From: Sycobia sp. Sy_11
Taxonomy: Eukaryota; Arthropoda; Insecta; Hymenoptera; Epichrysomallidae
Length of the DNA stretch: 64,000 nt
Direction of reading: 5' to 3'
Assembly (NCBI GenBank): GCA_018907035.1
Contig: JACCIC010000381.1
Span: 37,034 to 101,033, forward strand
The notes beneath the pieces were generated by a model. The model was not told where the DNA came from, did not search any database, and was given only the letters and a program-made list of their open reading frames with translations. Both the position numbers and the translations under genes were made by a program. Below are positions 1-64,000 of this stretch, piece by piece; within the stretch, counting starts at the first letter, position 1; each line of letters opens with the position of its first letter.

Positions 1-62
1 TTTAAATACCGCAGAGGAAAGCTGCTTTTGGTAATCTTCCTGTAGTTTCCTTCATCATTAAA

Positions 63-2163
63 ATGAGAGTAGAAGCAGGGAAAATTGACGGCAAGGTCAT
101 TGGGAAGGCTAGACCACCAGTCTCGCAGAAGGTGCCGCGAAAATCAATGACGAAAATACATCGTCTATTCGGCTCCTCGGAGAAAACGCATTCGCGACAA
201 AAAGGCAGCCTAGAATTATCCCTCCAAAAATTGGAGGCAATGGTTGCGTGCTTAAAGTACGCCGTGAAGATTGAGAAATCCGTGGAGTCATTTAAGTGTA
301 AGAAAAAATTTTCTTTATTTATTTATATTTATTATTTATGTATTCATTTTGTTTTTTCTTTCATTATTAATTTTAATTTATATAATTTCGTTATTTATTT
401 TATTTCATTCATTATTTCTTTCAATATATTTATTTCCTTTTATTCATTATTTATTTAATTATTATTTATATTTATTATTTAATTCATTTTTTATTATTTA
501 TTTTAATTTATTATTATTGTTATATCATGCGCCAAAAAATCTGACTTTTTTTCTCAAAATCTTATCAAAATAAAAAGCATATTGCGATTTGTGAATTTGC
601 GTAGATTTTAATTTTATATGTTATTGGAAATAGGAATTGCGCTAAATAAATGTAAATATTGTAGATTGGAGCGATTAGACGATATTTATCGAGGCGTTTC
701 TGAGAAGAACGCAATTATTGGTTAAATTACACGTTAGAACAAATAGGTAACAAGTAAACAAAATCAGAAATTCAGTGGCGATCTCCGATCAACATATCAT
801 ATGTTGCGTTAAAAATATATAAAAGAATGTATATTTTGAATGTATGTCGAACACCACAGCGACCGTCAACTATTTCACTACTGTGTAAGTGAGGCGAATA
901 CTCTCGACCAATCAGAGCGAACGTCTTAAGAAGTCAGCTACTCGCACGAGAGCTCCGCGTACCTTCTTCAGTCGACTTCTTTCTCCGTTCCTGAGCAGAC
1001 CTCCCATTTGCCGCTCTCGATATACTTCCTTCAAATCGAATTCCTTATCCACAACATTATTTTTTCCCCGCCTTTTCATTTTCCTGTCGACTCTACGAAA
1101 TTAACTAATTAATATAATAGTATTTAATTGTATAATTTCATTAGCTAATCGCGATAGATGGTACACGTTTCCATTAAAATTTGTTTGACGCTATTATCGC
1201 ACGACGTATCATTTTTTGTTTCGTGAATCGTAGCCATTTTCTATTGTTATACGACGCGAGAATTTTTTATTTTATTTTATTTTATTATTGCGTAACCGTT
1301 TATTGGTGGAATTGTACCTTTGCTAATTCGACAAACTCCAAGACCAATAAAGAATAGAGATAAAAAGGACTTCCTTAGAATTTGTTTAAATATTTTATTT
1401 TCCCGATTAACAAAATTAGGAAATTTTCGACAAATACGAGCTACTTATACACGCTTGGTAGCCGGCCAATCTACGGATGGAGCGACGAATGGATCAAACG
1501 AGCCCAGCATACACACCTTTCAGCCGCTATAGAAAATAGGCCATACACGCACTGCCAATACTTAGACGTCGCTATCCATTCGACAGCTTCGCTGCTATCT
1601 TTGCGATTCCAGAGGAGGATCGAAATCAAGACAACGCCTCCAAAGGTGGAACTAATACACACTGCCCTTGCCGAGTACCTGCCAGAGTAAAGGAAACGAC
1701 CGGTTTCTTGACCTGCGACGTAACAATTATTTATTTTGTTATTTATTTTTTATTTCATTACATAATTTATTTAATTCTATAATTCATTATGTTAATTATT
1801 TCAATTTATTTATTTTCATTTTTTTTCTATTTATTTTTTTATATAGTTTTTTTATATTTATTTTTTGATTTGATTTCAATTTATGTCATTATTATTTTTA
1901 TTGATTATTTATTTTAATTTATTATTTATTTTGTTACTTATTTTATTTAATTTCATAATTTATTTTCAGTTCCAGATGTCACAGAGATGACAAAATATTT
2001 TCAAATGAAAAATGAGCAGAAGGCAACCACATCTACATCGCAAAGATGTAGCCGCAGTCGCAGTCGTAGCTGCGGCAGCAGTAGCAGTTGCAACAGTCGC
2101 AGCAGCCGTAGCAATAGCGTAGCAAGCGTTCCAGACGAAAATGAAAAGGAGAAACGAAAATAA
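63..2163 (+). CDS. Outer two-exon Polinton gene, copy A, unknown function
   Basis: I do not recognise this protein. Predicted exon 1 is 63-297, ending at a good donor (GTAAGA at 298) in phase 1. Predicted exon 2 is 1970-2163, after a pyrimidine-rich acceptor TTTTCAG, and its two leading bases complete the codon. The join gives about 142 residues with no stop: a basic N-terminus (MRVEAGKID), a helical leucine-rich segment, and a tail of Arg-Ser dipeptides (SRSRSRSCG) ending in KEKRK, which suggests a nuclear or RNA-binding role. The 1.67 kb intron is AT-rich with a GC-richer block at about 560-1720, perhaps an insertion. Copy B has a two-exon gene at the mirrored position (62632-62038) with the same intron phase, which supports the model. 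Sequence similarity between them is weak. Extra internal exons cannot be excluded. Confidence 0.5.
560..1720. other. Intron block without recognised gene
   Basis: A GC-richer block between two T-rich stretches of the intron of the outer gene. It holds short open frames with no family likeness and one CCAAT box (about 910), so it could be an insertion or an alternative promoter and first exon. I see no terminal repeats. Confidence 0.3.
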
Positions 2164-2355
2164 TTTCTGAGGAAATTATATTATCATAGTCAAAATAAAA
2201 AAAAATAGATATAAATGTATTATGAATAAATAAATAAATAAATAAATAAATAATAAAAATATATATATTATAAATAAAAATAAAATTTCTTTTTTTTTAT
2301 TATTCAATCACCTTTCCTTAATCTTATCTTATTTATAATATAATTATAAAACTTG

Positions 2356-2356
<1 letters not shown>

Positions 2357-2412
<56 letters not shown>
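2357..2412. repeat. (AT)n microsatellite
   Basis: Uninterrupted AT dinucleotide run of about 55 bp downstream of the outer gene. Confidence 0.95.
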
Positions 2413-2416
<4 letters not shown>

Positions 2417-2578
2417 TAAGTGAAAAATATATTTAGTTTTAAAATAATAAAAATAAAATTAATATTTTATGAATGTAATTATTAATATACTTTTATAATA
2501 GTATAATAAATAAAACATAAATGTATTATTTATAATATTTTAGAAGTTAAAATATAAAAACGTGTATATATATATGAA

Positions 2579-2759
2579 GCCGATCGCTAGAGCGAAGGAC
2601 TAGTAACTCGGTGATCCGAGTTCAAATCCCGGTCTCGGCCGATTGATACAGGCACCGCTGTAATTATTTACATGTGCTTTGTTTACAAACACATCGTAGA
2701 CCCCCGTCGCTGATTAGCATCGATAATTGGAAGCATAAATAAAGCGACCTGAAATTACA

Positions 2760-2770
<11 letters not shown>
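2579..2770 (+). repeat. tRNA-derived SINE-like sequence
   Basis: A tRNA-like head at 2579-2640 has a box-B-like core GAGTTCAAATCC, and GCCGA at its start can pair with TCGGC at its end. The anticodon stem pairs poorly, so it is not a working tRNA. It is followed by about 120 bp unrelated to tRNA and an A-rich tail ending near 2770, the usual SINE plan. The Gypsy element sits in the AT tract right after the tail. A degenerate tRNA pseudogene is the alternative. Confidence 0.5.
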
Positions 2771-2790
<20 letters not shown>

Positions 2791-3737
2791 TGTAACGGTG
2801 CGCGTGTCCGCCTCGAGCACGAGGACGGCGGGCACGGCCGTTGCAAATCTGTGCCCGGCTGGGCTTAGCCCCGAAGGATTTCGGCGAGGGAGAGGGGCGC
2901 TCCGTGAAGGGCGAAATATCGCGTTGTGGGACGGCGCGTGGAATAGGATGGCTAATAGAGTACACTTGATGGTAATGGAAAAGAAAAGACAGATAATTAA
3001 AATTTAAATACGGTTTAATGCCGCGGCGCCAAAGATACACACACGATGCAGCGCCTATATACGAGGCGTGCGTGACGCAGGCCGAGGGTCGCCGAGGCGA
3101 CGGCGCGCGGGGCGTTCGGGAAGAGAGAGAGAGAGAGAGAAAAGGAGCTGCCACTTACAGAGGGCCGGAACCTGCAGGTCTCGCAGCGCGTTCTCGAAGC
3201 GCAATAGCGCCTTCCTTTGCCGGGGGCGGCGGTGACGTTGACCTCCGTGATGGGGCGGTTATTCCGCGTAGAAGGGGCGGACGACAATTCTTCCGCTCGA
3301 GCTCGTATTCGGCGCGGGTACACTACACTCCCTTGCACCACTGTAGCACCACGAGCGCGTTACCGGGCACTCTCCCCGAGGACGAGATACGAGGCGGAGG
3401 GGAACCTTGGAACACAAGGTAGGTTCCCACACACGATCCGTCGCGGCACGGCTTTAGCAACCAAAAAAAGAACACGGACGACGTGTGTAGAGGGCCGGTA
3501 CGCGGTGTCTTCTCCTCGCGGCTCTCTTTCTTTCTGCCTAATTCGCGCGCGTGGCTGTCTCTCCCCACTCCCCGCTCTCTCTCTCACTTACCTCTCCGCC
3601 GGTGGTTGTGCGTCGGCCTGAAACATACAAACATTTCTACATATAAATATACAGATAAATATGTACATGCTACGGCTGGAGAGAGAGCAACGGGACGGGG
3701 AAGGCAGGCGCACGCAGTGCTTGCGTTCCTCGTCACA
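2791..3737 (-). repeat. 3' LTR of Gypsy element
   Basis: 947 bp, plus-strand start TGTAACGG and end CGTCACA, repeated at 11674-12542. It holds about 78 bp (near 3050-3130) that the other LTR lacks. The break in the other copy lies at a GCAG/GAGAGA motif, suggesting deletion between short repeats. Confidence 0.95.
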
Positions 3738-3750
3738 CGCCCCCCCTCCA
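3738..3750 (-). promoter_or_regulatory. Polypurine tract of Gypsy element
   Basis: On the minus strand TGGAGGGGGGGCG lies directly against the start of the 3' LTR, where plus-strand DNA synthesis is primed. Confidence 0.85.
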
Positions 3751-3966
3751 GACGCTGGTAGCCGAAGCGTGACAGCTCGACCCAACATCTCTCTCTCAGA
3801 TCGACCATCGTGTCAGGATGAGGAACGGGGTGGCTGCGGTCTACCGCTGGGGATCACTGGGATGAGGAAGGACGGGTAAAGAAGTCCCTTCCCGAGACGC
3901 AGTTGTTTTTGGAGGGCACCTTTATTCGTGATTAGATTACATAGTTTTTTTTTCTTGTGTGGTGCC

Positions 3967-4872
3967 TCACTTGGTGTGGGCTGGCTTCGCTCCTTGGGGG
4001 CGATTCCGCTTTTCGGTAGCCCTGGGGGCGTGTTCTTCGTAATCGGGGTGGTTATGTTGGTTGGGGCACTCCCGTCCCCGGCGTACGCCCTCCAGCTTGC
4101 ACTGACTGCAACTGGGTAGGCGGATAGGCGCAAACTGAGGCGCGTCCGACGCCGCTTGTTCGCACCGGGCCTCCGCCGTCTTCCGCAGAGCAAACACCCG
4201 GTTGACGTGGACCTGTAGGCGTCTCGCCTCTACAGCGGTGTTGCTGCGGAAGGCTTCGAGGGCCTGAGCTGCCTCGACAACCGAGGGGCGCGTCCTTCCG
4301 GCGGTGTTGGTGTTCGACGGCAGGGTGGCCTGCATCAGCGAGCTCCGTAGCCGGTGCATTTCTAGGCGGCAGGCGGCCTGGAAGTCTTCCACTGCCCGGC
4401 GTGCGGCGCGCTCGCGCTCCAGCAGCCTGGTCGCCTCTCCGTCCGCTTCCTCCCAGCGGTGGAGTAGGGCGTTTTCTTTCCACCGGTGATCCGCCCAGGC
4501 GAGGTAGTCCACCTCGCCGAACTCCAGCAGCTCTCTTTGTCCGGGCGTCGCCCTCTGGACGAAGGTTTGGAGTTGTAGGAGGGCACTGGCCTCCTCGGCC
4601 TCCAGCTCCTGGCGCCGGATGTACACGCGGTCCAACCGCTGGCATAGGGCCTGGACGCTGTCGGGCCGGATGCTCCCTGCTTGGGGCGTCGAGTCTGGCT
4701 CGGCGGTCTTCGGCCATCCGCCCTCCTCGATCGCGGCGTACTCGAGGCCCACGAGCCCTGGGCTCGGCCGGGCGGCCGGGGGACCCCTCTTCTGGACTTC
4801 TATGCGCTGGAAGGCGGCCTCCAACAGTGAGCTGAGGATCTCGGCGGCTACCTTGCTCGGGGAGAGCGCCAT
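3967..4872 (-). CDS. Third ORF of Gypsy element, unknown 301-aa protein
   Basis: Open ATG-started frame 3' of pol, where some insect Gypsy elements carry env. It is not env-like: I see no signal peptide, no transmembrane stretch and no furin site. It is Ala/Arg/Glu-rich and predicted helical through most of its length (for example WKENALLHRWEEADGEATRL), so coiled coil is likely. The C-terminal part has CSQC, then C and HNH about 15 residues later (CSQCKLEGVRRGREC, NQHNH), which could bind zinc. The tail is basic. GC content is very high. It starts about 160 bp after pol ends and would need its own message or re-initiation. A late regulatory or nucleic-acid-binding protein is possible, but nothing seen proves it. 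Confidence 0.7.
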   Translation of the reverse strand: MALSPSKVAAEILSSLLEAAFQRIEVQKRGPPAARPSPGLVGLEYAAIEEGGWPKTAEPDSTPQAGSIRPDSVQALCQRLDRVYIRRQELEAEEASALLQLQTFVQRATPGQRELLEFGEVDYLAWADHRWKENALLHRWEEADGEATRLLERERAARRAVEDFQAACRLEMHRLRSSLMQATLPSNTNTAGRTRPSVVEAAQALEAFRSNTAVEARRLQVHVNRVFALRKTAEARCEQAASDAPQFAPIRLPSCSQCKLEGVRRGRECPNQHNHPDYEEHAPRATEKRNRPQGAKPAHTK

Positions 4873-5029
4873 TCTTTGTCCCTAAGAAGAAGATGGAAAG
4901 TTGACGTTATCTGATGGCCCCCTGGGCGCAACCTGGGCCGGGACGACTCCTCGGCGAGGGGACTCAACCGGGTGGTGGAAATCGAGGGACGTGCCGGATT
5001 CGCCGGTATCCCGTGGGCGAGTTGGGGAG

Positions 5030-8000
5030 TTAGTCGGCCCATTGACGGGCGCGGGTCTGGGCCCGAGTGCGGCGGGGGGATTGGTCCCGCGGCGGGATTG
5101 AGCGTCCGTGCTTCCTGGGGCGACCTACTTTTCGCCTCACCAGGTGCACGTCGTTATGGCAGGCGGCTCCGCTGTTATCGGGCTCCGCAGGGGCTCGCGC
5201 TTGGGTTTTTCGACGGGTTACGATTCGCGTCCTACGCGGCCTCCCTAATCTACGCGGTGCGATATCGGTCTTAGATCGCGTGGCATTGCCCGCGGGGGTA
5301 TCGCTTCGCACGCTTGTATCGGAATTACAATGAGGCGCGTCGTCGGGGCGCCGTACGCTCACCAGTGGTGTTACAATGCGGGTTCGCTCGCTCGCCTCGA
5401 CATTACAATTTGACGCATCGCGGTCACGCTCTTCGCCCGAAGGCTCTTCCGTGTCGGAACTGCTATCATCTTCGGGGTCGTGATCTCGATGGTAGGGCTT
5501 CAGGTCGGCGACGTGATGCTTACCAGCATCTCTTCCCGTAGAGTCGACCAGTCGATAAACATTCGTGCCGAGTTTCTCCGTGATGGTAAAGGGCCCGTCG
5601 AATTTTGGGGCCAGTTTGGCGCTGACGCCCTGTATGCCTGACGAGAGGATGCGATTACGCCGCCATACGCGATCGCCAATCGCGTAATGCACGTCGCGAC
5701 GTCTCGCATTATAATAGCGCGCTTGCTTTGCCTGCGCTTTCTGCGAGTTTTCCGCTGCCTTTAGATGGAGATCAGATAATTTCTCCATGCGCTCTTTCCA
5801 ATGTTGTAGAGCAGCCTCTTCTTGCGCAATCTGTGCGCGCTGCTCCTCCTGGCGACGATGTGTGCCAGGGGCTGAGGGGTGACGACCCGTGTTAAGGAAG
5901 GCCGGACTTACGCCAATGGAGTCTTGTACGGATGTATTGTACGCGAACATCAGCTCGGCGATGTGCGCATCCCAAGTACTGTGAGACTCCTCCATGAAGG
6001 CGATTATCGCGGTCTTCAGAGTCCTATTAACCCTCTCTACCGGATTGGCTTGAGCGTGATAAGGAGGTATCGTGGAATGCTCCACCCCACGCTGCACAAG
6101 GAATTTCTCAATGATTTTATTACGAAATTCGGTGCCATTGTCCGATAGGAATACTTCGGGCGTACCAAAGCGTAAAAATACGCGATCTTTCAACTCGCGG
6201 CGAATCGTTTGCGCATTCGCCTTTCTGATGGGGATACATTCTACCCAGCGAGTGAATAGATCCATGAAGACGAGCAAATACTCGTATCCCCGGGTAGATC
6301 GCGGAAATGGACCCATCACATCTCCAGCTACTATTTCCCAAGGGCGGGTGACCGTTCGATGGCCCATCAGGCCAGCTGGTGCAGCCTGCTGCACCTTACA
6401 TTGTTGGCACACGGTGCAATCACGGACAAATTGTGTGACATCTTTGTGCATTGATGGCCAATAGTATGATCGTGCAATTCGGTCATATGTTTTATGGCGT
6501 CCGAACTGACCAGCTGTGGGCTCCTCATGACATTCATGCAGAACGGTACGACGATCTTCTTTAGGCAGGACTAACTTCCACGCATCCTGGTCGTCTACTA
6601 AATCTTCGACGGCAGGATCGGGACGGTAGTAGTATAGTCGCTGCCCAACGACTTTCCACCATGGGAAGTTGGTCGGATCGCTCACCACTTTCTTACGAAG
6701 GCGCAAATACCAGGGGTCTTGCACATCGGTGACGCCGAGGGAGGCGACTTCGCAGGTCGGCTCGTCTTCGTACAAACGAGAGAGGGCGTCTGGTACGCAA
6801 TCCACTTTCCGGTGGATGACTTCGTAGTCATATCCCTGCAATTCCAAGGCCCAACGGGCGAGTCTGCCCGTGGGGTTGCGCAATGAGTGCAGCCAACGAA
6901 GGCTGCTGTGATCGGTTATCACCTGGAAGTGATAGCCCTCGACGTACGGGCGGAATTTACGCACAGCCCATAGCACGGCGAGGCACTCGCGTTCGGTGAC
7001 CGAATAGTTACGCTCAGCCGCAGTCATCGTGCGACTAGCGTAGGAGAGCCCGCGCTCCTCGCCATCAACAGCTTGCGTGAGCACGGCGCCTAGTCCCGAG
7101 TCGCTGGCGTCCGTTTGGATGACGAACGTTTCTCCAAACGACGGTCGAGAAAGGACGGGTGCAGATGCGACGAGCGCCCGGATTTGTTCGAAGGCTTGCT
7201 GTTGCTCTTCTCCCCAATGGTACTTGATGTTCTTCTTGGTTAATCGGGTGAGAGGCTCAGCAAGCGTTGCGAAGTTCTCTAAGAACTTGCTATACCAGGA
7301 CGCAAGGCCTAAAAACCTACGGAGCTGCTTCAGGTTCTTTGGTGCGGCGTAAGTCAAGATTGGTGCAATCTTATCCGGATCGGGTCGAAAACCGTCACGA
7401 TCCACGAGGACGCCGAGGAACCGTACCTCCGCGAGTCCGAATTTACTCTTCTGCCGATTGATGGTCAAGCCGGCATCGGAAATCCGTCTCAGGATATGTT
7501 CGAGCCACCTGAGGTGCTCGTCAAAGCTCTCCGTAGCGATGATCACATCATCGAGGTAGGCGAAGGCCACCGGCTCCATTTCAGGGCCGATCAGCTTGTC
7601 GCTTAACTGCTGAAAGGTGGCAGGGCCACCGGCGACACCATATGGCATACGGGTCCATTCGAATAACCCCATGCCTGGAACCGTGAAGGCAGAGAGGTGT
7701 CGCGATTCCTCACGAAGAGGGACCTGATGGTAGGCGCTGCTGAGGTCCAGGGTGGAGATGTATCGCGCATTTCTCAGTTTCCGTAAGATTACGTCCATGT
7801 AAGGAAGCGGGTACGCGCTGACCTTGGACACGGAATTCAATTTGCGATAGTGCACACAGAATCGGTAGCTCCCATCGCTCTTGCGAACCATCACGACGGG
7901 GCTAGACCATTCGCTGGTTGATCTGCGAATTACGCCCTGATCAAGCATCTTGCGAACTTGCGCATGCATTTCCAGCTCTATCTTCTGAGAGACCGGATAA

Positions 8001-8785
8001 TAACGCTGCTTAATCGGCTTAGCATCGCCGACATCGATCACGTGGTCGGTCAGATGCGTGCAGCCCAGAGGCTGATCAGCCGGAGGCAGCATCCGGTCGA
8101 GGAGTTCCTCGAGAGCTCGGCGTTGACTATCGTCAATATCGGCCAAGCCTATAGAGGCAAGCGAATACGCCGAAGTAACTGAGACGGTGCAGAGCTGTAA
8201 CGGAACGAAATCCGCAGTACCCTCGATCGACATGGTGTTGTCGCGCGGGTGGATGACCGCATTGAAGGCGCGGTAGAAGTCTGCACCGAGCAGACAGTCA
8301 TTTTCCAAGTCTGGAATTATGATGACGTCTAGCTCCATTTCTACGTCTGCTATGGCAAACGGAAGGGCCACCTGGCCTATTATCGGCTCAATTTTTCCTG
8401 TGGCGAGTCGAGCGCCAGATCCAGGGAAGGGTCGAACTAGACGACCGAGGGCAGATGCGATCTGCAGGCCGATTGCTCCGAGAGCTGTACGAGCAGCCCC
8501 TGCATCAAGCAGTGCATGAATGCGAAACTCGCCTATGCCTACCTGTACCCACCATCGTGAATACCGATCGGGGTCGACAATTGTGGCTGAGTCAGTGGAG
8601 TCACGGTCGTGATGCTCCTCCCTTACAGACAGGAGGGGGCAATCATCATTACCCTGTGTCCTCGCAGCTGCATGCTGATCTTCAGAGGTCTCACGGAGCG
8701 TAGGGGCGAGTTGGACCTCAATTACTCGCCCTTTTTCGCGTTTCCCGAACACTCGGGACAGCTGCGCAAGGTGTGGCCAGGCCAA
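5030..8785 (-). CDS. pol: Gypsy pol polyprotein: protease, RT, RNase H, integrase
   Basis: 1251 open codons. In order: aspartic protease with ALLDAGAARTA (DAGA in place of the usual DTGA or DSGA); reverse transcriptase with YPLPYMDVIL, LDLSSAYHQ and catalytic YLDD; RNase H with TDASDSGLGAVL and DALSRL; integrase zinc finger with HECHEEPTAGQFGRHKT and CTVCQQC; DDE core with AGDVMGPFP, LSDNGTEF and NPVERVNRTL, all three acids present. The C-terminus is long, basic and Arg/Ser-rich, with no chromodomain. The frame starts inside gag with no good ATG and lies in the -1 frame, so a gag-pol frameshift within the 64 bp overlap is expected. It copies and integrates the element. Confidence 0.95.
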   Translation of the reverse strand: MAWPHLAQLSRVFGKREKGRVIEVQLAPTLRETSEDQHAAARTQGNDDCPLLSVREEHHDRDSTDSATIVDPDRYSRWWVQVGIGEFRIHALLDAGAARTALGAIGLQIASALGRLVRPFPGSGARLATGKIEPIIGQVALPFAIADVEMELDVIIIPDLENDCLLGADFYRAFNAVIHPRDNTMSIEGTADFVPLQLCTVSVTSAYSLASIGLADIDDSQRRALEELLDRMLPPADQPLGCTHLTDHVIDVGDAKPIKQRYYPVSQKIELEMHAQVRKMLDQGVIRRSTSEWSSPVVMVRKSDGSYRFCVHYRKLNSVSKVSAYPLPYMDVILRKLRNARYISTLDLSSAYHQVPLREESRHLSAFTVPGMGLFEWTRMPYGVAGGPATFQQLSDKLIGPEMEPVAFAYLDDVIIATESFDEHLRWLEHILRRISDAGLTINRQKSKFGLAEVRFLGVLVDRDGFRPDPDKIAPILTYAAPKNLKQLRRFLGLASWYSKFLENFATLAEPLTRLTKKNIKYHWGEEQQQAFEQIRALVASAPVLSRPSFGETFVIQTDASDSGLGAVLTQAVDGEERGLSYASRTMTAAERNYSVTERECLAVLWAVRKFRPYVEGYHFQVITDHSSLRWLHSLRNPTGRLARWALELQGYDYEVIHRKVDCVPDALSRLYEDEPTCEVASLGVTDVQDPWYLRLRKKVVSDPTNFPWWKVVGQRLYYYRPDPAVEDLVDDQDAWKLVLPKEDRRTVLHECHEEPTAGQFGRHKTYDRIARSYYWPSMHKDVTQFVRDCTVCQQCKVQQAAPAGLMGHRTVTRPWEIVAGDVMGPFPRSTRGYEYLLVFMDLFTRWVECIPIRKANAQTIRRELKDRVFLRFGTPEVFLSDNGTEFRNKIIEKFLVQRGVEHSTIPPYHAQANPVERVNRTLKTAIIAFMEESHSTWDAHIAELMFAYNTSVQDSIGVSPAFLNTGRHPSAPGTHRRQEEQRAQIAQEEAALQHWKERMEKLSDLHLKAAENSQKAQAKQARYYNARRRDVHYAIGDRVWRRNRILSSGIQGVSAKLAPKFDGPFTITEKLGTNVYRLVDSTGRDAGKHHVADLKPYHRDHDPEDDSSSDTEEPSGEERDRDASNCNVEASERTRIVTPLVSVRRPDDAPHCNSDTSVRSDTPAGNATRSKTDIAPRRLGRPRRTRIVTRRKTQARAPAEPDNSGAACHNDVHLVRRKVGRPRKHGRSIPPRDQSPRRTRAQTRARQWAD

Positions 8786-10662
8786 CTACAGCCCCAGCAC
8801 AAGAACCGCGGATCAGGACCTGCTGTCCGACCTTTGTTCTTGTCACTGAGGGGCTCGTGCACCAGCTTTCCTTTGAAGGAGGGCTTCCTCTCCGACTTAG
8901 GTGAGGTCGACGCTCTGGTTTTTCCTGTACGCGGCGACCTCGGGCGTGAATCGCGACCGCTCCTCTTCGGGATAAGGGCTGTGACGCCTGGCGCCTCTAA
9001 ATCAGGTGAGGTGGCTCTAAAGCCAGCCTCTTGTAAAACTTCTCGCACCAGAGCTTTGAAGTTGGGTGGCTTCACGTCCACGGCCGCGATCCTTGGTTTC
9101 GGGCGCGTTCGAGACGTGTCGGCCGCATGGAAGGCCACTTCGGGCATTATGCAGTCCTCAGGTGATGGCGGTGGCTTATAATTTCGCTCCGCATCGAGGA
9201 CGCATTCGGCCTCTCGAGCAAGCTCGATTAGCCGATTGACGCTCGTAATCTTCTCCCGCGTAACTAACTTCTGTATCTCCGGGAGCTGTTTGTCGTCCGA
9301 CCATGGTTCTTCGAATCGATTGAGAATCGTTAACAAACAAAACACGTAGTCACGTGTTGGCTCGCGCTTCGCCTGCGTACGCCGCTGCGCTTCGCTGATT
9401 AGCTCAGCTTGGAAGCGTCGATCGACGCCGTAGCAGCTCCGGGCTGCGTGGCAGAACTCTTGCCACGTGGTCCAGTCTTTCCGAGATAGACGGTACCAAT
9501 GCAGGGCGACACCGTCGAGGAGCTCCGTCATGGCATTGAGCATGTCCTCGTCCGTGAGCGGTGTCAACCTGCGACATTCCGCGATCCTTTGCAGAAATTC
9601 TTCTACACTTTTCCTCTTGGCACCATTGAATCTAATTTTCCATTGGCGCACGGTCTTACCAATATCCGTGCGCTGGGCCAAGGTGCTTGACAGCGTTGAT
9701 CGCGTTGTATTCGCGGGCGAGCTCATCACATCTCGATCCATGTGATGTCCCCCCCTTCCAGGCCCTTGGTACCGAGGGTGGCAAGGAGCCGAAAACGTAG
9801 GCTCGCCGGTCGACCCTACAAACCTATTATTGTTGAGGTTTTTGTCACTTTCCACGTATTGCAGATCGTACGTGTCTTGGAAAGTGACACGGTCGCGTCG
9901 CGCCGATTTCTGCAGCTGCTGCTGGATGCTGGCTAGCGTAGCGTGCATCTCACTTTGCTTCTGCTGCAAATCTTGGACAGTGCAGTTTTGGTGTTGCATC
10001 CAAGTTTGCAGCATATTTTGCAGGCCATGTAATCCCTGACGAAGGTTTACATTGTTTTCGAGGTCAGTCGGTTGAGGCTCGACTGTTGTATTTGTCGCCT
10101 GAGATGCGACTTGGGTTCGACGTGTGGTGTCATTCGTGACACCCGAGTCGAGAGGCGTAATTACGCTCGTGGTGGCTGCCTGAATCGGCGATTCGTTGGC
10201 AGTGCTCCATGCGAGCGGTTCATGCCTGTTCATCTCGGCCAAATTGAAGTCGATCAGATTTTGTATTTGGTGATCGACAGCTGTTGTTATATTTTTTTGA
10301 TCTGTGCTCGGGTAAATTTCCCGAGCCTGCTGTATGTCAGCTGATCCGTCCGCTTGTTCGGCGTACGTCGCTTCCATTCGATCCAAAATATAAGTTTTTG
10401 TTGCGTCGCGCATTGTCGAGGTGACGATTATCTTCAACAGATTTTTATCTCTTCGCGTGCGTGTTTTTATACTATCACTGTCACTCTCGCATTCCACAAA
10501 ATCTCCTGGGCTATAATTTCCTGCTAGTCTATGGTATAGCCTAGCAGCCCTTTGAAATGGGGAACCCTCATTTTTTAATTCTAGTTCCGCTGTAATTAGG
10601 TTTGTTTCTTCCTCACATAGGCTTTGAAGCCAGTCGTTAAATTCGTTTGGCGGATTTGCCAT
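8722..10662 (-). CDS. gag: Gypsy gag, nucleocapsid polyprotein
   Basis: 646 codons from an ATG at 10662. The middle part contains the retrotransposon capsid region (WKIRFNGAKRKSVEEFLQRI, then MTELLDGVALHWYRL and FCHAARSCYGVD). The C-terminus has one CCHC zinc knuckle, CWGCSWPGHTLRSC, spaced C-x2-C-x4-H-x4-C, preceded by a basic Ser/Arg/Lys-rich stretch. The N-terminal third is polar with Gln-rich helices. The stop falls 64 bp inside the pol frame. The protein forms the particle that packages element RNA. The frame is intact. Confidence 0.9.
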   Translation of the reverse strand: MANPPNEFNDWLQSLCEEETNLITAELELKNEGSPFQRAARLYHRLAGNYSPGDFVECESDSDSIKTRTRRDKNLLKIIVTSTMRDATKTYILDRMEATYAEQADGSADIQQAREIYPSTDQKNITTAVDHQIQNLIDFNLAEMNRHEPLAWSTANESPIQAATTSVITPLDSGVTNDTTRRTQVASQATNTTVEPQPTDLENNVNLRQGLHGLQNMLQTWMQHQNCTVQDLQQKQSEMHATLASIQQQLQKSARRDRVTFQDTYDLQYVESDKNLNNNRFVGSTGEPTFSAPCHPRYQGPGRGGHHMDRDVMSSPANTTRSTLSSTLAQRTDIGKTVRQWKIRFNGAKRKSVEEFLQRIAECRRLTPLTDEDMLNAMTELLDGVALHWYRLSRKDWTTWQEFCHAARSCYGVDRRFQAELISEAQRRTQAKREPTRDYVFCLLTILNRFEEPWSDDKQLPEIQKLVTREKITSVNRLIELAREAECVLDAERNYKPPPSPEDCIMPEVAFHAADTSRTRPKPRIAAVDVKPPNFKALVREVLQEAGFRATSPDLEAPGVTALIPKRSGRDSRPRSPRTGKTRASTSPKSERKPSFKGKLVHEPLSDKNKGRTAGPDPRFLCWGCSWPGHTLRSCPECSGNAKKGE

Positions 10663-11655
10663 CTTTTATTTCTTTTCGTTGAAAATTAGAAGAAGACAAA
10701 CGAACAAACGGAAAAAGAAAAAAAAGTACAACGTGAGAAAAATAGAGCGTTACAGCCAAAGTTTTCGATTAAATAATTAAAAGCAAATAATTAAAAGCCG
10801 GCAATCTCAAGAGATAGTGGAGTGCGAGGGCGAAAACGCAAAAATTAGGGGCGACTGACGCAAAAAAAAACCAGAAAATATAAGAGAAAAAGAATTCAAC
10901 AATTTTCAAAAATTGTCAAAAAATTTACCAAAAATTTTTCCAGAATTCTTATTTCGGCTTTCGGATTCTCGATTTTGCAAAAAAGATTTATTTTGAAATT
11001 GTAATAGTTTTTCCTTTTTATATTTTTTAAGCGATGTAAAAAAAAATACAAAAATATAAAGAAAAAAAGGAAAACACAAAAAAACACAAAAAAAATAAAA
11101 ATATAGTTTATTTTTAGTTCTTTTATAACTTCTACAAAAAAATTTTTATTTTACAGTTTTCCAAAAAAAACTTTAATTTTTGGTTTTCGAAAAAAACAAA
11201 AATTTTAAATTTTTAGTTTTCACAAAAAAAAAAAAATTTCAATTTTTCGTTTTCAAAAAAAAGGAAAAAAAAAAATTAAAAAAAAATTTAATTTTAGTTT
11301 TCAAAAAAAAAAATTTTTAATTTTTAGTTTTCGAAAAAAAAAATTTTTAATTTTCAAATTATACTGCACAAATATTAGAGATATTACAATATCAAAATGA
11401 AGATCCGAAAGCGAAAAGCATAAAGGGGATAATCAATTTTGATCAAATTAAATTGAGAGTCGCGGTGGTGTGTGTATGTGAGTATACACAGATCGCTGAC
11501 TTCGCTATTTATAGTCGACTATGTGTAATGAAGAGAACTTTTAATTATATTTAATTTACACTAAATGTTCCTTATATCTGTAACGACGAAAATTTTATTA
11601 TTATATTATAATGGCGAATGTAAATCTATTTATATCAGTTATATTTTCATATTAC
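10663..11655 (-). other. A-rich 5' leader of Gypsy element
   Basis: About 1 kb between primer site and gag ATG, very A/T-rich with homopolymer runs (11040-11350) and many short upstream frames. No gene. Probably packaging and leader sequence. Confidence 0.7.
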
Positions 11656-11673
11656 GCCCCACGTTGGGCGCCA
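11656..11673 (-). promoter_or_regulatory. Primer binding site, tRNA-Lys(CTT) type
   Basis: On the minus strand TGGCGCCCAACGTGGGGC directly follows the 5' LTR. It is the exact complement of the 3' 18 bases, including CCA, of insect tRNA-Lys(CTT) as I know it. Confidence 0.9.
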
Positions 11674-12542
11674 TGTAACGGTGCGCGTGTCCGCCTCGAG
11701 CACGAGGACGGCGGGCACGGCCGTTGCAAATCTGTGCCCGATTGGGCGTAGCCCCGAAGGATTTCGGCGAGGGAGAGGGGCGGTCCGCGAAGGGCGAAAT
11801 ATCGCGTTGTGGGACGGCGCGTGGAATAGGATGGCTAATAGAGTACACTTGATGGTAATGGAAAAGAAAAGACAGATAATTAAAATTTAAATACGGTTTA
11901 ATGCCGCGGCGCCAAAGATACACACACGATGCAGAGAGAGAGAGAAAAGGAGCTGCCACTTACAGAGGGCCGGAACCTGCAGGTCTCGCAGCGCGTTCTC
12001 AAAGCGCAATAGCGCCTTCCTTTGCCGGGGGCGGCGGTGACGTTGACGTCCGGGATGGGGCGGTTATTCCGCGTAGAAGGGGCGGACGACAATTCGCCCG
12101 CTCGAGCTCGTATTCGGCGCGGGTACACTACACTCCCTTGCACCACTGTAGCACCACGAGCGCGTTACCGGGCACTCTCCCCGAGGACGAGGTACGAGGC
12201 GGAGGGAAACCTTGGAACACAAGGTAGGTTCCCACACACGATCCGTCGCGGCACGGCTTTAGCAACCAAAAAAAGAACACGGACGACGTGTGTAGAGGGC
12301 CGGTACGCGGTGTCTTCTCCTCGCGGCTCTCTTTCTTTCTGCCTAATTCGCGCGCGTGGCTGTCTCTCCCCACTCCCCGCTCTCTCTCTCACTTACCTCT
12401 CCGCCGGTGGTTGTGCGTCGGCCTCAAACATACAAACATTTCTACATATAAATATACAGATAAATATGTACATGCTACGGCTGGAGAGAGAGCAACGGGA
12501 CGGGGAAGGCAGGCGCACGCAGTGCTTGCGTTCCTCGTCACA
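11674..12542 (-). repeat. 5' LTR of Gypsy element
   Basis: 869 bp partner of 2791-3737, shorter by one 78 bp deletion. On the minus strand a TATTTATA-like box lies near the start, among pyrimidine-rich sequence. Confidence 0.95.
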
Positions 12543-12899
12543 ATATATATATATATATACATGTTAGAAGTTGTAAATAAAAAAATTTTTAATTAATAAA
12601 CAAATATAATTAAATTTTTTGATGATTTTAATATAAATTTTATTTATTAATATACAATTTATTATGTAGATAACTTTTTATGAAAATATTATTCATAATA
12701 TAAATTCATATTATTGAAAATTCATAAATTTTAATGTATCTAATATATATTTATTATAATGAAATAGGAAAATTATTTAAAATCATGATTTAATTTATAA
12801 ATTCATTTTATTAATAATATTTTTAATAGCAATATACATTTTATTATATTCTTATCCAATTTCCTCTCGCCCATTCTTTCCACTCAAATAATTTTGTAA
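12543..12899. other. AT-rich stretch, no gene seen
   Basis: Begins with an (AT)n run abutting the LTR. The rest is AT-rich sequence between the Gypsy insertion and the end of the next Polinton gene. Confidence 0.6.
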
Positions 12900-13074
12900 C
12901 CATGTGCGTATTATCAAGACGTTATGAATGGCACACATTGGTAAATTGATAATTGATGGTTTTGACACAGCACATATGAACCTTCACTCTGCATTGATTG
13001 TAATGAAGGACAATGCAACTCCTCCACATCCGATCTAATTCTGGAATTAAATTATTTTTTTTAGAAAAAGTGTG

Positions 13075-13195
13075 AAAAAATATTATAAAAGTATGAGAAA
13101 AGTATGAGAAAGTATGAGAAAGTATGAGAAAAGTATGATAAAAGTATGAGAAAAGAATGATAAAAGTATGAAAAAGTATGAACAAAGATGAATAA
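13075..13195. repeat. AAAGTATGAG minisatellite in intron
   Basis: About ten imperfect 10-11 bp units in the intron of the two-exon gene. The same minisatellite occurs in the matching intron of copy B (60196-60275). Confidence 0.85.
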
Positions 13196-13211
13196 TGATA
13201 ATAAACGTTTG

Positions 13212-13214
<3 letters not shown>

Positions 13215-13261
<47 letters not shown>
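13215..13261. repeat. (AT)n microsatellite
   Basis: About 47 bp AT run in the same intron. Confidence 0.95.
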
Positions 13262-13266
<5 letters not shown>

Positions 13267-13569
13267 AGATGATTGTAAAAGTTTGAAAATTACTTACATT
13301 TTTAGTAGAAAGTTTGATAACCATTTTTCTTGTCTCGCCCCTTCTCATACAATTTTCGCACTCCAATGCAACAAATTTTCTAATGTTCTTTTGAGTGGGT
13401 GATAAGGCATGTCACCAGAATTCCATTCATTTCCATGATATTCACGTTGCAGCCAGTCCACAGTTTTTTTTTCACTCCAAGTCAATTCGTTCCATGGAAA
13501 TGGTGACTTAAAGAGTTACACAGTTTGTTTTTTTCTAAAAACAACCTCATATTGTCGTACTCTTGACAT

Positions 13570-14239
13570 TATGCACTTCTATACACTTATTTTCGAAGCT
13601 GGAGTAATGACAAGAAATGTAATGTTTCGTGCTCACATTCTCATTTTATATCAAGATCCTCCGCCTCCCGAAATTAGCCCCCCTTTTACGATTGGTTGAG
13701 TGAAAAACATAAATATAGGTGTGTCTGGGTGAAGGAAGGTCAGTTTATTTAGTTTGAACTTTGATTAGAGAGAACGCTTATGCTTGTATGTAGGAGAGGG
13801 AACGCAATGATTTGATTGGACGAACGTAATCGAAGACCTAGTTGTCCTACCGCTCACATAGAAAGAAATCACTTTCCCAATTGGTTGCTAAAAAATGACA
13901 GGTGATGGTCTGTGATGATGAACTGAAAGGTTGATGTTCGATTGGTGGCAAGACGATATATCCCTCCTCCGGATTTTAAGGCAAGTTTAGTGTTTTCATC
14001 ATACTCAATATTTTCCATTCACCTCTGATTTCCCCTTCCTCTTCTTTACTTTCCTTTAAAAGAGGCCAATTTTTCTTGAAAGAACACACTCGCTGCAATG
14101 CAGCCACATAAGTACAGTTTAAGTTTCTCTCTTTTATGATTCTCTTGATTTTTTTTCTCTAAATTTATATCGCAGTAAAGAAGTTTGTTGGTGACTTTAT
14201 TCTTTTTTTACTAGTTTAATCGTAAACATAAAAAAGAAA
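13570..14239. promoter_or_regulatory. Bidirectional promoter with CCAAT-box array, copy A
   Basis: Separates the minus-strand two-exon gene from plus-strand PolB. ATTGG (inverted CCAAT) occurs at about 13692, 13815, 13880 and 13941, the last three about 60 bp apart. TATAAAAT near 13645 faces the two-exon gene. CTTTAAAAG near 14055 faces PolB and is shared with copy B. No open frame of note. Confidence 0.6.
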
Positions 14240-17200
14240 ATGGCTTCAATTGCATTTATCGAACGTCTTGTGCAACTTTACCGTGGAATTTTAGAAACTG
14301 TGCACATGTGCAGTAAGGATGATATTCGTTATTGGCTGGCTATGGCTGATTTATTCATGAAGGAAGTGAGGGAAAAAATGGAAGACTCTAATCTTTCTTG
14401 AGGAGAAAAGCAAAAGTGTTCCACTTGTTTTGTTAATATTTCGTGTATACAAGCAGAACTTGAATGGCACCTTCATCATGGAGCAAGTCTTAACTCTGAC
14501 GAGATAGAAGCTAAGGTGGAATGGCGTGATGTCCAATCTGCGTTTAAAAATCGAATTAGGTCTGATGTAGTTGTAAATTTGAATCATGTAGACTTTCTCA
14601 GCTTCTTAACTGAAGCAGAAAAGATTTTTCAAAATAAAGTGAAAGCATGCTTAGAAGAATTTAGTGCAATCAAAGTAAATTCTGATTTCATGTCACAGTT
14701 TGCCGTACAGAAAAATGGTGAGGAATTGACGGATATGAAATATTTTACGACACAGAGTGCTACAGTTTACCTGTCCACCGTTTACTGAACTGGTTTGAGG
14801 AATATATTAGGAATCCTCTTCTTGCACATTTGGAAGAGTTTCAGGAAAAGGATTCAGGATGGACCTTGAAAAGTATAAGTTTATGGATCAACATGAAAAA
14901 TTTTCTCCACATAAGGGCAGATCATATATACCTCTTCCGAAGTTCATAATATCAAAAAAGGCATGTGTTAATGTTCGTAATAGTGATAATCAGTGCTTTA
15001 AATATGTTATACTTTCAGCTTTATATCCTAATGTAATTAATCCTCAAAGGGTCCAGAATTATTATCAGCATACGAATGAATTGAACTTTGGTGATATTGA
15101 ATTTCCAGTTAAACTGAAAGATGTTCTAAAATTCGAAAAATTAAATATTATTTCTTTAAATGTGTATATGCTTAGAAAGATTGGACAGAAATATGTGGTA
15201 GCACCTTGTCACATTACATTCAACAAGAAGGAGAAACATGTAAACCTTCTCCTTATTCAAGATTACTACATCGATGAATTCGAAGAAAATAATATTCATG
15301 ATGATAATGCTAGCTCGCCGAAATACCATTATGTTTGAATTAAAAGTTTATCCAGACTTTTAAGCTCACAACTGAAGAAAGCCCAGGCAAAATCATTTCA
15401 TTGCGAAAGGTGTTTACAAATTTTTTATAATGAAGAGAAGCTGAAAAATCACGAATACTATTGTAACAATATGAGCGAATGCAGAATAAATTTGCCAAAT
15501 AATTCCAAGAACATTCTTAAATTTGAAGAACATAAAAAGAGTGACAAAGTGTCATTTGTCATTTATGCAGATTTCGAATGTCTGTTGCAGCCTACTCAAA
15601 ATGAGAACGCTTTTCAGCGTCACGAAGCGTATAGTATTGGATATTAAAATGTAGTTATGATGACAAATTACCGGCTTACAAATCGTATAGACAGAAGAGT
15701 ACAGATGACGAGACACCTGCACAGTGGTTTGTTCGTGAACTCAAATCCATTGAAGAGCATATCGATCGACTCTATAAGACAACGAAACCAATAAAACTGA
15801 CTGATCTGGAAGAATTACAGTTTCGATGGTCGTCTGTTTCTCATATATGTGGCAATCAATTTGAAAAGGATCAACTTCCTGTACGAGATCATTGCCATCT
15901 TACAGGACGGTATGTTTACTGGATTATTTAATAATTTATTTAATATTTTAGATAAAAAGTCAAAAGAAAAACAAGAATTTTTTTTCTCTCCAGTTTCAGA
16001 GGAGCAGCTCATAATTCATGTAACTTGAATTATAAAGACTCGAGATTTATTCCTATTATTTATCATAATCTTAATTATGATACGCACTTTATTTTAAAAG
16101 AAATTGGTACATCTTCGTTGATGCAATGTTGAGTTTCTCTAATACCCCACAACAAAGAAAAGTATATTTCATTTACCAAGTTCATAGTTGGATGTGAAGT
16201 GAGTTTTAGATTTATTAATTCATGGCAATTTTTACCATAATCTTTAGAAGAATTAGCATCATATCTACAAAATGTACCATTAGCTGTAAAGGAATTTGAA
16301 TTAGATGGATGAATTAGGTGAAAATATTCATCTCCTTGGGCGGAAAGGTATATTTCCATACGATTTTGTAGATGGATTAGATAAATTAACCTATATAAAA
16401 CTGCCAGAGAAAAACGAATTTTACAACCAATTAACCGATTCACATATTACCGATGAAGACTAAATGACTTTTACACAACTCCCGGATTGACATTTGCAGC
16501 AGCTCTTAAAATGACGAAAGTTGAATTGGAACTTCTAACAGATATTGATATGTTATTATTCATCGAATCAGGCATTCGAGGAGGAATAAGCCAGTGCTGT
16601 AATCAATATGCGAAGGCAAATAATCCGTACATGGGTTCGTCATACGATAAAAAAAAGAAGAAAAAAACACTTATATTATGATATTAATAATTTATATAGA
16701 TGGGCGATGGCACAACATCTGTCAACGGGAAAATTTAAATGGATTGACTATGAATGCAAACCAGATTTTTTCAATGCTCCAGTAGATTCAGATTTACGCT
16801 ATATTGCTCAGGTATATTTAGAGCATCTTGAAGAAATTCATGGCGAACATCGTAATTTACCTTTCTGTGCAGAACATCGTACACCTCCAGGCTCATCACA
16901 GAAGAAATTTCTCACTACTTTGGACGATAAGAAAAGATATGTTATTCACTATCGAACACTCGAACAGGCACTGGATAATGGTCTTCGGCTAAAAAAGGTA
17001 TATAGAATTTTGAGTTTTGAGCAAAACCATGGCTTAAACCATACATAGAGTTTAATTCAGAAAAGAGGAAACGAGCAAAGAATGAATTTGAAAAACTCTT
17101 TTATAAACTTTTAATTAATGCAGTTTATGGAAAATGCATCAAGAGAGAAAGATCTCGTGTGGATGTATGATTAGTGAATAAATTTACAGGTCGTTATGGA

Positions 17201-18295
17201 GCAGAAGCACGTATAGCTTTACCCAATTTTTATAGCTGTGCAATTTTCGATGAAAATTTGGTTGCTATACAGCTCAAAAAGACAAGTGTTACAATTAAAA
17301 AACCTATATACGTTGGTCTTTGCATTCTGGACTTATCAAAGACACTAGTTTATGATTTTCACTACTCTTATATGAAACAGCGAGTGGGAGAAAAATGTAA
17401 ACTGCTATATACTGACACCGACAGTTTGATATACGAAGTGGAAGACATTGATATGTATAAAATTATGAAAGAAGATATTCACAGATTTGATGCTTCTGAC
17501 TGTGACGAAAATAATCCGTATGGTATACCTCGATCAAATAAAAAAATTCCAGGATTAATGAAGGACGAATGTAATGGAAAAATCATGATGGAATTTGTTG
17601 GTTTACGAAGCAAAATGTATAGTATTTTAGTGGATGGAGGAGAAAAAGTCAAAAAAGCTAAAGGTATAAAATCGAATGTTGTAAAAAAGACAATTATATT
17701 TGAAGATTATCGAAAATCTCTTGATGACCTCGTCATACTATTAACAAATAGTACAGATACTTTACCGTGGGGGCACTATAGAATTATGGAAGAACATATG
17801 GCACAAGCTGCATGTGAAATAGAGAGGGAAATATTAAACGAAGCAAATCATCCAAAAGAGGGAGACATCGAGATAAAGAACGCTTACATAGAGACTAATG
17901 AAAGAGCAGTTGGAGTGGGACTAGAGAGTGATGTAGGAGAACTAAGACATGAAGTCAGTAATGAATCTAGAGTGACCCGTGTAGAGGTGCATGCAGAAGA
18001 GAGGGGGAATATCGAAACGAATGAAAATAGAGTGACAAAGGAGGAGGTAACGCTTTATGGCAATGAAAGCGAACCAATCACCAATGAATATGATGTATCA
18101 CTTGAAGTAATGAACGAATGGAATCCTAAAGAAATTTTGACAACGTTAGAGGGGATAAGCTTAATAGAAAGGGAAAAAGTTGAAGTGGGGAATAAGCTAT
18201 ATGAAGAGACTGATGGTGATGAAGAGCTCATTCGAGCAGTTGAAGAAGTCGAACGAAACTACTCACCTCCTCAAAAGAAAAAAAAATATAACTAA
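14240..18295 (+). pseudogene. PolB: Protein-primed DNA polymerase B, Polinton copy A
   Basis: Family B polymerase that would replicate the linear element from a terminal protein. Broken into several frames: a 53-codon 5' piece at 14240-14401, then 14468-14786, 14859-15338, 15370-15900, a short intron, and pieces to 18295. Visible motifs: exonuclease VIYADFECLL near 15560; CHLTGR and FRGAAHNSCN around the intron; motif [13 protein letters not shown] near 16680; motif B INAVYGKC near 17120; motif C YTDTDSLIYEVE near 17410, intact here. About 30 codons present in copy B are deleted near 17745. The C-terminal 180 residues are an acidic Glu-rich tail ending KKKKYN. Stops occur at about 14786, 15336, 16675 and 17046. 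Confidence 0.9.
15910..15993 (+). other. Spliceosomal intron inside PolB, copy A
   Basis: 84 bp, GTATGT donor, long T tract, CAG acceptor. Removing it restores the reading from CHLTGR to FRGAAHN. Copy B has an 86 bp intron at the same codon. Confidence 0.85.
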
Positions 18296-18392
18296 TTCTC
18301 AAGGTAAAATTTAATTTTATATTTTCTAAAAAAGAACAAACAAAGAATTATATTCATAATTTTAATTTATTCATTTCTTTTTGTTATATAGA

Positions 18393-18698
18393 ATGGATCT
18401 AGCTACTCTAAATAAAATTGCCGAGAGCGAGTTCCTACCGATGAAGAATTGTACAGAATTGGAGAAAAATAAGCAGTATATGGCGACTGCTCTCAAGCTA
18501 GTTAACACTCGATATGGTGCGAAAATTGTAGCAGAACTTGACGATAGTTTTCAAATATTTTTACCACAAAAGATATCGTCAGCAATATTAAAGGACCAAG
18601 AATTTTTCGAAAATCTAGCAAATACTGCAAATAAACGATGTTTATTTTTACTTTATCAAGACGGAAGTTGTTTTAAATTTGATAAATGTACTTCTTAA
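18393..18698 (+). CDS. Small Polinton protein, possible OB-fold ssDNA-binding protein, copy A
   Basis: 101 residues from ATG (MDLATLNKIAESEF), intact, about 100 bp downstream of PolB on the same strand. Aligns along its whole length with the copy B protein at 54613-54308. The pattern of short beta-prone stretches (YGAKIVAELDDSFQIFLP, then LFLLYQDGSCFKF) resembles an OB-fold single-strand binding protein, which would fit its place next to the polymerase. That is inference. I see no catalytic motif. It has stayed open while PolB decayed. Confidence 0.65.
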   Translation: MDLATLNKIAESEFLPMKNCTELEKNKQYMATALKLVNTRYGAKIVAELDDSFQIFLPQKISSAILKDQEFFENLANTANKRCLFLLYQDGSCFKFDKCTS

Positions 18699-18909
18699 GA
18701 AAGAATGCAATAAATATATTTCATGTTAAAACAAAAAATCATTTATTTTTGAAATAGTGATATACATGTATGCATAATAATTACATAAATAAATCAGATT
18801 ATAAAAATATTGCAATATTGTTTTCTTATTTACTGAAAAACTAATATCCTTAAACCTATTCTTACATAAATTAGTATTATTTATTAATTTGATTTATAAC
18901 ATACTTAAA

Positions 18910-19844
18910 TTAAAAAACTTCATTTTTATCTATACAACTATTATGTTCACTATTGAATCCTAGCCACTTTACGTATACGCGATTACCAGTTTTCTTTAAT
19001 ACTTTTTCAACTAGATAAATTTCAGGATACTTAGTTTTTTGCATTTCACTCTCATAAAAGCCACCAGAGACAGGTTTATCATAATAGTCGTTAATGTGAT
19101 AGGTTATTGGATTAGTCTTTATAACTCTTGTTATTCTAAAAATTTGAGTTGACCAGTTTGGTGTATATCCTTTTTGAAAAATATTTTTTATTTTACTTAT
19201 TCGTACATTATCTCCTACTTTGTATTTTGCTTTGTATTTTTCATATTCATATTTTCGATTGGAAAATGCTTCTTTATCTCTTCTGCATTTCTTTTGGTTA
19301 CATTTGAAGGCTCAATTCCTATTGTTCGATGCTTTCTTGAATTATAAACTTCGAGTAAATCTGGTAGGATATCCATCCATTTATAGTTTCCCTGCTTACT
19401 GAATTGTATCCACATTGCATTTTTTAATGTTCTATTAAATCGTTCACATATGCTTGCATGAAGATTACTGTGGGAAGAATATAGATTTATTTTATACTTT
19501 TTCACGAGATTTTGAAAGTGAGAATTGTAAAATTCTTTTCCTTGATCAGTTTGTAGATTGGATGGTACTCGTCCTTGTTTCAATATCTCATTCATAGCCT
19601 TAGTAACATCATTGCCACTCTTTGACCTTACTGGAATGGCCCATGCAAATTTTGAAAATATATCAATTAGAGTGAGTAAATAACGAAAACCTTTATTGTC
19701 CTTCGAGAAAGGAATCATTTCTACAAGATCAGCTTGCCATGTCTCATCTATTGCACGTATATCATATTCTCTTCGCTCATATCTACGACGTGCTGGTTTG
19801 TGCAACTCTTCAACCACTTTTTCGCGGTACATATTTTTTTTCAA
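18910..19844 (-). pseudogene. INT: Polinton integrase with chromodomain, copy A
   Basis: Retroviral-type DDE integrase. WQADLVEM, LQTDQGKEF and ASICERFNRTL give all three acids. An ELHKPARRRY lead-in comes before the core. The frame is open to 19215, then a frameshift. Downstream pieces hold an SH3-like region (NPITYHINDYYD) and a chromodomain (YLVEKVLK, YVKWLGFNSEHNS), where the expected Trp at the end is Cys. Convergent with the SSB-like gene. It would insert the element and the chromodomain may guide targeting. Its N-terminus overlaps the fibre-like gene by about 35 bp. Confidence 0.9.
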
Positions 19845-20217
19845 TCTCTTTTATAATATTATTTGTGTTTTTAACAAGTTCCGTTACGTTCTCTTTCAAA
19901 TTATCATATTTTTTAATAAGATCCCCCAGTTTTGCTTCTATGGACAAGCGAATACCTTCATGCTTTTGCTCACAATCTTGAACGTATTTAAGCGATTCAG
20001 AAATTTCAAATGATAACACATCTACTTGGGTCTGTAGTGCTATATTCAAAATTTTCACGCTAATTGCGTTATTTTCTTCTTTAGCTTCCCCAATATTACA
20101 AAATCGTTTACTTTCGATATCATAATTTCCATTCAATGTAGTATTGAAGCCAATACCTGGAGGGCCTCGACTCCCTTTCGAGACCTCTAACGTACTTCCA
20201 AACATGTCAAGACTCAT
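19810..20217 (-). CDS. Fibre-like coiled-coil protein, copy A
   Basis: 135 residues, intact. Starts MSLDMFGS, then a collagen-like SRGPPGIGF, then NYDIESKRFCNIGEA, a pattern found at the base of virus and phage fibre proteins (DGxYDIxNKRLxNV type). The rest is a long heptad-rich helix, as in a trimeric shaft. No membrane segment. Copy B has a 187-residue version at 52712. A virion fibre or spike is likely from family resemblance, not proven. Its 3' end overlaps the integrase start. Confidence 0.65.
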   Translation of the reverse strand: MSLDMFGSTLEVSKGSRGPPGIGFNTTLNGNYDIESKRFCNIGEAKEENNAISVKILNIALQTQVDVLSFEISESLKYVQDCEQKHEGIRLSIEAKLGDLIKKYDNLKENVTELVKNTNNIIKEIEKKYVPRKSG

Positions 20218-20248
20218 GTTGCTACTGATGAAATCGTCTATGAACGTA

Positions 20249-21206
20249 TCAATATATGCATCTTATTTCGCGTAATTCTTCAATAATGGATTGAATTTCA
20301 TTGACGTGATTGTTATTTCCAGCGGATTGTACGGCAGTTAGTAATCTTAGTCTCTCAACAAGCTCATTCGGATCATCCCAGTATTCTAACTCTATTGAAG
20401 AATTTTTCTTTGCTATTTTATATTTAGGTAAGATTGCTCCTCATCACTTTTTTTGTATGAGTAGCACTGTTGCGAAACATCAGTGCAATGATGTTGAAAT
20501 ATTTTAGACTCTTCGATGAGCGTATAGATCCATCTATGTTATGTTTTTTCCGGTCAGCACTTCTTGCTTCCAGAATACTGCGATAATTCTCACGATCTGC
20601 TGAACTTATCAGTGTATCGTCTGGTTCTTTTTTTATGAGAAGCTCCATTAGTCGATTACTTTTAGGATAAGTTAAATCTTTCACTTTTATTTTATTTTCA
20701 TCAAATATAATTTCAGAATCGCCAAGCATGTATATACCTCCAATATTTCTCACTCCATATATGTTATCAAATTTACTGCGTCTTTGATCTAAAACATTCG
20801 ATTTAACATTGTCTTCATGCATAGATTTGAATGTCGAATTCATCATTGAGTTATCTAATGAGGCAAAATCATCATCGGAATCATAATCTTTCATGGAAGC
20901 TGAGCGAATATTATTATCTATCATAAAACTCAACTTTTTTCGGGATCTAGTTGGTTTTCTAATGCTCTGATCATTCGAAATGAGATTAGAAGACTGTACA
21001 CTATTTGATTCGACAAGCTTTTCAAGTGGTGTAATGACAGGTTTCAATGTCTCTCCTACAACTTTTTCGAGATTCTCTCTCTCCTGTTTCAATAGTGCCG
21101 ACTTTCTAATGGCTTTACGAGCTTGCGAGAGCTCGCTAAGGATATTCTTTTCTTTTTCAAATTCCGATATGATGTCGTGTTGCTGTGTAAAATTGAACTG
21201 AGTCAT
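20249..21206 (-). pseudogene. YWDDPNELV-family Polinton protein (DUF8207-like), copy A
   Basis: Starts MTQFNFTQQHD with a helical region, then RKPTRSRKKL, then the conserved core NIYGVRNIGGIYMLGDSEI. A frameshift near 20430 puts the conserved end (YWDDPNELVERLRLL, AGNNNHVNEI) out of frame with the main ORF. Function unknown. It is a recurrent insect Polinton protein, always beside the ATPase in both copies here. Confidence 0.8.
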
Positions 21207-21236
21207 TAAGTTTTTTTAATTTCTTTTTATTGCAAA

Positions 21237-21917
21237 TCAGTCAAAGCCTTTTCTGCATCTTCCATTATCCATCGTTCTCTCTTTGTCAATAACAACAAAT
21301 CCATATTTATCATTTTTCCAGCATTCAGAACAAAGATTTTGCAAGTCATTAAATGTGAGATCAGTATTGACATGTTCATCATAAATATCTTTTAAATTCA
21401 CATCATCTTGACGATAAATTACTAACATATTAATATTATCTCTAATAAGATGTTTTGGAATATGAGCATATTATTGGCATAGGTAGAAGCAGTCTACACT
21501 TTTATGTCTCCCCATGCAGAAAAATGCCCTCACGTTATCCTGCTTCTCACAAGCTACATCATCAAAAATCATAATTGAATTGGGCAATGCTTTATCTGGT
21601 GATATTACAGATTCATGTTCACTAAACGGCAGATATGTCACACCTTCAATAGGTTCTAAAATTTTTTGCAGAAATTGCTACTTTAGCTGATTTAACGATT
21701 TTGAATAAACATACATATTCTCGAATCTAAGGCCGTTGGGATGAGTGATTAAAGCTACTAAGCTATTTGTTTTGATGGGCCCGCAGTTTTATGGGCCGCA
21801 GAATACTGCTCGTATACTATCTGGTCGTAACTGTCCATGCCACATTTTCCTTTTTTTCTGGATTCCAGAATCAAAGTTGGTGATGGGGAGTTTGATTTTT
21901 TGCTCAGTGAAATCCAT
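21237..21917 (-). pseudogene. ATPase: Genome-packaging ATPase (FtsK/HerA type), copy A
   Basis: Remnant of the A32-like packaging ATPase. ATG at 21917. The P-loop region reads CGP, then a stop, then NCGP with an inserted segment, so Walker A is destroyed. The C-terminal part is open (LVIYRQDDVNLKDIYDEH, CSECWKNDKYGF). Copy B keeps an intact version at 50977-51669. Confidence 0.85.
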
Positions 21918-22039
21918 GTTCCCGTGACTAAGTCAAATATATCATTGAACGATAAAAATATATAAATGCATGTTTTATAATTTTTTAAAAGCAGTTATAA
22001 AATAGTATCGAAGATGATGTTCATAAATCTTGATAACAG

Positions 22040-22262
22040 TCGAAACGTGGCGGAAGATTACTCGATAGAGTAATCAACAATTTACCATTTGAAATGCATC
22101 TTCCTGGATATCAATACTGTGGTCCAGAAACTAAATTAAAGAAGCGAATAAAAAAAGGTGATTCAGAAATTAATCCACTTGATCAGGTATGTAAAGAACA
22201 TGACATGCAGTATGCCAATAAAAACAGTAATCGCAATATTGCTGATATGAAGCTTGCATGAT
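22040..22262 (+). pseudogene. Phospholipase A2 domain (parvovirus VP1 type), copy A
   Basis: Contains HLPGYQYCGPETKL, a calcium-loop pattern (one Gly of the usual GPG is Glu here), and CKEHDMQYANK, the catalytic His-Asp dyad. In parvovirus and densovirus capsids this domain opens endosomal membranes during entry. Here it is followed in the same region by the pX-like protein. Stops lie upstream (near 22025-22035) and at 22260. Confidence 0.75.
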
Positions 22263-22719
22263 AAGGCTTAACAGCGGATTAAAACAAATGATTCTACTCT
22301 TTCTGAGAAAGCCGCCGCTCTAGCTGTTGCAAGTACTATGAAATTAAAAGCAAAAACTGGAATGGGACTAAAATTCAGCAAGTTGGCTACGGCAGCGAAA
22401 AAATCATTAAAAGCAAGCAAAAATTCGCACAAAATCATTGAATCTGCATTAAAGGGTGCTCGTCAAGCTGTTAAGAACAATGGTGGAAAAAAGAAAGTTA
22501 TCGTTCCACGTGTTCTACCACTACCGTCTAAAATTGGTGGAGGGCTTCCATTTCTTATACCACTATTTGCAGGACTGAGTGCAACTGGTGCTCTAGCAGG
22601 AGGTGCTGCTGGAATAGCAAAAGTAGTAAATAGTACTAAAGATGCACAAAAAGATTATGAAGAAAGTAAGCGACATAATAAGACGATGGAAGCTATTGCT
22701 TTAGGTAAAGGTCTCTAAC
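22263..22719 (+). CDS. pX-like virion core protein, copy A
   Basis: Open from 22338 to 22718, continuing in frame from about 22270. Basic N-terminal half (KLATAAKKSLKASKNSHK, then GGKKKVIVPR), then a glycine/alanine-rich hydrophobic segment (LIPLFAGLSATGALAGGAAG), then a helical end KDAQKDYEESKRHNKTMEA. This resembles adenovirus-type pX/pVI minor core proteins found in Polintons and adintoviruses. It would bind DNA inside the virion and carry an amphipathic or membrane-active segment. Copy B has lost nearly all of it. Confidence 0.65.
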
Positions 22720-23093
22720 TTATGCCATATAAGCATGGAATGGGGTTATTTCTGAAACCGCATATTGGACATGGATTCCTCGTATTCTCAAGGAAAACAC
22801 TGAGCACAGTTCTGATTTACCAGTTAAAATATTGAAAATTAACGCACTCAGAGTCGAGTGTATATTACTGCGGGAGCTTTCATTAACAATAAAAAGGTTC
22901 GTACCATTCATGAATTCTTTCCCAGAGTTCCTCCAGGATATAAAATCATAGAAGTTCCATCTCATGTTATATATCTGCCACTGATTGTTAAGTCTATAGC
23001 TCACCTTCAAATTCGAATAGTCGATCAAGAGGGAAATTTGGTTAATTTTCGAGGAGAGGAAATTACTATTAGACTTCATATCAAATCTATATA
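22720..23093 (+). pseudogene. Penton-like minor capsid protein, C-terminal half, copy A
   Basis: A deletion near 22785 joins the end of the pX region (GLFLKPHIGHG) directly to the middle of the penton gene, removing the whole protease and the penton N-terminal half seen in copy B. The remaining part (EFFPRVPPGYKIIEVPSHVI, VDQEGNLVNF) matches copy B 49650-49346. At least one frameshift lies near 22860. Confidence 0.8.
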
Positions 23094-23137
23094 ATGGGGA
23101 TAGTTTATAATTCTAGCACGCATATAAGTTCTCCATC

Positions 23138-23314
23138 ATGTCAATTGACAATCAGTCGATTGAAGAATTTGAGACCGTTAACACGAAAAAGCATTCAGTT
23201 CCACCAAAGTCTGGGTCTAAAAGTTCGTGGCAAAAATTCAATTGTATAATTTTTTGCTGCTTCTTGAAAAATGGACGAAATTCTAAAAATTCAATCAGGT
23301 GTCGTGTTCGATGA
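23138..23314 (+). CDS. Conserved 58-aa small ORF overlapping capsid start, copy A
   Basis: ATG at 23138, stop at 23314, overlapping the first 44 bp of the capsid gene in another frame. Reads SIDNQSIEEFETVNT at the start and has CIIFCCFLKNGRN, a short hydrophobic Cys cluster, near the end. Copy B has an ORF of exactly the same length at the same place (49302-49126). Both stayed open though the genes around them broke. Function unknown. The Cys cluster could be acylated or membrane-associated. Confidence 0.6.
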   Translation: MSIDNQSIEEFETVNTKKHSVPPKSGSKSSWQKFNCIIFCCFLKNGRNSKNSIRCRVR

Positions 23315-24495
23315 GTCAATTGCTCATTAGGAAATCCACGTACATCAGCCATACATAGCACTAAGCTTTGATAACAATAACAATGACGAAATTCTTCTAA
23401 CATCACGAAGTTCTATCCATACTACTGGAACGTTTAAAAAAATGATGGCAACTTGCCTATGAAATCTAGATTTGTTATCGATGCTATTTGTCATCTTTTT
23501 GATGAAATTCAATATGAAATTAATGGAGTAGAAATAGAAAAAAGTAAAAATGTCGGATTAAGTAGTGTGATGAAAGGGTGGACTTCGTTTATTCCCAATG
23601 AGACTCTCATGCTTGAAAATGCAGGCTGGCTTGGCAATTAAGAAGGGTCGAAATCTCTGGTGGATAAACAAGGAAACGTTGACATTGCTATTCCACTGAG
23701 AATGATTTTGGGCTTTGCAGAAGATTACAAAAAAATAGTAGTTAATATGAAGCATGAACTTATTCTCATAAGATCCAGATCGGACATTAATGCTATAATC
23801 CACGAACGTACTACAGTTGGTAATAATATTATATATGAAGAATGTGACATAAAAATAAGTAAGATTGAATGGCTAATGCCTTATATCATTGCGTCTGATA
23901 AACAAAAAATACAACTTTCAAATTTTATTGGCAAGGATAGTTCTATCTCAATGTGTTATCGTTCATGGAAACTATTTGAATATCCTGTTCTACCAAGCGC
24001 TAATAAACATAGCTGGACAGTGGAAACTTTCAATCAATTGGAAAAACCTCGTTTTATCATTCTTGGTTTACAGACGAAGAAAAAAAATGAACCTGCTGCA
24101 TTTGCAGCAGGTTTAAAGTCGTATTGATCATTGTACTATTAGTAATGTGAGGCTTTTTGTAACTTGACAATATTATTCACATAATAATCTAAATCTTGAC
24201 ATTGCTAATAATCAAATGCACTACTCTATGATATGTATGCAAATTTTCAAAAAACATACTATGCAAGAGATCTTCAACCACTCCTTAGAAGGACAATGTT
24301 TTTTTCAATAAACCACTCATAGTTATCGATTGTTCGCGACAAAATGAATCTATAAAGAACGCTCCTGTAGACGTGCGGCTAGAAATTGAGGCATGAAATA
24401 ACTTCCCAAACAATACTACAGCTTATAGTTTGATCTTGCATGACCGCATCATTCAGTATAACCCAATAAGTGGAGATGTGAGAAAGATTATTTAA
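23271..24495 (+). pseudogene. MCP: Major capsid protein (hexon-like), copy A
   Basis: Double jelly-roll capsid protein remnant. ATG at 23271 (MDEILKIQSG). Stops and frameshifts occur from about 23329 onward. An open piece at 23453-23641 and another at 23660-24127 (WLMPYIIASDKQKIQLSNFI, SWTVETFNQLEKPRFIILGL) match copy B. The C-terminal piece (MYANFQKTYYARD) runs in broken frames to 24495. Confidence 0.85.
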
Positions 24496-24597
24496 ATAGC
24501 CAATGGATAATATTACAAAGAGAAACTCTTGAAATTATTCTATTAGTCCTCCATTAGCAGCCAACAGAAAAAAAGTAAAAAGTAAAAAAAACTAAAA

Positions 24598-24816
24598 AGT
24601 AGAATTAATAGCTATAGGCATAATGACACATTTCAAGGCGCACTTCCCGCTCCTCCAGGCACTGCTCGATTCGAAAGGAACCTTGATTAATTCGTCGGTG
24701 TGACGTCGGACGGAATTTTGATGAGTGGGAGTGTGCCAAAATGAATGTATACGTTCTGGCACACATTTTGCTGTGCCAGACTGCCTATGTGCCAGTATGC
24801 CTATAGCCTATCTACT
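24598..24816. repeat. Terminal repeat of Polinton A with internal fold-back
   Basis: The outer end reads GCCAGTATGCCTATAGCCTATCTACT. An inverted partner, AGTAGAATTAATAGCTATAGGC, starts at 24598. Between them are repeats of a CTGGCACA-type 15 bp motif. Copy B shows the same plan at 47440-47880, so this belongs to the element. Confidence 0.75.
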
Positions 24817-24839
24817 CTTGGATTTTGTACTTACTAGGA

Positions 24840-25585
24840 ACCTTTTGGACGAATTGTGCTGAATAAACTGGCGTTTCGTTTTAATAAGGAAGCTATGACT
24901 GTTTCCATAATTATGCTTTCATGGAGTTTAGTAAAACAATCAACATAGTAATGTTGGTTAATGGTTTGACCTTCAGAAACTCAGTGAAGATACAAAATTA
25001 CATGAACGTCGAACAGAACAATTATCATTGCTATGAATTTTGATTTCATAATTTTCATTCTTTAGTCTTAGCAAAGTTGGACTCTTACAGTGCATGTATT
25101 GATGCATTCTGAATCATAGGTAAAATCCAAGATTTATCACATATCATTACGCTTTGTAATAAGTTTCAGTTATTTTCAATCATATTCACATTGTCAATAC
25201 AAATATTTTGCGAACTTCTTGTAGTTCAAATGTGAGGATATTAGGTACTAGTTTTATACACATGCTTCTCACGTGAAAATTTTCAGAGAAAATTTATCAT
25301 AAACATTTTCCATTTAATTCTATAGGCATCAATTGAATGTGCACTTAACCAATAGTTAGAGCAAACAAAATTTTTAAATAGTTTCATCCGGTTCTGAGTG
25401 AAACGGCGACTCAATTATGAATCATCTTCAACATCTTCTCCGTCATCTTAAAAACACTTAAAGCATTAGAATATAAGTGAGCGCGATAAATATTATCTGT
25501 CGTACATTTCTTTCAACAAATTTGACGTTTCAGTTCCAGTTTTTCCAAATTTGAAGTAAAATTTCACAACAATTATTTTTTCTGC
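24840..25585 (-). pseudogene. Ancient mariner transposase relic
   Basis: Very decayed. Minus-strand frames show KFYFKFGKTGTETSNLLKEM near 25560, a degraded EDVEDDS stretch near 25430, and EGQTINQHYYVDCFTKLHES near 24960. These are the N-terminal and mid-protein hallmarks of mariner transposase in the right order. The C-terminus is missing and the copy abuts the Polinton end. Confidence 0.65.
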
Positions 25586-25589
25586 AGAA

Positions 25590-26679
25590 CAAAAAACAGT
25601 CCTGATAGTAACAAAGGTAAAGATTAGACTGATTTATCTAAGGCAATGATAGCTATCGCATTCGAAATAAACGGCTTCAGGTTAAAAAACGGAGAGTCGT
25701 TTACCTTTGGTACATGTGTACTTCTTCTTCAACAGTGTCAGTCTCATTCGTACACTCGAAGAATGCAAACGTTAGGACGAATTTTTATAGCATATATAAT
25801 TTTGTGTAATTTTAGAAGTTTCTTTTTGTGATTTTGCGAAATTAAATCAAAAACATCTGAAATTGTTACAAAAATATCGTCTTCAATTTCGCCCTAAAAG
25901 AATATCGTTCTAATATTATAAATCGTGTGTAAATTATAGTTGTTTTTCACTTGAGAACCTACAATAATAGATCTAGATTTAGGATTCATCTGTATTATTA
26001 TTAAATATCTAATATAAATCTAGAATATATAGCATGCCTTTTTGATTAACTTTTTGTTTAACTACCAATTATTTTGAGCCCACCTTTTCAGTTAAAAGCA
26101 ATCAGTTTAGCTCTTATAGCCCTTTACACTCATTGCCATACGTAGAAGGAATGCTTTCACCATATCTGAGGGCTTCTATGCTCATGCTTGTAATTACTAC
26201 ATAATATTCCACAATATCACATCTTAAATTATGATTTTAATCTATTCATATATAATCTGTAATTTATCGTCTATCAATCATTATAGATATACTGATTATT
26301 GAATGAATGTAAAGCGATTAATCAGAATATATGAAGGAGTTATAATTATTTGAAACATATAAGTTGTACTCTTAAGGAATGAAATAAAGGCAATTTAGTA
26401 AGCAACAATGGTTAAGAAAGACGCAAGATGAATCAATTTTGAATGCAAAAATGGACGCATTTGAGTATGGGATATAAACTTGTATAGATATAGGACAATA
26501 CGTAAAACCCAAAAAGCCTAGGACTACCCTTTTATTATGCAATATAAATTATCTACTATCGCGTTTCAATATAGCTAAAATAATTGCTAATAAAGGATAG
26601 CAAATAATTGCTAATATAAAGTTAGTGCGCGCGCAAAATAGGAACGAGGTGTCTTATGACAGTACTCGTATATATATGG
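25590..26679. other. No gene recognised
   Basis: AT-rich, only short frames, no repeat structure that I can see. Confidence 0.5.
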
Positions 26680-26709
26680 CGTGTGTGTGTGTGTGTGTTT
26701 GTGTGTGTG
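26680..26709. repeat. (GT)n tract at 3' end of R1-clade element
   Basis: GT dinucleotides with two irregular bases. The matching tract on the other side of the element is at 31341-31368. Confidence 0.9.
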
Positions 26710-26910
26710 CTTTTTTTTTTTTTTTATTAGGCGTAGGCAGAGCAAGCTCTGCACTAGTAGCCTCTCGAAACCAGCATCCCGCCGGAACGATCCGGGAATA
26801 TTACTTCGGCGGGGCTGTTAGTTAGCCTGTACGACTCCTCTTCTTATGACACTATACTACGTCCCCCATCCACACAGGTGATCAGGGGTTCGGTGTTCGT
26901 CCTCTGTATC

Positions 26911-29892
26911 TTAAAATAGGATCAGTTGGCCTGGTTCATCCTGGGCTATTCGCCTCATTCTATCGGTATTTCTAAGTTTGGTCATCACCTCTTTTGCGAA
27001 ACTGTCTACTGCCTTCCAGTTTTCAGAAGATTCCAGCATTATTGATAGGATGCTCTCTGGTCTTATTGGCTTATTGATGATGTTCATCAAGTGCTCACGT
27101 TGTGTTCTAAAACGAGGGCAGCTCACTAATATATGCTCGGTATCCTCGACCAAAGTCGGACAGATGGGGCAGAGATCATTATTATCCAGGTGAAAGCGGT
27201 AGAAATAGGACCTAAAACAACCATGTCCAGTCAACAACTGAGTTAGGTGGAAATCTAATTCCCCGTGTTTCCTGTTGATCCATCTGTGTATGTCTGGAAG
27301 GATACGATAAGTCCATCGGCCTTTGCTAGAATCGGTCCATCGTTTTTGCCATATTTCTATAGAACGATGACGTTCCACATTTTCAGCACCTTGTAGGGAA
27401 TCCACTGCGGCCTTACATATGTTATGCAGCCTAGCCAGTTCATCTGCAGCTAAATCGAAAGGAAGATTTCCGGCAAGGACCTCAGTAGCGGCGGTCGATA
27501 CTGTCCTGTAACCACTAATAATACGTATACAGGAGCGGCGACGGGTCGCAATGGCCAGCTCACAATACGATTTAATTCCACATGTATGATGCCAGATTGG
27601 CGCTGGATACATGCTGACAGAGTTGACAACATAAGTTAATAGCTTCCTCCGGGGTTGGCGTGGGCCACCAATGTTAGGCATGAGCCGACACAAGGCAGCT
27701 GAAACTCGTTGCGCTTTTTCGCCAGATATCTTTAGATGTTCTTTGAAATTTAACCTGGCATCAAGCTGGACACCCAAGTATCGTAAGGATGGCGCAGAAC
27801 TAATGCGGCAGCTACCAACTTTAAGAGTAATACTATCTACCTTCTTACGACTGCTGACAAGAACTACTTCTGTCTTGTGCTCCGCTAATTGTAGACCAGC
27901 CGACTTAATCCATCTACTGATGTTGCTGATTGCCTCATTGGCATTTTCAGTAAGTTCATCAAGGGTCTTAGCCGTCACTACTAGAGCGACATCGTCGGCG
28001 TACCCTACTGTTATTGAACCAGGCGGTTGTGGAATCCTCAACATGCCATCATACATAATATTCCACAATATAGGTCCCATAAATGAGCCCTGGGGGACTC
28101 CCGCAGTAACCTTATGCGATACAGTGCCTTCATTTTTCGGTATAATATTATCCTATTCTCAAAGTAGCTGGCCACGACATTCTGCAAATAACCAGGTACT
28201 CCGAACTCTTCAAGAGAATTCATAATAGAAGACCAGCGCGCTGAATTAAAGGCATTCTTGACATCTATAGCGAGAATGGCACAATACTGTTTAGTGCCAC
28301 CTTTCCATCTCTCACCACTGATTGCATTTCTTGCGGTACACACTACCAGTTTAATAGCATCGACTGTTGATTTTGATTTTCGAAATCCAAATTGGCGGGA
28401 GGATAAGCCGTGCAATCCTTCAGTGAATGCTTCCAGTCGGCTACATATTATTTTTTCAAATATTTTACCTACCGAATCGAGCATACACAATGGCCTGTAT
28501 GATGACGGATCATCAAGTGGCTTATCGCCCTTAAGTAATAGAACTAACCTTTGAGTTTTCCAGCAGTCAGGAAAAATACCCTCAAGAAGACAAGCATTAT
28601 ATACTTTTAGAAATATAGATGGGTTCTTATGTATCGCCAACTTAACTGCAGCATTAGGGATACCATCAGGGCCAGGGGCAGCATTGTCTCTAATCTTAGA
28701 GAAAGCATTATGTAGCTCCATTTCTGTTATAGGAGGTATATCGGCCGAGTGTTGCGAGCGCAGTACAGTCCCTTGGGTCTCATTGGGAATGAGAGCGGAA
28801 ACAATCTTATCAATCAATACCGTACTAGTAGGTCGCATTGGTGCCCTACTCAATTGTGCCATGACTGTTTTGTATGGTTATCCCCATAAGTCATTGTTGG
28901 CCTCTGCACACAGTTCAAGCCAGCATCGACGCTGGCTTGCCTTAATGGCCTTGACAAGCGCTCTCTGTGCTTCTTTAAATAAACTATTAAACGTATCACG
29001 ATGGGTGCGGGCTCTTTGGGCAAGTCTACGAGCGCGATGACATTGCTTGCGCAATTCTGCAATTTCATTTGTCCACCAGTAGACAGATTGACAATGTTTA
29101 AATCCGATCTTAGTCCTAGTCATCGATGCATCGCATGCTTCAGAGATATGCTTCATGAGTGCATTTGCCAGATGGCCTGGTGCACCATATTCTAAACGCT
29201 CTTCTGATATGATAGTGGTGAACACTTCACAGTCTAGCGATCTGATGTTCCAATTCCGTGTGGGCATCTACTCATTGCATTTGTTCTTCACTTTCTTGTC
29301 TGCAATCTCGTACAAGATCGGCCTGTGATCACTGTGGGTATAAAGATCGCTTACTCTCCAATTAAGGATCCGCTGAATCCGTTGATCCGCTCATTGTTTA
29401 TCTCCCCTAATGAAAGTGGATTCAAATCCCTTATTCACCACGTGGAGTTGAAGGGAATTAAGGCCCTCAAGCAGTATACTACCTCTGTTATTTGTTGAAG
29501 CGCTTCCCCAGGCTGTGGACCACGCGTTAAAATCGCCAGCGATTAATAATGGTTTCTTGTCCATGGCTTCATCAACTAATTTAGCTACAAGGATTTCAAA
29601 CTGCTTGTCCGTCAAGCTTGGAGGAGCATATACACTAAAGACGTATATTTCTTGTATTTTAGCCCAGGATATCAATTCGCTCCGATGATTCGACTGCTTT
29701 AGTACCTGCCTATTTTAACAAATCCACAGGGCAGCTCTATTGCTTGTGTCACTTATCCAGCGCTGTGGTCTGTCCCTGTCACAATATGGTTCGGGGATTA
29801 GAACAATGTTTATTCTTAGCTCCTTTATTGTTTGTTTCAGGAGGTCATGAACCGCTACGCAATGGTTGGTATTCTGTTGGAGTATTCTCATG
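26911..29892 (-). pseudogene. R1-clade ORF2: endonuclease and reverse transcriptase
   Basis: ATG near 29892 starts an APE endonuclease (INIVLIPEPY, then AGDFNAWSTAWGS at about 29540). The RT follows: KIRDNAAPGPDGIPN, SSYRPLCMLDSVGKIFEKII, AILAIDVKNAFNSARW, then catalytic GYADDVALVV at about 28000. The C-terminus has the Cys/His motif CPICPTLVEDTEHILVSCPRF typical of the clade. Stops or frameshifts occur near 29715, 29390, 29280, 28870 and 28130. The last 389 codons (28080-26911) are open. Confidence 0.9.
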
Positions 29893-29951
29893 TTTTATGT
29901 CTGTTTAAAAACTCCACAGTGATCGGCCACTTATAGCTGTATGCTAGATGG

Positions 29952-31205
29952 CTAATCTCCTTCACATTTACAGAGTAAACGGCAGGGCTCGTTTACGCAC
30001 AGCTTGGATAGATGGTCTTTTCCACCGCAGTGCCTGCAAAGTTTAGTTCTGTCAAGGCCCAAGCACACGGATGCTAAATGGCCAATCTGAAAACACCTGA
30101 AGCAGAGCCTTATTTCTGTTTTTTTTCGAACTCTGTAGTTGATCCATCCGATTCGAACATGCACGTAGTAACTCAGCTGCGTGGCTATATGGTACAGACA
30201 CCACCGCCGTCTGAGTACCCCCATAAGCTTGCCGCAAGGAACGAGCGATTAGCATGTTAGTCTCCTTTAGTTCGAGGTGTGATTTCAGAGCCTCTAATAC
30301 TTCATCCCTTGTAGTGACCTCATCTATATCTTTAATCTCCAAGGTAATAAGATTAGTCAGGATCGAAGTGCTATGGCCAACCTTAGTTTCAACAATGCGA
30401 GCCAAGTCATGTGCATCTTTGGCTGTCCGTTCTAACTGAAGTACCAGGGCACCGCTTGCATTTCTGCGTATCCTGTTAACCTCATTCTTCACATGAGATA
30501 ACTTAGGGTCATTCTTCATTGGCCTCAATCAAAATGGAATTAGGTCTATTTCGTCCACTAAGCCTGCGATAAACTAGGTTATTCTTTATCTTTACCTTTG
30601 GGCTTCTTGCGCTTGATGGTCTGCCATTGATTCTCCTTGGCCTCAGACTTCCTTGTAAGTACTCCAATTGATTCTGGTGGTCTCCTTAAGCCCAGTGATG
30701 GTTCTTTCGTCCTTTTGCTACCTACTGTTTTAGGAGTGGAATCTATCCCTTCGACTGCGCTTTGTTTGGTATCAGAGCGTAGACTCGGCGTAGTCTGAGT
30801 CAGCACTTCATGAATACCGGGACGGTGATACTGCAACAGATCATCCTCTGCCATACTGATGCATTTGTATGAGGCATTAATAGAACGAGCAAGATGCTTA
30901 ATGGTCTTGTGCACGTTATGCCTATCTTTAACAAAATCCAACAGCTGTCTGATCTTCTGGCCAAGTCGCTCCAGATGATTGTTTCTGCGCGTGATGGAGA
31001 TTTCTCGATCCGTCATTTCTTGATCCGTCATGACATCTCCTTTAGTACTCAATGTACTATCTATGGTGATGTTTGATTTGCCCTCCCAAGAATCCGAGGA
31101 GCTACCACTGACTATAGAGGCTTCCACTCTATCGGAATCGGTGAGGAGATTGACCGGTCTTGCCGGAGTTACTCCCTGGGGTATATCCTTGTTTATACCA
31201 AACAT
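29952..31205 (-). pseudogene. R1-clade ORF1 with zinc knuckles
   Basis: ATG at 31205 (MFGINKDIPQ). The first 208 codons end in a basic KRKKPKGKDKE, then a frameshift near 30550. The rest runs through VNRIRRNASGALVLQLERTA to the knuckles CFRCFQIGHLASVC and CRHCGGKDHLSKLC, with a third partial CRLLCKC. This is an RNA-binding coat protein of gag type. Confidence 0.85.
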
Positions 31206-31340
31206 TAATCATAATTGGCGTTAAGTTCGGGAGGCCCTCCCTATTAGCTTTTTCTGTCCGCTCTGAGTATTTTATTTCCTCAGTGCCCTCTACAAATTGT
31301 AGCGAGCCATCCCCTATCCGCAACAAAACTCCACACTGGT

Positions 31341-31368
31341 GCGCGTGTGTGTATGTGTGTGTGTGTAT
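31341..31368. repeat. (GT)n tract at 5' end of R1-clade element
   Basis: GTGTGTGTATGTGTGTGTGTGT adjoining the 5' end of the element. Confidence 0.9.
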
Positions 31369-31599
31369 TTTGTTGACGACAATACAATTGTATCAGAAAG
31401 GCGTGGAGAAGAATTCTCAAAATAAATAGAATTAAACAATACACGTAAATTCAGTGTAGGAATATTGTAGCATGCTATGTTTCTAATTTAATTTTTATCC
31501 TTAAAAATAAATTCTACCGGTTCGACACATCGGGCATCAAAGAAAAATTTAAATAATCATTTTATTTTCGCCCTTGTATATATATGTATATGTATATAA

Positions 31600-31710
31600 A
31601 TATATACATATAAATATAATTTTTTCGATCTAGGTAGTACTAATAAAAACTAAATTTATTTTGATTTACGACGTTTCATCGACAAGTATCGTCAACCTCT
31701 TCAGGTGCTT
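31600..31710 (-). ncRNA. Hammerhead-like core, Penelope-type repeat fragment
   Basis: On the minus strand: CTGAAGAG, a six-pair helix II (GTTGAC with GTCGAT, loop GATACTT), then GAAACGTC. Both conserved boxes are present and helix III is only the palindrome ACGT, as in dimeric hammerheads of Penelope-like elements. Helix I pairs weakly. No RT sequence beside it. Confidence 0.5.
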
Positions 31711-34700
31711 GAATTATACGTATTATACGAATAAATACATATCAAAATTATATAACGGTGAAAAATACAACACAATAAATAAATCGACACTTACAACGAA
31801 GCGCTGAGTTACAAGCAAACGCTGAGATGTTCTAAGTCAATCTAATGAAATGTCTCAATATATTAAAGTATAAATATAAGGTTAATAAAATCGGAAAAGC
31901 CTTGAGCTTGGGAGAAACTTCTAGGCAAATACACACGTGCACATATACAGCCAACAACGGATATCGATATACGTCAACTCGATTATGAATTATTGGTGTT
32001 GAAACTGAAACATGTACTGGTTATTATGGTTCACACTTGGATTTTGTATCAAAATAAGTTATATAAACTAGAATTTCTTTTATCAGTTACAAATCAATAT
32101 AGAAAGTATTATATTTGATTTACAAGTAAGTTTCCAGCATTTGTCAAAAGATGATGCCATCAGTGGATTCCGGGCTGAAATGTCAGACCTCAAGTGTAAA
32201 CGCTTATGATAACTCTAAATGCAGAAAATCATATAAAAATTCTAGCAAGCCCGCCAAATCGAGGCCGAAATGAACTATTTATGTCAACCATGATCTGCAT
32301 ACGGTGGTAGCAAGAAGGTTTGATGTACTACAAACTTTTTTCGAGTGGTAAAACCATCAAAAGCACTATTGAATTGAATCTAATTTAGTAAATTAAATTA
32401 ACAAAAGGCTCCTATATTCTGCGATGAGGAAATTATTTAAATTGAAAATTTATTTACTGAGGTGGAGAGATTCTTAGGAGAGAATGGTCGAAAGGTTTTA
32501 AGATACTGCGCATCGAGATATCTGATTTCAGTACCAGATTATAGAAGGGTGCATTAAGAGCAGCGAGAGATAAATAGAGAGACGGTGCAGAATTTGGTTT
32601 GCAATCCAGCTGAGTCCATGCGACTTCATGTGCTGAACCTGGCGTTGATGCAGCGATAGAGGTACTGATGGCTTAATAGATAATGCTGATGTTATTGAAA
32701 AATCTGATAATTTGGAATAATTAATTTAGAAAAAGGTAGAGCTCTCAAGGAAGGAGATGATTTTAACGCTTGCAGAGGACAGTCAGTCTGCTAAGTTCTA
32801 TGCACGAATTTTGAGAGGCTGAGTTGTGAGATCGATTTGGTAAGTATGTAAAGCAGTGACTAACTGATAAAAATATATTGTTAAATTAAATAATTTGTTA
32901 TTTATTGATCTTGAATATTCTATAATAATATAAGCAAAAAGGGGGAAATGCGAAACTTATAAATAAGTGAGTTAGTAAGAACTGAGAGAAACGTATACGC
33001 GATGAGACTGTTAAATGCGATAATACGAATTGTCGTTCATTGTAGATTTCTATCCATCAATTTAAATATCAATGATTATATCAAAAGGAAGGTTAATGAT
33101 TTAAATTTATACTTGTGTGATTTTAATTAATTTCCTGAAAATAAAGTAGATGATAAACATAAAGTCCATAAAATAATTATTAATCTTGTAGATATTGATA
33201 TTATGAAAATAAAAAAAATAAAATGAGAATTAAATTACAAGAATATAAGTGTTTAGAAAGTAGAGATACTAGAGTAACAATGAGAATTATATAAATTAAA
33301 ATACTTACCTGGTTTAGGAAAAAATTAACATTATGGAATTGTTTCGTAAATCGAATCAGAGATTTTGAAAATGGAATGCGTTCTAGTACAGCGGACGATA
33401 AAAAGCACGATACATTTTTTTTGGATGACGTCATAGGAGCACTACTTGTAATTGAGTTAGCAGACGGTTCCTATGAAGGGAGAGTTCGTGTTGAGATGCA
33501 ATCGGTAAAACTGAAACATATAATATTTCAGGTAGAGACAGCGAGATCAGTTAAAGAGCATTCCGTTAGATTACACAATTGGGGCGGTAATAGTTTAGGT
33601 ATGGGTAGACTGGCAAGCATGTTATAAGGAATTCCAGACATAAAAGAGCTAGTGATCGCGTCGATCAGAGGCACTGGTCAGTGGACGCTAATAGAGATGG
33701 CTGCAGCCCAAAATCATGTAGAGTTAGAGGAATGATAGTAGTGAAGACTCCGTTCGGAGGTTGATGTCAAAAATTCCAAGATAAAATTAAAATCGGATCT
33801 TATTTTAATTATTTTTAAAGAGAAGATTTTAAAAAATGAGAAATATAATATTTTGAAATTTATAGTAAATTTAGGAAAAACTTGACATTGATGTAATAGT
33901 AGAGCCTACTTTAATGGTATAATCTTAGATTTAAAAACTGTTTTTTATTCGAGTAACTTCTCCAAAAATCTGTTCTCTTCGACGAAATTTGTAGAGCCGG
34001 ACCTATAAGTTTATTTAAACAACAATGAGAAAAAAATTTTGAATCAAGGGATAAATAAGTCTATTGTACCAGACAAATAGAAAGTACCTTACTGGATGCT
34101 TAAATTAAGAACAAAAAGAGCAGCTAGGATAGCGAATTCATCATAAGAAATTAAAATATCTGCTAAATATCTGACAAGGAGCAGAAGCAGTGCAGTAGAA
34201 GCTTTTGAACAATTAGATTCTGTTAGTGAGAATAGAATACAAGCTGGCTTTAGCAGAGCTAGATTGGCTTATCCAATAAACCATAAAAGTGAGGCTTCAG
34301 AATCGTTAAGAATTGAAACCCTAAGTTTAAGATGAAATCGTAATATAAGTACTAAATTAAAATAGAAAAATAAGTATAAATTATATTAAAACAAAAGATA
34401 TAGAACATTTATGTATAAAGATTTCTTTACAAGTCATGTCCTAAATACATTTAACAATTTATTTTATAATGAAAGTGATTAAGGTTAATTATAGTAAATT
34501 GGCAATTGCGATAAATTATTATTGATTATGTTTCGATTATATTTAGGTATAATTGAATAAGTTATACAAAATCTAGTTATACTTTCGATTCCATGAAAGT
34601 AAATAGTTAGAAAAATACTTGTTTATGTTGTTCGTGGCATTTATAATATAGTACTGTAATTTTATTATGTATTATATTCGTTTGAAAATTGCTAAAATTA

Positions 34701-35213
34701 TAATTATTTAATGTGAATGAGACCGTCTTTTGAAGTTGAGCAAAGCGAATGGAAATTGTGCAGGGAGTGGAGCGTGATACTCACTGGCTAGGCCGCCTAG
34801 AGCAATAACTAGTCAGCCCACGGTAGAGAAAAATCCCTGAATTTTCTCTTCTTCACCAGACTCAGCTCAATAATGCATGAATTCCTGGAGCATAGAGTCG
34901 ACGTGCACGGGGTTTTCCGTAGGAGAAAAGCTCCGTGGCCGTCATGATGTAGACAACGCCATGAGTATAGTAGAGTGGGGCGTGCCGTTAATTGGCGGAG
35001 GAGCTGTATATAACACCGCACGCGGAACGAGCTTGGCAATAAAATCCAAATAAATTAATTTCATTTGATTTCTTTCCCTTAGACAGAATATTTAGGAAAG
35101 GATTTCCAAGTTTTAGAAATATATTAGATAGAAATAAGAAAGTATGCTTTCTCAGGGATGCAGAGATGCACTGAAATAATAAAACCACTGAATAAGGTTA
35201 AAGCTGAACTAAT
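31711..35213. other. Long stretch without recognised gene
   Basis: AT-rich with short frames. The longest (33376-33627, plus) reads FFLDDVIGALLVIELADGSY and FQVETARSVKEHSVRLHNW, and looks like real coding debris, but I cannot place it. It could be the 5' part of the Copia element that follows. GC-richer sequence at 34740-35040 has no family likeness. Confidence 0.4.
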
Positions 35214-35346
35214 ATTTGATCGTCCAGATACTCCTGAGCACGGCGGAGTTGCTGAGCGATTTAACCATGCTATCGAGAATAAGGTGGAATTGGTCATACA
35301 TAACTCTGGTATCGCAGAAAACTATTGAGAAATTAGCTGTTTGTAG

Positions 35347-35406
<60 letters not shown>

Positions 35407-36053
35407 TACTGAAAGGTCAATTGACATAGATTTTTGCTGTCTATTGAAGTAAGGCCATAAAGATTCCCAAAATAATAGAACATTTATAACAAGAACAATA
35501 TAAACAACAGAAGAAAATAAATTATTGGAGTCCGCCGACATGTTAAGTTTCTAAAACAGCGTGTATATAAAGATTATGTTGTTTCAATTGGTACGGCGAA
35601 CTTTAGGTTGATAAATAACGAAAATGGAATCAATTCAGCAAAACAATCAAAGTAAATGCAAAATATCAGGTAGATCGAGTCACCAGAAGTAAAGCTAGGA
35701 AACAGTCAAAATACGTTATTCATAGTATATTCAAATCAGAGTAACTATGATGTAGATATTACATATTATACATTATTGGAAAAATAAATGGAGATCCGTA
35801 AACGTACAGGGAAATAATTAATTCATCAGATAATAAACCTTTGGAACGCGTAATTCAAGCGGAAATCAATTCACTAATAGAAAAAGACATTCATAGAAAT
35901 AGGAAAAATGCGATGTTTACGAAACATAAAAATCCCAACATTTTAAATTCTCGGTGGTTATGTAAGCAAAATGTTGGTAAAACTACATTTAAATCGAGAT
36001 CAGTTATCAGATGGTTTAATGATAGGAACCGTTATCATAATTGCGAAATATAG
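35214..36053 (+). pseudogene. Copia-type pol fragments
   Basis: 35218-35335 reads DRPDTPEHGGVAERFNHAIE, the end of a Copia integrase core with its Glu. 35841-36053 reads EINSLIEKD, then NPNILNSRWLCKQNVGK, the start of a Copia reverse transcriptase. The sequence between has stops and an (AT)n expansion. No LTRs found. Confidence 0.6.
35347..35402. repeat. (AT)n microsatellite
   Basis: About 55 bp AT run inside the Copia relic. Confidence 0.95.
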
Positions 36054-36839
36054 GCTGCGTTTTCTCGACTAAATTTCGTACCGTCTTTCTTAGCAGTTGC
36101 GAATAAATTCTGTTGATTTATTAGACAATTCTACGTAGCGATATCGTTAATTTACAGTGAAATATAACAAGATATATATTTGCAATTTTCGGACGGACTA
36201 ATCCTAGATTCCAATAAAATGAGCAAAATATCTCAAATTTAAAAGAGCTTAATGCGGTTAAAAATTAGTCTACAGGTTTCTGTTTGTTCGTGAGAAAAAT
36301 ATAAAATCATGAAAGGAATGCTCATATTAAAGGTAGGCATGATTTGTGATCTTTCATTTTATTCCTAAAATTGAATGACCTATACTTATATTTGTATTAT
36401 AAAAATTAAATATTATGTAAATATATAAATATCTATTCTATGACACTTGAACGTATAAAGAAAGGAAAATAAACGTATAAATATATTAGTATTTTTGGTT
36501 TCGACTACGTTGGTAGAGGTTCAGGCATAGTTAATGTTCTTAAATTGGGATATTCCATTTTCGCATTTAAAAAATATAGAATTTATAAAAATAGAAGGTT
36601 TCCTCCTATTTCTCCGAAGACCGAAAATCTCCACCTGTTGTTTTCAGGTCATCCTCCCAAACGACTTGAATAAAAAACACGCCCGATTCATTTTTTTTTC
36701 TTTTTAAATCTGAAAAAAAGCATTTTGCATATAAAATAAATTTTATCTTAGACAATTGAAACTATACAGTAGTTCCCAGATGTTTTAAGATTGGGGGTAT
36801 AAAAGACGCAATAAATGCATAACATATTTAAATAACCAA
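36054..36839. other. No gene recognised
   Basis: AT-rich, short frames only. Confidence 0.4.
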
Positions 36840-37494
36840 CTTTTTATTCAAAATACTGTCCCTTTAAAGAAATACACAAGTTAGTACAATCTTCTAGTCT
36901 TTTCATACCTTTTAAAAATCCGCTTTCGAAATACTTTTTAATTTCGTATCATATCTTCTTTTATCTCGTCTATCGAAGCGAAACGGTTCCAAGTAGTTTT
37001 TTGTTTTCAAGTCCATTTTGAATTTTGGAAACAGGAACTGGTCAGGGGAACACAAATTAGACGTATATAGTAGATGGCTGAATGCAGGAATAATTTTTTT
37101 TTGGCCAAAAATCGAGTATTAATTGAGTAATAGTATATGCTGGTGCATTATCGAGCACGTGGAACGAAACGCGCACATACCTTCTTTTTTCCAATTGTTC
37201 GTTATATTACGTTGAACAATCGATTTTGTTATTCCTAAGTTCTTCAATCAATCTGCAATTAGAATTACGGTTATCTTTAACATAGATGCGACTTTGTCGA
37301 TATTACTGTCACTCTTCATAGCACATGGCCGCACACCGCAAATAGGCTAATCCAACCAAAATTGTAACACAACATATAACACATTCACCATAATCCATTT
37401 TTGATATTTCCTTCGTTTCAGTGACACTTTTACCAATTTTAAAGAAAAATTTAATTACAACACGTTGTTCGATATTTTTATTCATCTCAAACAA
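36840..37494 (-). pseudogene. Internally deleted mariner transposase
   Basis: The N-terminal piece (37494-37400) reads NIEQRVVIKFFFKIGKS. The C-terminal piece (about 37170-36880) reads ITQLILDFWPKK, then DQFLFPKFKMDL. Most of the catalytic domain between is missing and only the second and third Asp regions are hinted at. Confidence 0.65.
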
Positions 37495-37689
37495 TAACAG
37501 CTACCGGCCTGATAATCCAACGCAAACTGCTACTGAACAGCTGTATGCAATCTGATGAACTTGAAACTTTGTATAAAGATGAAGAAAGGTTATAGATGGT
37601 TATACTAACTAGTGGCCAAAGTTTCATGAAGATGTTGCAAGTGTAGCGTTGCTGCTCAGCCCGTCACTTGATTATCCTGGATTACCTTC

Positions 37690-37750
37690 CTTCCAGGACG
37701 GGAACTCGGGCTGATTGCCATCGGCTATTCTTTACTTTAGCCTATCTACT
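37690..37750. repeat. Stray Polinton-type terminus
   Basis: TTTAGCCTATCTACT ends at 37750. The last 13 bases equal the outer end of Polinton A and, inverted, the start of Polinton B. Sequence inside it does not match the Polinton ends further. I saw no partner. Confidence 0.4.
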
Positions 37751-37939
37751 AGTTAGCTATACTTCGATTTTCCGTAAGCCAATAATAAATAATAAATAAT
37801 AACAATAATAATAACGAATAATAAATATAATATATTCAACAATAAGTCAAATAAATGTTAAGTATATAATTTAATAATGCAGTTAATAATTATATTAAAA
37901 TTGAAAATTGTACTTATATTGTCATTATTTTAACTAATA

Positions 37940-38480
37940 TATTATATTATAAAGACTGTAAGACCAATATAAATATTTATTAATTTTAATAATACGTACT
38001 AATAGAATTTTAATAACTTTAATACTATAATTTAATTGAAGGATACGCTATGTAATTCTATAAACTGTATACCATGACTGTCCGTTTTGAAAATGTTTAA
38101 ATGAAATTTTTTATTAATTAATAAATATTTTCATTGATCTCACAGTCCAATTAAATCAATCGAAAATAATGCATAATAATATCAATACATATTTATATTA
38201 ATATTAAGACATCAATATACAAAAATAATAAAAATAAAAAATAAAAATTCAAAATTATAATGACAGTCAGACTGTCCTTTTATAAAATTACCCCCATAGA
38301 CTAATCAAAAAAATAAAAATATTAGCTGAAAAAAATTTTATGTTAGTAAAGTGTAATCTGATTATACCCGCCACCCTTAGCTACTTGAAGACGTAATTCA
38401 ACGTTACGAGCTCGCTACGACTTCTCATCAGGAACTCATCTTATAAATTTGTATATAAGCAGTCAAGAAAATCCCAGTTA
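37940..38480 (-). repeat. Penelope-like terminal repeat (pLTR) with degraded hammerhead
   Basis: Shares with 41478-41870 the blocks TAATGACAGTCAGACTGTCC, AGACTAATC and AGCTCGCTACG. The hammerhead region (38396-38436, minus) keeps CTGATGAG, but its second box reads GTAAC in place of GAAAC, so it should not cleave. A GACTGTAAGACCAAT end lies at 37957 in the other orientation. Confidence 0.75.
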
Positions 38481-38588
38481 AAGTATTTTAAATTTTTTAT
38501 TATTAAATCTAAATTTAAACAAAATTTTAAGATAGGTTGCAAAAAATTATAAAGAGAATGAAGTTAAAAGAATATTTAATACATAATA

Positions 38589-39703
38589 TTAGGTTGTCAA
38601 GTATCTCCCTTTTCGTCTTATAAATTTTGCGGCTATGTACGAAGCGCTACAGAAACATGGAGTTTACTTCATTATAGTTTTCCTTCGTCGAAGGCAAATC
38701 CACTAGAGAAAAGTTCCGTGTGATTAATGGTGTCTTGGGGAGATGGCATGCTATCACTTCGAACCGCAGAGGAATGGTTTCGACGATTCAGACCCGGTGA
38801 AAACGACACCATGGATAAGCCAGCCGGCGGAAGTTCTGTGACGACGAATACTGATCAAATGATGGAATTTATCGAGTTAGACCGGCTTGTGGCATCTTGT
38901 GACATCGCCCAGGAGATTAGAGTTAGTCACCAAATCATTTTAAACGATCTGCAGAAGGCTGGATACAAAAAAAAGCTTGATGTGTGGGTGCCGCATGATT
39001 TGACGCAAAAACACCTTCTGGACCGAATCAACGCTTGCAATGTGCTGCTGGAACGAAACCAACTCGACCCATTTTTGAAGCGGATGGTGTCTGATGACGA
39101 AAAATGGATCACTTACGACAATATCAAGCGAAAACGGTCGTGGTCCAAGGCGGGTGGACCGTTCCAAACAGTGGCCATGCCGGGATTGACGGCCAAGGAG
39201 GTTTTGCTGTGTGTTTGGTGGGATTGTGAATCATCCACTATGAGCTGCCCCCCATATGGCTAGACGCTTAATTCTATCATCTACTGTGAACAACTGCACC
39301 GCTTGAAGCAGGCTATCGGCCAGAAGCGTCCACAATTGTCCAACAGGAAGGGTGTAGTGTTCCACCAGGACAACGCCAGACCACACACTTCGTTGATGAC
39401 TCGTCAGAAGCTACGGGAGTTCGGATGGGAGGTTTTATCGCATCCACCATATAGCCCGACATCGAACGCCCTTGGTAGTGTAAAGTTAGACTCTAAAGAG
39501 GCTTGTGAAAAGTGGATGTCCGAGTTCTTCGCAAGTAAGGAGAGGGGTTTCTACGAGAGAGGTATTATGAAGTTGCCGTCTAAATAGAAACAGATTATCG
39601 AACAAAACGGCGAATATTTGAAGTAAATCTGACCACTGTAACACTTTTTATAAAACATTGAATGAAGAGCAAAAACGCGGAAGAGAGATATTTGAGAGCC
39701 TAA
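38589..39703 (+). mobile_element. Mariner element with both terminal repeats
   Basis: Bounded by TA. Left end TTAGGTTGTCAAGTATCTCC and right end (inverted) TTAGGCTCTCAAATATCTCT are clear terminal inverted repeats. About 1.1 kb. Confidence 0.9.
38661..39626 (+). pseudogene. Mariner transposase, catalytic domain truncated
   Basis: First Asp in VSDDEKWITYDNIKRKRSW, second in FHQDNARPHTS. The third Asp region, expected right after HPPYSP, is deleted and the frame resumes at LGSVKLDSKEACEKW. The end NGEYLK is present. Frameshifts near 38710 and a stop near 39262. Inactive. Confidence 0.85.
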
Positions 39704-39884
39704 TATAAATTTTATAATAAAATATAAAATTATATATTATTGTATTGAATAACCAGAAAAATTTTTTTAAGGTGATAAACTTAGTATGTCCTTTTATTCG
39801 AGTAACTTTTGTTGTATTAGAATTTTCCTTGGGAAACGAATAAAACACTAATTAAATGCTGTAAATATAATTTTAATCTATTCT

Positions 39885-40396
39885 TTTATATTATAACTAT
39901 TTTTCTACGTAGTCGTCTTCGAGATCAATACATTTTTGTATTTTTTTACAAGCTCAAACAATCTTTCTGTAACAAATGGACCGTCCTATTTTTAGATGCG
40001 CGTTTGACGAATTTTTCGATGTTGTCATTTGAATCGAAGTGCTGACCACTCAATCTTTCTTTTAACTTTGGAAAAAGGAAATAGTCAATTGATGTAAGGT
40101 CTCAAGAATAATGTGAAAGGTCAAACATTTTACATTAGAATTTTTGAAAAAAGATATCTTTTTTCAGTAGAATGAGGCCAAGCAGAAAGCCTGAGCAGTC
40201 GTGGTATCCATCTTGCATAAACATTACTGCAATTAAGCTTCTGTAAAAGATTGTATGGATTAAAGATTGATAAATTTGACATAGACATTTCCAAAATAGT
40301 GTCAATAGTGCATCGTCTAGGGTCGTGAATAATTTTTTCAATCGCTTCAATTACATTGTCGGTAATCACGGCGCCTGTATACTTCTTACCGTGCAC
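39885..40396 (-). pseudogene. Second mariner transposase relic, internally deleted
   Basis: The N-terminal helix-turn-helix part (40396-40200) reads RRCTIDTILEMSMSN and CSNVYARWIPRLL. After a deletion a C-terminal part continues to about 39885 in broken frames (SALRF, then IDLEDDYVEK). Confidence 0.65.
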
Positions 40397-40559
40397 TTTT
40401 AAAACCCCGATAAAATCTCTGTACCATCTTTACACAATCTGCACAATTATCAATAGTCACTATGTCACAATGAATCTGATGGCCGTTTCACTTTTTTTAC
40501 AATTAAATCACAATCGGACCTGCTTTGTTCTGATATCTCCATGATTATCGAGCTTGTAC

Positions 40560-41475
40560 TACTGCAAAAAATTATTTTTGGCGACTAAAACCAATTCAGC
40601 TCTTATTAATAAAATCCAATTGGAAACTATGATCAACTTAGGTCCGGCAAGGGAATCTAAGAGAAACGCCAAATTCCAATAACTTACTTTTTAATAAGCC
40701 TCGTACTAAGCAGTCATTTATCCGAAGCGAAGTTTCAATTATGTACTAGAGATCTTTTCTGTCTTATACAGGCGTGTGATACCCATGACATCACTTTTCT
40801 CGTCAAAGTTTAAACCCTGCGGTTTTTACACCTCCGATTGAAGATTTATGTGGAAATATAAAATCCCTCCAATACTACTTTCAAAGATTGATCAGAATCA
40901 GAAGATTTGGAAAGTAGTAATACTTAAGTAGAAATATCTAGCAGCTTTCAATATAGCATTAAAGATCGTGCATTAAAACAGTACCGTATTAGCACTGTCT
41001 ATGACAATGACGAACAATAGATAATATAGAGTCTCGTCGCATAAATATTTAACATAACCATATTGTTGTCGATTTTGATAATTTTCGTAAATCTCTAAGC
41101 CTTTATCAATATTCCTTATCTAAATAGATCTAAAATAACTATAATAATCAAGAAATTCTATTTTTTATTTAGACATAATGAAATTTGATAATTGCATGAG
41201 TGTGAAAATATTATCAAAATTCTTTAGCGTATATTATTGGTTTAAAATGACAATCTAATTTAGGTAGTCTTTTGGTACCGTTAAAGTTCTATTGCTCGAC
41301 ATAAGATATGTACCATGTACTATGAGTACATTTGGACATTTTTAGTTTTTAAATCGAAATAATTACCTGTTGCTTGTATCATTCAGTGTCATTACTTTTT
41401 TTAAATGCACTGAATTTTTTAACTCTCCGTTATTGTATTTAATAAAAATTTAAGTAATTTTCATATCTTATTAAT
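40560..41475. other. No gene recognised
   Basis: AT-rich, no open frame above about 60 codons that resembles a known family. Confidence 0.4.
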
Positions 41476-41806
41476 AAATATTTTTTTATTGGTCTTACAG
41501 TCCAATCAATTCCATCCAAAAACAAAATAAAATAAAAATAAAAATAAAATAAAAATAAAAAATAAAAATAATAATAAAAAATAAAAATAAATAATAATAA
41601 AAAATAAAAAATAAGAAATAAAAAAAAAATAAAAATTAAAATAAAAATTAAATTAAAAATTAAATTAAAATTATAATGACAGTCAGACTGTCCTTGTTTA
41701 CATTCACCCCCGTAGACTAATCTGAAAATAAAATATTAGTTGAAAAAATTCTTTGTTAGTAAAGTGCATTCTGACTGTCCCGAACACCCTTACCTAATTG
41801 AAGACT

Positions 41807-41846
41807 TGTCCAACGTTTCGAGCTCGCTACGGCTCCTCATCAGGGA
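41807..41846 (-). ncRNA. Hammerhead ribozyme core in pLTR (left arm)
   Basis: Minus strand GTCC, CTGATGAG, helix II GAGC/GCTC with a one-base bulge, GAAACGTT, GGAC. Helix I is GTCC with GGAC. Helix III is the self-complementary ACGT, which allows cleavage as a dimer. Cleavage is expected after GTT. Confidence 0.7.
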
Positions 41847-42119
41847 CTAGGGACATTCTTTTGATTTTGTGAATGTGGATATTTTGGAACATGGTATTAA
41901 TAATAAGTATAAACGGGAGAGTCTTGAAAGTATTCACATTTCCAAGAATCGAAATAATGTGAATTTAATGTTAGAGTCTGGTAGATTGGACAGTGTTTAT
42001 CATTCCTTATTAAATTGATTGGTTTTGGACAATTTGTGTAGAGGGGGAATTTATATTTAATTTACAAAATTTGGTGGTGGGGATGGGTATATATAGATTA
42101 GAATATAAGGTTTAGATTA

Positions 42120-42159
42120 GTCCCTGATGAGGAGCCGTAGCGAGCTCGAAACGTTGGAC
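42120..42159 (+). ncRNA. Hammerhead ribozyme core in pLTR (right arm)
   Basis: The same 40 bases as the left arm, on the plus strand, with all conserved core positions present. Expected cleavage site after 42155. Confidence 0.7.
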
Positions 42160-42509
42160 AAGTCTTCAATTAGGTAAGGGTGTTGGGGACAGTCAGACTG
42201 CACTTTACTAACAAAGAATTTTTTCAGCTAATATTTTATTTTCAGATTAGTCTACGGGGGTGAATGTAAACAAGGACAGTCTGACTGTCATTATAATTTT
42301 AATTTAATTTTTTATTTAATTTTTATTTTAATTTTTATTTTTTTTATTTTATTTTTATTATTTTTTATTTATTTTTTTTTATTTCTTTTTTTTTTTTTTA
42401 TTATTATTTTTATTTTTTATTTTATTTTTATTTTTTATTTTTATTTTATTTTTATTTTTTTTTTTTGTTTTTGGATGGAATTGATTGGACTGTAAGACCA
42501 ATAAAAAAA

Positions 42510-43700
42510 TGTTTATTAATTTGTATATGGGCAGTCGACAGAAGTACAATTCATTTGTTTCATATCTTATTGTATATTTACACACATCTGTTTATTTATA
42601 TTTTTTTCTTATTTGTAGATTGTATTTTCGTTGTGAAGTTTGATTAATATGACAGAATACTTAATCTTGCTTACCTAAAGATTTCATTGTCAAACGAAAT
42701 TGTTTATATTATGCTCCTTGCCATCTAATTGGATTTCTTCTTACTTCTTTGCCAATCCTGTTTCTTTTTAATCTAACCACTTTTCTATTACTAGATTATA
42801 CTTATTTCTCGATTACACCTGATTTCTTATTGAACACTGAATTAACATATTGATCTAATCTGTCACTCTCATTTATTTTTGAGCTCATGCTGTCAAATTG
42901 ATACATTTGCATTGTCTGAATTATACTAAAAGTCTATAAGAATTATTACAAAAATGTCATTATATCATATATATGAGGATAATATGAATAAAAGATTACA
43001 CTGATAATGCTCAGAATGATTGGAGAGAAGAAAACAAGCCTAAATGGATGAGCAAGCCGAGCGAAGCTATAGAATCATCGTTGCATAATGCACCGGAGAC
43101 GAATTTCATCTGTGACAATCTGAGTATTATAAGAAAGTCGTTCATATTTCGGGTTTTTACTTTCTTCCTTTTATTCTGACAAAAGCTAGTGAGTGAAAAG
43201 TTAGGCGAATAGTAACCACGGTGAGGATCGCATCTATTCTCGGCACGTTCTCCATGGGATATTCTTTTGAGAGAGGACATTCTAATTGTAGAACGGGCAT
43301 ATTAATTCGAGATTTAAGTACATGCAAGGGGGCATTCATCCCATCGAATTTACAACAGGCTATGAAAAGTAAGATTAAAATGTTAAAAAATTTAGATTAA
43401 AATGAATACTTATTTTTTTTTATTCTCGCCTTTTATAATATTATTTTTAGGCAAAAAGTGTATTTAAAAGTATTTCTCTATTATATAATGATCTCTATAT
43501 AAGATATATATTATTTCTTATTTTTCTAAAGTAAAATATTTTCTTCTTCAAAAATAAATAAGAGAATAAGAGATTAGCATATTCAGATTCTAACCATAAA
43601 TAAATATTTATTAATGATAACATATTATTTATATCAAACTATAGTTAGAAGCGATTTACATGAATTTTTTCTTGATCAGAACAAGCATTTTTTTTAAATA
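42510..43700. other. No gene recognised
   Basis: AT-rich. The longest minus-strand frame (43280-43011) has no family likeness and is probably chance. Confidence 0.4.
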
Positions 43701-44039
43701 ACATAGAATAATAGACAAACATTAAAAAGGAAATTTGAATGTTTAAGAAATAAAAGACAATTTGAAAGCCCTCGGATAAACAATGAAAATAATAAAGATT
43801 GGTTCAGGAATCTAACAAATAAATACCAAAAATACCAAAAGAAGTAGTAACATTATGTCTACAGGTGCCATATATGGAATATTATATTCTAAAAAGAATC
43901 TCTCTATCAAAGAAATCATTGCGGAGGTTGAAAGTAATATTTTAATTTAAATAATGAAGTAAAAAGTGAATATAGAACATCTTTAGTTAATATCACTAGT
44001 ACTTTTAAAAGAGCGAATAAATTTGAAAATTATTTGAAT

Positions 44040-44505
44040 AATAATTGTTTACATGAGTTAAAAATCGCGAAGAATTTTTTGAAAAATAATCCTAATATCA
44101 TCATTCGAAAGCACACAAAGGTAATATAACTGTAGCATCTAATAAAATTGATTATATAAATAATGTAAATAATATATTGAATGATGATTCTACTTACGTG
44201 AAAATTGGTAATCCATGTATCATTAAGCTACAAAATAATTTGAAAAAATTATTAAATAATTGGAAAAGAAATGACCATATAAATGATAGTACATATAAAT
44301 ATTTAAAATGTGAATATGATACTGTAGCAAAATGTTATAGGCTTCCCAAGATTTGTAAAGAAAAACTGACATTTAGAATAATAATATCTTCTCTAAATTT
44401 CCGAACTTATAATATTGCCAGATTTTTATCTAATATATTGGTGAAGATAGCTGGAAAAACTAGTTCTTATATTAAAGATAGTTGGTTTTTTAGAATGAAA
44501 TAAAA
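44040..44505 (+). pseudogene. Penelope-like reverse transcriptase, N-terminal part
   Basis: AHKGNITVASNKIDYINNVN, then (open 44177-44503) YRLPKICKEKLTFRIIISS and YNIARFLSNILVKIAGKTSS, the start of a Penelope RT. The catalytic motifs that would follow are absent. pLTR repeats lie just downstream. Upstream to about 43860 there are broken frames. Confidence 0.75.
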
Positions 44506-44579
44506 GATAGTAGAGGGAGGATTCTATATTCAAAAAATTTTTAGTTTAGAGGGGATAGGGGTATATATAAAATAAAATG

Positions 44580-45250
44580 TTAATATAAGGTTTAGTTTAG
44601 CCCCTGATCAGGAGCCGTAGCGAACTCGACAATTTGGGCAACCTCATTCAATCTTCAGTTGGGTAAAAGTGATGGGGACAGTCAAATTGCACTTCACTAA
44701 TAAAAATGTTTTTCTGCTAATATATTTTTATTTCAGATTAGTCTACGGGGGTGCTTTTAAATAAGGGAAGACTGACTTTATAATTATATATTTATTTATA
44801 AATATATTCGTCATTATAATTTTCAATTAATTATATATTGACGTGTATTAGTATTGATATAGATATATATTGATATTATTATGTATTAATTTTAATTTAT
44901 TTAATTGGGCTGTAAGACTGATTTTTATATATAAATTAAAATATTAATATAAGGTTTAGTTTAGTCCCTGATCAGGAGCCATAGCGAGCTCGATAATTTG
45001 GGCAACCTCATTCTATCTTCAACTGGGTAAAGGTGGTGGGGACAGTCAGATTGCACTTCACTAATAAAAATGTTTTTCAAATAATATATGTTTATTTTAG
45101 ATTAATCTACGGGGGTGATTTTAAACAAGGACAGTCTGACTGCCATTATCATTTTCAATTAATTAGATCTTGATATGTATTAGTATTGATAAATATATAT
45201 ATTGATATTATTATGTATGAATTTTAATTTATTTAATTGAACTGTAACTA
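44580..45250 (+). repeat. Two tandem Penelope pLTRs, degraded hammerheads
   Basis: Units at about 44580-44935 and 44936-45250 share TAAGGTTTAGTTTAG, CCTGATCAGGAGCC, TTGGGCAACCTCATTC and CTACGGGGGTG. Their hammerhead boxes are CTGATCAG and GACAAT or GATAAT, so the core is lost. Direct tandem pLTRs are typical of the class. Confidence 0.8.
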
Positions 45251-45321
45251 GCAGTGCAAAACTATATGCAAATGCAATTCATATTATAAATCTTGGAAAA
45301 GAAGGGAAAGATAGAAAAGTA

Positions 45322-45440
45322 TGCGACTTAAGCCATATAAAGATAAGGTTGACATCTTCACTGTAGAATTGCCAGCGAGACCGTTAACCGGAGTGGATTT
45401 AATAAAAATACCTTTCCGTTTTAGAAATTTCTGTAGTGTA
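45322..45440 (+). pseudogene. Possible third Polinton relic (pX-protease junction)
   Basis: Reads RLKPYKDKVDIFTVELPARPLT in part, then GVDLIKIPFRFRNF. The LKPYK and LP-RPLT-DLIK words and their spacing match the pX-protease junction in copy B. Short, no other Polinton sequence beside it, so uncertain. Confidence 0.45.
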
Positions 45441-45756
45441 CGCGTCGAGTATGTATGCGTAATTTGCGACGGGGTATCCGTTGCTCTAAGCTTTTCCGAA
45501 CATCGAAGGCCTCTTCCACGCAGTTTCTTTCCTTTTCTTCCTGTATATAGATATGTGTAATAGTGCAAGTATGGAAAGATGTAAAGGGAAGCAAGCCGTT
45601 GATTTATTTGTTTATGACATCGGCGCTCATTGTCTCCCAGTGTATGTAATGGAAATTAGGCGCGAGGTATTAGGGGGAAAAGGAAAGAGGGTTGAAGAAC
45701 GTGAAGAATTGAATCTAAGAATCAAATTTAAAAACTCCAGAAATTTTCGAGCAATA

Positions 45757-46320
45757 TAGCGATGCCGTGGCGAAAGGACGATGGCGGTTTCGAGGCGATC
45801 CAATCATCCACAAATTCTCGCACTACTTGAATATGTCAAAACTGCGTATTAACGAGGTCTCGTTACATCGATCTGAATAGTTGGTAATCAGAAGGCACTA
45901 TATCCGGTGAGTAGGCTGGGTGCGGCAACACTTCCCATTCGAGCTCTAACAGGGTGTTATTGACGGCTTTCGTAACATGTGACCGACCGTTGGCATGCAA
46001 GAGAATGAATTGGCGTCTATTTCTCGCGATTACTGATCTATGTTCAATCGATTTCTCTTTGAAATTCAGATGGCGTTTGTATACTTCAAAAGTGACAGTT
46101 TCATTTGGTTTCAGCAGCTCGTAGTACAGGGCACCCTGCTGGTCCCACCAAATGCACAGCAATACCATTTGGCCGTGGATGTTCCGTTTCGATAGGCGGT
46201 AGGCCTGGGTCCACCCATGACTTCTTTCGCTTAGAATGGTCATAGTAGAGCCACTTTTTATCACTAGTCACAATACGCCACAGAAAACTGTTCTTTTTTG
46301 CCTGACAATCAAAGACAGTG
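45757..46320 (-). pseudogene. Mariner transposase relic (mauritiana-like)
   Basis: TSDKKWLYYD with the first Asp (in a shifted frame near 46255), then KRNIHGQMVLLCIWWDQQGA and LHANGRSHV where the second Asp is Ala, then HPAYSPDIVPSDYQLFRSM with the third Asp. Further decayed sequence (VREFVDDWIASK) continues to about 45757. The open core is 46264-45863. Confidence 0.85.
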
Positions 46321-46689
46321 CAATGTTTTATCGATTCATAATGGCGCCTTCGATCAACTCATGTGGCAACCATTTTCCCTCTTTATGAATCTTTCGTATC
46401 ATAAAAAATTATATTATAGAAAATTAAATTAATTATACAAATTTATTATACAATTATTGATACAAATATAAAAATCGTAAAGAAAATTAAATTATTTATA
46501 CAAATGGCGCCTGTTAACTGAATTTTATTGGTAAATGCCAAAACTAAAAAGTAAGTACTTGATCCGACAAAACCGACTTTTCGTACTACTATTATCGCCA
46601 TCTAACCGTGAAGGTCGAAAACTAAGTTCCGTTCCTAATATATAAGGAAATGTTATTCTATAATTAAAAATTAGCATAATTGTTAGTAA

Positions 46690-46735
46690 ATTAATAAATT
46701 AATAAATATTCATATTGGTCTTACAGTCCAATATA
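46690..46735 (-). repeat. Solo Penelope repeat end
   Basis: ATTGGTCTTACAGTCCAAT preceded by TTAATAAATTAATAAATATT, as at the other pLTR ends. Confidence 0.6.
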
Positions 46736-46739
46736 GGTA

Positions 46740-47439
46740 TAGTTGTAATTTAATTATTTTGTTTTAATAATAAACATACCTGTATGTACATTAGTAAATA
46801 AATAAATAGTGATTTTCATATGCTTACTTCATACCTTGTTCTATCTTCCGTATAATATGAATCATTTCTTAATATCTTTGTTTATTATATAATATTCGTG
46901 AAAGATATTAAACCCCTGCCGGATTCTTCGGGGTCGTCCCGCCCTAAAGGGATAATGAAAAATTAATAGCGAGGCATACAGTCGGGTACAACAAAGTTAC
47001 GTGGTATGATTAATCGCCCCGTTACAAATGCAGTGCTGAACGATGGTCCTCGTTATAATAAATCAGGTATTGCTAATCTTGATAATACAAGCGATGCTGG
47101 GACTCATTGTCTTACATATCAGAAGCGAAAAAATAGAGATATATTTATATATTTTTGTTGATCCAATACCTCCATTACATTTTCTATTCTACATTTCTGA
47201 TGCTGAAAAAATACGTAATATTATACCTTTTTATATAATCTCAGAAATCTCATAAAATAAATCATTTGCAATTTCATCATAATGAATGGATCATTTACTT
47301 TGACAGTTTTCCTTACATTATTATTTCTTGAAACTGAATATTTTCCTCGTATTCAGCAAAGAGTTCGAGAAATTTAAGGACATCAGTCAGAGGAGGTAAA
47401 TTACCATACACTACAATGAGCGATTACTTCAAACAGATA
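46740..47439. other. No gene recognised
   Basis: AT-rich flank of Polinton B. A short plus-strand hydrophobic frame (47043-47255) has no likeness and is probably chance. Confidence 0.4.
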
Positions 47440-47880
47440 AGTAGATAGGCTATGGGCATTCTAGCACATGGGCATTCTGGCACACTCTCCCCCCCCCTGA
47501 AATCTGTGCTTTGGCCCTGTGGGCATTCAAGCACACGTCCCCCCCTTGAAAACTGTGCTGAGCCCCCCGCATATTGTAATGTATAGAGAATGAGGTCACC
47601 TCCCAAAACGATGCCGCTCTCGCTATATTAGATAATGAGAGAGAGATGGGGAACCACTCGTTTCATCATTTTTTCATACATTAAAATTGAATATACGTGT
47701 GAGAAAAGGCGAATACCGTTGATGGTAGAGGAGAGCAGAGCATGACATACTTTACACACGAGTATACTTTGGGTTCTCTACTAGAGGGCTGGGGGGGTGT
47801 GTCTCACTTGACAGGTGAGTAGACTTTAGGTGTAGTAGAATACCTTTATGTGCCGTGATGCCTATAGCAAAGTCAACTAC
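47440..47880. repeat. Terminal repeat of Polinton B with fold-back and GGGCATTC repeats
   Basis: Three copies of TGGGCATTC-(T/A)(A/G)GCACA lie at about 47453, 47468 and 47520. The inner boundary TGCCTATAGCAAAGTCAACTAC (47859-47880) is the inverse of the outer start, giving a fold-back of about 440 bp. C-rich runs lie inside. Same plan as 24598-24816. Confidence 0.75.
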
Positions 47881-47929
47881 TTTTTTTATTTTTTTTTTCA
47901 TTTTTCTTCTTCTTTTAATTTAGCTTTAT

Positions 47930-49169
47930 TTAAATAGCCTTTCTTACATCTCCACTGATGGGATTATACTGAACTATGCGATCGTGCAAGATCAAGCAAT
48001 AAGCTGTAGTATTGGCTGGAAAGTTCTCTTTAGCCTCAAATTCTAAACGTACATCTACAGGAGCGCTCTTTAGAGATTCATTTTGTCGTGCGCAATCAAT
48101 CACTATGAGAGGTTCATTATCGTGAAACTGTTTCTTTGAAAGCAGTGGTTGAGGATCCCTTGTATAGTATGTTTTTTGGAAATTTGCATACATATCATAC
48201 AGTATTGCATATTGATTATTAGATATGTCAAGGTTTAAATTATTGTATGGATAATATTGAGAATAAAAAAAGTCTCACGTTAGTAATATTGCAATGATCA
48301 ACACGACTGGCGTTTGCGGATGCTTGAAATTTTTTCTTTGTCTGTAAGCCGAGAATCACATAACGTGGTTTCTCCAATTGATTGGAAGTTTTGACTGTCC
48401 ACACATGCTTATTGGCGCTTGGCAGAACAGGATATTCAAATAGTTCCCATGAACAGTAACACATTGGGATGGGATTATCTTTGCCAATGAAATTTAACAG
48501 TTGGATTTTTTGTTTATCAGAAGCAATGACATAAGGCATTAACCATTCAATCTTGCTTATTTTTATGTCACATTCTTCATATATAATATTATTACCAACT
48601 GTAGTATGTTCGTGGATTATAGCATTAATGTCCGATCTGGATCTTACCAGAATGAGTTCATGTTTCATGTTAATTACAATTTTTCTGTAATCTTCTGCGA
48701 AGCCCAAAATCATACTTAGAGGAATAGAAACGTCGAAGATTCCATGCCTATCTATCAATGTTCTCGTTGTTTCTTCGTTGCCAATCAAGCCTGCATTTTC
48801 AAGCATGAGCGTCTCGTTGGTATTGAATGAAGCCCATCCTTTCATGACACTACTCAATCCAACATTTTTACTTTTGTCTATCTCAACGCCATTAATTTCG
48901 TAGCGAATTTCATCAAAAAGATGACAAATACCATTGTTGACGAATCTAGATTTAGTTGGTGCATTTCCAGCAGTGTTTTGTAATTTTCCATAGATATGAA
49001 TAGAAGTACGTGATGGCAGAAGACACAGATCTTGGTGTTGGATGGAAATGCGAATTTCATCATTATGATCAAAGTTTAGTGATGTGTATGGTTGATGTGC
49101 GTGAATTTCATAATGAGCAATTGACTCATCGAATGCTATACCTGATTGAATTTTTAGTATTTCGTCCAT
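47930..49169 (-). pseudogene. MCP: Major capsid protein (hexon-like), copy B, one frameshift
   Basis: ATG at 49169 (MDEILKIQSGIAFDE). Open for 309 codons with HAHQPYTSLNFDHNDEI near the start, FDEIRYEINGVEI, IIYEECDIKISKIEWLMPYV and KPRYVILGLQT. A single frameshift near 48275 moves the last 100 or so codons (MYANFQKTYYTRD to GDVRKAI, stop at 47930) into another frame. The double jelly-roll capsid subunit makes up most of the predicted virion shell. Confidence 0.9.
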
Positions 49170-49302
49170 TTTTCAGAAAGCAGCAGAAAATTATACAGCT
49201 AATTTTTTTCCACGAACTTTTAGGCCTAGACATTGTAGGAACTGAATGTTCTTCAGTGTTAACGGTTTCAAACTCTTCCATCGACTGATTGTCGATTGCC
49301 AT
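49126..49302 (-). CDS. Conserved 58-aa small ORF overlapping capsid start, copy B
   Basis: Same length and place as in copy A. Starts AIDNQSMEEFETVNTEEHS after the Met, then SSWKKISCIIFCCFLKNGRN. Overlaps the capsid ATG by 44 bp in another frame. About 45 of 58 residues match copy A by eye. Unknown function. Confidence 0.6.
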   Translation of the reverse strand: MAIDNQSMEEFETVNTEEHSVPTMSRPKSSWKKISCIIFCCFLKNGRNTKNSIRYSIR

Positions 49303-49345
49303 GATGGAGTAATTATATGTGTGCTAGAATTATAAACAATCCCCA

Positions 49346-50031
49346 TTATATAGATTTGATATGAAGTCTAACAGTGATTTCCTCTTCTCGAAAATTAACT
49401 AGATTGCCGTCCTGATCGACAATTCGAACTTGTATATTATCTATGCACTTAACACTAAGTGGTAGATCTATAACATGTGATGGAATTTCTATGATTTTAT
49501 ATCCTGGAGGAACACTGGGAAAGAATTCATGTATAGTATGAACTTTTTGGTTGTTAATGAAAGCTCCTGCAGTAATGTTACAGTCGACTCTGAGTGCGTT
49601 GATTTTCAATATTTTCACTGGTAAATCAGAACGGTGTTCTATATTTTCTTTGCGAGTACGAGGAGTAAAACCCAACACTCGATCGATTGATTTTTCAGGT
49701 CTAAGGTCTAACGAAACACTGCACTTAATTTCACTTTTAAATGTATTATTGTTAGCTTTCAAGGAAAATTCAATTCCTTTGATTTCAATGTATTAGATAA
49801 AAATTGATTTATATCATCAATCTCGTAACTGCCAATGGGGATAGTAATAATTTCTCCTTTTAAATGAAGTTGATTATTTGTATTGTCAATATTTGGAATT
49901 GAATTAAAGGTTAAAAGTTCGACTAAACCTAAAACATAATTTTTATGCTTTGGTAATTCAATGGATGGAAAGTATTGGTCTTCTAAGACAGAAGATTTTC
50001 CTGAAAGAGTCAAAGTGAAACTATCTTCCAT
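49346..50031 (-). pseudogene. Penton-like minor capsid protein, copy B, one frameshift
   Basis: ATG at 50031 (MEDSFTLTLSGKSS). The N-terminal part ends at 49759 after a frameshift near 49775. The second part (LRPEKSIDRVLGFTPR, EFFPSVPPGYKIIEIPSHVI, VDQDGNLVNFREEEI) is open to 49346. Polinton minor capsid protein, expected to form the vertices as a single jelly roll. It lies between protease and capsid, as in other Polintons. Confidence 0.85.
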
Positions 50032-50076
50032 GACTGATTGAGTGAAAATGATCAAATTTTATCTGACAAATTCTTT

Positions 50077-50570
50077 TTATAGACTTTCAGTTAAAAAACG
50101 AAGACAAAGATGACCGCAAATGAATGAGTCGAAATTCTGATATCTTGTATAGTTGTATTTCACTTCTTTCACATTGAAATATTTCATACGATCTATGGGA
50201 GGTTTGAGGTCACCAAAGCTATCAAAGTAGGTGACGTCAGATCCTCTCTTTCGATAACTGACCCAATAGGTACCTTTATTTTCCGGATCATCCAGATTAA
50301 CAATGGCAGATTCGTTATTCCATGGTCCATTACGAGGAAGGCTATTTCTCATGAAAACACCACGAAAATATGGAATTTGTAATATATGTGCATATTTTAT
50401 AAGATCATAGTTTGTTAGTGGACGATTTGGCAAAATTAAATTGAAGTTTTTTTTTTCTTTCAATTAGACCGTGTTCGACATGCGGTTTGAGAAATAATCC
50501 AATTCCACGTTTATATGGCTTCAGATGGAGACCTTTACCTAAAGCAATAGCTTCCATCGTCTTATTATGT
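50077..50570 (-). pseudogene. PRO: Adenovirus-type cysteine protease, copy B, with tail of pX-like protein
   Basis: The region from 50570 starts with the end of the pX-like protein (ESKRHNKTMEAIALGKGL, GIGLFLKPH) in the frame lost by a shift in an A run near 50455. The protease is open from 50463: FRGVFMRNSLPR, AIVNLDDPEN, then TYWVSYRK, YFDSFGDLKPP and FICGHLCLRF. The catalytic Cys and acidic residue are present, but the position where this family has His is Tyr (codon at 50266-50268), so it should be inactive. It would process virion proteins. pX and protease appear to be one continuous frame originally. Confidence 0.85.
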
Positions 50571-50880
50571 CGCTTACTTTCTTGATAACAAGACTAGCAT
50601 CTTTAGCTTTAATCAGTTGCCAAGCTTTATTAGCAAGCTTTCTGTCAGCCACTTTACGATTACTGTTTTTATTAGAGTACTCAATGTCATGTTCTTTACA
50701 TGCCTTATCTAGTTCATTTATTCCCGGATCACCCCTTTTTAATCGCTTTGTTAATTTAGTTCCAGGGCCACAGTATTGATAACCAGGAAGATGCATTTCG
50801 ATAGGTAAATTGTTGATTATTCTATCGAGCAATCCACGTCCTTCCTTTTTTGAATGCTCCCGAGTTTTATGCTCAATCAT
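50539..50880 (-). pseudogene. Phospholipase A2 domain (parvovirus VP1 type), copy B
   Basis: ATG at 50880. MHLPGYQYCGPGTKL is an intact calcium loop, followed about 35 residues later by CKEHDIEYSNK, the His-Asp dyad. After KAKDAS a deletion of about 120 codons removes the following pX-like protein, and the frame runs out in 14 unrelated residues. The active-site motifs survive. It sits divergently from the ATPase with under 100 bp between. Confidence 0.75.
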
Positions 50881-50976
50881 CTTTGGCAGTCAAATTATAA
50901 CTGATGATCGAAAATATAAAATGAACATTTATATATTTACTTCAGTTAATGATAAACTAGACTTTGTCATATCAAC

Positions 50977-51669
50977 ATGGATTTCATTGAGCAGAACGTG
51001 AAACTCCCTGTCGTTAACTTTGATTTTGGAAAGGAAAAAAGAAGGAAGCGACACGGAGAATTGCTACCAGATAGTATACGAGCAGTATTTTGTGGTCCAT
51101 CAAACTGCGGAAAAACAAATAGCTTATTAGCTTTAATCACTTATCCCAATGGTCTTAGATTCGAGAATGTGTATGTTTATTCAAAATCGTTAAATCAACC
51201 AAAGTATCAATTTCTCAAAAAAGTCATAGAACCAGTCGAAGGCATCTCATATTTCCCGTTTAGTGAACATGAATCTGTAATATCATCGGAGGAAGCATTG
51301 CCCAATTCAATTATGATTTTTGATCATGTAGCTTGTGAGAAGCAAGATAACGTCAGAGCATTTTTCTGTATGGGGAGACATAAAAGTGTAGACTGCTTCT
51401 ACCTATGCCAGTCATATGCTCATATACGAAAACATCTTATTAGAGATAATATTAATATGTTAGTAATTTATCGACAAGATGATGTGAATTTAAAACTTAT
51501 TTATGATGACCATGTCAATACTGATCTGTCTTTCAACGAGTTTCGTAATTTTTGTTCTGAATGCTGGAAAAATGATAAATATGGATTTGATGTTATTGAT
51601 AAAGATAGAACGATGGATGCTGGTAGATACAGAAAAGGTTTTGACTGTTTTACAATAAAAAGAAATTAA
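50977..51669 (+). CDS. ATPase: Genome-packaging ATPase (FtsK/HerA, A32-like), copy B, intact
   Basis: 230 residues from ATG (MDFIEQNVKLPV), full family length. Walker A FCGPSNCGKTNSLLALI near residue 40. Walker B region SIMIFDHVACEKQDN near residue 120. CFYLCQSYAHIRKHL and VIYRQDDVNLKLIYDDH follow. Pumps element DNA into the capsid. No breaks, the best preserved gene in either Polinton. The downstream gene starts 47 bp later on the same strand. Confidence 0.9.
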   Translation: MDFIEQNVKLPVVNFDFGKEKRRKRHGELLPDSIRAVFCGPSNCGKTNSLLALITYPNGLRFENVYVYSKSLNQPKYQFLKKVIEPVEGISYFPFSEHESVISSEEALPNSIMIFDHVACEKQDNVRAFFCMGRHKSVDCFYLCQSYAHIRKHLIRDNINMLVIYRQDDVNLKLIYDDHVNTDLSFNEFRNFCSECWKNDKYGFDVIDKDRTMDAGRYRKGFDCFTIKRN

Positions 51670-51715
51670 AAAAATCTTAATCACTCAGGTCAATTTTACA
51701 CAGCAACACGACACC

Positions 51716-52617
51716 ATGTCGGACATTGAGAAAGAAAAGAGTATTCTTAGCGAGTTGATGCAAGCTCGTAAAGCTATTAAAAGGAAATCTGCACTATTGA
51801 AACAAGAGAGAGAGAATCTTGAAAAAGTTGTAGGAGATACATTGAAACCTGTCATTACACCACTTGAAAAGCTTGTTGAATCAAATAGTGTACAGTCTTC
51901 TAATTTCATTTCGAATGATCAGAGCATTAGAAAACCGACTAGATCCCGAAAAAAGTTGAGTTTTATGATAGATAATAATATTCGCTCAGCTTCCATGAAA
52001 GATTATGATTCCGATGATGATTTTGCCTCATTAGATAACTCAATGATGAATTCGACATTCAAATCTATGCATGAAGACAATGTTAAATCTAATATTTTAA
52101 ATCAAAGCCGTAGTAAATTGGATAACATATATGGAGTAAGAAATATTGGAGGTATATACATGCTTGGCGATTCTGAAATTAAATTTGATGATAATAAAAT
52201 AAAAGTGAAAGATTTAACTTATCCTAAAAGTAATGGACTAATAGAGCTACTTATTAAAAAAGAACCAGACGACACATTAATAAGTACAGCAGATCGTGAA
52301 AATTATCGCAGTATTCTAGAAGCAACAAGTGCTCACCGGAAAAAACATAGTAAAGATGAATCTATACGCTCATCGAAGAGTAGAAAATATTTCAACATCA
52401 TTGCACCAATGTTTCGCACCAGTCATACAAAAAAAAGAGGGGGAGGTCACCTGCCTAAATATAAAATAGCACAGAAAGATTCTACAATAGAGTTAGTGTA
52501 CTGGGATGATCCGAATGAACTTGTTGAGAGACTAAGATTACTAATTGCCGAACAATCAGCTGGAAATAACAATCATATCAATGAAATCCATTCAATTATT
52601 GAACTGCGTGAAATAGG

Positions 52618-52675
<58 letters not shown>

Positions 52676-52678
52676 TAA
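51716..52678 (+). CDS. YWDDPNELV-family Polinton protein (DUF8207-like), copy B
   Basis: 320 codons. The upstream Met used in copy A is ATC here, so translation would start at 51716. N-terminal helix (KEKSILSELMQARKAIK), basic RKPTRSRKKL, Ser/Asp-rich linker, core IYGVRNIGGIYMLGDSEIKF, then YWDDPNELVERLRLLIAEQS and GNNNHINEIHSI. The natural end is lost: the frame runs into an (AT)n expansion and adds repeated Tyr-Ile. Role unknown. A structural or DNA-associated virion protein is a guess from its neighbours. Confidence 0.8.
52618..52672. repeat. (AT)n microsatellite
   Basis: Expanded within the 3' end of the preceding gene. Confidence 0.95.
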
Positions 52679-52711
52679 TACACATTCGTCTATTCTTCAA
52701 TCAGTATCATC

Positions 52712-53275
52712 ATGGGTCTCGACTTGTTTGGAAAAAATTTGAGAGACTCGAAAGGGAGTCGAGGTCCTCCAGGCGTTGGATACAATTTCACAACAGATGG
52801 CAATTTTGATATAGAAAATAAACGTCTTTGTAATGTTGGTGAAGCTATTGAAAGTACTGATGCAGTTTGTATAAAAACGTTACATGTAATCTTGCAGAAG
52901 GAACTAAATACTGTATTTTCCAAAATTAATGAAATTCTAAAAGAAAATGAGAAATACCATGAACAAAATGGCTTGATAACAGAAGAGAAATTCAAAGATC
53001 TTTATCAAAAATATTATACACATAATGAAAATCGATTTAAATTGGAAGAAAGAATGAATAAATTCGATAAAAATCTTATGAAAACCAATCAGGATAAATC
53101 AGAACTGGAATCAAAACTGAAAACTCTTAGTGACTCACATACTCGTTTAAATGATACTATGACAAAATCGGTTTCGAATTTGAATGCTATTATAATAGAT
53201 ATTAACAGGAAAACAAATGCACCGACAAGATCAGCAAAGGCAAAGTCAGCAGGAAATAAAACAAAAAGTGGTTGA
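52712..53275 (+). CDS. Fibre-like coiled-coil protein, copy B
   Basis: 187 residues, intact. MGLDLFGKNLRDSKGSRGPPG, then NFDIENKRLCNVGEAIEST, then long heptad-rich helices (about 70-170) and a basic end (SAKAKSAGNKTKSG). Longer than copy A by about 50 residues in the shaft, as fibres often vary. The head domain of a typical fibre is absent, so it may be only a stalk or a core protein. Its last 60 bp overlap the integrase frame. Confidence 0.65.
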   Translation: MGLDLFGKNLRDSKGSRGPPGVGYNFTTDGNFDIENKRLCNVGEAIESTDAVCIKTLHVILQKELNTVFSKINEILKENEKYHEQNGLITEEKFKDLYQKYYTHNENRFKLEERMNKFDKNLMKTNQDKSELESKLKTLSDSHTRLNDTMTKSVSNLNAIIIDINRKTNAPTRSAKAKSAGNKTKSG

Positions 53276-54124
53276 TGAGCTACACAAACCTGCCCGTCGC
53301 AGATATAAGCGAAGAAAATATGATATACGTGGTATAGATGAAACTTGGCAAGCAGATCTTGTAGAAATGATACCCTACTCTAAGGAGAATAAAGGGTTTC
53401 GTTATTTACTCACTGTTATAGATTTATTTTCGAAGTATGCTTGGGCTAAACCAGTAAAGTCAAAGAATGGTAACGATGTTACTCTCGCTATGAATACGAT
53501 ATTGAAACATGGAAGAGTACCATCAAATCTACAAACTGCTCAAGGAAAAGAATTTTACAATTTACACTTCCAAAACCTCATGAAAAAATATAAGATAAAT
53601 CTATACTCTTCACACAGTAATCTTCATGCAAGTATTTGTGAACGATTTAATAGAACCTTAAAAAATGCAATGTGGATACAATTCAGCAAACAAGGAAACT
53701 ACAAATGGATAGGTATCCTTCCAGATTTACTGAAAGCTTAGAATTCAAGAAAACATCGAACAATAGGAATTGAGCCTGAAAATGTAAGCCAAGAAAACGA
53801 AAGGGAGGTGAAGAAGCGTTTTTCAAGTGAGATGATAGCAAGGAAAAAACCGACCAACATATTTTTGAAAAAGGCTATACACCTAATTGGTCTACTGAAA
53901 TTTTTACAATGTCAAGAATTGTAAAAACTGATCCAGTAACTTATCACGTTAAAGATTATTACGATAAGCCTGTATCTGGAGGTTTTCATGAAACTGAAAT
54001 TCAAAAGACTAAGTACCCTGAAATTTATTTAGTAGAAAAAGTGCTAAAACAGAGTGGTAACCGCGTATATGTTAAATGGTTAGGATTCAATAGTGAGCAT
54101 AATAGTTGGATAAATAAAAAATAA
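53217..54124 (+). pseudogene. INT: Polinton integrase with chromodomain, copy B
   Basis: DELHKPARRRYKRRKYDI, core WQADLVEM, then LQTAQGKEF where the second catalytic Asp is Ala (53538-53540), then ASICERFNRTL. A stop at about 53739 and a deletion follow. The C-terminal part (53909-54124) is open: DPVTYHVKDYYDKPVSGGF, then the chromodomain YLVEKVLKQSGNRVYVKWLG ending HNSW. Should be inactive. Confidence 0.9.
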
Positions 54125-54307
54125 ATTAAATGAAAGCAATATAAAAGTAAAACATATGGATATATGGAAGGTCACTAGTTATTAAATATGAAAGACAGTG
54201 TATTATGATTATAATATTTATTTATGTAATTAAGTTACACATGTTTTGATTCTTTTTTTACAAATAAATAATGATAAGAAATTAATCTATGTGTGTTTTA
54301 TTAATAT

Positions 54308-54613
54308 TTAAGAAGTAGAAGTGTTAAACTTAAAACAACTACCGCCTTGATACACTATAAATAAACAAAGCTTATTTGCTTTGTTAGCCATATTTATGAA
54401 AAATTCTTCTTCTTTTAATAATGCCGAAGATATCTTTTGCGGCAAAAATATTTGAAAGTTATCGTCCAGCTCCGCAACGTCTTTGGTGCCATATCTTGTA
54501 GAGACTTGCTTAAGAGCAGTCACCATGTACTGCTGATTTTTCTCCAATTCTGGACATTTCTTCCGCGGCATAAACTCGCTCTCAGATATCTTGTTAAGAG
54601 TAGCTAAGTCCAT
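54308..54613 (-). CDS. Small Polinton protein, possible OB-fold ssDNA-binding protein, copy B
   Basis: 101 residues, same length as copy A, intact. MDLATLNKISESEFMPRK, YGTKDVAELDDNFQIFLP, LCLFIVYQGGSCFKF. Lies about 100 bp downstream of PolB. Equal length and open frame in both old copies suggest it was under selection in the active element. Confidence 0.65.
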   Translation of the reverse strand: MDLATLNKISESEFMPRKKCPELEKNQQYMVTALKQVSTRYGTKDVAELDDNFQIFLPQKISSALLKEEEFFINMANKANKLCLFIVYQGGSCFKFNTSTS

Positions 54614-54708
54614 TCTAAAGAAAAGAAAAAAATTTTTCTTTTTAATTCTAACGTAGTAAAAAAAAATTAATTTTTTTAAAGAGAAAATTAACTACGAATC
54701 TTAGCTTA

Positions 54709-57700
54709 TTAGATTAGTCTTGTTTTCTTTGGAGATGGCAGATAATTCTCAAACTCTTCAACTGCTCGAATGAGTTCCTCGTCATCCTCGATCTCTTCAC
54801 ATAGCTGATTCCCCACTATAATTTCTTCCTCTTCCATTTCCTCACGGAGTGCATCCCTTCCCTCGGCTTCAACTGAGCTTACCCCTTCCAAAACTTTCAA
54901 AATTTCTTCAGGATTCCATTCGTGCATTAGTTCGTCAGATATATTATACTCAATGCTTATTGGTTCACCTTGATTACTATAGAGCGTTACTATTTCTCGC
55001 ATAACTTGATTTTCATTAGTTACTTTATCCCTACTCTGTTGTTCTGCATGTACATCTGCCGTGACTCGAATCTCATTGCCGATTATATTCTCCCTCTCTT
55101 CTTCTCCAGTAGCTACACCTACTTGAGCTCTTTTTCCATTGGACTCATCGTATCCCCTCACATTATCCTTCCCCTCCTCTTCGATTTCCTGACCTGTACT
55201 TCCCATTATTTCCCTCTCTACCTTACTTGCAGCTTCCAACATTTGCTCCTCTAGGATTTTATAGTGACCCCAAGGTAATGTGTCTGTAGTATTAGGCAAT
55301 ATGTATCTTTTATCATCAAATGGACTTAGGGCAATTTTTTTCTGTTTTTCTGTATGCACTATGTGTAATTTTGAGTGAATGGTGCACTGCTCCCGTTGTA
55401 TAATTACAAGGTTTTCCAGGCATCTTCTATAATCATCGAATGTAATTGATTTCTTCACTACACCCGATTTAATACCTTTAGCTTTTTTTACTATTCCTCC
55501 TCCATCAACTAAAATACTGTACATTTTGCTTCGTAAACCAATAAATTCCATCATGATCTTTCGATTACATTCATCTTTCATTAGTCCAGGAATTTTTTTA
55601 TTTTTACGTGGAATTCCATACTGATTATTTTCATCATAATCAGAAGTATCAAATCTATGAATATCTTCTTTCATTATTTGATACATATCAATGTCCTCTA
55701 CTTCATATATCAAGCTGTCAGTTTCAGTATACAAGAGTTTACATATTTCGCCCACTCGCTGTTTCATGTAAGAGTAGTGAAAATCGTAGACTAATGTTTT
55801 GGATAAATCGAGGATACAAAGCCCAACGTATATAGGCTTTTTGATTGTTACACTTGTTTTTTTCAGCTGAATGGCAACTAAATTTTCATCAAAAATCGCA
55901 CAGCTATGATAATTAGGAAGAGATATGTGTGCTTCTGCTCCATATCGGCCAGTAAATTTATTTACTAACCGTACAACGCGAGATCGCTCTCGCTCAATAC
56001 ATTTTCCATAAACAGCATTAATTAAAAGTTTATAAAAGAGTTTTTCAAGCTCATTCTTTGCATGCTTTCGCTTTTCAGTATTTAGTACAACATATGATTT
56101 TAACCAAGGTTTCTGTTCAAAGCTCAAAATTCTATGTACTTTTTTCAATCGAAGACCATTGTCGAGCGCTTGCTTAAGGGCGCGATAATGAATTATATAC
56201 CTTGTTTTATCGTTCAAAGTAGTTAGAAGTTTCTTTTGTTTTGAGCCAGGTGGTGTATGATGCTCGGCACAGAAAGGTAAATCACGATGAATATCATGTA
56301 TTTCCTCTGGATACTCCAAATCTACTTCAGCAATATAACCTACGTCCGAATCTGATGGTGTATTGAAAAAGTCACGATTTGATTCATAATCAACCCATTT
56401 AAATTTTCCAACTGGTAAATGCTGTACCATCGCCCATCCATACAAATTATTTATATCATAATATAAAAGTGTCTTTGTCTTCTTTTTTTCATCATATGTC
56501 GATCCCATGTATGGATTATTTGTCTTTGCATATCGATTGCAGCACTGACTTATTCCACCTCGAATGCCTGATTCAATAAATAATAACATGCCAATATCTG
56601 TTAGAAGCTCTAATTCTACCTTCGTCATTTTTAGAGCTGCTGCAAATATTAATCCTGGAGTAGTGTAAAAATGTGCAGGACATAAGCCGTATGCTTTAAT
56701 AGATGTGTCTCGATAATTTTCAAAGACATCTGCTAAGAGTAGAACATCTGTTTTTAAATATAAGTCCGAATACTCTCCTAATGTTCTTATATTAAAACTT
56801 TGCCACACTTGAACAGCGTGCTTATAGTCTTCCTCACTAATACCTGAATCTGTCAATTTATTATAAAATTCATTTTTCGACGGCAGTTTTGTAGTTATTA
56901 ATTTATCAAGTCCATCTACAAAATCTTAAGGAAATATTCCTTTACGTCTAAGAAGATCAATATTTTCGTTTGAGTATCCATCTAATTGAAATGTCTGTAT
57001 TGCTATTGGTACATTATCTAGATAAGACGCAAGTTTCTCTAAAGATGATGGCAAAAATAGCCAAGAATCTAAGAATCTAAAACTCACATCACAGTCATCC
57101 ATATACTTTGTGAAGGAAATATATTTTTCCTTGTTATGAGGTATTAAGTTAACTCGACCTTTCATCAGTGTAGAAGTTCCAATTTCTTTTGAAATAAAGT
57201 GTGTATCATAATTGAGATTGTGAAAAATTACTGGAATAAATTTCGAGTCTTTATAGTTCAAATTGCAGGAATTATGGGCAGCACCTCTGAATCTAATGAG
57301 AAAAAAATTAATTTTGTAAAATAATTTGTTTTTCTTTATTATATTAAATTATCTTTTAAATTATTATATTAAATTTACCTTCCTGTTAAATGACAGTGAT
57401 CTCACACTACCAGTTGCTCATCCAAAAATGGTTTTCGACATATATGGCAAACGGCCGACTACTTAAAAGTCAACTCTTCATCATCTGTGAGTTTCATTGG
57501 TTTTGGATTTTTATAGAGATGATCAATCTGCTCACCAATTGATTTTAATTCACGCACAAACCAACTTGCGGGTGTCTCATCGTCTGCACTTTTCTGTCTA
57601 TATGCTTTGTAAACGGATAATTTGTCATCAAAGCTACATTTTACATAAAATCCTATACTGTATGCCTGGTGGAGTTTTCTGTAGGTTTTAATAAGCAATC

Positions 57701-59009
57701 AAAATCAGCGTAAACTACAAAAGGCACTTTTTCCCCTTTATTATAATCTTCAAATTTTCAAATATTATTCGATGAGTTTGGTAAATTTATTCGACAATCG
57801 TTAATATTTTTACAAACATTTTCATGATTTTCTAGCCTTTCTTCACTATAAAAATATTGTAAACATCTTTCACAATGATATAATTTTTGGTGAGTCTTGC
57901 TGACTTGTGAACCTACAAGTCTGGATATACTTTTAATCGCAACATAATGGAATTTAGGCACACTTCCATTATCATCAGAAATATTATTTTCTTCATACTC
58001 ATCGATGTAGAAATCTTGAATGAGAAGAAGATTTGCATGTTTCTCCTTCTTGTTTAATGAAATATGACAAGGTGATACTTCATATTTCGATCCATACTTT
58101 CTAAGCATATAAACAGTTACTGAAATATTATTCTATTTTTCAAATTTGGAAACATCTTTTAGTTTTACAGGAAATTCTATATCACCAAAGTTCAACTCGT
58201 TTGCATATTTATCATAATTATGAACTCTTTGAGGATTTTTTTCATTTGGATGTAATGCTGAAAGAATAGCGTATTTAAAGCATTGATTATCAGTGTTATG
58301 GACATTGATACATGCTCTTTTTGATGCTATGAACTTTGGCAGAGGAATAAAATGATCTTCCCTTGTGAGGTGAAAATTTTTTCATATTTATGCACAAACT
58401 TATAATACTTTTTAATGTCCATCCAGAATATTTTTCCTGAAATTCTTCTAGATGAGTAAGAAGAGGGTCCTTAATATGTTCCTCATACCATTTACCTAAA
58501 TCAGTAGACATGTATACTGTAGCACTCATACTTGTGAAATATTTAATATCTGTTGTTTCCTCTCCATTTTTCTGCATGGAAAATTCTGACATAAAATCAG
58601 AATTTACTTTTATTGCACCATATTCTTGTAAGCATGCTTGTACTTTATCCTCAATGAGCTTCTGTGCATCGAGCAAAAAACTTAAAATGTCCACATGTTT
58701 TAAATTAACCACAACACCTGTCCTTATTCGATTTTTAAAAGCTGATTGAACATCTCGCCATTCAACTTTAGCTGACTCGATAGGGATTAGACTACCTCCA
58801 ATTGGTGCTGCACTATCAAGATAAAACCGAAATCCTGCTTGTAAACATGACAAATGAATAATGTTTTTTTCAAATTCTCTCAGCTCTAACAAAGCCTGTT
58901 CAGTTATTGTTGAATAATTCTCGAGTTCGATTACGTTCAATTCACCGACACGTTCGTAAATATCACGACGTTGTTTCACTTGAAATTCGACAGACGAAAG
59001 ATAAGCCAT
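54709..59009 (-). pseudogene. PolB: Protein-primed DNA polymerase B, Polinton copy B
   Basis: ATG at 59009. The N-terminal region (EWRDVQSAFKNRIRTGVV) is open to a frameshift near 58370. Stops near 58137 and 57757. Exonuclease VVYADFDCLL near 57715. Intron at 57293-57378. A stop at 56926 follows RRKGIF. The main open piece 56856-54709 (715 codons) holds motif [13 protein letters not shown], motif B INAVYGKCIE and motif C YTETDSLIYEVE, where the first catalytic Asp is Glu (55723-55725). The last 180 residues are an acidic tail (LREEMEEEEII) ending PKKTRLI. It would replicate the element from its protein-capped ends. Several breaks plus the motif C change make it dead. Confidence 0.9.
57293..57378 (-). 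other. Spliceosomal intron inside PolB, copy B
   Basis: 86 bp, GTAAAT donor, T-rich, CATTAG acceptor, between the GR codons and the FRGAAHNSCN codons, exactly where copy A has its intron. Confidence 0.85.
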
Positions 59010-59703
59010 TTTACTTTTATTTTAACGTGAATTAATAAAATATATTTTAAAAAATAATTAAAATATATCAGACTTCACTTAATATTGCGTCTTTATTCAC
59101 TGTTACAATACAACACACTTGTATAACTGGCAATAGAAAAAATAAGAAAAATGAAACTGAACTTATTTAACTGTGGTGTAAAAACTGTGTTCCTCCAAGA
59201 AAATGTCTCGCTTTTAAAGGAAAATGAAAAATAAGGAGAAGGGGAAACAGAAGTGGAAGCACAATGTCAAGCCTGCGATAGAAAACATTCAATAGCGTGT
59301 TAGAATGAGAAGAATATATGTAGACTAAAACCAATCAAAATATCATCCTTTCTCCTTGAACGTCCAATCATAAACGTGATTTCCTACGAGGGGGCGTGTA
59401 GAGTTTAGGACCATCTAAATATCTACCGTTACTTCCTTTCTCAACGTACAAATGCTTTTCTTCTCCTACGCCCAATCGTAAGAACTTTCTCTAAGAATAG
59501 ACGGGATGAATTGACTTGTAACCAACCAAAAAAAATTCAATCTTCATCATCCAATCGAATCTATTTTATTTTTCTCAGCCAATTGTAGGACAGTTCTCAT
59601 TTCACGAGGAGGGGGAGAACTATTATAAAAATGAATGCATAAGCATAGAACTTACATTCATAATCAACACTTCTAACTATTGGTAAATAGAAATAAACTG
59701 AAA
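59010..59703. promoter_or_regulatory. Bidirectional promoter with CCAAT-box array, copy B
   Basis: CCAAT at about 59331, 59364, 59472, 59551 and 59579. TATAAAA at 59624 faces the two-exon gene, 75-80 bp before its ATG. CTTTAAAAG near 59212 faces PolB. The same elements in the same order occur at 13570-14239. Confidence 0.6.
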
Positions 59704-60440
59704 ATGGCTAGAGTGAGGGAATACGAAGTGATGTTTAGAAAAAATATTCTGAAGTATCCAGAAGATAAAGTATTCTTCTGCGACATGCAGGGTTTTCAGA
59801 CAAGAGGCCCGCAAACTTTCATTTTAAAGGAATTTAGTTTATTAGGTATGGAAAGAGGTGCACTACCTACATTATATATCTTTAAGCCACGATTTCCATG
59901 GAGTGACTTGACATGGAATGAAAAAAAAACAGTTCACTGGTTGCAGCGTGATTACCATGGGCTTGAATGGGATACTGTTAACATTCCATACCATAGGCTT
60001 CAAAGAACATTGGAGATATGCTGTACGGGACTAAAAAATTATATGTGAAGGGACGAGAGAAGAAGGAATGGTTGACAACCATTCTCCCAAATATGTAAGT
60101 AATTTGCATACTTATAATCATCTTTATATTTATTTCATGTACATATTTCAGAAAGTAATAAAAAATAAACCTTATGGAAAAGTATATTTTCATACAATGT
60201 TCATACATTGTTCATACTTTTTCATACTTTTTTATACTTTTTCATACTTTTTCATACTTTCTTATACTTTTTTCTAATTCCAGAATTATATCTGATATGG
60301 AGGAGGAGCTACATTGTCCATCATTGCAAACATTGCAGAGTGAAGGTCAAAATGTGATTTGCCATAACCATCCATTATGCAGGCGAAGTATACCAATGTG
60401 TGCGATACGGAATGTCACAATAATGCGTACATGGTTGTAA
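59704..60440 (+). pseudogene. Two-exon Polinton gene, copy B
   Basis: Unknown function. ATG at 59704: MARVREYEVMFRKNILKYPE, then FPWSDLTWNEKKTVHWLQRD. A one-base shift near 60015 breaks exon 1 before its basic end (KGREKKEWL). Donor ATAT/GTAAGT at 60095, acceptor TTCCAG ending 60283. Exon 2 is Cys/His-rich: HCPSLQTLQSEG, ICHNHPLC, MCAIRN, RTWL, stop 60440. The Cys and His spacing could bind zinc. Copy A has the same exon structure. Transcribed away from PolB. Confidence 0.75.
60196..60275. repeat. TTTTTCATAC minisatellite in intron
   Basis: About eight 9-11 bp units, the same unit as in the copy A intron. Confidence 0.85.
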
Positions 60441-61508
60441 AATTATTTAAGTGGAAAGTATGGACGACTTGAAATTGACTAAAAATAGCATTATTGTAAA
60501 CTGAAATTTGTAAAAAAATTATATTAATAAATACTATATATCTTGAAAAAAAATCAGATTTGTAATTTTTATTTCAATTATTAATATTATTGTATAATAT
60601 AAATTTTTATATTATATTATTCCTATAATTTTTTTTTTAGTTTTAAATAATTTAAAAAAAAAATATTGAAGTAGTTTTAAAAAAAAATAAATAAGTAAAA
60701 AAATATTGAAGTAATTTAATAAAATAACAAAATAATATCTAGTAAATCAATGAAAACAATTTTAAAAATGAATGAAAAAAAGTTGATACTATCAATTTTT
60801 TAAAAATAAAAAAAAAAAAAATAAGTCAAAGAATAATAAAGTAATTTAATAAAATAAAATAGACTAATAGTAAATAAATGAAAAAAATAAGTTGTCTTAA
60901 ATGAATGAAAAAAAATTTGTTACTATCAATTTTTAAAAAATAAAAAAAAAAAAATGTTTTATATACTATTCTTGAATACAAAAACTGTTTCAATTAATTT
61001 TAATTAATGATATTATTATTTTATTAATTATGATGAAAGTATTTTTTTTTTTTGACAAGAGATAATGTAAATGTACTATTATATAATTATTATTGTTAAT
61101 TAATTAAATTATTATTAATGTACGTTCTTTATTCTATGAGGAAAGGTAGGATAAAAGGTAAAACATCATAATTTGTTTTTTCCCATTTTTTTTTTTTTTT
61201 TATTTTTTTTTTTACAATAACTTCTTTAATTTTTCATTTAATTTATTCATATATTGAATATATATTGAATATATATATTGAATAATTTATATTCATATAT
61301 TTTCATACATTATTATTATTATATATTATAAATGTACTATTATATAATTATTATTGTTAATTAATTCAATTCTTATAAATGTACGTTGTTTATTCTATGA
61401 GGAAAGGTAGGATAAAAGGTAAAACATCATAATTTGTTTTTTCCCATTTCTGTATGTTTTTTTTTACAATACATTTTCTTTAATATTTTCATACATTTTT
61501 ATTCATAT

Positions 61509-61556
<48 letters not shown>

Positions 61557-61850
61557 TGAATAATTATATTCATATATTTTCATATATTACTATTATTATA
61601 TATTATAAATCTACTATTATATAATTATTACTGTTAACTAATTTAATTATTATTAATGTACGTTCTTTATTCATGAGGAAAGGTAGGATAAAAGGCAAAA
61701 CGTCATAATTTTGTTTTTTTCCATTTCTTTAGTTATTTTTATTATTTTTCTTTACAATACACTTTCTTTAATATTTTCTCATACATTTTTTATTTTATCT
61801 ATACATATTACATATACATATTACTTATACATATACTTATTATTCAATAT
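60441..61850. repeat. AT-rich tandem repeats between convergent genes
   Basis: Two AT-rich units of about 140 bp at 60660-60955, then about three units of 272-278 bp whose cores (GAGGAAAGGTAGGATAAAAG, followed by GGTAAAAC or GGCAAAAC) lie near 61138, 61399 and 61675. No coding frame. Confidence 0.8.
61518..61552. repeat. (AT)n microsatellite
   Basis: AT run within the second 275 bp unit. Confidence 0.9.
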
Positions 61851-62037
61851 TATTCATTTAATTGCATTTTTTTTCTAATCTTACATCTTGCACTATCCTT
61901 GGCTGCGCTTGGGGAAGTTCGGCGTGATTTCCTCACGCTCGAGCAGCTTGAATATCGCATACTTGCGATGGATGGGCTGCGGCTGTGGTGCTGCGTCATC
62001 CTCGGCGTTCTAGGACAGCTTCGTTTTCTTCCCTTCC

Positions 62038-62632
62038 TCACCGAACGGCCTCCTTGGACCGTTTGCGATGCCCATCGCTTCCATTCTTGGTCCCTAGAAC
62101 AGATAAACAAAAAAACATACATATTAATATAATTAAATATAAAATTAAATATATTTTAAAAATTAAATATATAAATAAAAATATGTATTTATTGTATAAA
62201 TTATATATAAATAAATATATGTTGAAATAGAAGAATATTAAAACAAATTATTATTTCCTTACCTCCATCTAGCTTTTCGAAAAATTCCGCGAATTTGACC
62301 GATTGACGGATGGCTTCCGTCATCTCCTTCGCTCTTCGATAGAGCGCTTTCCAATCGGTTTGCGGCGCCTGGAAAGCCTGCTCCTTAACCTCCTCTTCAA
62401 GGCTGGACGTTACAGCCTTGTCAGCGAGGCTGCGATGATTGATATTGGCGTCGTCGGCCGTGCATCCTCCTCCTCCTGCTCTTCCTCCCCAACAGAGTCC
62501 ATGGATTTTAGGTACTTCCCCTGCTTCGGGGAACTTTTCCACAGCAGGCAGCCGCTTCCCGGTGCTGATGCTGTTGCTGTTGTTATTGCCGTTGCTTCTG
62601 CTGCTGCCTGCCGTGCTCACAGCTACCTTCAT
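62038..62632 (-). CDS. Outer two-exon Polinton gene, copy B, unknown function
   Basis: Exon 1 62632-62263, ATG, 123 codons, phase 1, donor G/GTAAGG. Intron 62262-62094 with TTATCTGTTCTAG acceptor. The spliced frame ends after a basic RKRSKEAVR at 62038. Exon 1: Ser/Asn-rich start, Gly-rich middle, helical end (WKALYRRAKEMTEAIRQSVK). A second frame past 62093 (RSCPRTPRMTQHHSRSPS) is Arg/Ser-rich like exon 2 of copy A and stays open to 61850, so a small indel may have moved the true end. No known family. Confidence 0.5.
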
Positions 62633-62639
62633 TTTTCCA

Positions 62640-63100
62640 ATTTTTAATATTATTAATCTTTGAAATTTGAAGGCAGATTGTGATGGAAAAACTGACTACG
62701 ATTCCGCTTTTAATACAGTTTTCCAGTGCTGACCTTTTATGAGAAAACGTTTCTATTGGTTAAAAAAAAAAAAATAAAAAAGAAGAACCGCCTTCGTTTA
62801 CTATCTTATGGGAAGGATGGTTCACCCCTTCTACTTTGATGCACGAAAACTTCCTCATTGGTGCTGGAGCATAAGTTTTCTCCTCCCTCCTTGATAATCC
62901 ATCCCCCTCCCACCACTTACTTGTATGGTGATCGGTTATATTTTCTAATGGACCAAATGAAAATTTTAACCTCCTGCCTCTCAGCCACAGCAAACGTATA
63001 TTATTCCTCATTGGTGAAGGAACACAAATTTTCTCTCCTCCCTCTGAGACTCGGTGAAGCGTACGTTATTCGTCATTGGTGGAAATTTATCACTCCATAC
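62640..63100. promoter_or_regulatory. CCAAT-array promoter of the outer gene, copy B
   Basis: ATTGGT at 62755, 62857, 63010 and 63075, the last three in contexts like TCATTGGTG(A/C/G). A CATAAAAGG box (minus strand) near 62740 lies about 100 bp before the ATG. Same design as the PolB promoter, which ties this gene to the Polinton. Confidence 0.55.
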
Positions 63101-63299
63101 GCAATAATGAGCTAAGCGTGCGCCTAGCAAAGACAAAATTTTTCCCCACAATCGCTCGCTATATCTTTCTAATGACCTGTCTATCTCGTATGATCTATGA
63201 TTTTAGGCGGTTTCATCACGTTCTTCTTTATTCGAGCGAGAAAGCGTAGCACTAATAAGAAAAAATACCTCGCTTCCAGCATTTAATATGATCTCACCT

Positions 63300-64000
63300 G
63301 TTCCTTATAACAATACGCATCTATAAACATTAACGATAAGCGGATTAAACTATATGATTAGTCACCCTCGGTCAGTATATCGAGAGGCGCACGTGTTCGC
63401 CTCTCCTCGGACCTACTTTTCCATGTTTCTGCCAAGAAATAAACCATTTGAAAAGGAAACGCCTATAATGCTGGTTTCCCACTGTCACTCCCTTGGATTT
63501 CCAATCGCATTGATGTTGTATTCTAACCGAAATCGTAAAGATTTAAAGCGAGAGAGTGACAAAGAAAAATAGAAACATGATCTTGCTTACAGTATATCGT
63601 ATTGTCTCCCGTGTTTGCTATAACAATAGACATTTATAACCATCAACGGAAAGCGCATTATCCTAATTGATGAGTTAACCTCAGTCAGTCGGTCAAGAGG
63701 TGCACGTGCTCGCCTCTCGTCAGACCCGCTTTCACATGCTCCTTCCAAGCAGTGTACCTTTTCGAAAATAGAACTATACGTTGGTTTCCCGCAGTCACTC
63801 CCTTCTTTTCAATCGCAAGGATATTATACTCGGTCGAAATCAACAAGATACAAATCTAGAGAGTTACAAAGAAAAAGAAAATCATCTTGGTTATAGTTAT
63901 CCTAATTGATGAGTTCACCTCGGTCTTGCACGTGCATCTGCGGCAAGCGCATTAGAACAGGTAAGCGGATTATACTAATGAGGGTGCAGGGGGGAGGGGG
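63300..64000. repeat. Diverged tandem repeat, unit about 310 bp
   Basis: Units begin near 63306, 63616 and (partial) 63885. Shared words: TATAACAATA, TCGGTCA, GTGCACGTGCTCGCCTCTC in unit 2 against GCGCACGTGTTCGCCTCTC in unit 1, TGGTTTCCC, CACTCCCTT and AGAGAGT. No coding frame. Could be the long terminal repeat of Polinton B or unrelated flank. The window ends in a G-rich run. Confidence 0.65.

Follow-up and report, generated by a model that had tools for sequence, protein, structure and literature searches.

Gene content and layout of the two elements

The window, by which we mean the whole 64,000-nucleotide stretch analyzed here (G000:C314:37034-101033, from a genome of 621 Mb that protein matches suggest to be a wasp's), carries two Polinton elements, A and B, that the original prediction described as mirror-image copies of one Polinton with their capsid ends facing each other. 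The inverted relationship is borne out by homology in collinear blocks of 62-91% identity, as are the inner ends at 24816 (minus strand) and 47440 (plus strand), which enclose a spacer of 22,623 bp. Both elements also display the predicted common gene order: capsid, A32-type ATPase, DUF8207, rve integrase and PolB. Of the two introns claimed to be common to them, only the one in PolB could be identified as such; the other introns seen sit in the outer genes. The features are:

1-24816, minus: copy A, in-window part; capsid end at right; the whole element has a terminal inverted repeat (TIR) and 6-bp duplication at both ends
63-297, plus: A outer gene, exon 1
1970-2163, plus: A outer gene, exon 2 (Ser/Arg-rich)
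2791-12542, minus: Gypsy LTR retroelement inserted into A, with its LTRs at 2791-3737 and 11674-12542
14240-18292, plus: A PolB gene; its alignment with residues 1-1125 of P0206 shows 4 in-frame stops, several changes of frame and a ~52-residue gap
15910-15993, plus: A PolB intron, GT-AG, 84 bp
18923-19850, minus: A integrase, rve (PF00665); frame broken in the same stretch as that of B
20252-21170, minus: A DUF8207, one frame change
23271-24492, plus: A major capsid protein gene, three frames, broken; PF21738, E 4.8e-41
24580-24816, minus: A inner TIR, identical to the outer repeat at 217 of 236 aligned bases
24817-24822: right-hand CTTGGA of the A target-site duplication, its left-hand counterpart lying immediately outside C314:33805
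47434-47439: left-hand CAGATA of the B target-site duplication, its right-hand counterpart following C184:16995
47440-64000, plus: copy B, in-window part; capsid end at left; the last 690 bp of the whole element are read from C184
47440-47682, plus: B inner TIR, identical to the outer repeat at 233 of 241 aligned bases
47933-49169, minus: B major capsid protein gene; PF21738, E 2.4e-65; one frame change
50542-50889, minus: B phospholipase A2-like domain; PF08398, E 8.6e-13
50956-51666, plus: B A32-type packaging ATPase frame; PF04665, E 4.6e-06
51716-52627, plus: B DUF8207, uninterrupted; PF26634 in its relatives
53199-54112, plus: B integrase, rve (PF00665) and a sub-threshold C-terminal chromodomain match; frame broken between these two parts
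54712-59009, minus: B PolB gene; interrupted by 5 in-frame stops and 2 changes of frame where it aligns with residues 1-1125 of P0206
57293-57378, minus: B PolB intron, GT-AG, 86 bp, at the same codon position as that of A
61900-62632, minus: B outer gene, probably of two exons; model uncertain, as this region close to the end of the contig differs from C184 by indels

The double-jelly-roll major capsid protein match (PF21738) is thus found in both elements. The A genes were named from Pfam for the capsid and integrase and from a sub-threshold match for PolB, with the ATPase and DUF8207 placed by homology; the A counterpart of the ATPase, positioned on the minus strand by its homology to B, has in-frame stops at 21239, 21473, 21680 and 21791. 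The PolB profile PF03175 scores above the cut-off on the B piece 54712-56925 and below it on an A piece, and both have Nasonia and adintovirus PolB homologs. For DUF8207, the predicted structure is a weak model (pTM 0.44). In a search for an adenain-type cysteine protease and a penton/minor capsid protein, the B frames 50080-50463 and 49349-49792 gave no match above the cut-off; by eye, the former resembles adenain. Scans with Rfam (gathering scores) and for tRNAs were empty.

Termini and target-site duplications

Neither element ends within the window: A spans C314:33805-61849, with its outer end 3.2 kb to the left, and B runs off the end of the contig, its outer end being read from an overlapping contig, C184. 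A sensitive search for outer ends within the window returned none, and the notion that both copies had lost them was rejected once the sequence beyond was read. The practical lesson is that ends seemingly lost in a fixed window were present just past its edges. Element A is 28,045 bp long, or 18,293 bp once the nested Gypsy element is subtracted, and B 17,251 bp, including 690 bp from C184; hence B, and A without its Gypsy element, both fall inside the Polinton/Maverick size range of 15-20 kb given in PMC4028283. The overlap of C184 with the end of C314 is 99.86% identical over 10,003 aligned columns and then 98.6% over 6,344. Past 57.7 kb, the alignment of B with C184 has 61 gap openings and 13 mismatches, and some of the lesions of B may therefore be assembly errors. 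C184 could come from the other haplotype or, with lower probability, from a copy made very recently; the matching CAGATA next to the outer TIR there makes it likely that C184 represents the same locus as B.

TIRs of about 240 bp bound both ends of A and of B. The prediction that the 6 bp beside the inner ends differ holds, and the proposed check for target duplications at all four ends yielded perfect ones: CTTGGA precedes the TIR at C314:33805 and follows the TIR after window position 24816, whereas CAGATA precedes the TIR at 47440 and follows that at C184:16995. The claim of a common terminal sequence stands for AGTAGATAGGCTAT, located at both inner termini; the inner TIRs of A and B can be aligned with each other over no more than their first 45 bp. 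Among six other element pairs in the genome, judged by eye, the 6-bp duplication is perfect in four, has one mismatch in one and is only 4 bp in one. A TIR-like 13-mer at 37750 was not taken as an element end: the window has three matches at two or fewer mismatches, a number that 3 of 100 shuffles reach, and no repeat is seen beyond the 13-mer itself.

Divergence, decay and origin of the pair

Over 2330 codons the pooled A-B dN is 0.121 and dS 0.689, with 8 of the 10 gene pieces tried contributing and the other two giving no codon pairs; the resulting dN/dS of 0.18 indicates that most of the divergence arose with both lineages under constraint. This dS, together with the short alignable portion of the inner TIRs, identifies A and B as two subfamilies, and the part of the original prediction that made them copies of one Polinton consequently falls. 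Synonymous divergence is uneven along the elements, which suggests recombination. The aligned gene pieces contain 11 in-frame stops in A and 5 in B, with no position shared between the two sets (this comparison leaves out the natural end of the frame 54308-54691, listed in both copies), and their frame changes are also placed differently. As integrase relatives of both kinds possess one open frame (323 and 311 aa), the break seen in A and B was not inherited from one dead ancestor, and programmed frameshifting is likewise rejected. The C-terminal part of the integrase has an A-B dN/dS of 0.09 in its own frame versus 0.80 in one wrong frame.

The own target duplication of each element means that A and B arrived separately. 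We hence hold, with little residual doubt and in line with what the original prediction favored, that two related yet distinct subfamilies of Polinton (Maverick/adintovirus type) each inserted independently into the germ line, both long ago. Going by the known biology of the family, each would have arrived as linear DNA with terminal inverted repeats, replicated by its own PolB, and would have been joined to its new site by the integrase, leaving the 6-bp duplication; both insertions then decayed. The opposite orientation with facing capsid ends is chance, a matter settled through the four-end duplication test; with at least 150 related integrase matches in the genome (from scoring the best 150 of 3680 candidates), two within 34 kb in either orientation are unremarkable.

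An alternative raised in the original prediction, namely that a single insertion underwent inverted segmental duplication and was later split by other insertions, would account for the opposite orientation, the same gene order, the shared intron position and the fact that both integrases change frame within one common stretch. However, the separate target duplications contradict it provided that C184 continues B, dead duplicates should drift toward a dN/dS of 1 rather than 0.18, the aligned pieces have no disabling stops in common, the outer genes differ and no homology lies directly beside the inner ends, all of which renders it exceedingly improbable. On the last point, comparison of the inner-end flanks (about 1.7 kb each) found no homology, the observed score being reached by 29 of 40 shuffles. 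Three wider comparisons, of the spacer halves with each other and of each inner flank with the outer stretch of the opposite copy, gave low scores (44 to 51 bits) that none of 40 shuffles attained, which we would attribute to AT-rich repeats that dinucleotide shuffles do not preserve. The score between the outer stretches (88 bits against a shuffle maximum of 45) was rejected as flank homology, for these stretches lie inside the elements and the match rides on AT repeats; it does not exceed the 92.5 bits that window 1795-2015 scores against the spacer. Equally hard to credit is an assembly artefact, whereby two alleles or one element were assembled twice into a mirror layout: the contigs C314, C184 and C156 do end inside Polintons, so that the assembly was strained by them, but A and B, differing at about half of the PolB fourfold sites (133 of 272) and in their termini and flanks, are too different to be one copy assembled twice, and both A junctions are internal to one contig.

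Insertion targeted to this kind of region, with a functional clustering, appears unlikely to us. The related prediction of a favored region draws weak support from 7 pairs of integrase places within 52 kb versus 1.9 expected if uniform, and 13 within 100 kb versus 3.6 (both among the best 150 of 3680 candidates, with no composition control), and from the three elements on one 101-kb contig. Yet the 150 places are the best-scoring of those candidates and many lie close to the end of a contig, clustering would also follow if insertions in genes were selected against, and the flanks of six other elements are by eye without a target motif. The third element, which starts at the left end of C314 and whose Polinton match persists at C314:11,819, is B-like and looks chimeric.

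Within the reading as separate insertions, A is probably the older: its TIRs show 19 mismatches in 236 against 8 in 241 for B (Fisher p 0.029), and where A and B differ, it is B rather than A that more often agrees with the outgroup protein, in all 17 of 17 comparisons (p < 0.05 in 11), which are not mutually independent. The Gypsy retroelement, whose LTRs are identical at 856 of 869 aligned bases, landed in A after the insertion of A. These modest statistics would place A probably first, then B, and later the Gypsy element.

Outer genes, modularity and known relatives

The genome also holds at least 131 capsid matches (130 of 1766 candidates scored). The A and B outer genes show no significant similarity in exon 1, the best score being reached by 324 of 2000 shuffles, and the two genes were accordingly rejected as one duplicated flank. 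In a count that took in all 120 exon-1 places, the A-type two-exon outer gene adjoins 18 of the 33 lowest-ranked (A-like) integrase places versus 1 of the 117 others among the best 150 of 3680, that single neighbor being a same-strand 57% match. It is about an even call whether the genome's Polintons are modular, with a conserved capsid-ATPase-integrase core exchanged between lineages and an outer PolB-side end serving as a replaceable slot; in A-like elements this slot would house a spliced gene for a small Ser/Arg-rich protein under past purifying selection, and in B a different two-exon gene in the mirrored place. If so, the spliced PolB and outer gene would make these virus-like elements reliant on the nuclear splicing of their host. 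With open and decayed Polintons of at least two lineages, this genome is well suited to studying recombination and lineage-specific outer genes.

Scans of viral contigs for relatives found none in four cases and two distant PolB loci in a fifth. Close parallels exist in Hymenoptera: the Polintons/Mavericks of Nasonia vitripennis, Leptopilina and braconids resemble A and B in gene set and are abundant in parasitoid wasps, according to PMC6035795. N. vitripennis proteins match the B PolB piece at 82-85% identity over 60-80% of the query. The same paper gives that genome a Maverick/Polinton content of 1.452%, a measure unlike our count of integrase matches. The Megastigmus wasp adintovirus (TPA records P0004 and P0305) is 64% identical to the B capsid piece and 59% to that of PolB; its PolB record is one 1254-aa protein, whereas the copies in the window are broken and have an intron. 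Vertebrate Mavericks, according to PMC8097293, have TIRs and 6-bp target duplications, as do A and B, and 96% of their loci are described as eroded; the intact ones are reported there as intronless, in contrast to A and B, each of which carries a PolB intron of 84-86 bp.

Facing elements and their termini

Two Polinton-type elements of opposite orientation, A (−) and B (+), lie with their capsid ends face to face across a 22,623-bp spacer in the window, bearing out the mirror-image pair proposed in the original prediction. Pfam identifies a double-jelly-roll capsid and an rve integrase in both. In B it also recognises an A32-type ATPase and a B-family polymerase (PolB), the latter scoring below threshold in A; DUF8207 is a precomputed domain of proteins related to B's 51659–52675 frame. 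The nearest named proteins are hymenopteran, which makes a chalcidoid wasp the probable host: the PolB piece shares 82–85% identity with Nasonia vitripennis over 60–80% of the query, and the capsid piece 64% with a Megastigmus wasp adintovirus, an unnamed contig being closer at 73%. A phospholipase A2-like domain sits between the capsid and ATPase genes of B. Three features within the elements are:

2791–12542: Gypsy LTR element nested in A; its two LTRs share 856 of 869 aligned bases (98.5%)
50542–50889 (−): phospholipase A2-like domain (PF08398) of B, E 8.6e-13
63–297 and 1970–2163: two-exon Ser/Arg-rich gene inside A, at its outer end

Within the window the search detected the inner, capsid-side ends alone, and neither outer, PolB-side end. 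The window occupies C314:37034–101033; A's outer end lies to its left, at position 33805 of that contig, whose end (101,033 bases) is the window's right edge. The start of a second contig, C184, overlaps window 47700–64000 in two blocks (99.86% identity over 10,003 columns, 1 mismatch and 12 gap openings; 98.6% over 6,344 columns, 13 mismatches and 61 gap openings) and supplies B's outer end at C184:16995. A spans 28,045 bp, of which 18,293 bp remain once the Gypsy element is taken out, and B 17,251 bp. Checking all four ends yielded 6-bp target duplications: CTTGGA stands just before A's outer end and after its inner end, and CAGATA before B's inner end and directly after its outer end. Each element therefore carries a complete insertion footprint of its own, that of B depending on the C314–C184 overlap.

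Separate origins and likely order of insertion

Separate, old insertions had been favoured over an inverted duplication later split, and the coding sequences point the same way. A and B differ by a dN of 0.121 and a dS of 0.689 over 2330 codons (8 of 10 gene pieces, the other two lacking codon pairs), with dN/dS from 0.11 to 0.45 by piece; since copies of a dead insertion would approach 1, most of this divergence accumulated while both lineages still encoded working proteins. A has 11 in-frame stops and B five, with no position in common once the natural end of the 54308–54691 frame, listed for both, is set aside. Frame changes likewise fall at different places in the pieces compared, except in the integrase, where both switch frame within one stretch, yet relatives of either kind have a single open frame. 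The immediate inner-end flanks show no A–B homology (29 of 40 shuffles score as well); three wider comparisons beat 40 of 40 shuffles with low scores, which we put down to AT-rich repeats. Target duplications, dN/dS, unshared stops and non-homologous inner flanks thus support separate insertion.

Four PolB pieces, the capsid and DUF8207 each place A and B as sisters (support 0.72 to 1.0) in single-piece, midpoint-rooted trees of the proteins in the set; a fifth PolB piece groups the Nasonia proteins with them. Nasonia PolB is about as distant from A or B as these are from each other. At fourfold sites the two elements differ at 33/167 across ORF49.3, ATPase and DUF8207 combined and at 133/272 in PolB (p 5e-10, a grouping chosen with the values already known), which is most simply read as recombination between lineages.

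A probably inserted first, followed by B and later by the Gypsy element. The terminal inverted repeats agree at 217 of 236 bases in A and 233 of 241 in B (Fisher p 0.029), A bears more stops, and the outgroup protein is farther from A in 17 of 17 comparisons (11 with p < 0.05; these are not independent). The Gypsy element is young by LTR identity. Its GC is 0.534, with stretches near 0.63, within AT-rich surroundings.

Abundance in the genome and a third element

All 150 scored integrase candidates of 3680 match in this genome, giving at least 150 places, and 130 scored capsid candidates of 1766 gave at least 131 matches. The integrase places show some clustering: 3, 7 and 13 pairs lie within 35, 52 and 100 kb, against 1.3, 1.9 and 3.6 expected under uniform placement uncontrolled for composition and contig breaks. 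With related elements so abundant, and two orientations by which half of neighbours should be inverted by chance alone, a mirror-image pair is nothing unusual.

The left end of C314 carries a third, B-like element, compared here over C314:1–10000. Its identity to B (window 48126–57235) runs in successive blocks of 95.8, 97.8, 99.4 and then 86.8%, and at the last switch it matches about 605 bp of B (54356–54961) twice; its integrase piece is 100% B's, including the open-frame end at 180 residues. It has the look of a chimera or of a conversion tract. The same sequence is also present at the end of another contig, C156.

The spacer holds LINE-type reverse transcriptase and mariner transposase pieces (26914–28877 and 38724–46267), an inverted repeat (41470–41849/42118–42520, 91.6%) overlapping sequence also present outside the window, and a lone 13/14 match to the Polinton terminus (37737–37750), beyond which no repeat was seen.

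Outer genes, target sites and the PolB intron

A genome-wide search with exon 1 of A's outer gene, in which each of the 148 candidates was scored, gave 120 matches. One of these lies within 20.5 kb of 18 of the 33 lowest-ranked, A-like integrase places, A's included, always on the opposite strand (18/18), and near one of the remaining 117 (same-strand, 57%), a split drawn after the list was viewed. Among four other elements whose ends were read, the one on contig C216 has both exons; two whose PolB side is visible lack an exon-1 match, and the fourth was read from the capsid side. Between A and the C216 element the gene has identical splice sites and a dN/dS of 0.21 over 136 codons; it is common to A-like Polintons and under purifying selection. 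Its dS of 0.60, against only 0.10 in the PolB N-terminus of these two copies, is consistent with an outer part that can be replaced. At the mirroring place B has a two-exon frame of different appearance, without significant similarity to A's exon 1.

The joined flanks of an element at C421:1852711–1869081 form a 20-bp palindrome; its direct repeat is just 4 bp, whereas four other pairs have 6-bp duplications and a sixth pair has one mismatch. PolB carries a GT-AG intron of 84 bp in A and 86 bp in B at the identical codon position, unlike intact vertebrate Mavericks, which are described as intronless in PMC8097293.
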